Positions 1-64,000 of a stretch of DNA of 64,000 nt are shown in pieces. The notes below the pieces were generated by a model. That model was not told where the DNA came from, did no database searches, and saw only the letters and a program-made list of their open reading frames with translations. Each line of letters starts with the position of its first letter. Position 1 is the first letter of the stretch. Origin of the DNA: Alviniconcha marisindica. Lineage: Eukaryota > Mollusca > Gastropoda > Provannidae. The stretch covers positions 1,292,001 to 1,356,000 of the forward strand of contig JABMCL010002049.1 in NCBI GenBank assembly GCA_018857735.1, in the 5' to 3' direction. Both the position numbers and the translations under genes were made by a program.

Positions 1-292
1 TTTCAAAACTCTTCTCATATATATGTAAACCCTTCCTCAAGTCAAACGCACAAAATCAATCCCTACACAAATACAGCAGAACATGCATATACAAACACAA
101 GAGCTAGTCTGTGCAATAATTCCCTTGTTATAAAAGCATACAAGGCTAGGACAGGCTGGTGTTGTCGACCATAGCATCCATGAGACATCACTGGAGCATG
201 CCACTATATTGCATAGAAGACTTGTATGTATTTCCACCCGTTTAGTCGAGCAGCTAGCAAGCAGGCTTAGAGCAAGATAGATGGACAGTGTT

Positions 293-2292
293 GCTTGCAA
301 CAGAAGCTGGGACAAAACAAGAAGCATGTCGCAGAGTTTTACACAAGCCGATTAATCTACCCCTTGTTAGGAACCACACTGATCACCACAGCTTCAACAT
401 GGCTTGTTCAACGGGGAGACAAAAAATGCTCAGCATTTTTATTATGCCTTTTTTCTTCTTTTTTGCAACTGTCAAACTGCAGCTGTTAGCGTTACCTGTT
501 CTCAGACAGACATTTACCACACTAACACCACATTTATGACAAAAATTAGTGCTGTTGTTCCTGATCTGCTAACACTGCACAGGACAGCCAAGAGGATTTT
601 TTATGCCCAATGCCCTATGCATATATGGGATAGTTTACATATCAAATGTCTTCCTAGTACACAATGGAAGTGATGAACTGACAAAATACTTTTCCCCTCT
701 TTGTTCACAGCACTTCACAGTTTCCAAAGATTTGACTAAGTTCATCTCTCAGCATGAGTATAAATGTTACTTACAACTAGTCCAGGACTAGCCAACAGTC
801 CTGTCACGCTTGTACACAAGTTGGTTAATCTTTCCCTTGTTTCCCAACCACACTATCACAGCATCAACATAGCTTGTTCACTGGGGAACAAAGAAAGCCA
901 CAGCTCTCTCTCTCTACATGTCAGGCCAAATGAACATGACACATGCAATGAAACTGAATATTGTGCAGTTACACCCAAGAGATGGAGAGATGGCCAATTA
1001 CAAATAAAGCAAAGCAGGAAAAACAGGAATTAAACAAGCCCTTTATTTTTTCAAACATACTAAAATGATCACCACGCTAGGAAATGTGCCTCTTGCAGCT
1101 GCCACAACTTTAGTCACTACCCAGAGAACAAAATCTCCTCCATACGAATCAAGACAGTGCTAAAAATGTCAGCTTTATTGGACACAAACATACTGCATCT
1201 ACAAAGAACAAAAAGATGTAATGCTTGTTGCTTGCAACAGGAATCTGGGACAACAGGGCAGTCCAGTCACAGAGTTTTACACAAGCTGGTTAATCTTCCC
1301 CTTGTTTATTAACCACACTGACCACCACTGCATCAGTATGGCTTGTTCACAGGGGACAAATGCTTCAACTAACTCCAAAAACATGCAATAAAACCAAATG
1401 CTGTGCTGTTACACCCAAATGGACAACTGGTCAATAACACACACTTTCAGAAGGGTTCTTCTGGTAGATGTCATCTATGTTTAGGTTCCCCCCTCTGTTT
1501 TGCTTTGTTTTATGCAATGCAGGAAAACAACGCTTACCTCCACAATGAACTAACACCAACTGAAAGCTCCATTACTCAATCCCATATGCATGTGTAAATA
1601 TGAATGTACTGTAAATACGAATGTATCAGAAAACATGATGCCTTCATCCACATGTGTTGAACACAGAAGTTGAAATGATGCTTGGCTGAGTCCAATACAT
1701 CACAGACTCAAGACATCATCAGTTACAAGGAAAGACAAAGGCTGCTTACTTCAATTCTAGCCAGACCATTTCTTTCTATTAATATTTGGCAATCTAGACT
1801 TCCACTAAATTCACAAACAGTTCTGACAACATGATTTATATTCGTAAAGGCCAAATTTCTTCTTTCTTGAACCAGTTTAAAACTTGATGCAACTCCAGTC
1901 ATTTCATTTCCAATTACAGCAAAGCAGAAAAAGAATGAAAAAAGGTTGGAGTTAACAAGCCTGTCATTGCTGATGTACTGTACTAGAATGACCTCTACAA
2001 TGGGAAATGTGCCTCTTGCAGCTGCTGTAGCTTTAGCCAGAGACAAAAATTTCTTACTTCGGAATCAAGATAGTGCTAAAAATGTCAATTTTATAATCAT
2101 ATATAAGACACACACACACACATTGCATCTACACAGAGCATGAGAAATGTAATGCGATTGTTGCTTGCAACAGGAATCTGGGACAACAGGGCAGTCCAGT
2201 CACAGAGTTTTACACAAGCTGGTTAATCTTCCCCTTGTTTATTAACCACACTGACCACCACTGCATCAGTATGGCTTGTTCACAGGGGACAA
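293..2292. repeat. repeat block in EP400 intron (four copies of a 130-bp unit)
   Basis: Related units at about 293-420, 770-905, 1228-1358 and 2161-2292 share TTTTACACAAG, TTAATCT(T/A)(C/T)CCCTTGTT and ATGGCTTGTTCA. The last two are virtually identical over 128 bp and sit in a larger duplication (about 1066-1358 and 1985-2292) whose remaining part is only around 80% alike. No exon was found in 1-2,551. Confidence 0.7.
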
Positions 2293-2551
2293 GTCCAACC
2301 ATCTGTTTACAACATTCTTCCTCCAACCACAGCCATAACTAGTTACGCCATAGGTCTCAAAAAACTGTCAGCTAGCCAACTGATCATGTTTCATTGGACC
2401 TGAAGTGGCATCAAGTTTGTTACCACAAAGACAACTCAAATTATATCAGTCCATAGTTCTCTTATAACTGTTCACAATGCTTATGCCAGCATCAATGGAG
2501 CAAAAATTGTTTGAACGAGATGAAACCAATTTTGCAAGACTGTGCACCCAC

Positions 2552-2712
2552 CTGTGATAGGGAAGCAGTAGAGGCAGAAGGTGTGACTGACACTGGAGCC
2601 TGGGCTGGCTTCACCAGAGCTTCCAGACCAGGACCATCTTCCTTCTTCTCCTTCTTCACCTCCTCCTGCACAGCTTCTTCCTCTGATGATGATTCAGTCT
2701 CTATCTCAAAGT
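2552..2712 (-). CDS. EP400: EP400 coding exon 15 (last in window)
   Basis: Reads DFEIETESSSEEEAVQEEVK, then KKEKKEDGPG and APVSVTPSASTASLSQ. Ends at a phase-0 donor, CACAG|GTGGGT. The next exons, leading into the ATPase domain, must lie left of this window; none was found in 1-2,551. Confidence 0.9.
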
Positions 2713-5700
2713 CTGGGGACAAAACAGGGACCATAATTCAAATAAAAACTTTCTAAATGTTAGATGTTGGTACCTGCTCATCCCATTTTGGCTTGAGTAA
2801 TATCAGACATAGGTTTTTAACTCCTCCTACCCTTTTCGTTTTAAACAAACCACCAATCCAAATGAAGCAGTGGTAGCAAAGCAGTTAATGAATACAAAGT
2901 TCAAAACAAAACAAGCAAGTGAAAGGCAGTATGTACATAATTATGTCTACTGGTTTCTCTCTCTTTGTGATCCACACATGGACATACCATCAGAGTCCAG
3001 TTCAGAGTCTTCATCTTCCTCCCCCTCACTGGAGCTTTCCTGTGGTATCTCAAAGTCACTGTCATAGGCCCCAGCATATTTGGCTGCCAGCTCTTCTATA
3101 GACATCTCCCCTGGAACACATAGGAAACTGAAGGCATAATCTTGCTCTTGACATCTGTCAACTGCAGCCACTTCTTCAGTGGACCAGACATGGGAATAGC
3201 TTCAAAGGAAAAACTCTGAAAAGTAAGGGGTCTGGATCCTCCCTTGCCCAAGTTTCACTGCCACATAAACATGTGTTTTCACGGACAATTCCCATACATA
3301 AATTTGTGTTTTCATGGACAATTCCCATTCCTGAGACACTGCTCCTGAAACAATTGATCACACAAGCCATGATATTGTATCACAGCTATCTACTAGCATG
3401 TCAAGCTGCAACTGTACAGTGAAACCAACATCCCTTTTCCATGGCTGGTAAAACTGAAAGATGCGGCAATTTGAGAAAACCCTGAACATAGGCAAACCCC
3501 AGCTCCTTTATTATGGAATGCTGCTAATTAGCCAACAATTCCCATGCTCAATACATATTATCCCGAAAACAACTGAATGCTATTGCGATAAACAAATGTG
3601 ATGCAGTGTTGCCCCCAATGCACAAGTTGTCAGAAGATGGGACGCCATTCTGCCAACTCCTCTATGGTGGCAATTACTTTCTGGCCATGGGTCCGGGCAG
3701 ACAAAAACATTTTAGCTGCCTTGGTGATAATGGCCGCAACCATTACCCACTCTTCCCTTTCTTCACTCCAGAGTATTTTCTAAAATACTTCATGAATCCT
3801 TTGCAGGAAAATCAGGTTGCCTTACCTGGGCCAGGTTACAGCAGCGGAAAGAGCAGCGTGACACATTCCTACCAGTATTTTCGTGTGTCCAAACAATGGT
3901 ATATGGCATGTGGGTCAACAAATACAGCAATCTGTATAACCAGCAAGGGTCAGTGGAACCTCTCTTATCCAACCGCCCGAGAAAATAAAGAGTGACTGTA
4001 AGGGGGGGGGGGGGGGGGGGGGGGATCCTTAGTGAGAAATTCATTTACACAAATATGAAAGGAATCTCATCAGAAGAACAGAACAAGCTTCATGGAGGGG
4101 TGGTCTTCAAGGACAGGTGCTATTTTATCAGGAGTTACTGTAGTAGAACATTCATACCAAAGCCGTCAAAGTGAGTCACAATGAAAGTTAGTTCTTGGAT
4201 TTCGAGACGCATTTAAAGGAGACCTGTACCTTTTCTAGTTCGGTACCACCTGCAAGAAATCGTACCTTCTTCTTGGAGGTCTTTGAGTTCACTCTTGTAG
4301 CTGTGCGTCTCATGTTTTTCCTGTTCTGCAATGGTGTCTTCAACATCTACAGCTTCTTCCTCTGTGCCAGCAAATTCCCTGTCACTGCCTTCCTTCTCAC
4401 CACCTTCTACCTACAACACAACAGGTAAACAACATAACCTAGTGGTCACCTGAATGCAAACTACGTGCAAAGAAAAAACAAGACATCATCTAAATTTCAT
4501 GGAAAAACAAAAACAGCAGCTACAGACTTCTGCCGAATCACAAGCTGCTAAAAGCATTTCATGCTCATCAAAACTACTCCAATGTATCAGGGTAAGGTAA
4601 CCAAGTACAGCACTGAGTCAGTACCCAGAGCACAGACCTGACGGGTTGATGTTCGAGACAGATAGCACCCACACAACACACACAGCTGTGCAGGTGACTC
4701 TTGCCTCGAGAATACTAGCTGACTTCCCATCAACATCAGCAAATCTGGACAACACTGTCCACCCAAGTGCTGGTAAATAAAGTCCCTGTCCGTTTTTAAG
4801 TAAATGGGCATTCCACACAGCAAAATGAAGGGGAGAAATCTGCATCTACACAGATCAGACTAAAATTTACATGCTATGGATTTGCCTGAATTTAGTTATA
4901 ACAGGGTCATCCAACAGCAAGCACTGCTCACCTTTTCTTCATCTTCTTTGTCATCAGAATCCTCTTCTTCTTCAGTTTCTGTCAGGGGTGGCGGCAAGGG
5001 GGCAGGGGCATCCAGCACCTCAGGAGGCAGTGTCTTGAGCAGCTCTTCCAACGGCAAGTCTCCATCCTTCTGAAGTTCTTCCAGCTCTCGTTTCTGTTCC
5101 GTCTGCACAATAAAGACAATATTTTAAACAAGGACTACCAGTAGTAGTGTCTGCGTAACAGGCTGCATTTTATGTCCCTGCATTACAACGGTGCACTCCA
5201 GTGTGACCTATACTGTTTCCAGTTTCAGCACAGTAACCTAAGGAGTGCTACTTGTCATTGAATATATATATATATATATATGTAGACTAACCAAGCTAAG
5301 CTTACATCTTACTTCAGTGAAAATGGCTGAAGTGGTCCGTCAGTGTGTGTGAAAATTGCAGTCTTTTTGTTTGGCTCCTCCATATCAGTGAAGCAACAAC
5401 ATGACTTCTTCACAACAACCACCACCATGGTAACTGCTAGTACCTGCAGTAAATGTTAGCTTTCCCCAAAAGAAAATCAACATTTTTCTCTTTTCTGTTA
5501 ACAGGCTGAATTTTGGTCTAAACCATTTAGTGCAACTGTGATGTATCAGGGTAAGGTAACCAAGTACAGCATAGACCCGGTACTCGGAGCACAGACCTGA
5601 CGGGTTGATGTTCGAGACAGATAGCACCCACACAGCACCCACAGCTGCGCAGGTGACTCTTGCCTCGAAGGAGCATACCAAAAGGCAGCAACATTTTGAA

Positions 5701-8700
5701 AGTATCAAGGGAATGCCAAGTATGCATATACAAAAGTGCAAACAAAGAAACAAAAATGACTTACATCATCCCCATCAGCTTCCTCTTCCTCCTTCTCTAT
5801 CGTTTCCTCGTCATCACTCGCATTATCACTTGGTTCAAAGTCATCTGGAAACGGAAAATCCTCCAATATACTCTTACAAATGATACCAGCTAAAGCAAGC
5901 AATGTTGCGAGTGCTATTGTACCAGGGTAAGGTAACCGAGTACAGCACAGACTCAGTACTCAGAGCACAGACCTGACGGGTTGATGTTCGAGACAGATAG
6001 CACCCACACAGTACGCACAGCTGTGCAGGTGACTCTTGCCTCGAAAGGACGTGGGGTGGGTGGAGGAGAGAAGAGACAGGAACAAACAGAGAGAAGAGCT
6101 TCAAAATAAACATGGACTGACTTTGGGTGTGACAACTTTTTTGGTCAGACTGTTTCACTGTACAGCACCTAGTTAGGTTTCTAGCATATGTGCCCAACAT
6201 GTTTTACCTATTATAGAAAAAAACATGGACAGGCAATACATAATGCATAACAACTTCCCCCGACCAAAGCAGACACCCTGAAGTGCACTTCCACCCACAC
6301 CTGTTCTCTCAGTTGTTTTCAGGATGAGAAGTCATGCTCGTTATTTTTTGCTCACATCCATTTTAATTCAATTGTGTTTCTTATTCTGTAACGACTGGCA
6401 AACAATTCAGTGGGATCATAAGTCAGCGCCTGTGAATTTCCCTTCACTACCCCTATCTCTGCCCCCATCCTAGGTATCACATAGACTGACCTCCATCACT
6501 GGAATGTGAAGGTGAGGTGGAGAGGGAGCCATTGATGGACCCTCCCTGAAGGCCCTCCGTCAGCCACGTGGAGTATTTCTCTGTCTGGTCCACTATGAAG
6601 TTCAGATGCAGGTCCAGTGCCCTCTTCTTCTTTTCATCCAGCCGTGTCTGCTGCTTGTACTGTACCACCTAAATAAACCACACCACATTCTATTTCAGGT
6701 GTTTCCCCCAACACTACACTGCTAAATGCAGCAGTTTTTTATTTTACACACACACACGCACAAAAAAAACATTTCATGTTTAGCACACATACAATTGACA
6801 ATTTATGGATGAGCACTTTCAGCATTTATTCCACCTTACATGAAGGTTTCCAGGAAATAATTGTTGGGACAGGGTATTAGATTCCATCTTCAGATCAGAT
6901 AGAACCTCAGTACCTGCTCAGTTTGATCTGTGGACAGGTTTAAGATTCTCACTCACAAAGGGTGGAAGCTCGGTATCTGTCCAGCTGAGTGTACAGAGCT
7001 AACAATGCTGATAAATTTCCTCTGTAAGTATAATAAGTCAAAGACAACTCCATTAAGACCGAGGAAGACAGCTCCTGACCTATTACTAACACAGCCATTG
7101 CATTTCGCAGGTGGGCCATACAGCACTTTTTGAGGCAGTGGTCACTTAACTAACACCTTCAGAGTAAAAACTTTACTTACTGCATGTACTATACAGCCAC
7201 ACCAACCTAATCAGAAGTGTTACTCCTGAAAATAAACAAGTTTTTGTTATTCTCAACAATTGCGTTACCTTTTCAATGTTATTCCAGAACTCCTTCACCA
7301 TCTTGGCCATGTGACTGGCAATCTTTTTCAGCTTGATGGCCTCCTCTTTCTCAGCCTTCAGTCCTTTTTGCTCCTGCTCCTTGAAGTAATTTGACACCAT
7401 GCGTGCAACCTGCAAATAAAAATTGAGATGTCTTGTTTTGCTTCTCAGTTTAAACAAACACTCAGAATCTTCTTTTTCGGTGTTATTGTTGTTGAAGAAA
7501 GACAGAAAAGCTTGGTAATGTATCAGGGTAAGGTAACCAAGTACAGCACAGAGTCAGTACCCAGAGCACAGACCTGACAGGTTGATGTTCGAGACAGATA
7601 GCACCCACACAGCACACACAGCTGTGCAGGTGACTCTTGCCTCGAAATTTCACCCACAAAAAGGCCCACCTGCCTGCAATAACCCCCCTCCCCACCCCCT
7701 GCAGTAATACCTTCCATGAACTGCAGATGAAATTTTGACTCCATGCTGAGTCAGCAGTCTTATCTACACACACATCTCAGGAATGTCATCTTATTAATTC
7801 AGAAAAGCCTGCTGCTAAGAAAGCAAAATAAAACTATTCTACCATGCACAAGTATCAACCAGCCTATCAGTGCCTGCAGCTTGGCCCCTAACAACCACCA
7901 GGTTTTCATGACAAACAAACAAGTGCCCACAACTCTGCCCCAGACCTTTCTCGCAGCAGCTTTTTTCCACTTGCGTTCCTGTACAAAGTCAGCAGCTAGC
8001 CATGTCATCTCTTCCAGCAGGTAGTCCCAGTGAGCCTTCTGTCGCGGAGGCTCCTGCACTCGAGGTAGTCGCTTTGAGGACCACAGCCCCTCTTTACGCA
8101 ACTCTGTCACTCTCGATACCACTTGGGCTTCCTGTAATATGGAAAAGGCTGGCTTAGCAGACAACAAAATAATAAGCAGTCGACATCACATAAAAGGAAG
8201 GGAGTTAATGTTCAAAGCATTCTGCCTCTTCAACAACAAGTGCTGAGAAGGACGCTTTGCCTGGCTTGATGTTGCCATTGTGTAACTGAGGACTGGCACA
8301 TGTACCTCATCCCCAGAATGAGTCAATGGCGTCTTGCACACAGCATAATTGCAGGTCACCTGCTCATTATCAATTCATCCAACTTTTCACACACACAAGA
8401 ACAAAAACAAAGAGACCAAAACTAAAATATTCTGGCAATATTACCCATTGTTTACAATCAGCTCCTTCTAAGTCTTTACCTGTTCACACATCCACAGCCA
8501 CTCTAAAAACATACCTTTCCACCTGAAGTGGATATTAAATGGGAGCACACACATGTACAACGGTCAATTCAGCAAAGCCCAACACACCTGCCTCGCCCTC
8601 TCCACAATGACCTCCTGAGAGCCACAGGTATTGTCGTACACAGCAGAGATGGAATGCTGTCGTGTGTGTGATCGCTGCCCTGGAGACATTGGAGGAGACT

Positions 8701-11700
8701 TGTGCTGCTTGAAGGGAGACTGCTGACTGTAATCAGAAACGAAGAGTCTTAAATATTATTCATTATTGAACAGGGCAATTTATCTATCTTTGATTTTCAC
8801 GCCAGAAAGCACACTTTCTAAACAAACAGAAACAATTCAAGCTGTACCAGGTTTTACCAGCAAAACATAGCCAGCACTCAGGAAGCAACACTGCTCCATT
8901 TCAAGCAACAACCCAAGACATCATGCATCAAGTTTGAGGAGATCTAGTCTTCACGTATCATTTTCTGATAGCAGTGAGAATGCTGGGAACCCTGTATACA
9001 CAGGACACTTCAATGTAAAGCACAAGTTATTAATATTCAGTATTTACTACAATGTAGTTTCAATACCAATTCTCCCACAATCCCACCTTCTACATTCACC
9101 AAGTATCACTTTATGGCATCTGCTTACAATGTGATCCCTTTCTACTCTACCCCAACATTGCATCACAGCAATGTTGACCTGTATACAAAAATCCTCATCG
9201 CATTCTGTTCTGCTAAAGAAAGATTCAATACATGTCACCTACCCTTTGAGAGCAGCACCTTTGGCTTCCTGACCTCTGGCCAGCTGCAGCTGTAGCTGCG
9301 AGGAGGCTGCAGCTGCAGTGGTGGAGGAAACCACAGCCAGGGGGGTGGATGCTGTTGCAGTTGTGGAACCTCCTGCACTCACTGTCTGGGCTGAGGGGGC
9401 TACAACTGATAGTCAAATGAAGCAAACGGGTTAGTTTCCATGCTAGGCAGGCATCAGTACTTCACTACTTGTAGCCTTAGTCTCCATCAACACTGCTCAC
9501 TTAAACCTCCAACTGCCCGGCTCAGAGAGTGTAGCACATCAACAACAAAGTCCCAGTGGATCCCCCCCCCCTTTTTGTTTCAGCTTTGTCTCTGCGAACA
9601 CTGAATGCACCAATCTTTTTCTGTTATCTTCTTTTAAAAATCAGTTACAACTTGCATATTCTTCATTACTTATGGCCTGGTGCACTGATGAAATCCCACT
9701 TTCCCCTTTTTAAACCTAATCCTATGCAGAGGCAACTGACAGTCAAGACTAAAATCAAACATTAAAGTAAAATCGTAAAGAATTTCCAAGTACATTTACA
9801 CCAAAAAAACAACTTTGAAACTACTATACTTTCATAGCCATGCAGACACCATCATCTAACATCTGCTGACACACAAAAGAACCCAATGTGAATGTGCTAC
9901 TGACAAACAGCAAGGGCCGATGGGTGGGTGGACTGAACATAAATGAGGTCTAACTCTGCAGCATGCAAAAAAATAACAGAAAGCCAGACTACAGAAGTAA
10001 AGGACTGTCCATAGTTAATGGTCTGGTATGAAGGAAAAGCAGACACCCAAAACTCCTTTCATAAAACTACTACATGTGAAAAGAGCAAGCTTGGCCATGT
10101 GACAAGCGGTCAAATCAGTTCCAAACCCTGAGGCCAAAGAAATGCAATCGCAAGTGATGCCAAGGCAATGCATTTGGAGAATACAATGAAGACAAAGCAT
10201 TGCATCTGGCAAACAAATATAGAACAATTAAAAATGTAATGACACTGCATGCAATTGTCATAAATTTTATAAAGGCTAAATAACTGAACCTTTGCAGGCA
10301 ATAATCCACACAGAACAATGTATCCATATTTCTCATGTCATGGAAACAAAAGCAATCTATGTAAATCATGCATCTTTGTTTACTTTTGGGATGGGGTGGG
10401 GGGGGGGGGGGGGGTCGGGGGGTCAGAGAATTCAGAAAAGTAGAACTTTGCAACTCAGTATTTGGTTAGGGGGCACAACTGAAGAGAATACAATTTTTGC
10501 TTTAAAAAGAAGCACCTGGGAAGGGGGCATAACTGAAGAGAATACAATTTTTACTTTAAAAAAGAAAGAAAAAAAGCAATCTAATCTGATGCGTGCATAT
10601 GGTGAACAGCAACAGGTCACACCCCAAAACCTTTTCATTTTCACAACAAAAACGCGATCAAAATCTAGGTTCAACTTAAGTCACATACGAACCACCATCA
10701 GGTCACTTGATACTCATGTAAATAAACGTAGTTCTGGGCACTATGTCAAGATGCAACTACTAAGCCCAGAAGTGACAAGCAGCAACTTTGCAGGATGCTA
10801 TCATCCATTGAGTCACAAGTCCCATCCACCAAGACCAAGTGTAATACTACCAGTGACCTGTACCATTTAATCAAGACCAACAATGATGCTTAGCATTCCT
10901 CAAAAGAGCAAAGCGATGTGTAAAACCATCACCTTTACTTTACCAAGCATCAAGTTACTAGTATCCTGTGCATCTGAAGCAGTGGGGGCTTAGATCATAC
11001 AGGGAATCAGCCATCTAATTTCTTTTTCATACAACACATACATGCTGACACAGCCGCTGAAACAATGAAAATGTAAAGTTCAGATAAACAAAAGGACTAT
11101 CGCAGAAAGCAAGACACCAATGCTTGCCAACAGCAGACAACAGTTGTGCAGCAGGCATAGAAATACCTGAGAAGGCGGCACTGAGAGAGTGAGAAAAGCC
11201 TGGCAGACACATCGGCCTGTGGCTGGATCTGTGTTCTGAGCCTACACACCACACACAAACATACACACACCACATTGCACAGGTCTCAAAACTGTTCTTA
11301 CACAAGATCAAAGAGCCGTCAACTTCATGGTCAACTTCCGATAACATGCAACAAATGCTTCATAGCAACAAACATGAACAAGTCGAAGTACTGATACACC
11401 CCAAATATTAATGCAACATATACGACACCCCTTCCCCCCCAAAAAAGCTCCATAAAGAAGTAACAATACTGTTTGTGATATGGATTTGAGCATTCATGAA
11501 AACCTGTCCATGAAACCCACAGAGCACTTACCTACATTTTGGTTAGTTAGTTCTTCAATTTTTACATCCCATCAACTGAACAGGGTCACCTCAAGATGAA
11601 TCACACATTCAGTTACTCCATACCAGGTCAAAATGCAAGTCACCATATCACAAATAAAAAAAAGCTGCCTTTAAAGAAAGTCCATCATTAAAAATATTAA

Positions 11701-14700
11701 TGAAACAAATACTTTCCATTTCTATTCACAAAATGGATTATCTTTTCATCATCACTTTTTAGGGACCTGCACTACTCCTGGCACACAGCTGGTGATGTGA
11801 CAACATTCCCGGGTGCACTGAGAACAGTGGGGCAGTTTAAAAAAACGCTGACTGTGACAAGCTAGCTCACTTTACTGGAGGAAACAAATGACAAAAAAAC
11901 AAAACATGCATGTTTCATCGATTTTCTCCCAGGAATCATTTTACTTTCATACCAGAATGTGGGGAAGCACTCTTGTGGGCAATGTTATGTAACACAATGA
12001 GTTTTACAAGGAGCCACTCATCACGCATATTGCAATGAACTCCCAATGAAAATGGTGGACTGGTGCAGGACAAAAAGAGACAAGCCACCCCATCATAGTT
12101 CACTAATAAAGTGAACAATACCACTGTAGCACACCAAACAGTCACCAAAGTAGTACACTTAACCGTAAATTTAACCAAATTTACTGTAAATAGCACACCA
12201 AACAGTCACCAAAGTAGTACACTTAATTGTAAACTTCACCAAATTTACTGTAAATAAAGTGTACAATTTTAGATAAAATCCACATGCATATTTCTTCATT
12301 AAAACACACACACACAAAATCATAGCGGGCAACTGACAAAAAATAAAACCATGCTCATAGGCACGACGACAAAAGTTTTGTGAATGAACAATTCACAATG
12401 CAGCAGCATGAAGCAGCTGACTAACAAGGATTCTAGCACCAACAATGCACATTTTCAGGATCGTATTTCCCATCTGGATTCCACAAGCAAATGACAAGCA
12501 TTTTTCCTGGCTGCTTATCTTCTAGTCCAGTCACCTTTCCCTTTAAATTTCCAGTCTGGTTGCTGAAAAGCTGCCTTCAGTCTCAGTGATTTGGTTCCAT
12601 CAACTTGTATTATTTTGATGTCAACACAAGGGGCAAAAATCTAAATTCTGTCACTGTGTATTTTCATCTGTTCGCCCACCCACTGCAACTGCAAGAGCAA
12701 AGTTGGGCAAAGTGTACAAAAATATTTAAAAAAATCACTGACCATTTGTAACTGCCACAACCTTTTGCACAGGGAAAAAAAATAGCAAGTCAGCCCAGTG
12801 GCATTTTTTAAATCCCAGAACAAGTTTAATCCACTGTAAACTGCTGGCATCAGTGACCAGCATCTAGTCTGTTGCAATATGCATGCCCGTCAAAACATTT
12901 GCAACTGCAGATACGTCAGCACAGCACAGTGTATGGCTGCACCCCCCCCCCCCCCCCACCCCTTTCAATTCTTGTCAGCCAAAATTTCTCTCTTGTCCAC
13001 TTTCCCTACCAGAGACTGAACATTTTCAGTTAACAAAATCACAAAGACCTACTTGGTATTTGAACTGCTGTATATGATGCAAGTTTCTATCCCCTTCAGT
13101 ATCCAAAGCCTGCCACAAGTGTAAAGTTCTATTCAGTATCTGAAGCTTCTTGCCAATAACAAATTCAGCCTGTTCCATATTACAAGCCTGTTGCAAGCAA
13201 AATGTTTGCATAAAGTTCCCCTGTCTGGATCTGCAGCTATGATTGATGACCTTCCTGTTCACTACCACCAGCCTGTAGCATGCAATAAAATACACAAAGC
13301 CCATTCTGTATCTGGAGTTTGTGCTGTGAAATACAAATTTATCTCATGGGTCGCAAACACATTTTTGAATTTGCATACAGCAGTGTCTTGAAAATATGTG
13401 TACAACCAAACACGAGGCTGCACATACTGACAGCAATTTAAAAAAACAATCATGCACTTTTGTAGCTGAAACTGAGCCTCTTGTGTCTATGGCAGAATTT
13501 TGTGCAAGCCTAATGGATAACTGATTTGCATTCAGTCTTCTCGAGCTTCGGACCCTGTATGACACTCAACATTTTTCACTGGTGCCTGGTTAGATCTTGG
13601 CCTTTCGCTGGTACTGGTTGATTCTTGGCTGGTTTGTTACTTTCTTGAGTAGGCAGCCTGTTGTCAACCAGCTTAGAGCTAGTGGAAGGAACTGGTTTAG
13701 AACTATCCTCATGACTATGTAAAAAACAAGTCAGTTTTCTCTGTCGTCTTTCACAACATCATGCTGATCTGCAAAATGTTGGTCATGCACACACATGAAC
13801 AGCAAAAAAATTGTACTGCGGCCTGAAACTGATGTAGGCAGTGAACTATCAATGACCTCGATCAATGTCACCCACCCTGTCTGAGCTGCTGAAGTCGATA
13901 TGTTCTAACATCCGACTTCACACTCCAACATCAGAGAGACACCGACCGAGTGTGCAAGACTGTACTGTCTAAAGACTTTAGCTAAAATGCATTCCATCAT
14001 ATTGTTGCAATAACAAGTTCCAAGACCCATTCAAGATTTACACTTGGAACTTTTATTCAGTAAGAGACCCTTGCCAGCAATAAATTTACCCATAACCAAT
14101 GCAGATTTTGGAATTTGCTGCAAGCAATAAATTTACTCAATCACTGTCAAAAATAAATTTTTCACATCCTTTGATGGAGCCATGCACCAAATACAATACT
14201 GAAACAGTGACACTTTTAACAAAACAAACTGCACCATTTTACAATTTAAAGATGCTTTTAGCAAGGACCATGCCATATTTCTTCACTTGCCTAGCAGTGA
14301 CTACCAAGGAAAAAAAAGACACTGAGTAAGCCAACCAATAAAACGTAACTCACGAAACAGTCACAATTAACACATGCCATAAAACCTTTTTCTTTTATAC
14401 AACGTAGACATCTTGAGCACGGATATAGCAAAATAAAAGCAATTGAACCTCACGGGGGGGAAAAGCAGACAAATGTAAATCAAATAAATCCAAACGGATC
14501 AATTATGCAGCCACTGCCTAAACGTTAGAACTTCCAAGAAACAACACTAAATCAAAAAGCATCAGCATACCTGACTTGTCAGTAAATAAGAACGGCGTTG
14601 GCAAGAAAAACAAAAACAAAACAAGTTGATGGTTACTAGCAAACCCACAGCAAAGAGGAGCCCCGATGACAAAGCACCAACCCTGAACGAGACAAGCTAA

Positions 14701-17700
14701 GAAACAAAGGAAGAAAGTGGCTATTATGACGGATAGACGGACCACCATGACAACCATCCAATCAAGCAGGACGAAATGTGTGAAGCAGGCAGGCCAGGCA
14801 GGCGCAGAGAGTGACTGAGAAAGAAGAAAATGATGGGGTACCCTTCACGTAGGCCGATAGCTGGCTGAGGAAAAGTTGAATGGCGGGAGACTGCACGCCA
14901 CTAGAAGGGGCCGGGGCCAGGGAGGTGTTAGTGCGATGGGAAGAGGGGGCTGGGAGAGCAGAGTTACTACCTTGCTGGCTCAGGGCGGATACCATGGGCG
15001 GGAGGGTGGTGGAGATGGCCACTGGGGTCGCCAGCGGCACATTACTGCCAGGATTTGTCAGCACTTTCACCTGCAACAAACAATTGGTGAAGTGGTACAA
15101 ACTTTCTGCTGGTTGCAAGCAAGCCCCTTTTATCTGCCTCTTATTGCAGCTTCAAAAAACAACTAAAACAACAACTCTTCAAGCGCAAAATTTGTCCGTA
15201 AAACCTGAAGGACCATCTGCACCATGAGTTTGGTTACAGAGGCAGTCAACTGGGTTTCAGATTTTTGTATGGAGCTGCATGTTGCCAGGCCACACACAGA
15301 AACTAACAATATCAGTCAGAATATCATATACACAATAACTCTTCTGTTTGCATAACACATGTCTGTTCTGCCCTGTGGTTCCCCCAGTTTTTGAAACCAC
15401 CGTCCAAAGCACAGTTGCTTTCCCTTGAAGCACTCATGCTATCTGAAGATTTTTGGAAATGCTTTAGCAGTCTGTCCTCCCATGCCTATGTGACATCTGT
15501 CTCAACTACACTTTTTGCAAAACCATCAATTATGATGAACAATGTCTGTAATGGCCAGCACTGGAAGTTACTGCAATAAGCATACACCTGCAGAAGTTGT
15601 TCAACCCCCATCCCCAGCTAACACATTTTAACTAGATGCTACAAAACATGCACATACAGCAAAAAAAATCCATAAAAACCACCTTTTTCAAGCAACAGAG
15701 AATGCACCAACAACTGATGATAGGAATGAAATTTGATCTGCTTAGCTTTCAGTGGTGGGTTGTTGTATTTTTTACATAAAGGACAGTACTCAATAGATGG
15801 TATTAGCCTCATGAGATTGTATGTTTACAAAACTAATTACGTCTTGGCCAATTGTAATGAACACGAGCCTGTTTTTTGCATGACACACCAGCTCACCATC
15901 ATATAAAATTTAGTTACAAAAGGTAGAGCAGTTCAGAAGGCATCTTCTGGACAAAGCCTGACAGATGGACAGGGTGATTCCAGTATACCCAACCTCCTTT
16001 CTCAACTAAGAAATTAATAAGTTACAGAGGATAACACAATCACCTAATTCATCAATCCAAAATAGCTTAATTCTTCCGGATGTATGCACCATCCAGCAAA
16101 AACTAAGACTGGTCTCACCTCTGAATTAATTTCCTTCACTTGCAGCACATCTTCCTCCTCATCACTGTCCAGTTTGCCTGATTCCGACTTGAGAAAGGTG
16201 ACCAGCTGTGGGGTGGGGCGTTTCTTCCACGTGTGATAGTCAATCAGATTATTGCCGTTTTGCAAGAAGAACATTTCTGTCAGGTTCTCAAAGTACTCTG
16301 CTTTCACTTCTTTCATTTGCTTGTGTTTTAAATCCACCAGCTGTTTCCTGTAGCCAGCTACTTCCGCGTTGGGCGGTGGCTTCTCCTCCAGGCGTATCTT
16401 TTTTCTAGGAGGAGCTCCGCTGCTAGCCGTTCTCAGGGATGGAGGCTGACCCGACGGGGCCCGTACCTCAGAAACAGTGCGTGACTGCGCCACAATGTTA
16501 GTAGCCGGGATGACAGCTGTAACACTGGTGGTGGTGGTGATGGCAGCAGTGACGATGCGGCGCTGTGCCGCAGCCAGTTGCTGCTGCTGTTGAGGGTTGA
16601 GGTTCATACTCAGGAGACTGTGCTGCAGGTTGGAATGTGACAAGGGGGCCGCCATCACAGGGACGGCCCCCCGCACCGGGCTCTGACCATGGTGGTGGAT
16701 AGTGCCCCCTGTAGCTGACACACTGGCCGCCGGCAGGGAGGGAGAGGAGTGAGGAAAGGAGAGAGGGCGTGCAAGGCGTGGGCGGTGCTGTGGGTCTATA
16801 ACAGGCTCTGCAGCCGTCAGGAGTGTGATTGGCTGCTGAGAAGCCTGCTGCAGCACCTGTTGCAAGTCCTGGGCAGTCACTGCAGACAGACCTACTACGC
16901 CTGAAACACAAAACCATCAGAGCATTAGCCGTCACAAAAACCAAATGGATGGACGGATGGAGGCCACTTACAGTTAAGCCATATCACCAGGCAACTGACA
17001 ACACACAGAATGACTAATTTTAGGTTATGTTGTACGTACTTTTCATACCACTGAAACAAAATACACAATTTTTGCATCGGCTGACACAAATTACTAAAAG
17101 GCAGCATGACCCCTGAGAAACTTTATGCAGTCAAATCAACTCAAAATGTTCAATTTACTACACAAAGAAGCATTATTATTAGAGGTGCAGTAAAATAACT
17201 CTTAGCCAAACTTCAAGCACACAGTGTCTGCTTGCTTACCAGAAATCTCACAAGAGCAACTTTGCTACAATCACTATTGAACTGCTTGAGCTCAACCACT
17301 TTTAAACATTATACAAACACATGGACACACCATGTGTCTTTAACTGCAAACAATATAATTGTAACTTTTGGTAAACATGTGTACCAGGAGCACTTAGTTG
17401 TCGCTGTAGAACATTGAGAGTAGCAGGAAGCTGTACACTGTTTGCAGAAAGACTGGTAGTAGGGGACAGAAGGCGTGAGACAGTCTGCGTCGGCACCATC
17501 ACAGCTTGGGGCGCCATGGCCACGGGTCTGCCACTGGCCATGGTTGTCAAAACAGCTTGCTGGCCAGCTGCTACAACACCTATCACCAAACACATTCATA
17601 ACATCAATTATCAAAGACATTAACTGGTAACAATCCCCATTTACTGACCACCCGTAACATGATTTAAGTTAACCATCAATTTCCTGTATTTAACTAGTCA

Positions 17701-19737
17701 AGATTACCATATACTGGAAAATACTTACAGATAGATACTCTGCAAGATCATGGACTGATGATTTTGTCAAAGGAATAACTGTCAGTCATATTACATGTTT
17801 TCACTTGGTATGCTAAATCTGAGGGCAAAAAGCATTAAACAAAATATTAACATAAGGTGAAATTTTACAAATGTCAAATTGTCAGAATTCCTCATAATAC
17901 AAGTCCTAATAAAAATTCAAAATCAGTAGACCCCTCCCACAACACATAAAAAACAAAACCACTTTTGTAACATGCTAGTTGTGTGCATTTCAAGTCCTCA
18001 ATGAGCAGTTCAATGCAACTCTTTGCAAACCCACACTGAAATGTGTTCAGTAACACTGCAGTCACCACTCTTTTCTCAGGATCAACTTTCATCTCTTCTA
18101 TGAAGTAAAACACCTGTTCATCCCCCTGTCAACACTGAAGCAGCCCTCATAAATTATTAACAGAGTATTTCCACACACACAGTCCTCAAGTTATTAACAG
18201 AGTATTTCCACACACAGGCTCTGTATTTATCAGGGGTCATGCTCACTGCAAAATTTTGCATAAATATAGCATTTTTCTAGTGCCATATGCATTTTAGCCA
18301 CACCGTTGCGTCACTGTATGCAAAATGACAATGCAGATTAAAGAAGTTATGGCTCACTGGTGTCTGCTGTGTCACTCAACACTAGATCTACCCGCAAACT
18401 CAGTGTCGTCTCAGCCGTGCAAGTCCAGTCAATGAAGGGCGGAATCTAGATGAAATAAACGCGTAGGCTCCCATAATTTTTGGTCTAGATAAGGCAACTG
18501 TGATACTTGTCCCCCCTAAAATCTGATCAATGCGACTTAGTCGGTAGCGCCCTGTCTATGAATAAATTGCATACTTTTCAAAAAAACGAAAATGATTAAT
18601 TTGAAACCAAATCCAAATGAACCCATACTGGCCAGAAATCATGTATTTTGTCAAACCGATCAGTAATATTTTCCAGTTAGTCGACAGAGGACACAATCCC
18701 AGACATGGAATTTGGAATGACCCCGTATACCTAGTTTGTCAGTATATAATATTATCAGAATTTACTCAAAGTAGAAGACTACGAAACCAAAAACAAAACA
18801 CGTGTCGACACCTGAATACAAGTGAGAGAAAATGGCGGCAGCCTCGACTTCAACTTCATCTTGTGACTAAATTCCGTGGTAGACAAGAACTGGGTTTGCC
18901 AACATTGTCTGCAGCAGTTCATCCTCGGAAAATGATGCCGCGTACGATGTTCCGAGCAATGCAAACTTTTGTGAATGGCAAATTTACTAAACGTTTCCAC
19001 TTTTTTTGTGCACGAATATACCTTTTTATTATTTTCATCTGCTCACTTTATAGCCCGCGAGCTACAATCAGGTTACTCCATCATCAGTTTTGGCTTTGTA
19101 TGTGCGTTAATTTTAGGTTATGCTGTACACATTTTTCGTGCCAATGGTGCAAAATACATAATGTTTCGCATCAGTTGACGGAAGGCAGCGCGACCGCTGA
19201 TTTATGTAACTTTTTAAAACTTTCATGCCATGTCAAATCTGGTGGAAGAGCAACTTGACCACAATGATCCAAACCAAACTGGATCCAGACCAACAACAAG
19301 TTTTGCAGACCACTTGCGGTTCCCTAAGTGGGAGAACCAACAGTGAGTTGATTCCTGCCAATAAGCCTTGCAAAACTCTACCCATTCCGAAGAGTACCGA
19401 TGCAACTTGTTCTTAACAGCAAATTTCACATTATGTAACTTATCAGCACAAATAGCAAATTTATATTTTACAACACAAATTCACACGGGATCATGGGCAT
19501 TGGACTCTAAAACGTTTGCACATGTGCAACTTTCAGTTCACCGAAGAACCAACCACCTCCTCACAAAATGCTGTTCTTACCAATTGCAGCAGTGGCGGTA
19601 ACAACAGGTACTCGTCCTGCCACCCGGAGCTGTGTGACTGCAGGATGGGTGTTGGGGATGGCACTGAGAGCAGCGATGGAGGGGGTTGTCGTGACAACTC
19701 GTCCCTCTGGCTGCTTGCCCCCATCATTGCGCTGCAT
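2552..19737 (-). CDS. EP400: EP400/SRCAP-family remodeller (domino), N-terminal part, 15 exons
   Basis: Large chromatin-remodelling ATPase of the INO80/SWR1 class, the core of TIP60/SRCAP complexes that exchange H2A.Z in the nucleus. Fifteen exons join with consistent GT-AG sites and phases into 975 codons: 19581-19737, 17385-17579, 16119-16900, 14842-15070, 11167-11241, 9243-9405, 8588-8726, 7946-8131, 7269-7409, 6491-6668, 5765-5844, 4932-5102, 4266-4410, 2988-3110, 2552-2712. Order: Gln/Ala/Thr-rich region, conserved block with ENLTEMFFLQ (about residues 290-380), HSA domain (about 590-700, KAHWDYLLEEMTWLAADF), then acidic blocks. The ATPase domain is not in the window and should lie to the left. 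The first in-frame ATG is at 19735-19737, just after an in-frame TAG. The pre-HSA part resembles vertebrate EP400; the post-HSA part (DQTEKYS, GEMSIEELAAKYAGAY) resembles SRCAP, as expected of an undivided domino gene. Family certain; orthologue name less so. Confidence 0.93.
2988..3110 (-). CDS. EP400: EP400 coding exon 14
   Basis: Reads GEMSIEELAAKYAGAY then FEIPQESSSEGEEDEDSELD. GE(L/M)S(M/I)EEL...YAGAY is a SRCAP/domino signature. Acceptor GTGTTCCAG, donor GATG|GTATGT. Confidence 0.93.
3111..4265. other. EP400 intron with poly-G tract and short repeats
   Basis: Holds a 23-base G run (4002-4024), a local duplication around GTTTTCA(C/T)GGACAATTCCCAT (3275-3330), and a stretch at about 3245-3300 that recurs inverted at 51000-51062. 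No coding exon recognised. Confidence 0.6.
4266..4410 (-). CDS. EP400: EP400 coding exon 13, acidic
   Basis: Reads EFAGTEEEAVDVEDTIAEQE then KSELKDLQEE. It matches the SRCAP-type pattern F.A.EEEA.D.EDTI. Acceptor TTGTGTTGTAG, donor GAAG|GTACGA, ending in phase 1. Confidence 0.88.
4582..4710. repeat. 130-bp intronic repeat, copy 1
   Basis: Starts TGTATCAGGGTAAGGTAACC and ends GGTGACTCTTGCCTCGA. The four copies in EP400 introns are about 90% alike and in the same orientation, with sharp ends. The ends are faintly inverse to each other (GGTAAGGTAACC versus GGCAAGAGTCACC), so a MITE-like origin is possible. The centre has GATGTTCGAGAC, reminiscent of a pol III B box, but no A box was seen. Confidence 0.75.
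4932..5102 (-). CDS. EP400: EP400 coding exon 12
   Basis: Reads RELEELQKDGDLPLEELLKT then LPPEVLDAPAPLPPP and an acidic tail. The L-Q-K-D-G-D-L-P-L-E-E-L-L segment matches the SRCAP-type element (R-E-G-E-L-P-L-E-E-L-L). Exactly 57 codons, phase 0 at both ends. Confidence 0.93.
5541..5669. repeat. 130-bp intronic repeat, copy 2
   Basis: Same element as at 4582, full length, between EP400 coding exons 11 and 12. Confidence 0.75.
5765..5844 (-). CDS. EP400: EP400 coding exon 11, acidic
   Basis: Reads FEPSDNASDDEETIEKEEEE and continues ADGDD. The DDEETIE core is the conserved acidic element after the HSA domain in both EP400 and SRCAP. Acceptor CGTTTCCAG, donor GATGAT|GTAAGT. Confidence 0.93.
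5919..6045. repeat. 130-bp intronic repeat, copy 3
   Basis: Same element as at 4582, full length, slightly more diverged at its left end; between EP400 coding exons 10 and 11. Confidence 0.75.
6491..6668 (-). CDS. EP400: EP400 coding exon 10, HSA end
   Basis: Reads VVQYKQQTRLDEKKKRALDL and FIVDQTEKYSTWLTEGLQGG. The DQTEKYS element is known from SRCAP and domino proteins and is not retained in vertebrate EP400 (family knowledge from memory). Donor GGAG|GTCAGT. Confidence 0.95.
7269..7409 (-). CDS. EP400: EP400 coding exon 9, HSA helix
   Basis: Reads VARMVSNYFKEQEQKGLKAE and ends MVKEFWNNIEK. It is the highly charged long helix of the HSA domain. The F-W-N-I-E motif is a family hallmark. Confidence 0.95.
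7518..7647. repeat. 130-bp intronic repeat, copy 4
   Basis: Same element as at 4582, full length, between EP400 coding exons 8 and 9. Confidence 0.75.
7946..8131 (-). CDS. EP400: EP400 coding exon 8, HSA domain start
   Basis: Encodes VTELRKEGLWSSKRLPRVQE then KAHWDYLLEEMTWLAADF. This is the diagnostic start of the HSA domain of EP400/SRCAP proteins, which binds actin and actin-related proteins. LRKEGLW and RLP..QE are closest to EP400. Acceptor CATATTACAG, donor AGAAAG|GTCTGG. Confidence 0.95.
8588..8726 (-). CDS. EP400: EP400 coding exon 7, pre-HSA
   Basis: Reads QQSPFKQHKSPPMSPGQRSH and ends QEVIVERARQ. It runs in phase straight into the HSA exon. Ser-Pro rich, so possibly a phosphorylated linker (inference). 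Confidence 0.86.
9243..9405 (-). CDS. EP400: EP400 coding exon 6
   Basis: Ser/Thr/Ala-rich, then Gln-rich (SSQLQLQLARGQEAKGAALK). The donor is AAAGG|GTAGGT and the acceptor follows GACTATCAG. The two bases left at the 3' end are completed by the single leading base of the next exon. Confidence 0.82.
9406..11166. other. EP400 intron, non-coding
   Basis: Contains a G-rich run at 10393-10422 and a 67-bp tandem duplication at about 10440-10565 (GAAGAGAATACAATTTTTGC twice with small changes). The long plus-strand open frame 10292-10870 runs through these repeats and shows no family similarity. Confidence 0.6.
11167..11241 (-). CDS. EP400: EP400 small cassette exon
   Basis: 75 bp, encoding SEHRSSHRPMCLPGFSHSLS. 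The acceptor follows a TG-rich tract ending GTGTGTAG; the donor is TCTCAG|GTATTT. Phases fit both neighbours, and the length is a multiple of three, so skipping would be frame-neutral. No family motif confirms it. Confidence 0.55.
11242..14841. other. EP400 intron, non-coding
   Basis: Holds a 65-bp tandem duplication (12126-12256, AGCACACCAAACAGTCACCA), a 16-base C run (12942-12957) and a degenerate, irregular repeat field at about 13030-14160 (recurring GCAAGCAATAAA- and TATTCAGTATC-like words). No exon recognised. Confidence 0.6.
14842..15070 (-). CDS. EP400: EP400 coding exon 4
   Basis: Starts VKVLTNPGSNVPLATPVAIS, continues TTLPPMVSALS and ends FLSQLSAYVK. The pattern VKV..(T)PVAI.T.LPP.VSA also occurs in human EP400 at the equivalent place (family knowledge). 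Acceptor TTTGTTGCAG, donor AAGG|GTACCC, phase 0 to 1. Confidence 0.88.
15071..16118. other. EP400 intron, nothing recognised
   Basis: A/T-rich intron between coding exons 3 and 4. No repeat, RNA gene or exon seen. Confidence 0.6.
16119..16900 (-). CDS. EP400: EP400 coding exon 3 (large N-terminal exon)
   Basis: A 782-bp exon, the longest of the gene. It holds a Gln/His-rich stretch (TAQDLQQVLQQASQQPITLL), GGTIHHHGQSP, which recalls GGTIHH in human EP400, a basic PPRKKIRLEEKPPP segment that could be a nuclear signal, and the conserved block NLTEMFFLQNGNNLIDYHTW followed by an acidic SDEEED. The acceptor follows TTTGTGTTTCAG; the donor is CAGAG|GTGAGA. Confidence 0.92.
16990..19280. repeat. 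diverged duplication in EP400 introns
   Basis: About 17010-17140 and 19100-19215 share TAATTTTAGGTTATG(T/C)TGTAC, a CAAAATACA(C/T)AAT core, GGCAGC(A/G)(T/C)GACC and a following GAGCAACTT(T/G)... block (17250; 19247). A 36-bp tandem duplication, TTATTAACAGAGTATTTCCA, lies at about 18150-18217. A plus-strand open frame 18617-19258 (213 codons) overlaps the second copy and has no recognisable product. Confidence 0.5.
17385..17579 (-). CDS. EP400: EP400 coding exon 2
   Basis: Reads VVAAGQQAVLTTMASGRPVA and on through PATLNVLQRQLSAPG. Acceptor GGTGATAG and donor CCTG|GTACAC give phases 1 and 1, which match both neighbouring exons. Low-complexity, no catalytic motif. Confidence 0.8.
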
Positions 19738-19749
19738 TCTGCTCTACGC
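19581..19749 (-). CDS. EP400: EP400 first coding exon
   Basis: Coding from the ATG at 19737 (MQRNDGGKQPEGRVVTTTPS); an in-frame TAG lies three codons upstream. A T-rich acceptor ending GCGGACAG precedes 19749, so a 5' untranslated exon probably exists upstream. The donor is ATTG|GTAAGA (phase 1). Low-complexity Thr/Val/Ala content matches the start of domino proteins. Confidence 0.7.
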
Positions 19750-22686
19750 CTGTCCGCAATCACAAAATAAAGTGGGAGTGACAAGCTGCATTGGCAAGTT
19801 TTTTTAACCCATTTGGCCCCAGACCGCCCGTTCTTTCGCCTGACCATGAAACCCCAGACCACCCGGTAGTGGCCAGCTAGCAGACGATCCAAACTAGCAT
19901 CTCGGCTTATGCAAATAGAAACGGGATTCTTGTGAGACTTGTAGCCTCATTTCCGCTATTGTTTACTACTTCTGGTGATGTCCTTTGTTCAAAGTTTGCT
20001 TTGAGTTTGAGAGACGCTGTGAATTTTCAAAGTTGTGAGATGGACACGCGATAGATGCATGGAAATAAACAAAAGCCTGACTGTTAGCAATGGCATCGGA
20101 GCTTCATCCTTTGAGATTTAAATTGTAAATTTGGCTCAGTCGCTCACTGTGGGCACCCTAACAAACTCACGGAGCTCCATCTTTGGAGATTCAAACTGGA
20201 AATTTTGCAAAGTTGGTTCCCCTGTAGGTACCCCAAAACCTGACATTCAGATGCGGATATTTCTGACTTGGGATCTTTTTTTATGCTTTTATTTTTGTGT
20301 GAAAAAAATCAAAACCTGTTGGATATACGAGAACACTGTATTCGCAAACTGGGAAAAATACGAAGTGAGCCGAAACTTTTGTTTGGTGTTTATTATTGAT
20401 TTTTAAAGTTGTATACCGGGATCATTTGACACAGTTACTTCCCTTTGCATAGGATTTTGCAGTGAAATGGCAGCGGCAGGTTTGGAGCCAAGTGGGTTCA
20501 ATCAAAGCCATATTTGACAAGAAATGCATTTGGTAGCAGACACTTTCAACACCAGGACATGTACTGTCTCTTAAATGTTCAAGCACCAGCACTCGCATCT
20601 GCAAGCAGTGTTTGGGTGAACATGTATTCAAACTGGAGACATCTGTTTCTAACAGTTTTTGGGTAAACATATTCAAGCTTAACATCAAACTAGCAAGCTG
20701 TCTCTACACCATTAAATAACATTCAATTTATTTTTTATACATCATGTGAACTTCTCTTTCCTGTGCAAAAAAAAAAAGGGAGGTGCGGGGGGCTATTTTA
20801 GAATGGATTTTCAGTAAAACGCAAAATGGCCGCCCAAATCAGGCAAGCTAACAAGCAGGTACAAAAGGGCCAATAAGCCAAAGAAAAAAAACACATGATG
20901 GAAAAGAAGAGAAAAAAACAAAAACAAACCACTTTCCGAAAAAAAGGAAGAGGCAAGAACTGTCTGCAAGCAACGGGATAAAGGCTAGATACATGTAATC
21001 CGTGTACATGATACAACAGTGCAAGGCAACTGATGCTCATGAAGAAAGAATAAGCAGTCTCATTTAACATCAAGACTACCCCCTCACTCGTACGTTGTGT
21101 ATGTTCAGTTCTTTTTGTGATACCTCGGTGAGGAATCAGTGGTTGAATCTCATCGGGAGGCTACCATTGTTGTGATCAATGTGCAGGATTTCCCTCTTTT
21201 CCCGGGCAGGGGGTCTGGCTACATCCATGTAGGCCTATTCTTGTGTGATGTAACTGTGGCTTCTTTCTTTCTTTCTCATCCATGATTCACCACACCTGGC
21301 CCACTGGCACTATTATTAAGTAATAGGGCACAAGTCTTTACGTTGGCTGCCCCTTCTTTTTCACCATCATTTCCTTCTTTTTTGCCTTTGGCTTCTTCAG
21401 CTATGTGCCTGTCTGACTGCCTTGAGTTCAATTAAAATATTGTTGACAAAGGTATACAGCCTAACTAAACATTGCTTCTTCAATCCTGTTGTACTAATTC
21501 CTCGTTTTCAAAGATATTGCTTATGGCTGTCACAGTCCAGTTTCCAAAAAACACTGCATGCCACAACACTGTTTACTGTGTCGGGCATGGATGCCTCGCC
21601 CGAAATCAGGGGAAGTAACATCAAAACAGCTTAAAAATAGCACCATGGCAAACGGCCTATTGTATTACCAGACATGGGAACTGCCTGACAAGGGGATCAA
21701 AATTTGCCTGATCAAAATCTATGCTGACTTCTAAGGCCATTTTTATGGAAATAAAGATAACTACCATCATGCTGCCTTCCTTCCTCACCTCCTCACAAAG
21801 TTTCAGCTGCACTTATCTTGTTCTTCTGTAAACCGACCTCTTTCATCATAATTTATTGAAGACAATGTCACTGTTTGGGACTGCGCAGCAAAAAACAACT
21901 TACAAACAAACATCAAGCTTCCCACCAGCTTTTCACATATCCAACTAGACCAATCCAGCTACTGTTTACTGATACCCACTCCCACTTATTGGCACAGCCA
22001 CAGCAGTCAAACTTTTCACCATGGTTAACAACTCTAGCAAAAGACATGGTGAATCTTCAAAACATTCACTTTTTCCAGAGTTCAAGTTAAACGATGATTT
22101 CCAGTATTTCATCAGTTAATATCAACATATACCACAAAGTAATTAATTAATCCATCCGTAACAGCTGTTATTTTGTCTGACCAGATCTCAAAAATGCAGC
22201 ACAGTGGAGTGTGTACGTGCATGTTCTAGACAGGAAAGGGAGCAGGGTGGTCACAAGTTGAGCTGTAATAGTAGTATAGATGGCCGTGTACATGACTGGT
22301 TATGACAATGACCAGTTTCAGTGAACTAATTCTGCCACCTTGGTTTGAAAAATGTCCAGTGCCATCAAAATTTTTATTATCGAAATATGGCACAGAAGCA
22401 TGTACAGTGCTAATGCCAGACCCCAAGAGTAACAGCTTCCAGCTGTGCTCACAATTAAACAACTAAGACAGAAACTGTTTCATTGCCACAGAAAATTGCC
22501 TATTGTGCATCATTACTCCCATGCCTTATTACTTGTCCTTGGGCTGGCAGAGGGGAGGAGACAGTCAAATTACACACAAGCCACTCTTATATTACTCATT
22601 ACCTTTTATTCAAGCCTCAAGGGAGAGGGGCTGCCTGTAACAGTGTGCCATGTGGTGGGCTGCTAAACATTAAGCATTTCACTTAC
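19750..22686. other. upstream of EP400 coding start, non-coding
   Basis: No exon recognised. Two short blocks at about 20097-20130 and 20159-20195 share GGAGCT(T/C)CATC(C/T)TTTG. A dispersed repeat at about 22370-22462 recurs inverted near 51.2 kb. An alternative EP400 transcription start could lie here. Confidence 0.45.
22370..22462 (-). repeat. dispersed repeat, copy A
   Basis: Its reverse complement matches 51160-51250: TTGTGA(G/A)CACAGCTG, CTGTTACTCT, GGCATTAGCACTG. The two copies are 29 kb apart in opposite orientation. Confidence 0.6.
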
Positions 22687-25600
22687 TTCTAATAGGTAGG
22701 ACCAGCCTCTCTTTAGTGCTGGGTAACATGGCCATCGCAAGGCAAATATTGCAAATTTTTAACTTGTCGTATCTGCCTTGTTTTGTGCAGTTTGTCAATA
22801 AAAACTACTATCAGGCAAAAAAAGATCTTTTTATGACCTGTTGATGCCATTATTTTGTGCGTGAATGATGTATTGTGAGTTTGGAAGAAGTTTTAATGAA
22901 CACACCAAGCGGTCGGAAACCGAGCGTGGTTCTGACGTTGAAAATCAGATGAGCGTTGGGAACTTTTACAAGAAAAACGTACACATATGAAGTTAATATT
23001 TTTAGAAAGAGGAATTCCCGTAGATTTATCCGTTATAAAATTCGTTAAAAGTCTTCGTTTTCGACTGCAGCAAAAAACGAGTTGAAAATTACGTTCATTT
23101 TTACCATAAATTTACACCAAGAAAGTTTGAATGCATCATATTCAATTTGGTATCACTGGAAAGACAAATTTTCGCTCAAAACGGTGTATTGTTTGATCCG
23201 GAAGCGAGTTCTTGTAAGAGTTCCCATGCAACGGAAAGTGGAGACCCCGTAGATTTTGTCGTCTGCTCGAATTGCACGATCGCTAAAATCTGCGACTACA
23301 CGAGCAGCGCAAAAGATGCTCACCCTGGAGATATTGGAAAGAAACCATGGTTAAGTGTTTTATTTTAGCGATAACTAAGTGAGTTTCCAACACAACCATA
23401 ACTGTATTTTTGCGTTGTTTACATCTCTTTGAATGCAACTGAAGCAAATTCGTTGTGGTCTGGTCATAGTCTGAACAACATTACAGAGTTATCTCCTCAT
23501 TATTTCCTCCAAAATGCAAACTGCTGTAAAAGTAGTAATTTCTTTCCCCGTAAATCCGAATTGACAAAAAACTGATGTATGGTCTCAACAGTAAAAAAAT
23601 TAAAGGAAATTTAGCAAGTGAATGATTTTTTATATATATATTTGTTTTTCTTGTTAGGGACAATAACTCTGATTTAGCTAGCAGACGATGCAGTCATGAA
23701 CCAATATGTTTTTTACAGTAGATCTGCTCATCTAGACAAAACAAAATAAAAGTGAGCCATCAACCAAAATTAATGGTATACTGAGAGTTTGGAATTGTAT
23801 TTGCTTCTGAAGAATTAATTTCTTTTGCCCCCATCTTCTTTCTCTTCCACCTTTTGTGCACATGGAAGACCTGGCACAAAATTACATGATTCTTTCAATC
23901 TTTGCATATAATAATAATTACAAGGGGGGATTTAAAAAAAGAAGAAGTAATAATGGTAAGTTTTTTGTTTGTTTGTTTAACATTTTACAAGCATAATTGA
24001 CAGACTATGGTAACAAGACAGAAGTAACTTAGTTAATAAGAAAGACTGAACAGGAAACAAAATGAAAGAAATAATCACACACACACACACATACTTCAAG
24101 AGCCACATCAAATGTGGGGGTGGGAGGGGGTGGGGGAAATAAAATAACTCACAGAGCAACATTAAATACAGTTTTGAGCATGTCAATTTTTAAATGTCAT
24201 TGAAGTGGGACTCCAATTTTTGTTAGTTTCCTTAATAATCCAGGTATTTTATCTAAGGTAGGGAAGTTTTTTGTTTTTAAATATTGTCAAATAATGGCTA
24301 GAGCGACTCCAGTTAGGGTTTTACTTCTGGGATTGTTTCAGTAATCAGTAGCTGAGACTGGTAGTAGTAGTAAAATACCAGAAAATTAGTTGTCTGTTTC
24401 CTTTTGTTTGTACCTTTCTGACTGATTTATTTCTAAGGTTTATTACTGCATGATTCACACAAAGTCAAGTAAGTGTTATTTACAACTTCAGAATTTGATG
24501 ATTTAATCGGTGAGTATTAAGTGTATTTAATTGGTGAGTATTAAGTGTTAGTGTGCTGTTTATTTGAAATAAATCTTTTTTACCCGTTTTGTTTATATAT
24601 GGGTCGTTCTCGGAAACTGTGTGCCACCTGGGGTAGGTAACTTCAAACTCGTATTTCAAGGTAATCTTTTACTGCAATGTAAATATTTTTATTTCATGTC
24701 CTTGTATGTTGATGTGAGCGATAATAAAAATAATAATGTCTGCCAGAGTTGTGTGTTATGTACTTTAAATCGGATTGATGTTGCGAAGGGAATCAAAAAT
24801 GGCACCACCGACTTGTGACATCACCTACACCATTGGAAAGAATATATCAGAAACTTCATAAAAACCACACAGTAACAACGCATTTAACTTCAAATGGTCA
24901 TATTAAATGCATTTCTTAGGTTGGAAGCACGTTTGTCTTCAACTACAATAAAAAAAAATCATATATAATTAACCATTTTTGAAAGTATTAACATCGTAAC
25001 CCATCGCTTCCACTTGAACACAATGTGAAACTGAAAACGCCGCTGTGCTCACAAACTCAACACAGGAACTACTTTCAGCATTTAACACACAACACACAGT
25101 ACCGATTGTTGTACAGGGATAGTTAAATCCTGAAGTTGAGCTTGAACAGTGAAATTTGAGCTGAGCTGATGTGTAAGATTCTCGTTTCCCGCTTGAGATG
25201 TTACGATGTTAATTCTAAAAAGCAGCATCAATTTAACTGAGACTAGAATTAGGGCCTACTTTCAGACGAATCAGTCTACATAAACTGCGGGAAAGGCGAA
25301 TGTGCACATCTGTGCACTCTCGCGGATCCTGCATTTGACCAGTGTTCGTGTTTTGATTTCGTTTCAATGAAGCGTGTCCGTGTTCGCTTGCTAATGGTTG
25401 ATGGAAATAGGAGCGCTAGTTTCTGATTGAAGGTAAGTTTGTGTGCTTTTTGAAACATTTGGTGTTTTTATAATAACTGATTATTGTTCTTGAGTATTTT
25501 ATGTTTGTGTTCGATGGAGTTTTATAATTGTCTTCACCCTGGAACCTCGTAGATTGTGATCAGAAATTCAAGAATTTGCAGAAGTGAGATTTAAAAAAAT

Positions 25601-25984
25601 TCTGGTCTGTTTGGAGGGATGATGAAAATGTCTTTAAACTAGGACAAAAATGACCGTCATGGACTAACATAACATTTTTTGGGCATATTAGTTTCAGTTA
25701 AAACACTTACTTGTAACACTAAGATTGCTTTTATTTTAAATCGAGGTAGAAGTCGAAAATTCTACCTTCCGTTTCACTTGCAACTGGGAAACTGAAATGG
25801 CGTCTTCTTCATTACAATGTTAAAGATGAATGTACCAAAATATAAAGAATTTACTGCTGCCGCAGTATTATTGAAGCAAGGTCGAATGTATGTCTTGGTG
25901 TTATACTTTTCGCAATGGAGCAAATGCTTCTCTTTTTTCCACCCACATGGATCGGCAAAAATGAATGCACCAAGATCTAAGATT

Positions 25985-26390
25985 TCACACGCATGTAGAA
26001 GCTGTGCATTCGCGTTGCTATGTTATGAAGTTAAACGGACCCACATCGAAATAAAACTGACACGTTTCTCCTGTTCTTTTCAATTTGAACATAATGAAAT
26101 GTTGTTGTTTTTAATTCCTTTTCATATATTTGAAATAATGACTTGGTATTGACAAATTTCATGGCTGGCCAAAGTCAATCAGTCTGAGCATGAACATCGT
26201 AATGCGGAAAGCGGTTGTTTTGCTTTTAGAGTTACGAAGTTTAAACGAACACACATTTGTACCAAGATATTAGCATGTTTTCTACTCACTTTTTGTTTGA
26301 ACATAATAACATATTTAGTTTTTTATTCCCCCTCATTTATTCCATAAAATCATTCAAAAATTACTTCATGTTGAGCTTGCATGAGTGACT
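25985..26390. repeat. degenerate tandem repeat inside transposon nest
   Basis: Two units of roughly 200 bp share GTTA(T)GAAGTT(T)AAACG(G/A)AC, a TTTTCTAC/TTTCTCC-type block and TTTGAACATAATAA. Probably old internal DNA of the outer or middle element. Confidence 0.4.
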
Positions 26391-27799
26391 GAATCCACCC
26401 ATTAGCAGAGTAATTTGGAAGGCAGAATTTTTTCATTCAGTGCTACGATTGTTTTGTGAAACAAATAATTGTTTTTCTGGTTTTAATTTTCATACAGCCC
26501 TGCAGCGATGAGGTATAGTGCGCAAAAATACTGCTGTCACTGTCAGCTTCAATTTGAGTTAAAATAATGCATAATAACAATATTATCTGTTTACACCCGA
26601 CTTGGATGTGTTTATTTTTAGTAGTTTGGAAACCATTCAAATTGGCCAGCCTTGTAGTCATGTTTTGGTGTTTTTTTGGCCACAACAGTGAATACTGAAT
26701 GATTGAATCTGCCTGCTAAGAGACCACCTGTCTCTTTAGAACTTTATCATTGTCAGTACAATATTATTTTTTGTCTGCTCTGCAGTGTGGAATTTCCCAA
26801 GGGGCTAGTTGATAATGATCCATTTTAATGAACTTTAAACACTGTCAGTATTGCTATTATTGTTGAAAAAAAGCACATACCCAGTTTTAACAAACATCAA
26901 GTATTGTCACCTGTACTATGTTTTTCTTCTTCTCAGAAGATGGTCACTGAACAAAAAAGAAAATTACACTTGCTGATAAAGTCACGGTCAGGGACTTGGT
27001 AAGTTTTTTTTCCCTTCTTCTCTCAGGTAACCAGCAAGCCAGCACAGGAGCCCTGCTGTTCAGCATCCAGTCCCCCACCAGCCAGCTCCAGCAATAAGGG
27101 ATTTTGTCCAGGCAGAAGTTAAAAGTTGATACAGAAATGTCCATTTTTTTGCCAAGTTCCCAGATGTGGATAAAGCCAGTGAAGACCTCAAGTTACACTA
27201 CCTGACTGTGAAGCCTGGGTCAGCACACATTTTTGTGTGGGCGGATGAATCTTGGCTGCCAAAAGAACAAATCATCAAGATTGTTCACCCACCCGTTCCC
27301 CCTTCTGGAATCTGCCTAGTCCTTTTGCTCTTTCTGTCATCATTTTTCTACTAATGGTTGATCCTCCTGACTTTTTTTCTCTCCAGAAAACTCTGAAATG
27401 TTTTGTTAAGGGTTAGGCTTTTATGTATGGCTCTTGTTGAGCAGCTAGATGATTGTTGGTAGCTTGCTGCCATATGGCACTGGTATTTGCCATTATGTAT
27501 TTAGATATATAAAAAATCTTTTGAATTGTGTCCATTTCAATTTTTTCTTTATTCTGGTATCGATAAATTAGACGGAATGGTCAGTGATACCAGCATGTCC
27601 TAGCCTAATGTGCTCCTTTAACAGGGGTAATATTGAAGGGACTAAATCTTCAAAAATTTGTGTGTGATGTTTGTGGATGTTTTATGTTTGCAAAGTGATT
27701 GGTTTTGTGGACTGACTTGACAAAGTCAAAGGGTTTATATTTTTTATATATGATGAGAAGAGTTTAGAAACATGCATAAATTTTCTCATGAATATGACC

Positions 27800-28010
27800 C
27801 GAGTTTGACTGTCCTGGGGTGACAGTGTGTGGTTGACAGGACATTAAAATCCAATTACCAACTAACTAGTGTTTATGTTACAGTAACTTGGAGGGGGGTG
27901 TAGTGTTCAGCAACCTGGGGTGGGTGGGTTAGTTGTTAGTGTTTATGTTTACAGTGACTTTGGTGGGGGTGGGGTGGGGGGTTATAGTGTTCAATAACCT
28001 GTTCAGGAAA
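27800..28010. repeat. tandem GT/GGGG-rich duplication with dispersed tail
   Basis: GGTTGACAGGACATTAAAAT (27833) is followed by two related blocks containing AGTGTTTATGTT(T)ACAGT and TAGTGTTCA(G/A)(C/T)AACCTG. The first word is the shared 3' tail of a short dispersed family (also at 40372, 40502, 41567 and 46229). Confidence 0.5.
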
Positions 28011-28993
28011 GCAGCTGTATTACACTAGAACCCTAGTGCTGCTCTTTTTGTTTTGTATGACTGAATGATGTTCTTGCTTCTCTTCTATTTTGTGATTGAC
28101 TGATGTTCTTGCTAGTTGTATGTGATTTGTTTCCATGTTACGCGGTCAATCAGATTATTAAAATGAGTTGTTCAAACACAAAACAGTGATATTTTCATTA
28201 TTTGTTCATTCATTACATGATCTGACATTATATGCTGGTAATACACTTAAATAAAAAGAATTCATACATGTATAGTAGTTACTGGTTAGTACTTTGGGTC
28301 TTTGCGCACCAAACAAAATTATGGTCATGTTTAAAATTAATCAAATAACACACTAAAATGGAATAATTGGGTTACATCCTAATAGTAGGTAGTACCAAGC
28401 CGCCGGGATTGCTGTTGACATTTTGCACTTTGACCCAATTGTCATGATTTTTCATTCGATTTTACTACCTCCAAATCATCATCATTCTTGTTTAAATTTA
28501 TATGAGAATAAAGTTGGTTTTATTATCTATTAAATGGTTGCAAAGATTTGTTTGTCGTATGAAAGATGCATGTGTGTGTTTTGAAGAAAAACAGTCACAA
28601 ACTTAATGCTCGCGCTACTGCGAACCGGCTTCCGTGGCCCGTGTTCGAACCTCGGCTTTGGGTGGCTCGATTCAACTCGCTCGCTTGTCACACAACAATA
28701 ATATTATAAATAGAAATGTCGTCACAAGAAAGAAGGGAATCCGCTCTTTCCATTGGTCAAAAGCGTGAGCGGAAGTTCAAGTGAAAGGAAATTTGAATTG
28801 AAAATGTTGAAAGTTTTTGTTGCTTTCTTGCTCGTCCAGTTGAATAAATAGGCATTATATTCATACTGTTAAAAAGTTCAGAATCTCTTCTTTTGAATGG
28901 TATAAGTATCGATATATTAGGAGGTATTTGTGCAACGAACCTGTTGCTCAAAGTTCAGTGGCCGAACAAAACGAGTGCACCCCACGCGCTGTA

Positions 28994-31900
28994 ATGGAGA
29001 TCGAAGCGACCGGCTCAGCACACAACGCTCCGCCGAGCCCGATGCAGTCTGTGATCGGTAAGTCCATCAAAACATGCTTGGATATAATAGTCTTGGGTAT
29101 AAGGATACTGTTTTCTTTGTTTCATATAACTGTAATCCATATCTCGGTTGTTATATTGCAAAAATCCGGCAGTTTTGTTCTTACGCACGGCGGAATCATG
29201 GGCCGAGATCGACCACGTGTGTAAAAATTTCAGGTCTTGTTGATGCTGGTTCTAAGTATTTAACTAATTTTTTTCTGCTGTAGGTTAAACCTGAATCTAA
29301 CTTTCTAAACGATTTTAATTGTTAATAATCGTCGGATTATGGTTTGATTTAAACAAATTCACCAGGTCTTTGAGATCGACAGAATGTGGCAAGGGAAGAT
29401 AATCGAACTTCTGGTTCGTATGCAAGGCTTCCAAAACGTGTTTTTTGTTGATGAAATATCAAGTCACTGCGTGCTTAAAACAGTGTAAATACATAAAGCA
29501 CTGTTTACTTAGTGATAGCCTTTATTTACAACAAAATCTCAAGTTTTGTAAACTCTCCCCTCCTAGTCCTAACTCCCTTTGTGCATTTCTTAGTCTTACA
29601 CTAGTTACAGAAGTTTCAAGTCGTTAGTTGAATGTCACCATGCACCCTGATAATGATAAAAATTATAAAGTATAAGTTATTATAATCAGCATGAATGTAA
29701 AGAAATAGAATAAATATTGGGGACTGAACTGAAAGTATGACTTTGTCTGTTGACAGCTGATGACCAATACCAGGCATTGGCAGCCTGCATTGATCACATG
29801 GGAAAGGTTGGGAAGCCACCAGCAGTTGTTTTTAACAACCGTCTTCTGCTGCAGCTGAATGCACTGAAAGAGGAGAAGGGGAGAACATGGGCAGAAATCC
29901 AACAGCTCTTTGTCAGGCTTTTTCCTGATGAAGACTTTCCTCCAGTTGTCCCTCTCATACGATCTGCAGTACAACAGTTTAGTCGGACAAAAGATAACCA
30001 ACATTTCTTGCTGTATGACCGTGACATATTACGTAGGTCCATTCACGAAAGAAGCTGGAGTAACTCGAAGTGCGCTGACAAGAGATAATCTTCGTACGTG
30101 TGTTTCCTTGACAAATGGGCTGGTGTCAGAGCTAGCATATTTTGCAGCCAAGCAAGGATTTAAGTGTGATGTTCTTTTCAAGTGGATCTTTCAGTTGTCG
30201 GGGGAGCTTTTTCGAGCATGAGTTCTGCTTCAATGGACACCACTGTCTCGAAAACAAAGTTGCAGACACAAGCTTTAAGGAGGAGACAGAGTAAAACGGG
30301 TGGTCAGGATGCCTTGAACTCTTTTCTCAGGGCCCCCTTCAGTAGCACTTTTAGACCCTCTTCTTCTGGCCAGTCTCCAGCCAGCCAGCCTTCAGGTCTA
30401 CAACCAGCCAGCCAGCCTTCAGGCTCACAACCAGTCAGCCAGCCTTCAGGCCCACAACCAGCCAGCCAGCCTTCAGGCCTACAACCGGTTAGCCAGCCTT
30501 CTGGCCTCTCGTCACTATCTAGTCAGCCTTTCGTGTCACCCGGAGTGTCTGCTGATATTTCTGGGATATCAGCTGAACTGAAAAGACGAAACTGAGAACT
30601 AAGACTGAAAGTGGATGAACTAAAGCAGAGCCAAGAACTTTCAGCATTACTCCAGGAACTTTGCAAGGAGAAGGAGAAAACCATTGGTGATCTCAGGAAA
30701 CAAACTGAGAAGGTTCATGTGCTGAAAATGGCAATGGGAAATCTCACAAAGGAATTTCAGGACTGTAAAGAGAGTCTGAAAGGAAAGGTAAAGGAGAATC
30801 GTTTCCTTAAATACTCAGCAGTCTATGCACGCTTGGTGAGGAAGGATAGAGAACTACGAAATGCCAGAGAACTGTTGCATCAAGTTCCTCAGCAAGAGGT
30901 CAGGCATGACAAGGTAAAACTGCGTTCACTGCAGAAACAGATCAGTGTGTCAAAAAAGAGACTGCGAGAGAGTGTGGCACTGAACAAAGAAATCAAGAAA
31001 CAGCTGAAAGAGGCACACCACCAACTTCAACAAAATGCACAACTGATTCAGGCTACCGAAGCACAAACACCAGTGCTAAAAGGTCACAAATTCACAATGT
31101 TGTGACCTGCACAGCCCAATTAGTTGGTGAATGTGACATTGCTGCTCATTCCTGTCATCAGGTGATTCAGTGTGTGGCACGACACATTTTTAAATGTGAC
31201 ATCCCTGATGGTGAGCTACCAAGCAAGTCAAGTGCTCTCAGATTTGCAGATGTGGGTCATGTCATTGCAAAAATACATGCAAGAGAGGAGATGACAACAA
31301 ATGTGTTTGATCTCCATTGTGATGGAACAAGTCGGAGCCGAGTAAAGTTTGTTGGGCAGCAGATCACTCTGGCAGACACCACTCTGTCGCTTGGTTTTCA
31401 GCTTACTGCACGAGAAGATGCTCAGTCTCTTCTTGACTTGACGTTGCATATCTTGGATGAGCTGCACTATCTTGACTTTGATGATCGGGGTGAGGAACAA
31501 CTCAAGGACATGTTGAGGAACATGGTGGGCATTATGACTGACAGAGCAAATGTCATGAAGTCTTTCCAGGATGCTGTGGAGGCCAAGAAAAAAAGAAATT
31601 CTCCAGTCAGAAGAGGGCATCACACGACTCTACTGCAATGCCCACTTTCTTCTTGGACTGTCAGCAGCTGCCTCCAAAGCCTTAACGTCTGTGGAAAAAG
31701 CAAGGGACTTCCAAAAGAAACTAGGACGCGACAGCCTGTTAGCATTCAAAAGGTTTTCCAGTGTGGAACCAGCAGCTGTGAGACTGATTTGCCTGGTTTG
31801 TGATGTGCTGGGCCCTTGTGGGGATGAAAAAAATGGCACATGACTGGATTGCCTTTTGTTCCCTCCGTGCTTTGACCAGTAAACTGAACAGCTTCCGCGG

Positions 31901-33890
31901 AAACAGATTCAATAATTTGTTTGAGTCTGCAGCAGCCATCATCCATCACCAGGATGACATCTGCCTTTTCTTTTCAAACTACAAAGAGCCATCAAATTTG
32001 AAGCAGCAGTCCATTGTCCATGACATTCAGTCAACTGAAATTGTTGCAATGGTTGCATCGTTGGCTGTTTGCTTCATCTTTGTCACGGGTCCCTTCTGGC
32101 AACTCATCAAATCCAGCACCCACTACCTGGACCAGGGGATCTACATCCAGCACATGTTTGCAAACATCCTCGCAGCCAAGGACTGCACCAGCACTCTGGA
32201 AATGCTGACCAAGTGCCCCACAGCTCTACAGGGTTTTGGTCTCCTGCCCAGTGAAGCCATAGACAATGTAAGTGTTTATTTTATTTAACAAGACCCCAAA
32301 ATTTTCAGTTTCCCCCCCCCCCCCCCCCCCACAAAACAACCCATGCCTGCACAAATATTTGATGACGGTAAAAAGTACAGATAACCTAACTTGTGTTTTC
32401 TGGTGATGGACACAGGTCAGGTAGGTAAACTGATATTTAACGCCTAGTCAGTCATACCACTACCAGATTATTTATAATATGAAATTGAAACATAGTATAA
32501 AAATATTATTATTACGCACATATGGAGTACATTGATGATCATCAACACAAATATAAGAATTGGGATGTTTTTTCTTCTTCAAGACTCCTTAAAATAAAAT
32601 GTATAGTGTACATGAAATCTTATTTTTCTGCACATGATTTGTCTTTTTAAGGTCCATGTGTACATCAACAACCTACCAGCTGACCTTGCAGCCATCTTGA
32701 AAGATAGTGTGCTGTCCATGATGAAAGAGTGCGTTAACAACTCGGCGACAGCTTCACCAGTTTCTTGAGGGTGGCATCTACAGCATTCCAGCAACACCAG
32801 AGCAGAGACAGAAGATGAGCCACTGCAAGCTCAACAATTTGTTTGGAGAAGCTTGTCTGGGTGACTTGGATTTTTCTTTGTTTAAACGGAGGCACAGTTC
32901 AGTTCACCATCATTCAACTGTTAACATGCTGAAAAGAAATAAACCCATCTCCAAGTTCCTCTTGAAGAAGACAGAAGAGGAGCAGCGCAGGCTTCTGTCC
33001 TTTGCCAGGACAAAAGCAGCGCGCGCCTCTGTGAGAGGAACATCGTTCCCAAGAAAAGGCTGTTGTCCTGAAAAGGCAGGAGTACCTGCTGCAACAACGT
33101 GCTAGGAAGGAGGTGCTCTCAGCAATGAGAGAACAGAGAAAGCTGGAGGCAGTCAGAGCTGTACAGTGCCAGGGAGGGCCGTGTCTTGACAGAGCCAGCG
33201 TGAAGAGGTTGATGGCACAGCACCAAACCAAGACTGCCAAATTCTCTGCACTCTCTGTCCAGTTACGGTACCACTGTGTAGTGCTGGGCAGTGGCAGTAA
33301 GCTGCTGAATAAGACCAAGCTCACCCCAGACCAGATAACAGCTAACCTGATCCTCTACTTGGGAACTTCAGAGGGAATGAGTACACCTGCTGTCCAAGAT
33401 GTTCCGCCTCCATTGCCTGCTGTGGAACATGAAGATGCCGTTGAGGCCTGCAGACCAGAGAGTGGGAGGAAAAGGAAACGGAGAGGTGCAAAGAAGATGC
33501 CAAGACAAGAGGAAGCTGAGGGGGAGGAAGAAGAGAACCAGGAAGAGCAAGATCAAGCAGGACAGAGCGAAGATGGGGAACATGTAATGCTGGAACTGGA
33601 AGATGGAAAGTTTTCACAAGGTCAAGCCATTGCTGTATGACAACAATTTTTACCTTGGGGAAGTACTGCAGAGTCATGAAGATGACACAGCAGAGGTGTC
33701 ATTCATGGACCAAGTGCCCAACAAGAACATTTTCCGGTGGAAGCATGAAGACATTGATGTTGTGCACAAGAAATTTGTCTTCATGTGGAATGTCAGACTT
33801 GCCAGCCAGAATGGACGTTCTTGGTCCACAGCAGATTATGTAAAGTTGGTTAGGCTGTATACACTGTTCCAAGAGGAGTACTGCCAGTGA
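28994..33890 (+). pseudogene. decayed multi-exon transposase-like gene
   Basis: Exon 1, 28994-29057 (MEIEATGSAHNAPPSPMQSV), splices at G|GTAAGT to 29757 (TTGACAG). Then follow an N-terminal globular part, a tandem QPASQPSGLQ-type linker (about 30370-30510), a long coiled coil (30610-31060), a core with LHCDGTSRSR (about 31315) and GIMTDRANVMKSF (about 31530), RGNRFNNLFESAAAI (about 31895), an intron 32268-32651, basic and acidic regions, and a C-terminal module with YDNNFYLGEVLQ (about 33637) that looks like a small SH3/Tudor-like barrel. The DG and TDR aspartates would suit an RNase-H-like DDE core (inference). It is broken by an in-frame TGA at 30593 and by frame changes near 30035, 30190, 31100, 31600 (A-run), 31835 (A-run), 32750, 33045 and 33637. 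Some of these could be unrecognised introns, but not all. Confidence 0.75.
32312..32330. repeat. poly-C run in transposase pseudogene intron
   Basis: Nineteen C residues shortly after the donor of the intron 32268-32651 of the transposase-like pseudogene. Confidence 0.95.
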
Positions 33891-35034
33891 TGTGAGTAAA
33901 ACTGTATGTCATTCTGTTGACAGATTCCTAATTTTGATTAGTATTGGAAAGATATTTGCCAAGCATGGTGGTTTCTGGAGATACCTTTTTTGTGTTTTTT
34001 TTACGATTTTTTTCATAACATTGAGATTTCATGGAAATCATGATATGTTTGATCTTCATGATACTCACTGGTTATGCAGGGCTAGTTATGGTAAGTCTGC
34101 TCAGAAAATTTCAAGCCTCTATGTGCAGTAGTTAATGTTTTACAGCACTTTGAAAATTTGTGTTTTTGTGCAAAATGTGACGCTCCGATTTTACCTATTT
34201 TGGGCCTACTTCAGGAAGTACCTGTGCCAGAATGCATTATTATACAGTTTCTAGATTCTGTGTACTTAGAGTCATATACCAAAATAAGTAAATCCCCAAA
34301 TTTCAACTTTCCTGTTTGTATAGTCTGTTCTCTCTGAAATTCTGAACTTTGCCAAATGTTCAAAATGGCCCTTTTTGTCTGAAATCGCGACGCACCACAG
34401 CAACATTAAAATGCAATAACTCGAGAACTACCTGAGATAGAGCCTTGAAACTGTGCATGATTATTCATTTCATCAAGGCCACTTACTTTAAATATGTCAC
34501 TTTAAGTGCTAATTTTGCTTGGTACTACCTACTAATAGCATTGCTGTTACTATAGCAAATGACATGTAAAATACCCTGAAGATGTCACTTTTGAGTGCAA
34601 CAGATGCTGTATTTGGGTAAGTTTGGTTTCCGCGTTACACTGTTAATTCTTGGCAGTATGCGTCATTTGACCCCCCCCTTTGTCCTACTTAAATAGTGCA
34701 GATTATCTTTTTTTTCAATTCCTCACATGCAATAGGTGTTAAACATCAAGTAAACTTACATATCAGGAGTTTTAAAGCATTTAGATTTTTTGGTACCTAT
34801 GTCACAGTATTGGTACACAATTTCTGAGAACAACCCATATTTCTTTGTTAATGATTTCAGAGGATGATCAGTTTCATCATCTTGAGGAGAGAATTGGTCC
34901 TAGAAAGCAAGGCAGGCCCTAACATCTACCACGAGGCCACACTTGGACTGCAGTTTTTAACTTCATTTCCTCATTCAAACAAGTCTACATATATCTAAAA
35001 TTTGCCTAAATTTCCTTATGCTGTGCATTTTCCT

Positions 35035-35345
35035 TCTCAGATTAATTCTGAATCTGCAGATACCAGAACCATGGCTGTATCTCTTTCCATTCCAGAGTTT
35101 GATTTGCTTTAATGCTATTACCATCAAAGATTTGCGGGATATTTGCACCCTTTTTTCTCATGGAAACTTGCCTCTGTAGGTAAAATTGAGCTTGCACTTC
35201 TTTAGACTTGTGAATTTGTATTGTCTAATTTATGCTGAATCAGTTGATACCAGAATTATGGTTGTACCTCTTTCCATTCCCATGTTATGTTTGATCTTGT
35301 CATGGTACTGTCAAAGATTGGTGATCGGACAATGTCAAAATTAGT
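35035..35345. repeat. degenerate tandem repeat near outer TIR
   Basis: Two units of about 190 bp share GATACCAGAA, a (G/T)GT(A)TCTCTTTCCATTCC-like word and TCAAAGATT. They lie within the right arm of the outer element. Confidence 0.5.
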
Positions 35346-35682
35346 GATTTTTCCATTTTTGGCACTCTGCATCTCCAATATTTGAGTAAGGATGACTGCT
35401 GAAAAAAATGTGTTTAGTCTATGTAGTGCAGACACTGTGTAAAACAAGTTGGGTGGATGTGTGACCAATAGTTTTTATGCTAGAGCCATACAAAAATGGC
35501 ACTTTGTAAAATATGCATAAAACGCCTAAAATGGTGACTATTTGAAGGGTGATATCTCTTTTTTTTATATAGATAAATGAAATTTGGCTTGTGCACTTGC
35601 CTTGTGACCCTCTTTAATATCACATATTAATGGATTGCATTGCTTGCTTTTCAAAATTTGGCTGGACCTACCTACTTCTAAT

Positions 35683-37089
35683 TTCGGTGAAAGACGCAGT
35701 GTTTTGCAGTTTGATCACTGAGCATTTTATTGACAGCAGTTTCTTTGGATTGTGTACAAGTGTATTTGAAGGAGGAGATAACATTTTCAGAAGATTATAA
35801 GTTTGTCACCTTTTGGTGTTTTTGTTTTCACACATTTTTATTGGGTTTTTAAAACTGAGAATGTATCAGTTTTAATTACACATTTAGCACTGAGAGCGTT
35901 TGGATTACAAAACATGATAACTGTCCTAGTTAACAGGATGTAAAGAATCAAATTACTTTCTTACTTACTCTCAGATTTCTCTGACCCTAGTTCAACAATA
36001 GTGAGTTTGTCAGATGAAGAATGAGTAGATATTGTTCAAGATTACCACACTGATGATTTTGTGATAATGGTCAGTGCTATTCCATGTTCACTAGGTCCAA
36101 GTACACAAACCACCAAATAAAGAGATTTTCTCCATGTCTTCAAAAGAACATGCTTGTAATTATTTCTCATGTATATTTCCCACACCTATTGAGTTGATAT
36201 AAGTATTTTGTGCATGTACATCCATTTTCTTACATTCATGAAAACACTGTGTTAAAAAAAAAAAAAATCAAACAAGTTACAACACTGATTTTAAAAACCA
36301 AACAATGAAGCAAATACTCTACAAGTAAATTTGTTTGTTTTAAAATCTTTCACTCAGTCACACAAAAAAGTATCTGTAGCATGTCACTCCAGGAATCTGA
36401 CACTGCCATGTAACTAAACCAACTCCCTACAAATACAGCACTGCAAAATCACAACATACGAATAAAACACAATAGCAATTTGAGTAAATGGCATTTTTTC
36501 CTAAATCCTTCTGGGAATATGCTAAGGCTTGTAAGTAAATTGTGAGAATACTCAGTGACATTAATAGCTAAAAACTAGCATGAAAATGTAAGGCAAAGGA
36601 AGCATCATCATGCACAGTTCAGCACTTGTCACATTGTAACCATCACCATGTGTCCAAAACGCTTATTTCCCCCAACCCGCTCGCGGTCAAAAAATGAAAG
36701 AGTCCAGAGAAGTCGGTTGTTTACGGTGCTTTTAATGTTTGAATCTTTAAAAGGCAACAGTAATAAAAATTTAACCACAGCACTAATCAAAAACGTCTGT
36801 AATTTGCATTAATTATTTAAATAAAAAAATCTGAACGCGGTTTAAGGGCCTGAAAACCCATACAGCAGGGCGGAACAGGTTTCAATGCTCAACCGGTTCT
36901 AGCTCAATCCAGACGTCTATAACAGGGCTTTCCGCCTAATCTCACTAATGCATACAAGATAACCACCCCACACCCGAATCCAAATGCAAAAATGGCAAAT
37001 GTGACTATCTAATACATTATATAGCAAGAACGATCTGCACCGATACAACGCAAAAACGGGGGCGCGCGAAGCCGCGTGCTAGTTTGCAC
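35683..37089. other. intergenic or first intron, nothing recognised
   Basis: A/T-rich sequence between the transposon nest and the promoter. No exon, RNA gene or repeat family recognised; becomes GC-richer after about 36.85 kb. Confidence 0.5.
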
Positions 37090-37868
37090 AGAATTCTGGG
37101 CAAGCGCAGTGCGCGTCTTCCTGGGAAGCCATGACAGATCACAATCCAGACATCAACTTACCTGAATTTTTATAAGTTTCTCATCTTGAAGCCATCCATC
37201 ATGGTCAAAAAACCCACTTCCAACCGTATAAACACCTTAGCTAAACATTTTTACCCAATGCGCACAACAGGTCTGAAAATTAACACATAAATCGAGTAAA
37301 ACTTCTGATGCAAACGTCAGACTGTCATCTGCCGTCGTAAAGATTTAGTCTCATGCGCATGTGCAAAACGGCCAGAAGGGTGCTTCTTAAGTGTAACACG
37401 TGAGATGATTGGCTGATTGTTTCCTCATTCGCGTGAAGGAGGTCGCAGCATTTCGAAGAAATTCGAATCATTCAAGAAGTATTCTGTTTATTGATGGTAA
37501 CCAGCGCCCAACAAACTGATCTTTCTAGAAAGTGTGCAACACATTTTCCCAAAAATCACTCGTTTTCGACAAAATGTTTTGAGCCTATGCGCGGAAGAAG
37601 ACTGTACTTGGTCATAACAATTTCAAATATTCATTCCCGATTTGTTTTTAATATTGCTATGCGCACTGCGCGCAGACTTGAATCGCATCGTTGATGGTTT
37701 TTGAATACAACATCCAAAATTGAATCAAAAGAAATGACACACGTTAACATGGCTGTATTTCAGTGTATGAATATAAACCATATTGAAAACCGACATAACA
37801 TGTAATAGCTGTTTTCATTGGTCATCGCGTTTGCCAGTACAATATTTGTGACTAGCGAAGAACACAGA
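37090..37868. promoter_or_regulatory. candidate bidirectional promoter EP400 / NOC4L
   Basis: The stretch between the putative EP400 leader exon and the NOC4L start codon is locally richer in CpG than its surroundings. It holds three NRF1-like motifs: GCGCAGTGCGCG (37104-37115), TGCGCATGTGCA (37354-37365) and TGCGCACTGCGCGCA (37660-37674). Inverted CCAAT boxes lie at about 37407 and 37817. No TATA box placed for either gene was recognised. NRF1 and CCAAT motifs are typical of divergent housekeeping promoters. Confidence 0.45.
37162..37330 (-). other. possible EP400 5' untranslated exon
   Basis: On the minus strand a strong donor, AATTCAG|GTAAGT, ends an exon at 37162. An upstream ATG run opens only a short reading frame that stops before the donor, so this would be non-coding. 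Together with the acceptor at 19750 it would make a 17.4-kb first intron that holds the transposon nest. The right boundary given is arbitrary. Alternative: transcription starts near 20 kb and this donor is chance. Confidence 0.3.
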
Positions 37869-37982
37869 ATGGTCATGAAATCAAACAAAGAAAAAGTTTT
37901 GGACATAAAATGTAAGGCTAAAAAGTGTCTTGATGACAAAAAGGGAGTCAATGCTGTGATCGACATACTTTGTTATAGCCAG
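37869..37982 (+). CDS. NOC4L: NOC4L exon 1
   Basis: MVMKSNKEKVLDIK then KKGVNAVIDILCYSQ. The first ATG after an in-frame stop was chosen; a second ATG is two codons downstream. Donor CAG|GTAAAC, phase 0. Confidence 0.85.
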
Positions 37983-40900
37983 GTAAACAAAAGAAGCTGT
38001 TTTGTGTGACGTAAACATGCACCACATCAAATACTTGAACCCACGTGGCTTTGCGGGAGTTGTGTGATTCTGTGAACACACTAGCCACTACGAGCCGGTT
38101 TGGCCTAGCGGTAAGGCGTTATGCTAGTAAGCAGAAGGACCTTGGTTCGATTCCGCTTCGGCTGTCTTTTCTCTTCAAAAAGGTTGGGGTTCGTGGACAC
38201 TGTCTTGTGACTTTGCCATTCACAATTAATGAAACGTTACCCCGCGGCTCAAAGCGCTTAACAAGCATAACATTAGTTAACAGTTTAAGACTTAACACAC
38301 AATGTAGCTCGAGATGGAAAATTTTATCAGCAATTTAACAAAAACTAACATATAATGTACACATCAGCAAAGGTTCAAGCATTTATAACTATGTGTAAGA
38401 TGCACGTACACACACACACACACTGTACAGACTGATTAGAGGTGAAGGACAATTTTGCTTAGCTGAAAAGTGAAATATTCTGAGAAGAGAAATGTCTTGA
38501 GTTTGCTTTTGAAGGAAGAGAGTAGCAGAGTGCCTGATGGGGAGATTGTTCCAGATGTGGGGGCAGAAGTGTGAGAAAGTGCAAAAGCAAGAGTCATTCT
38601 CTTGCCATTTGGTGACCACCAACTTTGCAACCTGACATCAGAGACTGAACGAGAGAGAGACTTCTTAAAGCCTGTGATTAAAATGCATTCTGTCGTACAG
38701 ATTAGGACTTCTTTACGTCCTGTATAGTAAATGCAGGGGGTTTGAGCAATTCTGCCAATTGCATGAGACTGAGAGTGAGACTGAGAGGGGTTTATTTTGC
38801 AATAAAAACACAGTTTTTCTATGTGTTTGCAACCTATGCTTTAGGCATTCAGCAAAACGGCTACAAGTGCAATCATGTATTGCTTCAGCTTGCCTGTAAA
38901 TGTAACAGAAATTGCAGATCTGCTTGGCCCTAGATTATACCAAGGTACACGATATCAGATTATGATATGATACGATACTTAATACCAAATCTGTCTGGCT
39001 TATCTTCATTAATTATAGTTTTATACACCACCACAACAGAGATCAACTTAGTTCAAGCCTGAGCATGAGCTTTTTCATTATTAATTATTTTGTCTGACCT
39101 TTGTAAAAGGGATCAACAAAATAATTTAAATTGTTAAAAACAAGGATTTTGTTTTTAAAATAGAATGCTCCAATGATTTTATTTTTGATTTACAATCCTC
39201 TTGCAATATTCAGTGATGGTTAGTGGGACACAACTGTAGCAAAAACAGTCAAATGTCACCGCTGGCCTTAGCTTAATGGTTTTCGGTGGACCTCATTGAT
39301 CTTGTTCCTCAGGTGATGTGAACACAAACCTCATGATATATTACTTTAATAAAACAAAGACGCAGCATTTGCAACATGGGCTACTCATGAGTATGAGTAG
39401 TACCACTACCAGTACAATTTGTCTTTGTGTGTAACCAGTCCTGCTGTCTCATCTCTTGTGAATAAATTATAAAACCAAATTTAGAACAATAGAACTAGAA
39501 GCTGAATAAAAAACCTAACCAGCAAGGGGGAAGATCTTGATTTTATGTGTTTTATTTTGAGAATGTTTAACAACAAAATGGGAATGATATTGCTTGTACT
39601 GTACATTATAACATACTTACGACTTAGTTGTATTATACCTAGAAACCCAATGACAATGTGGTGGGGGGAGGGGGGGGAGGGGGGAAGAGACAGTGAGTGA
39701 TAAGCTAGCCACATTTTTATTGGAAAAGGAGTGGAGGTGTTTTGCAAGACATTGTTTTGTACCAAATTCAGTTTTACTTTTAGGCTTTTTTCAGTTTATT
39801 TTCCCGCAGTGGGGTACTGTGGACACAGAAATTAAGGTCCTCTCTGTTGAGAACCCAGAGCTGACAAATGTTCTCCCTTTAAATTAAACTGAAGTTTAAA
39901 GCCTGGAGTAGGTCAGAACAAAGCAGCCGTGCATGCTTTGCCCATTGCCAGCAATTTCTTAGACAATTATTGCCCTAATTTTGACCATCCTGGCCCATTC
40001 ACCATTTTTCACAGATCCTCTCCCTACTTTTTAACTGCATCAGTTTTGGTCAGCACAGTTTCCCATGTGGGCCGGCAGAATAAAATAGGTCACCCTGCTC
40101 ATACTGTCATAGTCACAGCTGATTTAAGCAGGTTCCTGAGGTCAGTGCCTGCAGAATATAAACAGGTACCAAAACATGCATGTGTTATTGTGCATGTATA
40201 CATCAGATAAATGGATGATTGGTTTTTAATGTAGTTAGTATTACTGTCACAGTATCAATGAATTAGACGATTTAGAGACAAACTTGTGATTTAGTGAATG
40301 TGTTTTGAACTGATGCAAAGGAATTTTGAATGTGTGATTTGGCTAGATCTAGTAGATGTGACCCAATGTGGCTGACAGGACATTAACAATCCAAGAACGA
40401 TTTAGAGACAAACTTGTGATTTAGTGAATGTGTTTTGAACTGATGCAAACGAATTTTGAATGTGTGATTTGGCTAGATCTAGTAGATGTGACCCTATGTG
40501 GCTGACAGGACATTAACAATCCAAGAACTAAGTAACTTTAGTTTGTTTATACTATAGGCTGATGGTATTATGAGAGCAATTATTCCTTTCCTGGCACTGG
40601 CAGAAAATGTTATTGTCCTTTATTATATATTATATATAAAACTAGAGTAGTACTAGTAGTACCTCTTAGTCTTAATGAAATTGGTTGTCTCGTGGAACGA
40701 TATTGCTGTGATTTGCAGGAAGATGAGGTGTCAGTTGCATTGGTGGCTGTCCGTGCCTTGCAGCAGGTCTTCACACGGTTCCTCTCCACTGGGGAGATGT
40801 TTGTTGCTCACATGCCCACTAAGGAAGAAGGTAATGAAGGTCTTGAGCCAGGAAAAAAAATGGCAGTCAGTAAAATGCTATTTTTTTAATATCACCCATT

Positions 40901-43900
40901 AACTGCCTCTAAGGACATTGATTTGAATGGTGTCTTTCCATTGGGGAGATGTTTATTGCTTACATGCCCACTAAGGAAGAAGGTAATGATACTGAAGTCA
41001 TGAGCCAGGAAAAAAAATGGCAGTCAGCAAACTGCTATTTTTTTAATTTAACCCATTAACTGCCTCGATTCAAATGGTGTCTCTCCATTAGGGAGATGTT
41101 TATTGCTCACATGCTCATTAAGGAAGAAGGTGAGCCAGAGGAAAATGGCAATCAGCAAACTGCTGTTATTTTTCAATTTAACCCATTCACTGCCTTTAGT
41201 TTAAGCCAAAGGATATAAAATGGTGTCCATGCCAAAATGTTTTGCAAGTGTCTGTAGGATGTTGTAAGACTCGTATCAGGATGTTGCGCGTGATCTCTCT
41301 GGACTCCAGTTGTTTGTTTTTTTAACAGGATTTAATTAAATATATGTATTGCTAAAGTTTTAGCTTTTTATTTAACAATAATTTTGCTGGATTGTTGGAC
41401 TTTCACTTGTTTTAATAGTTTTTGGTGAAGTAGTGTTTGATGTTGCCATATCTCATATATATATATATATATGTGTGTGTTTTGCCCTTTAGCCTTTTTT
41501 TTGGCTTTTAGGTAATAATTAATATTAATGTGAGTTATTCCCTACATCGTGTACATGGTAACGATGGTTGACTAGGCATTAAAACCCAATTACCTAGCTA
41601 CTTATATCCATTAAAAACCAGTTGCTTGCTTACCTCTTCCCTGAATTCAGACCTTTCTTGCATTATCAATATTATGTGTCCAGAGCAAACGTCTCAGAAT
41701 GAACATTCCTGGTTACCTTAACCTGTTTCAGTGTTCTAAAATATGATTAGAGGGAAATTGTGCCAACAGTGCAAATTAATTGGTAAGGAAAGGGTTAATG
41801 CACAGGCTCTGGGAATGGGTTTTCATAGACCCACTCAACACATTTTGACCAAAACAAAAAACAAAAACAGGAAAAACAAATGTTGTGAAATGAGTTAACC
41901 AAAATTTGTCTGTGCCACTTGCAGTTGCACTGGTTACAGTCTTAGTCTGATACAATGTGAAAAAAAAGTCCATGTACTGTGCAATCCAGGTCACCTTCAA
42001 GGTTGTAAATTTTATCACAAATGCCTTGTCAACACGGATGTCATAGGATTTCAAGAAGTGTGGCTAGACTAGAAGATAGATCTACACCATAACTGAAAAC
42101 CTTGTTGATTTATGTCATGTCATTTTGGCTTATGTGTAGAGGTCAATTGGTATGTGGTGTTTGTGCAGACCTGACAAAAGAGGAGCAGTTATGTGCCTGG
42201 CTGCAGAATCAGTACAAGATGGCATGCGAGATTCTCTTGGAAAAGTTGGAGTCTGAAGATGCCAAACTGCGGGTACCATAATTACTCATTTTACTGTTGG
42301 CAACTATCTGTTTATCCAGACAGACAATTGACAGGGTTTGTTCTGTATTGTAATATTTTATAGTCAGTTGCTAAATCTGAAATGGGAAATAGAAGAATGG
42401 TGCTGAAATAAAAGTTTCCATCTATGGGTTTGAGTAAAGAGGTTTTCAAGACTATTTTAGTATCTTATCTATGCTGTACAAGATCCCTTTAAAAAATCAG
42501 ATTTAAGTTGATATTGCACTTCAAACAAACACCAACCCTGTCAAGACAAAGAAGGGGACACTCCATGTAGGTAGTCCAAAGTGATTTTGAAACTCAATAG
42601 TTGACTATCAGACTTATATATTTGCATAGATCTTTTTTATCTGATTTCAGTGATACCAATTTTATGTTGATCACTTGAGTAGTTCTGAAGTTATGATTTT
42701 TTTAATATTTAATTTTTTGCCCCAGTTTGCCCACAAAATGCAAATTAGAGAAATCCTGAGATTTAAGGTCCCACCTGTAAGCTATTTTGCATATAACCTG
42801 TCTAATATTTAGGAACCTCATTCTCCACAGTACAAATAATAGGCCCAATTTTTTGTAGACCTTCATTTTGATTATTCTTCCAGATATTTCACAGCAAACT
42901 GGCTAAATTCATAAAAAATGTCATCCATCAATCTTAAAAATGGTTTTAAAAAATAATAACTCCTCTTCTACTTGTCCTATCACCTTACTTTTTCTACCGC
43001 AGTTAAGAACTCTACATGATGCCATACTTTTCTGATTGATCACAGAGAAAATGTAAAAGTCCATTTTTTTTCAGGGTGACCTTGCATCACCTTACAGGCC
43101 CCATTTCAAGGGCATATATATGCGGAAGCGATGTCCCCAAAATCTTCTGTCTCCAACATCCTGGAATTGTTGCTAACTGGATTGACTTCAAACCCCCGTT
43201 TCAAAACAAAGTTCACAGCAGTCTCGGCTATGTCCTCTTTTTGCCACCATTTACCAAATATATATATGAAACGAATAAACCCAAAATTTGCAACAGAAGG
43301 TGAGTGTAATCATATATATGTGTCCTTCAGTAGGCGTATGCTCCTTTCAGACATTTGATCTAGATCTAATTTCTGAGTAACCGTGCACACTTCCTGAGTG
43401 CTGATGTCAGTAAAACAATTTATCCACTCATCCATTTACAGACTGAATCAGTCACTCTTGTTGCAAATGTTGGCGTCATTCGCTAGATCTGTTTGAGTGA
43501 TTCTGATATTTGTGGCCCAAAATGGCACTTGAAATGTCCCAGGAATTTTCGACTGTCTCCAATATCCAATATTACCAATAAAGTCTCTCCTAGACTGACA
43601 TTAGTAGAAAGGTTTGCTCAAATTTCTGTTTATAAATAAATTTGTCAATCATCCCATTGACACCCAAACCAGCTCTCGCCCGTGTTTGCAATCGTTCACT
43701 GACCACTTCATTTTTCATTTTTACTTCCAGAAGCATTCATTTGACAGCTTAATCTGGCTTTCAAGAAAAAGATTAATACTTTCAAGATCAACAAGATCAT
43801 TTACACGCAGTCTAGAACACTGATAGTGGAGAATCCACCAACTTGGCACGCACGATCGTTTGTCCGGTTGCCTCAGCGGCCATGGCTGATCGTACGGCTG

Positions 43901-46900
43901 TGGTAATAAAATCTCTGTTATCATGTTTCGGCGGCTGAGTGTTGGACATATGAATAGTTTTGAACTCTTATTTTAGTATAACTTTGAAGAAGAAAGATTG
44001 ATCTTTCTCCTGATATTTTTTATGAGAGTGTCCGTGGTCTAAAAACAGTACAAAATCTGTTAAACACATTTCAAACAACTTTATTCAGGACTTCTGCTTG
44101 TCGAAGGCAGCCATCATGGATATGGAAAGAAAGTTTAGCAGCAGCACTTTTGATTGATATAGATTTCATCATGGCTGGACTAGCCTACATCCAACACTCC
44201 GCATCTGAAGACTGCTTACAGCGAAGATTGTTTGCAGCCTATGCACATTGCTGACAGAAGGCAGCGCTTAGGGGTGCCGAGATCGGGGTGAATTTTCACA
44301 TTCTTTTTCAAAGCATAATAAACATAACAACACAGTTAGGAAGATGAGACATGAAGCTTTTCTCAACAGTAATTTTTATTGAGACTGGATCCAAAAAAAA
44401 CAAGAAATCCGTCGATGAAAATCGCTAAAATTAGACCAACTTAGTTACACAGAATGCAGCTGAGAGCACTTTGGACTGCCTACTCCATGCTCTTTGGTCA
44501 GTACAGCAGTGTCATCAGCAATGCTGTCCGAACACCAAGGACTGGAACGAACTACTGGCAGATGCAGTCCATGGAAGCTGATGTAACAGAACACTCTTGA
44601 CATGGTTAGCTCTGTTCTGAGATAAAAATATAATTTGGGTGCTCTTGCATGGAAGCTTGTGGCAGATAAATTTGGGCCATGCCAGAAGATCTGATCTTTA
44701 CATGTGACTGTGACGGAGAAAACTGAGGGCTAGTGAAACAAGTGTAATGATAATATTGATCACAGTAGCCAAAGTGCCTCAAAAGCTGGTTAGCTCAACA
44801 TTTAGAATTGCTCAGCTGGTGGTTGAGTTAAAAACTGGTTTAAAAGATCATGGATTTTCAGAGCCCAAGAGGAAGGAGGTGGAGCTGGGCTGTCATAGCT
44901 GGATGGATTGTCTTGCTGCTGAGTTGTTCCTCAACAGTTGCTTTTCGGACACTGTCTTTGTGACTTCGGTCCATGCAGCTGTTGAAACAGCAATCAGCAG
45001 AGTGCACAAGTTGCTTCACACTAGTGTGGTCCCCGCCTCCTTAACATTATTGTTCTGGTAGTGGCTGATGGTCTCTTCAGGCATTACGGGTCATAGTGCA
45101 CAGATGAACTATTCATAGGTACCTGACCCCTCCCCCTTTCCCCATCCCTACAGTTTCTGTGGACGTAAAGCACCACAATTACGTATTTCACTAATTCTGA
45201 TTTGTGGCATGACTTATTTAAGAAGTCGTGTTCATTGATTTGTTAAGGAAGCATCGCTGGTGGCATTGCTGAAGTTTGTGGAGCAGGAGGGACAGAGACC
45301 ACTGGAAACTCCAGCACCTGACCAGGTCCAGTTCCCCTTCAAACTGTTACAGGTCAGTTTCTACCCTGTCTCTTACTCTCTCACTCTCTCCATCACTCAC
45401 TCCCTCCCTCCCTCTCTTGTTTGACTCGTGTGAACAAAGGTGCTCTGCTTTTTTTCTTTTGGCTCTTTTTTTTCTCTCAAGTATGACAAGTTGATTTTGT
45501 GTTCAACATCCAGTCAGTGTTGTGAATTGGTGTATCCTAATGATATCATCATCATTTGTGTGACAGGGTATCATTGGCCAGTTGTTATCACGGACAGTCA
45601 ACATGGAGTCACTGATATTTCGCCTGAGTGAGGTGACAGAGAATGACGATGTTCGGTTCTTCATGATGAAGGCGATGAAACAGGAACTTGGCAAGACACC
45701 CATCAAGGTACAGACTGGCTTGGATCAATTTGTGTGTGTGCTTAAGTTTGAGTTTTTCTGCTGTTGGTGGTGTGCTTGCTTTGGTCTGTTTGCTATTCTT
45801 TTTTTTCTGTTGACATTTTTGTTTTTTGGGGGTGGTGGTTGGGAGTCCGAGTGGTTAGACTTCCAGGAACTTGGCAAGACACCGATCAAGGTACAGACTG
45901 GCTTGGATCAATTTGTGTGTGTGCATAAGTTTGAGTTTTTCTGCTGTTGATGGTGTGCTTACTTTGGCCTGTTTGCTGTTCTCTTTTTTTTCTTTTTTTC
46001 TATTGACTTTTTTTGGGGGGGGGGGGGGGGGTTGAGAGTGGTTAGACTTCCATTGTTGGGGTTGGTTTGGGTGGGTGTGGGTTGTTGTTGTTTTTGTTTT
46101 TTTGGGGGGGGGGGGTGTAAGGAAAGTTAACATTATATTTTCAACTACAAGCAGGCTTCATATGTTTGTTGTTGTAGCATTATAGTTTACACATTGTCTA
46201 TGTGGACAGGTACATCCTGAGGTGACCCTCTGCTGCTGACATGACGTTAAAATTCAAGCACTAACTTTGTAGCTATGTACAAATATTCCCCACTTCCCCC
46301 AAAAGTATCATGCACCAGTTTTCAGCCCTTCTGTAGTTGGATGCAATGCATTTGCTATCATTTTTAGTTGCATGTTTTCAACGCATGTGTTGTCAGGAGA
46401 GAAGTGAGATGGTTTTGTGCACTGTGCTGCTTCCACTGACTCTAGTGAATGGTTTGGTGGAAAAGGGTTCTGGGATCATGTTTTAGTTAAATGTCTTACC
46501 CTTCCAGAGACAAGGGTTTTGTATAAATAAATGTCTCTTGTGTATGTTTCAGGAGAGAGGTAAAATGTTCCTGTCCAGAGTTATGTTTGATTGCTTCTTG
46601 TACACATTTCAGGAGAGAAGTTGTACAATCATTCTCATAGTGTTCTGTTTTTTAATGTCTCTCGTGTACATTTTAGACAAATGTGAAGCATTCTTGTAAT
46701 GTGTTCTGTAAATCATGTCTCTTGTGTACATTCCAGGAGACAGTTGAGATGTTCTTGAGTACTTAGTGTTCTGTTTAAATGGAGACAGTTGAGGTGTTCT
46801 GGAGTACTTAGTGTTCTGTTTAAATGTCTCTTGTGTACATTGCAGGACAGAAGTGAAGTTTTCTTGTATCTGTGTTCTGTGTAAATCATAAATGTCTCAT

Positions 46901-49276
46901 TTACATTTCAGGAGAGAAGTGAAGTGTTCTTGCACAATGTGCTGTGCACCTTAGAAAACCTGGAATTCCCTGAACATGGTGACGGTGAGCCTCTCACCAA
47001 GTTTCTCACAGCCACAGGTATTGAGCTGTCTTTAACGACTCTTCAGTTCTTTGTTACACAATTTGATCAAAGAAAAGAGTGGGTTGTTATGATTGTAAAG
47101 GAATGAAGAGGTCTGCACATAACAGGGTATTTCATGTGACAATATATCTCATAGCCTGTCAACAAAAAGGAAGAACAAAAGAACCAAGGTTTTTAAACAA
47201 CAGTTGCTTACACTAAGTTACAGTGGAAAATATTCAGTAAAGATGTTTCGCTTGTATTATAAAACTTGTGAATGATAAGAACAGGGGGAAAATGACTGCA
47301 TGTGAATGCATTATCTCCAAAAGAAAATAGCCTCCAAATTTGAAATCACTGTGGTGTTTCCGCTATTGTGCTGTTGATTGTTTGCAATTTTCTTTGCTGT
47401 CTAAGTGCTGTGGATTTCAGTTGCCCAATTTTTCTTCTTCTTCAAACTCATACTCTCTTGCAGATGATAAGGTTTCACACCCCAAAATTTCTTCAGTCAG
47501 TCAGCATAAGAAGAGCTTCACAGCGTGTTGGATGGAGTTCCTCAGATCAGAGGTATACTTTTATACGTGTCACCTGTGTCATTATTTGCCTGTGTTTAGT
47601 ACTGAAAGTTTACATATGATTCCTTGCAAATGACTGTAAATCTTAACGATTTACTGGAGAGCTCTGAGAAATACCTGGGTGCTTTGTGTTTACAAGAAGT
47701 TGAAGACTAAATACTGATAATCAGAAGATGACAACAGCTTTGCTCTTGCTTGCATTGGGCCAAATATTCATGGATTTTGAAACACCTGCAGCCATTGCCA
47801 GAGTTGTATGCAACCCTTTTTTTTTCTTCTCCCCCTTTTGATTATGTATTGTATGGTAAATCTCAGCTGAACCATCAATTGCTAAAATTACTTTTGAGAT
47901 TTCCTTTTATCTGTACCATTTGCCTGTAACCGTTCTAGGACTTTTGCTTTGCCCCCCAAATCTGCGATTTTAATTTTTATCCAAATATTTCTACATTTTT
48001 GTTGTTGTAGATCTCTGCCTGACTGCCATTTTCTTGTCTTGTGAGCTAGAAATACCTAGCAGCAATAAACATACAAGTTACTGAAGTGACATTTTCTGTT
48101 GTAAAGCTCAACCTGACCCCCATTTTATTGTCTTTTGAACTAGAAATACCTAGCAGCAATAAAGATACAAGTTGCTGAAGTGACATTTCCTGTTGGCTTA
48201 CAGCTCACACCAGGACTGTATCGACGTGTGCTGACCAAGCTGGACGAGAAGGTTCTGCCTTTCATGTCCAGTCCTCTGGTGCTGGCTGACTTTCTCACAC
48301 TGTCCTACAACATTGGTATGCTTTGTCTTTGGTATGGCGCTCATTTCCTACACAGTCCTACAACATTGGTATGCTTTGTCTTTACTGGTGATGTTTTACA
48401 CATACAACACTGGTATGCTTTGTCTTTAGTGCCCATGTTGTACACAGTCCTATAACATTGGTATGCTTTGTCTTTGGTATGGCGCTCTTTTCCTACACAG
48501 TCCTACAACATTGGTATGCTTTGTCTTTACTGGTGATGTTTTACACATACAACATTGGTATTCTTTGTCTTTATTGCCAATGTTTTACACAGTCCTACAC
48601 CATTGGTACAATGGTACTGGGTCGCTCTGTCCTTTGCTATGGTTGTCACCAGCTTACACTGTTCTGCAATACTTGTATGCTCCATTCCAACTATTGTGAT
48701 GGTGATGGTCGCTTTTATATAGCGCTATTCTCCACTCATGAGCAGACTCGCTGCACTTTTGTCTCATGTGATTCCAAACGAGTGACTGTAGCTTTCTGTT
48801 TTCTTCGTCAGGTGGGGCCATCAGTCTACTGGCATTGAATGGACTGTTCATCCTTATACACAGATACAACTTGTAAGTCCTTGTCTCGGTGTTCCAGCAT
48901 GCTGCATGCATTGTAGTAGGAAATTCTCATGTTGTATTCTTCTGCACCTCAACAGATTTGTGCTGGTGAATTTGTTTAGAGGCTGGTTTTATATTGAGGC
49001 TAACACTGTTGCACTGGCTGTGTGTAGCAGACTAGGCCTCAGACAGTGAGTGATCATCTGGTGACTCATGCACAGGTTGTCAGACTAATTCGAGATTGAA
49101 AATTTCATTGCTGGACTGTGGGGTGTTTTTCTTTTCTCTTGTCACTCGTTAAGATCACAGACTTGTATGCTGGGATTTGATTGATGTTTTTGTAGCATAG
49201 TCTGCTGACAGGAATGAACAGGATAAGCATGCTTGCTTTTACTTGGGTTTAGTTCATAACAGAGCATAGCTGATGT

Positions 49277-49317
<41 letters not shown>

Positions 49318-52175
49318 ACCACCTGTACATTCATATGAAAATACTCATAAATGGTTGTGTAGAGAACATTGCAAGGCTGTGCTGTTGAATAATTATGCTT
49401 GATTAGTTTTCACTTTACTCTCTTTTTATTCTTCTTATTTCTGCTGAGGGGACATAAGTGCTTGTTTATTTTTTAGCACATTTTCATGAATTGTTTTTCT
49501 GCCATTTCAGAGATTACCCAGATTTCTACAAGAAGTTCTACACATTGTTTGAGCCACAGATCTTTCATGTCAAGTACAGAGCTCGTTTCTTTCACCTGGC
49601 AGACCTCTTTCTGTCATCATCGTAAGTCCACTCTTTGCTTGCCATCTTCATTTTAACGATGATTAACAGGGACTTCTTTTTTATATTTAGTTTTTCTAAA
49701 ATAAAGAACTTCCACCTATCTAGGCATCAGGCATATGATGCTACATAAACATTTAGCATATTACAAACAGTAAATATGTCATTGATTTTTAACCACAGTC
49801 ATTTACCTACATTATGGAAACTTGTCAGAGCATAAGCAGTTGTTCTAAGAGGAGTGCTTCCAATGTTCCTCACTTCTCTGATCCAACATCGTACAGTTAG
49901 TTCACTGTCGACTCGCCATGTTGACCAGATGCTTGTTTCTTGCAGACACTTACCTGGCTACTTGGTGGCGTCATTCATCAAACGCATGGCTCGCTTGGCC
50001 CTCCACGCGCCACCTGCCGGTGCTCGCCTGTGCATTGTGTTCATCGGCAACCTGATGGTGCGTCACCCAAGCTGCGCCGTGCTCGCTCACCGCCCTGACT
50101 GCACCGTGGACAAAGACCCCTTCCTTGCAGATGTGGACGACCCAGCCAAGACCTGCGCCATGGACAGCAGTCTGTGGGAGATCAAGGTATGCTGGGCTTC
50201 CTTCCGACTACTTTATTGTGGAAACATTGCTCAGGTTTACATTCACTCCATATTTTGAACACTGGTGATTTACCATTGCCCCATTTTGAGGATGACAGAA
50301 TCTCCTTTGCCACATTTTTTTTTAGATACTGCAGAATTACTTTTGCAGTGTTTTTCGCATGATGTAGAACCACTTCTGCCCCTTTCTTAAGACACTAGAC
50401 CATTTTTGTCCTGGGACACTGCAGGATCCCACCTGATGCAGAATCTCTTTAAAAAAATCACTTTTGACTCATTATTAATACTACATGTCATGGAATCATA
50501 TTTGCCCATTTTCACACAACAGAATCACTTTCAAAACTGCTTTTGTTTCACTTTTCAGACTCCATAAAATCACTTTTCCATCCATCTTTCAGGCTTGCCC
50601 TTGTGTAACCATACTGGTTGACTGGGTGTAAATCACCAATTTACTCATCTTTCAGGCACTGCAGAATCGCCTTAGCTTCATTGTCAAACACTGACATTGA
50701 TTTCACTTTAACCCATTTTTTCAAACAACAGAAAATTACTTCTGCTGCAAATTTTACACAATAAATAATCATGTGTCCTATTTTTTAGACACTACAGAAT
50801 CACCAAAGCCTCATTTTTGAGACTTTACCTTTTCTTTTTTCATTTAAGACAACAGAATTTCATTCACTTCATTTTTCAAGTGTTGTGGAATCCCTTTTAT
50901 TCAGTTTATACACACCACAGAATCACCAGTCTCATAGGACACCACAAAATGACACTTGTCCTATTTTGCAGGCTCAACAGAATAACTTACCCTATTTTCA
51001 AACATGCATGGGAATTGTCACTGAAAACACAAATTTATGTGGCAGTGAAACACACTTTCCCCTGGAGAAAATAATCAGGAGTAGAAAGGAAAAAAAGAAG
51101 CACCAGTTTTAGTTCTGCGCCGAATACCCGCAAAAATTTGGAGAGTGCATTGTACTGCTGCTGATCTTAGTCACTTCAATTGTGAACACAGCTGCTGGCT
51201 GTTACTCTCACGGGCAGGCATTAGCACTGAACACGGTCACTCCTGCACACTTCTGCAGCATGTTTTGACAAAGAAAAAAGTGAATGTTGTAAATGTTTTG
51301 AAAGATTCACCATGTCTGTCATTCAAGTTTTCAACCTTGGTGAAAAGTTCAACAACAGCGGCAGTGCCAATGAAATTAATGGAAGTGGGAGTGGGTATCA
51401 GTTGAGATGGAAGTGAAAGTTTGTGAGGAGGTGAAAAAGGAATGCATCAGCATGCGGTTTCATGATATCTGTTATCTTTATTTCCCTCCAAATTACCTCA
51501 GGATAGCCTCAGATTGCATAAAAGAATTTTTTTTATGAAAAAAAAAATCCATGGGGTTCAGAGTTTTTCCTTTGAAGTAGTTGACATGCCTGTGGTTACT
51601 TTTGCCCCACGTTTCAGACCCTGCAGAACCACTTCAGTCCTGAGGTTGCCCAGGAGGCCATGAAAGTGAACCACCCCATCACGCAGGAGCAGCTCTTGTC
51701 CAACTTCCTGGAAGGTTCCACAGAACAGGTGGGTGTTTCTGTCACGTGGGTGCATTCTTGTATTGGACTCACAGTCTGTAGGTCTTATGCACCAGGTGAA
51801 AGTTACTGTAGGCAAGCCTGGTGTCTGTTGGCGTGTTCCTTGATGCTGGAGTGACATCATGCCAATGTTCTTACTTCTCTTTGTTGAGAACTCAGCAGTT
51901 CAGTTTTACTTTTAGTGGGCAGGTGAGGACAGACCTGACAGGCCTGAATGTTTGGTGTGAGGCAGTCAGCTGTGGTGTGCACCGTTATGGTGTTTGTGAA
52001 TGTTATCTGCATGTGTTAAAGATTCCATCCAAAGTCTGAATTCTGCTCTGATTTTCCATTTCAGATGATTGAAAGTGCTGTTAAGAAGAAGCCACAACAG
52101 GCAGTGATTTTCAAGCAGGAAAAGCCTAATGGTCTCTTCGAAACCAACATGAAACGTTTCTTCACATTAGGCTGA
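37869..52175 (+). CDS. NOC4L: NOC4L, nucleolar complex protein 4 homologue, complete, 13 exons
   Basis: Noc4-type protein of the CBF/Mak21 family, needed in the nucleolus for 18S rRNA processing and 40S subunit maturation together with Nop14. Exons 37869-37982, 40719-40830, 42169-42272, 45248-45352, 45567-45707, 46912-47017, 47464-47552, 48204-48315, 48812-48872, 49511-49621, 49946-50186, 51618-51728 and 52065-52175 join in phase to 505 codons plus TGA; the human protein is about 516 aa. The C-terminal half carries the conserved block: SLLALNGLFILIHRYN, FHVKYRARFFHLADLFLSSS, HLPGYLVASFIKRMARLAL. Exon 1 matches the human N-terminus (..NAVIDIL versus NAVFDIL). It is divergent from EP400 and convergent with the LRR gene. 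Six of its splice junctions have been copied into tandem arrays. Confidence 0.97.
38093..38335 (+). mobile_element. tRNA-derived SINE
   Basis: A box TGGCCTAGCGG (38101-38111) and a perfect B box GGTTCGATTCC (38144-38154) lie at tRNA spacing inside a tRNA-like 72-mer whose outer AGCCG and CGGCT can pair. The T stem is mismatched, so it is not a functional tRNA. The following 170 bases, with GGCTCAAAGCGCTTAACAAG, would be the body. It sits in NOC4L intron 1. The right end is approximate. Confidence 0.6.
38336..40266. other. NOC4L intron 1, central part
   Basis: Holds a short (CA)n tract at 38407-38422 and a G-rich tract at 39659-39686. No exon recognised; phases of exons 1 and 2 join directly. 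Confidence 0.5.
40267..40526. repeat. 130-bp tandem duplication in NOC4L intron 1
   Basis: Two head-to-tail copies (40267-40396, 40397-40526) differ at only a few bases. Each ends with GGCTGACAGGACATTAACAA, a word that also ends dispersed copies at 27834, 41567 and 46229. Confidence 0.85.
40719..40830 (+). CDS. NOC4L: NOC4L exon 2
   Basis: EDEVSVALVAVRALQQVFTR then GEMFVAHMPTKEE. Equivalent to the human segment with GELFVGQLPSEE. Acceptor GATTTGCAG, donor GAAG|GTAATG. Its 3' half and donor recur twice downstream. Confidence 0.93.
40786..41230 (+). repeat. NOC4L exon 2 donor triplication
   Basis: Three units of about 150 bp start at 40786, 40939 and 41095. Each begins with the exon words GGGAGATGTTT(G/A)TTGCT and GAAGAAG|GT and continues into the same intron sequence (AAAATGGCA(G/A)TCAG, CCCATT(A/C)ACTGCCT). 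Copies 2 and 3 keep a GT donor (GTAATG, GTGAGC). Confidence 0.88.
42169..42272 (+). CDS. NOC4L: NOC4L exon 3
   Basis: DLTKEEQLCAWLQNQYKMAC then LLEKLESEDAKLR. Acceptor TTTGTGCAG, donor CGG|GTACCA. Confidence 0.93.
42567..42720 (-). mobile_element. diverged terminus of the same transposon family in NOC4L intron 3
   Basis: GTAGGTAGTCCAAAG starts at 42567. About 100 bases inward, TGAGTAGTTCTGAAGTTATG resembles the segment found at the same distance inside the right end of the inner element (reverse complement of about 34405-34440). No partner terminus was found to the right, so this is probably a truncated copy. Confidence 0.4.
42721..45247. other. NOC4L intron 3, remainder
   Basis: No exon recognised. 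An open frame at 44747-45061 (104 codons, containing HSWMDCLAAELFLNSC) has coding-like composition but no start context, splice sites or family match. Exons 3 and 4 join in phase without it. Confidence 0.4.
45248..45352 (+). CDS. NOC4L: NOC4L exon 4
   Basis: EASLVALLKFVEQEGQRPLE, ending FPFKLLQ. Matches human ..LSALLKFVQLEGAHPLE. Acceptor TTGTTAAG, donor CAG|GTCAGT. Confidence 0.95.
45567..45707 (+). CDS. NOC4L: NOC4L exon 5
   Basis: GIIGQLLSRTVNMESLIFRL, ending KQELGKTPIK. Acceptor TGTGTGACAG, donor AAG|GTACAG. The last 27 coding bases and the donor are duplicated 183 bp downstream. Confidence 0.95.
45681..46050 (+). repeat. NOC4L exon 5 donor duplication
   Basis: The exon end CAGGAACTTGGCAAGACACC, the donor and about 150 bp of intron recur at 45864, 183 bp downstream. 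The copy has one changed exon base (CCC to CCG) and an intact GTACAG donor. Confidence 0.92.
46010..46120. repeat. poly-G tracts in NOC4L intron 5
   Basis: Two runs, TTTTTTGGGGG... at about 46014-46031 and at 46104-46116, on the plus strand. They could form G-quadruplexes in the nascent transcript (inference). Confidence 0.6.
46385..46945 (+). repeat. NOC4L exon 6 acceptor array
   Basis: Seven or eight degenerate copies of the exon 6 start with its acceptor (GTACATTTCAG|GAGAGAAGTG, then GTTCTTG), at about 46397, 46550, 46612, 46675, 46735, 46782 and 46843, then the real exon at 46912. Spacing is 50-85 bp. Confidence 0.82.
46912..47017 (+). CDS. NOC4L: NOC4L exon 6
   Basis: ERSEVFLHNVLCTLENLEFP then GEPLTKFLTAT. 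Acceptor TTACATTTCAG, donor ACAG|GTATTG, phase 1. This is the only one of the repeated acceptors upstream that opens a full-length coding exon. Confidence 0.9.
47464..47552 (+). CDS. NOC4L: NOC4L exon 7
   Basis: DKVSHPKISSVSQHKKSFTA then CWMEFLRSE. W-M-E-F-L aligns with human W-L-S-F-L. Acceptor CTCTTGCAG, donor GAG|GTATAC. Confidence 0.9.
48009..48216 (+). repeat. NOC4L exon 8 acceptor duplication
   Basis: Two units of about 97 bp share AGAAATACCTAGCAGCAATA, AAGTGACATTT(T/C)CTGTTG and a CTCA..CC word. The second unit ends in the true acceptor and exon start; the first ends in a decayed form (TGTAAAGCTCAACC). Confidence 0.85.
48204..48315 (+). CDS. NOC4L: NOC4L exon 8
   Basis: LTPGLYRRVLTKLDEKVLPF then LVLADFLTLSYNI. 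Starts the conserved CBF-type region. Acceptor TTGGCTTACAG, donor ATTG|GTATGC. Both flanks have been copied into repeats. Confidence 0.95.
48296..48625 (+). repeat. NOC4L exon 8 donor array
   Basis: Seven copies of about 48 bp of the exon end and donor (TCCTACAACATTG|GTATGC, TTTGTCTTT). A three-unit block is repeated as a whole, giving a higher-order period of about 145 bp. Most copies keep a GTATGC or GTATTC donor. Confidence 0.9.
48812..48872 (+). CDS. NOC4L: NOC4L exon 9
   Basis: GGAISLLALNGLFILIHRYN, almost identical to the human motif GGALSLLALNGLFILIHKHN. Acceptor TTCTTCGTCAG, donor CTT|GTAAGT. Confidence 0.97.
49281..49313. repeat. (CT)n microsatellite
   Basis: Sixteen CT units in NOC4L intron 9. 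Confidence 0.95.
49511..49621 (+). CDS. NOC4L: NOC4L exon 10
   Basis: DYPDFYKKFYTLFEPQIF then HVKYRARFFHLADLFLSS, the most conserved stretch of the family. Acceptor GCCATTTCAG, donor ATC|GTAAGT. Confidence 0.98.
49946..50186 (+). CDS. NOC4L: NOC4L exon 11
   Basis: HLPGYLVASFIKRMARLALH, then FIGNLMVRHPSCAVLAHRP and SSLWEIK. Locally GC-rich compared with the flanking introns. Acceptor GTTTCTTGCAG, donor AAG|GTATGC. Confidence 0.98.
50300..51005 (+). repeat. NOC4L exon 12 acceptor array
   Basis: About a dozen degenerate copies around the consensus TTTTTCAGACACTGCAGAAT followed by CACTTTTGCC, echoing exon 12's own GTTTCAG|ACCCTGCAGAACCACTTC. Spacing is 40-70 bp. The copies become closer to exon sequence only at the true junction 600 bp further on. 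Confidence 0.7.
51160..51262 (+). repeat. dispersed repeat, copy B
   Basis: Partner of the copy at 22370-22462, in NOC4L intron 11. Just upstream (about 51000-51062) is an inverted partner of 3245-3300, sharing GGGAATTGTC and TTTATGTGGCAGTGAAAC. Confidence 0.6.
51618..51728 (+). CDS. NOC4L: NOC4L exon 12
   Basis: TLQNHFSPEVAQEAMKVNHP then ITQEQLLSNFLEGSTEQ. Acceptor CACGTTTCAG, donor CAG|GTGGGT. The acceptor and first codons are the parent of the degenerate array at about 50.3-51.0 kb. Confidence 0.96.
52065..52175 (+). CDS. NOC4L: NOC4L exon 13 with stop
   Basis: MIESAVKKKPQQAVIFKQEK, ending MKRFFTLG then TGA at 52173-52175. The ending F-T-L-G parallels human ..HFTLS. Confidence 0.96.
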   Translation: MIESAVKKKPQQAVIFKQEKPNGLFETNMKRFFTLG

Positions 52176-52222
52176 AGGGCAGTATGATTGTGTGCATGAG
52201 AGAGATTTTGCTGGCTTGAAGA

Positions 52223-52228
52223 AATAAA
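52223..52228 (+). terminator. NOC4L polyadenylation signal
   Basis: AATAAA 48 bases after the NOC4L stop codon. It is the first canonical signal downstream; the 3' UTR would be about 70 nt. Confidence 0.65.
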
Positions 52229-52369
52229 GCAAAAAGGATGTGTGAAAAGATCTTTGTCTGTTTTACCAGAAATGTCTCTATTCAAGCTCAGTAAATCATG
52301 AGTATTAGATATGTATATTATATGTGCTAGCTGCTCCTCACACACATACACAAACACACTATCACAGTG

Positions 52370-53225
52370 TAGTGGCAGTACAGCTGCCATTTTTATGTAA
52401 TCACGATGCCATTTAATGTACAGTCACAAATGTACACACACACACACACATAAATCAATAATAATCATCAACTTAGTGATGTGTAGCACTTGTATTCTGA
52501 TACCTCTAACAGCCATGTTGCATCAGTCCACCCCAGTAATAATTATACTCAAAGGTGGATGCTCTTCCAAAATAAGTTCTTATTCTCTATGCAGTTCAAT
52601 CTGATGTGATATCTCATGCATTTTATCATGACAACTGCCATCTCAACATCATTAACATGCATCAAAGCGATCACTGAATCACTCTGCTAGGAATCTACCT
52701 GAGCTACACTTAATATCTTTCCATGAAGGACAATGATGCGAACAAGAATTTCCATGACAATGGTTAACAGTAAAACCCAGTGGGTTTCAGGCACACTCTC
52801 TGCCATCAAAATATTAAAAAAGGCAGTAAAGAGAATGAAACTGGGTTGGCCTACTCCTCTGGATCGAACAAGAATTATCACTGACAGTGAGAAACAGAAT
52901 TTACAAGCCAATACAAAGTTTTCACTTACTTGTTAATAACACCACCAGCAGGCCCCAACAGCAATAATCAGCAATTGGGCTGGTTCAGCAGTCTATGCTG
53001 CATGCCCAACATGGATCATTTAAAAAAACAAAAATTCTATTGTGCCATTAAAGTGAAAACAAAATGAAGGCTCAGACCCTGGACATGATGTGTACATCCT
53101 TGGGAAGAATAAGGAGAATAATAATAATAATGGGTACTTAAAAAGTGTCTAACCCACACAGATCCTAAACGCTTACACATTCTTTAAATGTACATGTGTT
53201 CAAGATTCAGTGTGTACACCACACC
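52370..53225. repeat. segmental duplication, copy 1 (between the convergent genes)
   Basis: Matches copy 2 in two pieces: 52370-52640 with 53265-53605, and 52655-53225 with about 53990-54570. Copy 1 keeps only the last 17 coding bases of the LRR gene's final exon (reverse complement of CATGACAACTGCCATCTC at about 52627) and lacks the rest of the exon and about 390 bp around it. Confidence 0.85.
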
Positions 53226-53264
53226 CTGCTACTCACATACACACACACACAATCGCAGTGTCCG

Positions 53265-54565
53265 CACAATGTCAATAGTGAATACAGTGAAACAGGATAT
53301 AGAGAGCTGCCTTTTTACTGGGTAACAATGCCATTTAATGTACAGTCACAATGCCATTTCATGTACAGTCACAAATGTAAACACATGTACACAAATACAA
53401 AATCATCAACTTAGTGATACAATAGCACTTGTATTCTGATACCTGTAACAGCCATATTGCATCAGTCCACCCCAGTAATAATTATACTCGAAGGTGGATG
53501 CTCTTCCGAATAAGTTCTTATTCTCTACGCAATCCAATCCAATATCTTGCACACGCATACACACACACACACACCAGTCTTTTATCATGACAACTGCCAT
53601 CTCTCCATCTCCAAGGCATCATCATTTTCCAGGAATTCATCATAGTCTTCATCAAAGTCACCTAGATCATCATCAATGTCCACAAAGAGACCTGCAATGC
53701 AAGCAAAAGAAAAAAGCACTTCCAAATACATGCATTACTCACCAGAGGACAAGAACACCATGCTGACATGTACTGAGTATATATATTTATGTAATCAACT
53801 GGGAATTCACAACTGCACAGAGTACAGACAAAATTGGGGTGGGGGGTATGAATAAACCAAAATTTATCTACAAGTCTGATGCATAAAAAAAGTGCTGCAA
53901 TGAGCACAATGTGCTTAACCTTACTACATACCTTGATTTTGCATAAAAATTATGCATCAGAATCTTTAAAAACAAAATCGTGTAAAATGCACCGAAAACA
54001 TTCATCAAACTGATCCCTGAGTAATTCTGCTAGGATTCTATTTGAACTACAATTGATATCTTTCACTGAAGGACTGACCAATGTAAACGAGGATTTCCAT
54101 CACAATGGTTAACAGTGAAACCTGACAGGATTCAGGCACACTCACAGCCACTGAAAAACCTTAACAAAAGGCAGCAAAGAGAATGAAACTGGGTTAGGTC
54201 TACTCCTCTGGAATGAGCTAGAATCATCACTGACAGAAACACAGAATTCACATGCCAATACAAAGTTTTCACTGTTTGTCAATAACGCTGCCAACTGGCC
54301 CCAACAGCAGTAACCAGCGATTAGGGCCAGTTCAACAGTCTATACTGCGTCCCAAACACAGATTGTTTAAAAAAAGCTTCTGCTGTTGTATTGTGCCATT
54401 AAAATGAAGACACAATCAAGGCTAAGACCTTGGACGTGTTTTGTACATCCTTGGGAAGAATAAGGACAATAATAATAATGGGTACTTAGAGCACCTAATC
54501 CACACAGGCCCTAAGCACTTACACATTCTTTAAATGTACATGTTTTCAAGCTTCAATGTATGCAC

Positions 54566-54575
<10 letters not shown>
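53265..54575. repeat. segmental duplication, copy 2 (holds the LRR gene's last exon)
   Basis: Parent or sister of copy 1. It contains the intact final exon 53585-53691. Between them lie extra sequence and a (CA)n tract at 53554-53574. It ends at the (AT)n microsatellite 54575-54625. Confidence 0.85.
53585..53691 (-). CDS. LRR gene last exon with stop
   Basis: LFVDIDDDLGDFDEDYDEFL, ending ENDDALEMERWQLS then TGA (53585-53587). Acceptor GCATTGCAG. A (TG)n microsatellite lies just past the stop, in the 3' UTR. Confidence 0.85.
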
Positions 54576-54627
<52 letters not shown>

Positions 54628-56455
54628 CAGGGTAATGGGACAGAAGAAAGGTTTTCAGTGAAGATTTAAAAGAACTCACTGAGGTAGAATGTCGCCAACT
54701 GGTCAGTTACCATGCAAACTCGCCCCGATATAACCATCATGGCTGCCTGGGCATTAAAAAAATCACTTGCCTATCTATCTAAACACAGCACGGAATTCCT
54801 CTCTCTTGGATCTACAAATCACCACGCCTGAGGTTTGAACCTTGATCAACTTATAAACAAATAATCCTACATACCTGGCCTCTGCTGAACTGCTGGCTGG
54901 TGCACCCTGGGCTGCACCACCACAGGCTCTCCCTCCCACAACTCCTCTCCCAACACTTCAAAGAGGGGCGGGCCTTCGTCCTTCACTCTCTCTCCCCTTT
55001 CCAACAAGGCGTCTGCTCTTTCTGGCAGGTTGCCTCCCTTCTCCGCACCCCCTTCCCGCAAGATGTCTCCTTCCACCAACATGGCTGCCACTTCTTGCAG
55101 GTCATCTCCCTCTTCCTCGTCGCTCCAGGGCTCCGGGAGGTAGAGCATGTTCACGGGGTTGAACTGACGGTTGGCGCGGTTGTGGCGCTGCAAGGACACC
55201 CAGCTGGGCAAGTGCAGGTCCAGAGGGGCGGCTCCTTCCTCCTCTTCCTCCAGCATCATTGTGGTGCCTGAAACACAGTAGGTCACTGTGGTGCCTGAAA
55301 CACAGCAGGTCACTGTGGTGCCTGAAACACAGTAGGTCACTGTGGTGCCTGAAACACAGTAGGTCAGTGTGGTGCCTGAAACACAGTAGGTCAGTGTGGT
55401 GCCTGAAACACAGTAGTCAGTGTGGTGCCTGAAACAGTAGGTCAGTGTGGTGCCTGAAACAGGTCACTGTGGTGCCCAAAACACAGTAGGTCATTGTGCT
55501 GCCTGAATCACAGCAGGTCATTGTGCTGCCTGAAACACAATAGGTCATTGTGCTGCCTGAAACACAGTAGGTCACTGTGGTGCCTGAAACACAGCAGGTC
55601 AATGTGGTGCCTGAAACACAGGTCATAGTGCTTCCTGAAACACAATAGATCATAATGGTGCCTGAAACACAATAGGTCACTGTGCTGCCTCAAACACAAT
55701 AGGTCACTGTGCTGCCTCAAACACAATAGGTCACTGTGCTGCCTCAAACACAACAGGTCATTGTGGTGCCTCAAACAGTAGGTCATTGTGGTGCCTGAAA
55801 CAGTAGGTCATTGTGGTGCCTGAAACACAGTAGGTCACTGTGGTGCATGAAACACAGTAGGTCATAGTGCTTTCTGAAACACAGCAGATCATAATGGTGC
55901 CTGAAACACAATAGGCTACTGTGCTGCCTCAAACACAATAGGTCATTGTGGTGCCTGAAACAGTAGGTCATTGTGGTGCCAGAAACACAATAGGTCATAG
56001 TACTTTCTGATTCATTGTGGTGCCTGAAACACGGTAGGTCATTGTGGTGCCTGAAACACAAAAGGTCACTGTGGTGGCTGAAAGAAAGGTCACTGTGGTA
56101 CCTGAAAACAACAGGTCATTGTGATGCCTAAACACAACAGGCCACTGTGGTGCTTAAACACAACTGGTCATGGTTCCTGAACCAACAGGTCACTGTGGTG
56201 TCTGCACACAACAGGTGGTCACTGTGATGCCTGAACACCCCAGGGTACTGTGATGCCTGAACACCCCAGGGTACTGCGGTGCCTAAACACAGCAGGTCAT
56301 GGTTCCTGAACACAATAGTTAGCAACATACAATCAACTACATCAAACAAAACTTCTGACCGACAACTGATTCATATAATCAAACTTTGCTCTGGGACATG
56401 AATTGATTATAACTATCAAAAACACATGTGAGCTTGAAGAGGTTGGTTTTTTGGT

Positions 56456-56499
<44 letters not shown>

Positions 56500-59400
56500 A
56501 TGCCTGTATGTGTGTTGGGAGGGAGGGGGGGGGTAATAACACTCCACATATATACCAACACCCACTAACAACCCATATACATGCACAGGGAGCAATCACT
56601 TCACAAACTGCCTCCAACCCCCTCCCCCACCCCATCAAACAAAAAACCCAACAAACCACACTTATGAAATAAACTAACATTCATATTCATTCACTTCACA
56701 AACTGCCTCCAATTCCACCACCACCCACTCAAAAAAAAAAACCCAACAACCCACACCTATGAAATAAACTAACATTCATATTCCAACTGCATGCATTTTC
56801 CCCCCCATGCTCTTGTCTGTTTCCTTTGCAATCATCACCACACAAAAAGCAAGTTTTACACTTGCAGCTAGACTGTCTTAGAGAATTCTACCATCAAGAG
56901 CTTTGCCACTGACCAAACTTACCACCGATCACAATCTCCAGTGGCAGGTCAGCCGGTCGGTCACACTGGCCGTTGGTCAGACAGGCTAGGGCAGAACGAG
57001 TCAGCTGTGTGTTGTTGCTTAGGTCCAGTACTGTTAGCCTGCAGCACAGCTCTAACACATGCTGCACACCTGAAACACATGCCGCACACCTGTAATGCAT
57101 GTTGCGCACCTGTAGCACACCTGAAACACATTGCACACCTGCAATGTATGTTGCACACCTGTAGCACATCTTGCACACCTGGAACACGTTGCACACCTGT
57201 AATGCAAGTTGCATCTCTGTAGCACATCTTGCACACCTGTAACACATCTTGAGAGCCTGTAACACATGCTGCACACCTGCAATGCGTGCTGCATCTCTGT
57301 TGCACATCTTGCACACCTGTAACATGGGCTGCACACCTATAGCATGCTGCACACATAGCACATGTTGCACACATCCTGTAACATATACTGTACACATAAC
57401 ACCTGTTGCACATCTGTAACATAGACTGCAAACTTTTAACACCTGTTGTATACCTGTATCATATGCTGCATACCCTGACATCTCCAACAACTGATGCACA
57501 AACACCTGAACACATGCAGCACTAGCTGAACACTCACAACACACTGCACTCCTGTAATCTATGCTGTATATTTGTAACCCACACTGCATACCTATAACAC
57601 ACTGCACACCTGTAACACACACTGCACTCCTATAACCTAAGCTGTACGTCTGTAAGCCACACTGCTTTTCTGTAACACACACTGCACACCTGTAAAACAC
57701 ACTGCACTTATTGTACACCTCTAACATATGCTTCACAACTGTCAGAGAAGCAGCTCTCATCACAAATTTATTCCCAGTTTGGACAACCAAGTGCCAAAAG
57801 AACAAAGCAACCCCCAAAATCAATGCAAAAGAACCCAAGAGATGTCAAGTTAAACCAGTCACTTTGTCTGCAAAGCAACCACCAAAATCAATGCAAAAGA
57901 ACCCAAGTGATGTCAAGTTAAACCAGTCACTTTGCCTGCAAGGCAACCCCCCAAAATCAATGCAAAAGAACCCAAGTGATGTCAAGTTAAACCAGTTACT
58001 TTGCCTGCAAAGCAGCCCCCAAAATGAACACAAAAGAACCGAAGTGACCTCACAATCAACACACAAGGGAGTTAATTAGCACTCGAAATACATAAGTACA
58101 ACAACAAAGACCTGAGTCGCCTATGGTAACTCTCGCCTGGCATGCATGTAAATGCAAGGTACATAAACTCCACCAGAGGTACATCCTGAAGTTAAATCAG
58201 TCACTTTGCCCACAAAGCTACCCCCAAATGAATGCAAAAGCACCTAAGTGACCTCAAGTTAAATCAGTCACTTTGCCCACAAAACTGCCCCCAGATGAAT
58301 GCAAAGGAACCTAAATGACCTCAAGTTAAATAAATCACTTTGCCCACCTGCTTCTGTGACCTCCAGGCAGGTGTGGATGACCAGCCTCTCCAACAGACCA
58401 CGAGATGCCAGCTTCTCCAGCACACAGTCAGTCACCTGTGAAATATGAATATGATCCACCAGGTTGACAGATGGTATTTTGAGCTTTAGTTACAATTGAA
58501 GGGGCACTCATTTTGTCACGGAATTTATGGCATCAGCTGATGTCTGTGAATGAACCACTGGTTGCCTTGGATTAAAAAATAATAATCAAATATTGATTCA
58601 TGAACACAGTACAAACTCACTTCTCTGTGCTAAAACTGCCTCAGCTTGACACCTTCTGGCTGCTTGACTGAACTCCTTAAAGTTTACAAACCAACCAGCC
58701 ATCTACTCTTTTTCTAATATTTCCATTCTATGTCTTTCCTCTGTGCGCACACACTCACTGGGTCAGAGATCTTTTTCTTATGCTGTGTGTGTGTGTGTAT
58801 GCATGTGTGTACCATTCTTTGTCTTTCCTCTGTGTGCACACACTCACTGGGTCAGAGATCTTTTTCTTATGCTGTGTGTGTGTATGCATGTGTGTGTGTG
58901 CGTGCGTGCGTGCGTGTTTGATTGCACGCATACACTCACACAAGTTTGTTTTTAATGTGTTTTGGTTCTTTGCTTTGTACTGGGCTATGTGCTCTAATTT
59001 AAAGGAGAAAAAGCACATAAAAGAATCCATTATTATTTTTATATTATCTGTAGAAATATATCGGGTAGACAAGTTCCTTGCACTGATTTTGTTGATGTGA
59101 AGCACAAAGGTTTCCGTTCATTTATCACATGACATTCAGTCTCACTCAGTCCTACCACAGATCTATCACGGCATCAAAGCTAAGTATCAATGCTGTTCAT
59201 ATTAACAAATAATTCTGTCTCTAGACACTCTGCATGCACGAGTATGTACAGGTTGTGCACCCAATTAATGCATGGCTTAAACAATGCCAGAGACTCACAT
59301 TCTTAAGAAGGAAAGAAAAAAGTACTAATTTCTCAAATAATGCTAATTTGTAAAGTGCCTACCCTGTGACTCAAAGCAATGCACGCACATAACACACATA

Positions 59401-60111
59401 TTGTACATCGAGATGGATGATGTTATCCATTAGCTGAACATTCCCGAAGAAACAGTGTTAAAGATTCGCCCCTGATGGGTTAAAACTGTTTCAGTGTGGC
59501 ATCAGCCTGCCACAAGCTGGACCCATTCCACGACAACCTGGTTAGGGTGTCAGTATGATCAGGCAAAAACCTAAAGGAATGAAGTGAAGGCCACCTCTGA
59601 CATCATACCTGCTTGATGTAACTGATGTCGAGTGACACCAAGTGATCCAGCACCGTTAGTGACGACAATCCCACTTCAGTCACATGGGGCCGACAGCCAC
59701 TCAGGTTGAGAGCTCTGTAACAGTAAACACCATTGCTACAGTAGAACACCTCATGGCAAAAGGTCACAATTTTGCTGAACACCTCTGGTCATGTTTCCAT
59801 GTCATGTCATATCATATGTCAAAAGATCCCCTCTCACACCAAAGACCACCCTCAGGCGAAACCACCCTCCTCTTTTAAGACTACTTTTTCACAACTTAAA
59901 GGGAAGTCTAGTGGGACCCCTCTTTAAAGACCACACTATAATTCAAATCCAACTGGTGTTAAGAGAGGGGTGGTCCTTGGTCAGAGGTCATTCACACGGA
60001 AATATTTTGTGCATGCATGCACGCATGCATGTGCACATGCATGCGTGCGCGCATGTTATTTACATTTAAAGACCATTTTACTGACTTTTAAAAATGTGGG
60101 TGTGTGGGTAT

Positions 60112-60142
<31 letters not shown>

Positions 60143-61926
60143 CATGGGCATGCATGCACGCACAAGCACATGCATACTTTTTCACATTATCTGCAATATT
60201 CTAAATAAATTTCAATAACAAAAAAGAAGTATGTTTTATGTTTTGCTGTTTTTGCTGCTACCAAACGATTTTTCCCCAAGGGAACAGCAAAACTGTATTG
60301 AATCGTATGTACATGGTGGCAGAGAGAGCTCACTGTCTAGTTACATTAAAATACAGGGAGCATTCTGCTGGGCAGAGTGCGAGGTACCTCAGATTTGGGC
60401 AGCCCTTAGCTATGGCTCCAACTGCTTCGTCCGTGATGTGAGTGTTCAGGTCCAGCCGGAGTTCTCTCTGAATACACACTCATCCCTTTGTACATGTGTC
60501 AGCACAATAATCTTAGCAAGAATGATCTACAACAGCATTCAGTACAAACTGTGTAACCATTTCATAAGCAAGAAACTATCTCAAATCTCAGTATTTCTGT
60601 TTCAGCAGAACCAGTCTTAAACCAGTCTTAATCTTAGATGTCAATGATATGTTTTACATATATAGCAGCCCGGTGAGTTACTGTCAGCGATTCAGGTCTC
60701 TGCTGTTGTGCATCCCTTGTTATACGTGCGATGGCTGCCAAGCATCATTAATTCCCTTCGTTTGTTGGTGACTTGTTTCATTTGATGTCCAGCCAATATT
60801 TGTTTATTTTGCTTCTAGTCATATGTTTAGTTTAGTTTTTAATGTTTAACAATACTGTAAGTCTTTTCAGATACAAACAACATTTCAAAAAATCTGTTTT
60901 TATAAGTGATCACAGTAGGAACATTAGTAGCAGCAGCGATAGTAGTAGCAGTACTGCATCTAACATAGCATTTTAGCTGTGAACACAATAATAACAACAG
61001 ATAATTCTTATAAAGCGCCATTCTCTAACATGAGTTAAATTCACTGCACTGTACATTCTACAAACAACTTAACAAAAACCACATTTACATACATTTCAAC
61101 AAACTTCACCATTCATGCCAAATATGTACACGTGCCGACATGCACACAATCCATTGTCACAGGAATGCATGGTGTGCTTAGGCAAACAATAAGACTAAAA
61201 AAGGATACAATACAAATGAGAAAAAGGGATACAAACCAGTTTATGCAGGTTTCCAATGGAGCTCCAGGGCCCAGTGGAAGCTGAAATGACAAAGATGTGA
61301 TACATTACATGAAAACAGAGCACACAACGAAAACATCTCAAATGTGTATCTAAAATTTGAGCCTTCTTTAGTTAGCAAGGCAGTTTGTCTTTAGAACTAA
61401 CAGAAGACACAGAGTTTGTTCCCACCCAGCCAATGTGCTGAAAGGCCAATCACTTCTTTTTGCCAAACATCAACTGTCAGAAACATTTGCCGGTACTTGC
61501 AATGTTTGACTGTTTTTGTTTTTGTTATCTGGCTGCGCAAATAAATGCTTCAAAAGCAATACCAGTTTTGTGCCTATTATATTTCCTGCATTTTCTTGGT
61601 TTCTTTCTTTGCTGCTACACACAAAAAAAACATTTATTATACCACAGAAAATATTTGACTTTATTCTAGTGTTTATTTGAATATATAATACTTGCATATT
61701 ATTCTCACATTTTCAGTGAACTTGATTGTCAGTGATGCCTTGTACATTAAGTCCGATTGAAGGCAACAAATCAAAGACAGATTGCCTTGCTGAAGGAAAC
61801 TGACTTCAGACATGAAACAATTACACACTTGTAGGCACTGGGGGTGGCATCCTTCAGCTGTAAAAGAGGTATAAGACTCATGAATACCTTTGGGGAAATG
61901 ATCTTCAGCTGTCGGAGAGATCACAT

Positions 61927-61976
<50 letters not shown>

Positions 61977-62085
61977 CCTCCCTCCCTCTCTCTCTGTAGG
62001 TTAGCAAGGACTAGTTGTTAGACAGGTTTTTGACTAAACCTAGACTACAATCCTTGTAAAATAAAGTTTTCAAATTTGAGTTCAA

Positions 62086-62149
<64 letters not shown>

Positions 62150-62386
62150 GATTTTTACCCATCAGTAGCTTAGCAAGGCCTAGTTGTTAGACAGGTTTTT
62201 GACTAAACCTAAACTACAATCCTTGTACAACAAGGTTTTCAAATTTGAGTTCAAGTTTTCTCTCTCTCTCATTTATTTTTTACCCATCAGTAGCTTAGCA
62301 AGGACTAGTTGTTAGACAGGTTTTTGACTAAACCTAATCTACAATCTTTGCAAAATAAAGTTTTCAAATTTAAGTTCAAGTCTGAG

Positions 62387-62440
<54 letters not shown>

Positions 62441-63577
62441 GCACACCTTTGGGAAAGCTGCCTTCAGTTATGAAAAAGTCAAACAAAGACTCTTGCAGAC
62501 GTTTGGGAAGGGCACCTTGAATGAGAAAAGAGTTGAGGCATTCCATACCTCTGGTAAAGCTACCTTTAGCCATGGAAGAGCTAAAGCACTTCTACACACC
62601 TTTGGGAAAACTTCCACCAACATCCAGCACTTCAAGGTCGGACAATGTCTGGAATCAAAACCAAAAAATTAAAAGAAGGAAAGAGGACTATTCCACGTGA
62701 CCAAGCCATAATACAGAGAACAAACATTACATGTAACCTGGCGAAGACAAATCTATTTTCTGACACAGAGAACAAATATTACATGCAACAAGCCAAGGAC
62801 ATAGGGAATAAATATTACATGTCTTAACCTAATGACATACAGATCAACCAGACAATGACACAGAGAACAAACATTAATGTAACCAGGCAACAACACAGAG
62901 AACAAACAGTACAATAAATGCATCAAGTCAATAACACAGAGAATAAATATTACTTGTCATAACCTAATGACATACAGATCAACCAGGCAAAGACACAGAG
63001 AACAACAGTAATGTAAACCAGGCAATGACACAGAGAACAAACGGTTTGTAACCAGGCAACAACACAGAGAACAAAATACTACATGCAGCAAGCCAATGAC
63101 ACGGAGAATAAATACGACATGTCACAACCTAACAAGATACAGATCAACCAGGCAACGACACAGAGAACAAACGGTTTGTAACCAGGCAACAACACAGAGA
63201 ACAAAATATTACATGCAGCAAGCCAATGACACGGAGAATAAATACGACATGTCACAACCTAACAAGATACAGATCAACCAGGCAACGACACAGAGAACAA
63301 GTATTACAGGCAGCAAGCCAACGACACACAGAACAAACAGTTTAAGAAATAACCACTAATGGCACAGACAACAACAAAATGACTGTCATCCAAGTTAGGC
63401 ATGTGTTATCAGCAACTGCTCATTTGAAGATGCTACAACTGTGTGATCATTATTAAGTCCATTACTCACCGTGAGTGCTCTGATTGCAGTGTCTGTCAAG
63501 CTTACACATGAGTGAATCTGCAGATCACGAAGATCAGGGCATTTCTTTGATAACTCAAGGATGCCATAGTCTGTCAA
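53585..63577 (-). CDS. F-box/LRR (AMN1-like) leucine-rich-repeat protein, 3' part, 9 exons
   Basis: Exons 63470-63577, 62600-62648, 61237-61280, 60388-60467, 59609-59714, 58348-58435, 56923-57069, 54875-55267 and 53585-53691 join in phase to 373 codons and a TGA. Residues 1-205 are cysteine-containing leucine-rich repeats of the kind that follow an F-box in FBXL ubiquitin-ligase substrate receptors (CPDLRDLQIHSCVSLTDTAI; GCPNLRALNLSGC..VTEVGL; LVIHTCLEVTEAG). Residues 208-373 form a strongly acidic tail that starts MMLEEEEEG and ends LGDFDEDYDEFLENDD. The 5' exons, and any F-box, lie right of the window, so the ligase role is inference. I do not recognise a specific orthologue. Five of its junctions carry tandem copies or degenerate derivatives of the junction sequence. 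Confidence 0.85.
54575..54625. repeat. (AT)n microsatellite
   Basis: About 25 uninterrupted AT units, preceded by (CA)n, in the last intron of the LRR gene. Confidence 0.95.
54875..55267 (-). CDS. LRR gene exon 8 of window, acidic tail
   Basis: A 393-bp exon rich in Glu and Asp (TTMMLEEEEEGAAPLDLHLP, VNMLYLPEPWSDEEEGDDLQ). Low LRR content; probably disordered apart from the PSWVSLQRHNRANRQFNPVN segment. Locally GC-rich. The acceptor TGTGTTTCAG is the first of dozens of copies. Confidence 0.88.
55264..56320 (-). repeat. LRR exon 8 acceptor minisatellite, 27-bp unit
   Basis: Thirty or more copies run upstream (in gene sense) of exon 8. The unit in gene sense is TACTGTGTTTCAG|GCACCACAGTGACC. 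Starts at 55264, 55291, 55318 and 55345 show an exact 27-bp period near the exon; indels and single-base changes increase further away. Every good copy carries a TGTGTTTCAG acceptor in the same phase as exon 8. Confidence 0.93.
56454..56494. repeat. (TG)n microsatellite
   Basis: About 18 TG units in the LRR gene intron between window exons 7 and 8. It is followed at about 56700-56790 by a near repeat of 56590-56680 (ACAAACTGCCTCCAA, CCAACAA(A/C)CCACAC, TGAAATAAACTAACATTCAT). Confidence 0.9.
56923..57069 (-). CDS. LRR gene exon 7 of window
   Basis: VQHVLELCCRLTVLDLSNNT, then QLTRSALACLTNGQ and DLPLEIVIG. The acceptor chosen is TGTGTTTCAG at 57070-57071, because it keeps phase with exon 6 (EVTEAG-VQHVLELC). 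An inner CTGCAG acceptor at 57039-57040 would break phase. Last LRR, then a transition into the acidic tail. Confidence 0.85.
57050..57735 (-). repeat. LRR exon 7 acceptor minisatellite, about 20-bp unit
   Basis: Some thirty degenerate units of the form ATGTGTTACAG|GTGTGCAGC in gene sense, contiguous with the exon 7 start (TGTGTTTCAG|GTGTGCAGCATGTG). Because the unit has no stop codon in most frames, a 314-codon frame runs through the array into the exon. Confidence 0.88.
57783..58347 (-). repeat. LRR exon 6 donor array, about 67-bp unit
   Basis: Seven units in two groups (57783-58065, and 58190 to the exon). In gene sense each contains GTGGGCAAAGTGA or its variant, TTTAACTTGA(G/C) and a GGTCACTT block, echoing the exon end GAGGTCACAGAAGCAG|GTGGGC. 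The unit next to the exon merges into it. Confidence 0.85.
58348..58435 (-). CDS. LRR gene exon 6 of window
   Basis: VTDCVLEKLASRGLLERLVI then HTCLEVTEA. Acceptor ATATTTCACAG, donor GCAG|GTGGGC. The donor side is the end unit of a tandem array with a repeat length near 67 bp. Confidence 0.9.
58436..59608. other. LRR gene intron with duplicated microsatellite
   Basis: A tandem duplication of about 88 bp (58723-58811, 58812-58897) carries TCACTGGGTCAGAGATCTTT plus a (TG)n tract. No exon recognised; exons 5 and 6 of the window join in phase. Confidence 0.7.
59609..59714 (-). CDS. LRR gene exon 5 of window
   Basis: ALNLSGCRPHVTEVGLSSLT then LVSLDISYIKQ. Acceptor TACTGTTACAG, donor CAG|GTATGA. 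Confidence 0.9.
59715..60387. other. LRR gene intron with alternating purine-pyrimidine tract
   Basis: 60003-60056 is almost entirely alternating (GCATGC, GTGCAC, GCGCGC words), followed by (TG)n at 60115-60141 and further GCATGC words. Such DNA can adopt the Z form. No exon recognised. Confidence 0.7.
60388..60467 (-). CDS. LRR gene exon 4 of window
   Basis: RELRLDLNTHITDEAVGAIA then KGCPNL. A classic LRR_CC pattern. Acceptor GTGTATTCAG, donor TGAG|GTACCT. Confidence 0.88.
60468..61236. other. LRR gene intron, nothing recognised
   Basis: A short GTAGTAG-type triplet stretch near 60930-60960; otherwise unremarkable A/T-rich intron. Confidence 0.5.
61237..61280 (-). CDS. LRR gene exon 3 of window (micro-exon)
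   Basis: A 44-bp exon, ASTGPWSSIGNLHKL. Acceptor ACATCTTTGTCATTTCAG, donor CTG|GTTTGT. It joins in phase to RELRLDL in the next exon to form a proper LRR (NLHKLRELRLDLNT). Confidence 0.78.
61735..61925 (-). repeat. degenerate 51-bp repeats, distal block
   Basis: Read in gene sense, successive 51-bp units give related 17-residue words (TAEDHFPKGIHESYTSF, TAEGCHPQCLQVCNCFM). They belong to the same family as the block at 62440-62600 on the other side of the (CT)n tracts. Confidence 0.6.
61931..62438. repeat. (CT)n tracts alternating with a 100-bp repeat
   Basis: Four CT runs (61931-61996, 62090-62144, about 62258-62270, 62386-62438) are separated by three copies of a unit with TTAGCAAGG(A/C)CTAGTTGTTA and TTTTTGACTAAACCTA. 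The alternation implies that the CT tract and the unit were amplified together. Confidence 0.9.
62440..62600 (-). repeat. LRR exon 2 donor repeats, proximal block
   Basis: Three 51-bp units downstream of exon 2, each with a version of the exon end GGAAGTTTTCCCAAAG|GTGT: GGTAGCTTTACCAGAGGTAT, GGTGCCCTTCCCAAACGTCT and GGCAGCTTTCCCAAAGGTGT. Two of the three keep a GT donor. Confidence 0.8.
62600..62648 (-). CDS. LRR gene exon 2 of window
   Basis: A 49-bp exon, TLSDLEVLDVGGSFPK. Acceptor TTGATTCCAG, donor AAAG|GTGTGT. It continues the repeat register of exon 1 (RALT-TLSDLEVLDV). Its 3' end is the apparent source of the 51-bp repeats that follow. Confidence 0.8.
62700..63345. repeat. compound tandem array
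   Basis: Recurring words: GACACAGAGAACAAAC, CATGTCACAACCTAA(C/T), ATACAGATCAACCAGGCAA and GCAGCAAGCCAATGACAC. Two of the higher-order units (about 63000-63150 and 63150-63300) are almost identical. Unlike the other arrays, no similarity to the flanking exons was found. Confidence 0.85.
63470..63577 (-). CDS. LRR gene exon 1 of window
   Basis: LTDYGILELSKKCPDLRDLQ then IHSCVSLTDTAIRALT, one and a half LRR_CC repeats. Acceptor TTTTCAG, donor ACG|GTGAGT. It begins in phase 0 inside the repeat domain, so earlier exons must exist. Confidence 0.9.
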
Positions 63578-64000
63578 CTGAAAACAAAATCAAAAGAATA
63601 CTGGTAAAATTATGGTGTGGTAGAATTGCCAACTAATCTGAATTTGTTCGTGCACATAGCGTGTTTTGTTTTCCTTCCATGTGGAAAATGCAGCTGCCAG
63701 TTTTTCTGAACCTCTGTGGTATTATGGCAATTGCGTACAACGGAACTGTGAAGAAAGTCCTGCTTAGTCCCCTCAGCAGTTTTGGCGATCTGAGTGAAAC
63801 ATTTCTTTCTGGAGCTCAGATTGTAATCAATGTCTGCCACTGATGTGATATGCTATTTTCCCCCCCCCAAAAAAATGGTTTGGAAATTTGCCATAAGGAA
63901 TGTAATTGTTTGGGGGTTTCTTTGTGCATGCACAAAGTCACAGTAAAAGTAAATGTTCATTTTGTCTTGTTCTGGCACAATGTCAATGACAGCATATGCC
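63578..64000. other. right edge, LRR gene intron, nothing recognised
   Basis: Follows the acceptor of the first LRR exon. No further exon or repeat could be supported before the window ends. Confidence 0.5.

Follow-up and report, generated by a model that had tools for sequence, protein, structure and literature searches.

Tandem arrays carrying copies of exon-intron junctions in NOC4L and an adjacent LRR gene of Alviniconcha marisindica

Tandem arrays whose units are genuine copies of exon-intron junction DNA were identified in NOC4L and in an adjacent FBXL-like LRR gene of Alviniconcha marisindica, by a self-match scan combined with scoring of individual copies. A preliminary description of this DNA had proposed such arrays at ten sites. 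At six of them, the array clearly extends across the junction, with 5 nt or more on either side. Of the other four, one crosses weakly, two only abut the exon and one (NOC4L exon 12) is not supported. The probable explanation, in our view, is that tandem duplication and slippage of the ordinary kind are tolerated at junctions because the original splice site survives. The analyzed window, i.e., the whole stretch of DNA studied, comprised 64,000 nt, positions 1292001-1356000, on 1 of the 2806 contigs of a single 817.6 Mb assembly.

Coordinates of both genes and of the arrays are given in Table 1. The NOC4L translation matched human NOC4L chain 7mq8_SU (E 1.2e-81) and Pfam CBF. In the LRR gene, an exon 7 acceptor at 57069, first proposed by an exon scorer, was preferred because it gave normal LRR spacing, in a single frame, and because the FBXL2 alignment continued four residues into exon 7 under this acceptor. 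Two other models were rejected: exon 7 acceptor 57038 combined with exon 6 donor 58348 broke the frame, and exon 6 donor 58320 mended it, yet was abandoned in favor of 57069. The rotation null and splice matrices described below were built on the earlier 58320/57038 LRR model, and the per-base and per-array junction counts (coverage, placement and collapsed introns) on the corrected one. EP400, located on the minus strand, contributed 14 exons and 28 junctions. Residues 1-454 of the EP400 translation matched Pfam EP400_N, and a candidate exon at 13580-13714 was discarded because it broke the frame.

Table 1. Genes and repeat arrays in the window
Feature	Position	Strand	Description
NOC4L exons 2-13	40719..52175	+	Unbroken 467-aa frame when joined; human NOC4L match
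NOC4L exons 2-7	40719-40830, 42169-42272, 45248-45352, 45567-45707, 46912-47017, 47464-47552	+	
NOC4L exons 8-13	48204-48315, 48812-48872, 49511-49621, 49946-50186, 51618-51728, 52065-52175	+	
NOC4L exon 2 donor array	40770..41198	+	~157-bp unit, 3 copies, crosses junction
NOC4L exon 5 donor duplication	45681..46113	+	183-bp unit, 2 copies, crosses junction
NOC4L exon 6 acceptor array	46393..46944	+	Degenerate ~45-66 bp units, 7 copies, crosses junction
NOC4L exon 8 acceptor-side array	47998..48195	+	94-bp unit, two copies, abuts only
NOC4L exon 8 donor array	48291..48681	+	44-53/145-bp units, 7 copies, crosses junction
Degenerate repeats, intron before NOC4L exon 12	50318..50986	+	Acceptor at 51618 not reached
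FBXL-like LRR gene	53585..63577	-	9 exons within window; FBXL2 and FBXL17 chain matches
LRR gene exons 1-5 in window	63577-63470, 62648-62600, 61280-61237, 60467-60388, 59714-59609	-	
LRR gene exons 6-9 in window	58435-58348, 57069-56923, 55267-54875, 53691-53585	-	
LRR exon 2 donor repeats	61877..62615	-	Weak, degenerate, touch donor
LRR exon 6 donor-side array	57802..58347	-	67/68-bp unit, abuts exon
LRR exon 7 acceptor array	57037..57742	-	~20-bp unit, 19 scored copies, crosses junction
LRR exon 8 acceptor array	55255..56311	-	27-bp unit, 36 copies, crosses junction

The local self-match scan was ungapped, covered distances of 12-600 with simple repeats taken out, and yielded 549 self-match pairs across the window. 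An earlier redundant scan of 40200-63700 detected 8451 self-matches, compared to 0-2 in three shuffles. Since shuffled sequence was nearly match-free, the arrays are not noise. It is also very improbable that they are an assembly artefact, as their copies have diverged individually and similar arrays are seen on further contigs.

In NOC4L, all three copies of the exon 2 donor array contain ~48-54 exon bases and an intact GT (copy counts throughout include the real splice site), and both copies of the exon 5 donor duplication contain 27 exon bases and an intact GT. The 183-bp unit of the latter is a multiple of three and the NOC4L frame remains open through the second donor, which, if used, would add 61 residues. 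The exon 6 acceptor array includes ~21 exon bases, with AG intact in six of seven copies, and the exon 8 donor array includes 19 exon bases, with GT intact in 7/7. The end of exon 8, the conserved coding part of this array, aligns with human NOC4L. Two further NOC4L sites had been put forward as junction copies. The exon 8 acceptor-side array stops 8 nt before the exon, with a gapped alignment extending it 4 nt into the exon, and the repeat family before exon 12 ends ~630 nt upstream of the acceptor, where the comparison found just 12-21 nt resemblances. In addition, a dispersed repeat, of which at least 39 further copies were scored across the assembly, was observed at 45000-45190, between NOC4L exons 3 and 4.

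Among the LRR gene arrays, the one at the exon 8 acceptor carries 12 exon bases, and AG is intact in 32 of its 36 copies. The first 27-nt copies upstream of exon 8 (55267-55402) are open in the frame of the exon, and each of these decoys, if used, would add 9 residues in open frame; therefore, acceptor choice is not readable from the sequence alone. The exon scorer favored another copy, at 55294. The exon 7 acceptor array retains AG in 17/19 scored copies and includes ~26-31 exon bases given the acceptor at 57069. The exon 6 donor-side array, also thought to copy its junction, stops exactly at the border (last exon base 58348) and repeats no exon base. The exon 2 repeats do cross the donor (62599) as proposed, albeit weakly, with 5 exon bases and a score of 16. 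Overlapping them, a strong two- to three-copy array at 61990-62440 was found to be a dispersed repeat, and not a purely local minisatellite, with copies on contig C50 (sampled loci L020, L026 and L027).

Many array copies hold a splice site that scores like the real one with matrices trained on 35 acceptors and 33 donors of the window, one of each later replaced. Selection could maintain such decoys because they serve regulation or diversify isoforms, for example through the 27-nt LRR exon 8 units. The dinucleotide is retained in most LRR exon 8 acceptors and in every NOC4L exon 8 donor, many of them scoring like real sites, and the open NOC4L exon 5 unit is compatible with this possibility. 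However, units are mostly not multiples of three, and in the two largest arrays, the only two compared, AG is conserved about like the remaining unit (0.94 versus 0.92 over 36 copies in LRR exon 8, and 1.00 versus 0.94 over 19 copies in LRR exon 7). Because AG is not clearly better kept than the rest of the unit, intact decoys probably reflect young or homogenized arrays, and selection preserving them, as originally suggested, appears unlikely. As the exon parts encode conserved protein, junctions were probably the source of the arrays rather than the reverse.

Local duplications are also abundant elsewhere in this genome. The loci sampled on other contigs (L001-L027) totaled 270,000 bases, 160,000 of them unmasked (non-N), and local duplication made up 22.7% of the unmasked bases; in the window, it occupied 18% of the NOC4L stretch and 32% of the LRR stretch. 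An ab initio exon search of the fetched loci provided one usable multi-exon gene, CDC5L, a chance find at the beginning of contig C1 (L001); an SK-channel exon was left out. The 12 CDC5L exons were placed using the human sequence, and borders 12124, 11963, 10412 and 7089 have weak splice scores. Four of the 24 CDC5L junctions are crossed, one weakly (7167, score 16). A copy of a CDC5L exon start (LQQVVKLGQASEFA) was also seen at L001 5409-5450, lying 442 bp upstream of the genuine one at 4999.

Two small CCT fragments were picked by Pfam-search coordinates before their sequence was seen, and 1 of their 11 junctions is crossed, after one acceptor was reassigned by hand. For the CCT5-like fragment, the top-scoring site of the script (locus 305) is not crossed, and site 259, chosen by hand, is. 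Both the putative CCT5-like name and acceptor 259 follow human CCT5, and acceptor 259 also follows the reading frame. A 59-bp duplication (L036 229-368) spans this acceptor, and AG is lost in the decoy. Crossings in CDC5L and the CCT5-like gene indicate that such arrays also occur outside the window.

EP400 had been described as free of such arrays, and its 28 junctions indeed lack any crossing. However, only ~1.3-1.5 crossings would be expected in its array-poor introns, and this zero is therefore uninformative. Several other repeats were noted in the window: a short element in two copies 376 bp apart flanking an EP400 exon (5542-6045), a dispersed repeat at 38092-38240 found in six fetched loci (L005, L017, L019, L020, L023 and L024), and plus-strand open frames at 29741-33900, which by eye only resemble transposase and are accompanied by a 27-bp array (30363-30507).

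The initial claim that arrays overlap borders more often than expected by chance was only partly supported: an excess of ~1.8-fold was seen per array and none per base. Local duplications covered a fraction of intron points amounting to 0.17 for NOC4L, 0.40 for the LRR gene, 0.25 for CDC5L and 0.045 for EP400; accordingly, 18.0 of 92 junctions were expected to be crossed, compared to 11 observed. When the repeat track was rotated over NOC4L and the LRR gene under the first gene model, six thresholds gave 5-9 observed crossings versus null means of 7.6-12.1. A special junction-duplicating mechanism, which had been regarded as implied, does not follow from the data: junctions of NOC4L, the LRR gene and CDC5L are crossed no more often than their intron points.

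Point coverage was set aside as a sole null because introns are inflated by the arrays. Placement of arrays in introns of current length (11 of 32 families crossing versus 4.25 expected, P=0.002, uncorrected) was also set aside, as too generous to the finding. Since arrays lengthen their own introns, we judged fairest a null in which introns are collapsed to one unit per array, with unit-length placement. Under this null, 12/34 families cross in six loci versus 6.66 expected (P=0.016, uncorrected), with 11/27 versus 4.82 at a score of at least 20 (P=0.003, uncorrected) and 7/16 versus 3.26 at a score of at least 60 (P=0.02, uncorrected). At a score cut of 14, NOC4L and the LRR gene, a pair chosen for its pattern, gave 7/16 families versus 2.89 (P=0.012). 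At the same cut, the loci not chosen for arrays (EP400, CDC5L and two CCT fragments) gave 5/18 versus 3.77 (P=0.31), and CDC5L and CCT without EP400 gave 5/10 versus 2.29 (P=0.04, uncorrected). Several thresholds were tried, P values are uncorrected, and the placement model, part of the unit lengths and the exon overlaps were set by us. An excess per array of 1.3-3-fold remains after correcting for array growth.

Uniform placement is an imperfect fit because the exon parts are short: exon overlap of the crossing families is 5-54 nt, and under half a unit lies in the exon for 11 of 12 of them (overlaps entered by hand). When exon overlap was capped at 50 nt, every ratio rose, with pooled ratios of 3.2-4.1 (P at most 0.0009). 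With this cap, 12/34 pooled families cross versus 3.81 expected (P=0.0002, uncorrected), and 5/18 versus 2.02 among loci picked without regard to arrays (P=0.04, uncorrected). A true junction bias, roughly two-fold, is possible.

Such a bias could be mutational, with junction DNA being duplicated more often via breaks or replication stalls, or via short shared words (AG/GT, pyrimidine tracts). Consistent with this idea, the six pooled loci have 1.8-2.4 times more crossing families than unit-length placement predicts, the exon overlaps are short, and the pattern is repeated in CDC5L and the CCT5-like fragment. However, the per-base excess is absent, the main null is not rejected for the four loci picked without regard to arrays, none of 8 EP400 families crosses, and the sample is small, with several thresholds and the first two genes picked for the pattern. 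We therefore regard a mutational bias as rather doubtful. A detection bias has a somewhat better, although still minor, chance of accounting for the excess. Because the exon copy is frozen by its coding function, a crossing pair would diverge about half as fast and stay recognizable longer, producing an apparent excess of up to two-fold. This is argued from rates alone, and several crossing families do seem old, with degenerate units (NOC4L exon 6, LRR exon 2 and the CCT5-like acceptor), but the ratio is about equal in the strongest families (7/16 versus 3.3, score of at least 60).

Under the preferred explanation of ordinary duplication and slippage, local tandem duplications would arise throughout the genome, and some would span an exon border. 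One complete original junction would persist after such an event, so that the old mRNA would still be spliced and the allele tolerated. Slippage or unequal exchange might then multiply the unit within the intron, with exon scraps and splice signals carried along as passengers. We infer neutrality, tolerance and the slippage step. Simple two-copy arrays at 40267-40528, 12127-12256 and 3263-3328 (periods 130, 64 and 33) exceed two unit lengths by 0-2 bp, which is what end-joining or slippage would produce.

Junction-spanning minisatellites are a known kind of repeat, and the presence of several arrays per gene is the unusual feature here. Human ABCA7 has an intron 18 VNTR, a 25-bp minisatellite with 23.7 reference copies directly beside exon 18, which contains the exon 18 donor, its first two bases being the donor GT; retention of one unit and skipping of exon 19 were reported, and skipping increases with VNTR length (PMC5954066). 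A unit containing the real splice site of the neighboring exon, as in this VNTR, was found at six sites in the window. However, ABCA7 is one human locus, whereas here several loci per gene are affected, units also include exonic sequence, and arrays are found at acceptors as well as donors. Splicing effects are reported for ABCA7, and the arrays described here are known from DNA.

Minisatellites (average 30-bp unit, 4 repeats) also occur at exon-intron boundaries of human segmental-duplication genes and can alter splicing (PMC2812944); these genes are recent paralogs with transcript support, and our arrays are described from DNA. In C. elegans, a minisatellite is reported to be enriched in introns beside alternative exons (PMC4039745). 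Among the matches listed, as far as their text extended, none tested across a whole genome whether minisatellites overlap splice junctions, and PMC2812944 and PMC4039745 came nearest. Arrays of dual-specific splice sites, such as UBC, have AGGT in every tandem unit (PMC10809524). AGGT (read AG/GT) is present in 16 of 19 LRR exon 7 units, the only array in our set of this type; UBC units are ubiquitin coding monomers, whereas ours are mostly intronic.

Intron gain or shift has been described for tandem duplications that include a splice or proto-splice site (PMC2891723). Examination of NOC4L and LRR introns revealed no sign of a new intron, and this origin was not supported: in the intron between NOC4L exons 5 and 6, and in that between LRR exons 6 and 7, the donor-side and acceptor-side arrays belong to separate families with unrelated units. 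Another study reportedly likewise addresses intron gain or shift by tandem duplication (PMC4974935).

Our results suggest that much of the border overlap is as expected in a repeat-rich genome and provide hints of a modest border excess. If duplications do not favor borders, the lesson is one of caution, as coincidence with exon edges would be common when a quarter of the sequence is locally duplicated. Such arrays also mislead gene models: LRR exon 7 was first misplaced, and the scorer took another copy at LRR exon 8. It is a tentative idea, and on balance an improbable one, that junctions are hot spots starting duplications at least about two-fold over introns, and that at least a tenth of junctions carry decoy ladders able to feed length-variable isoforms. 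If duplications do favor borders, mutation would steadily supply spare splice sites, through which alternative isoforms, longer introns and shifted borders could arise.
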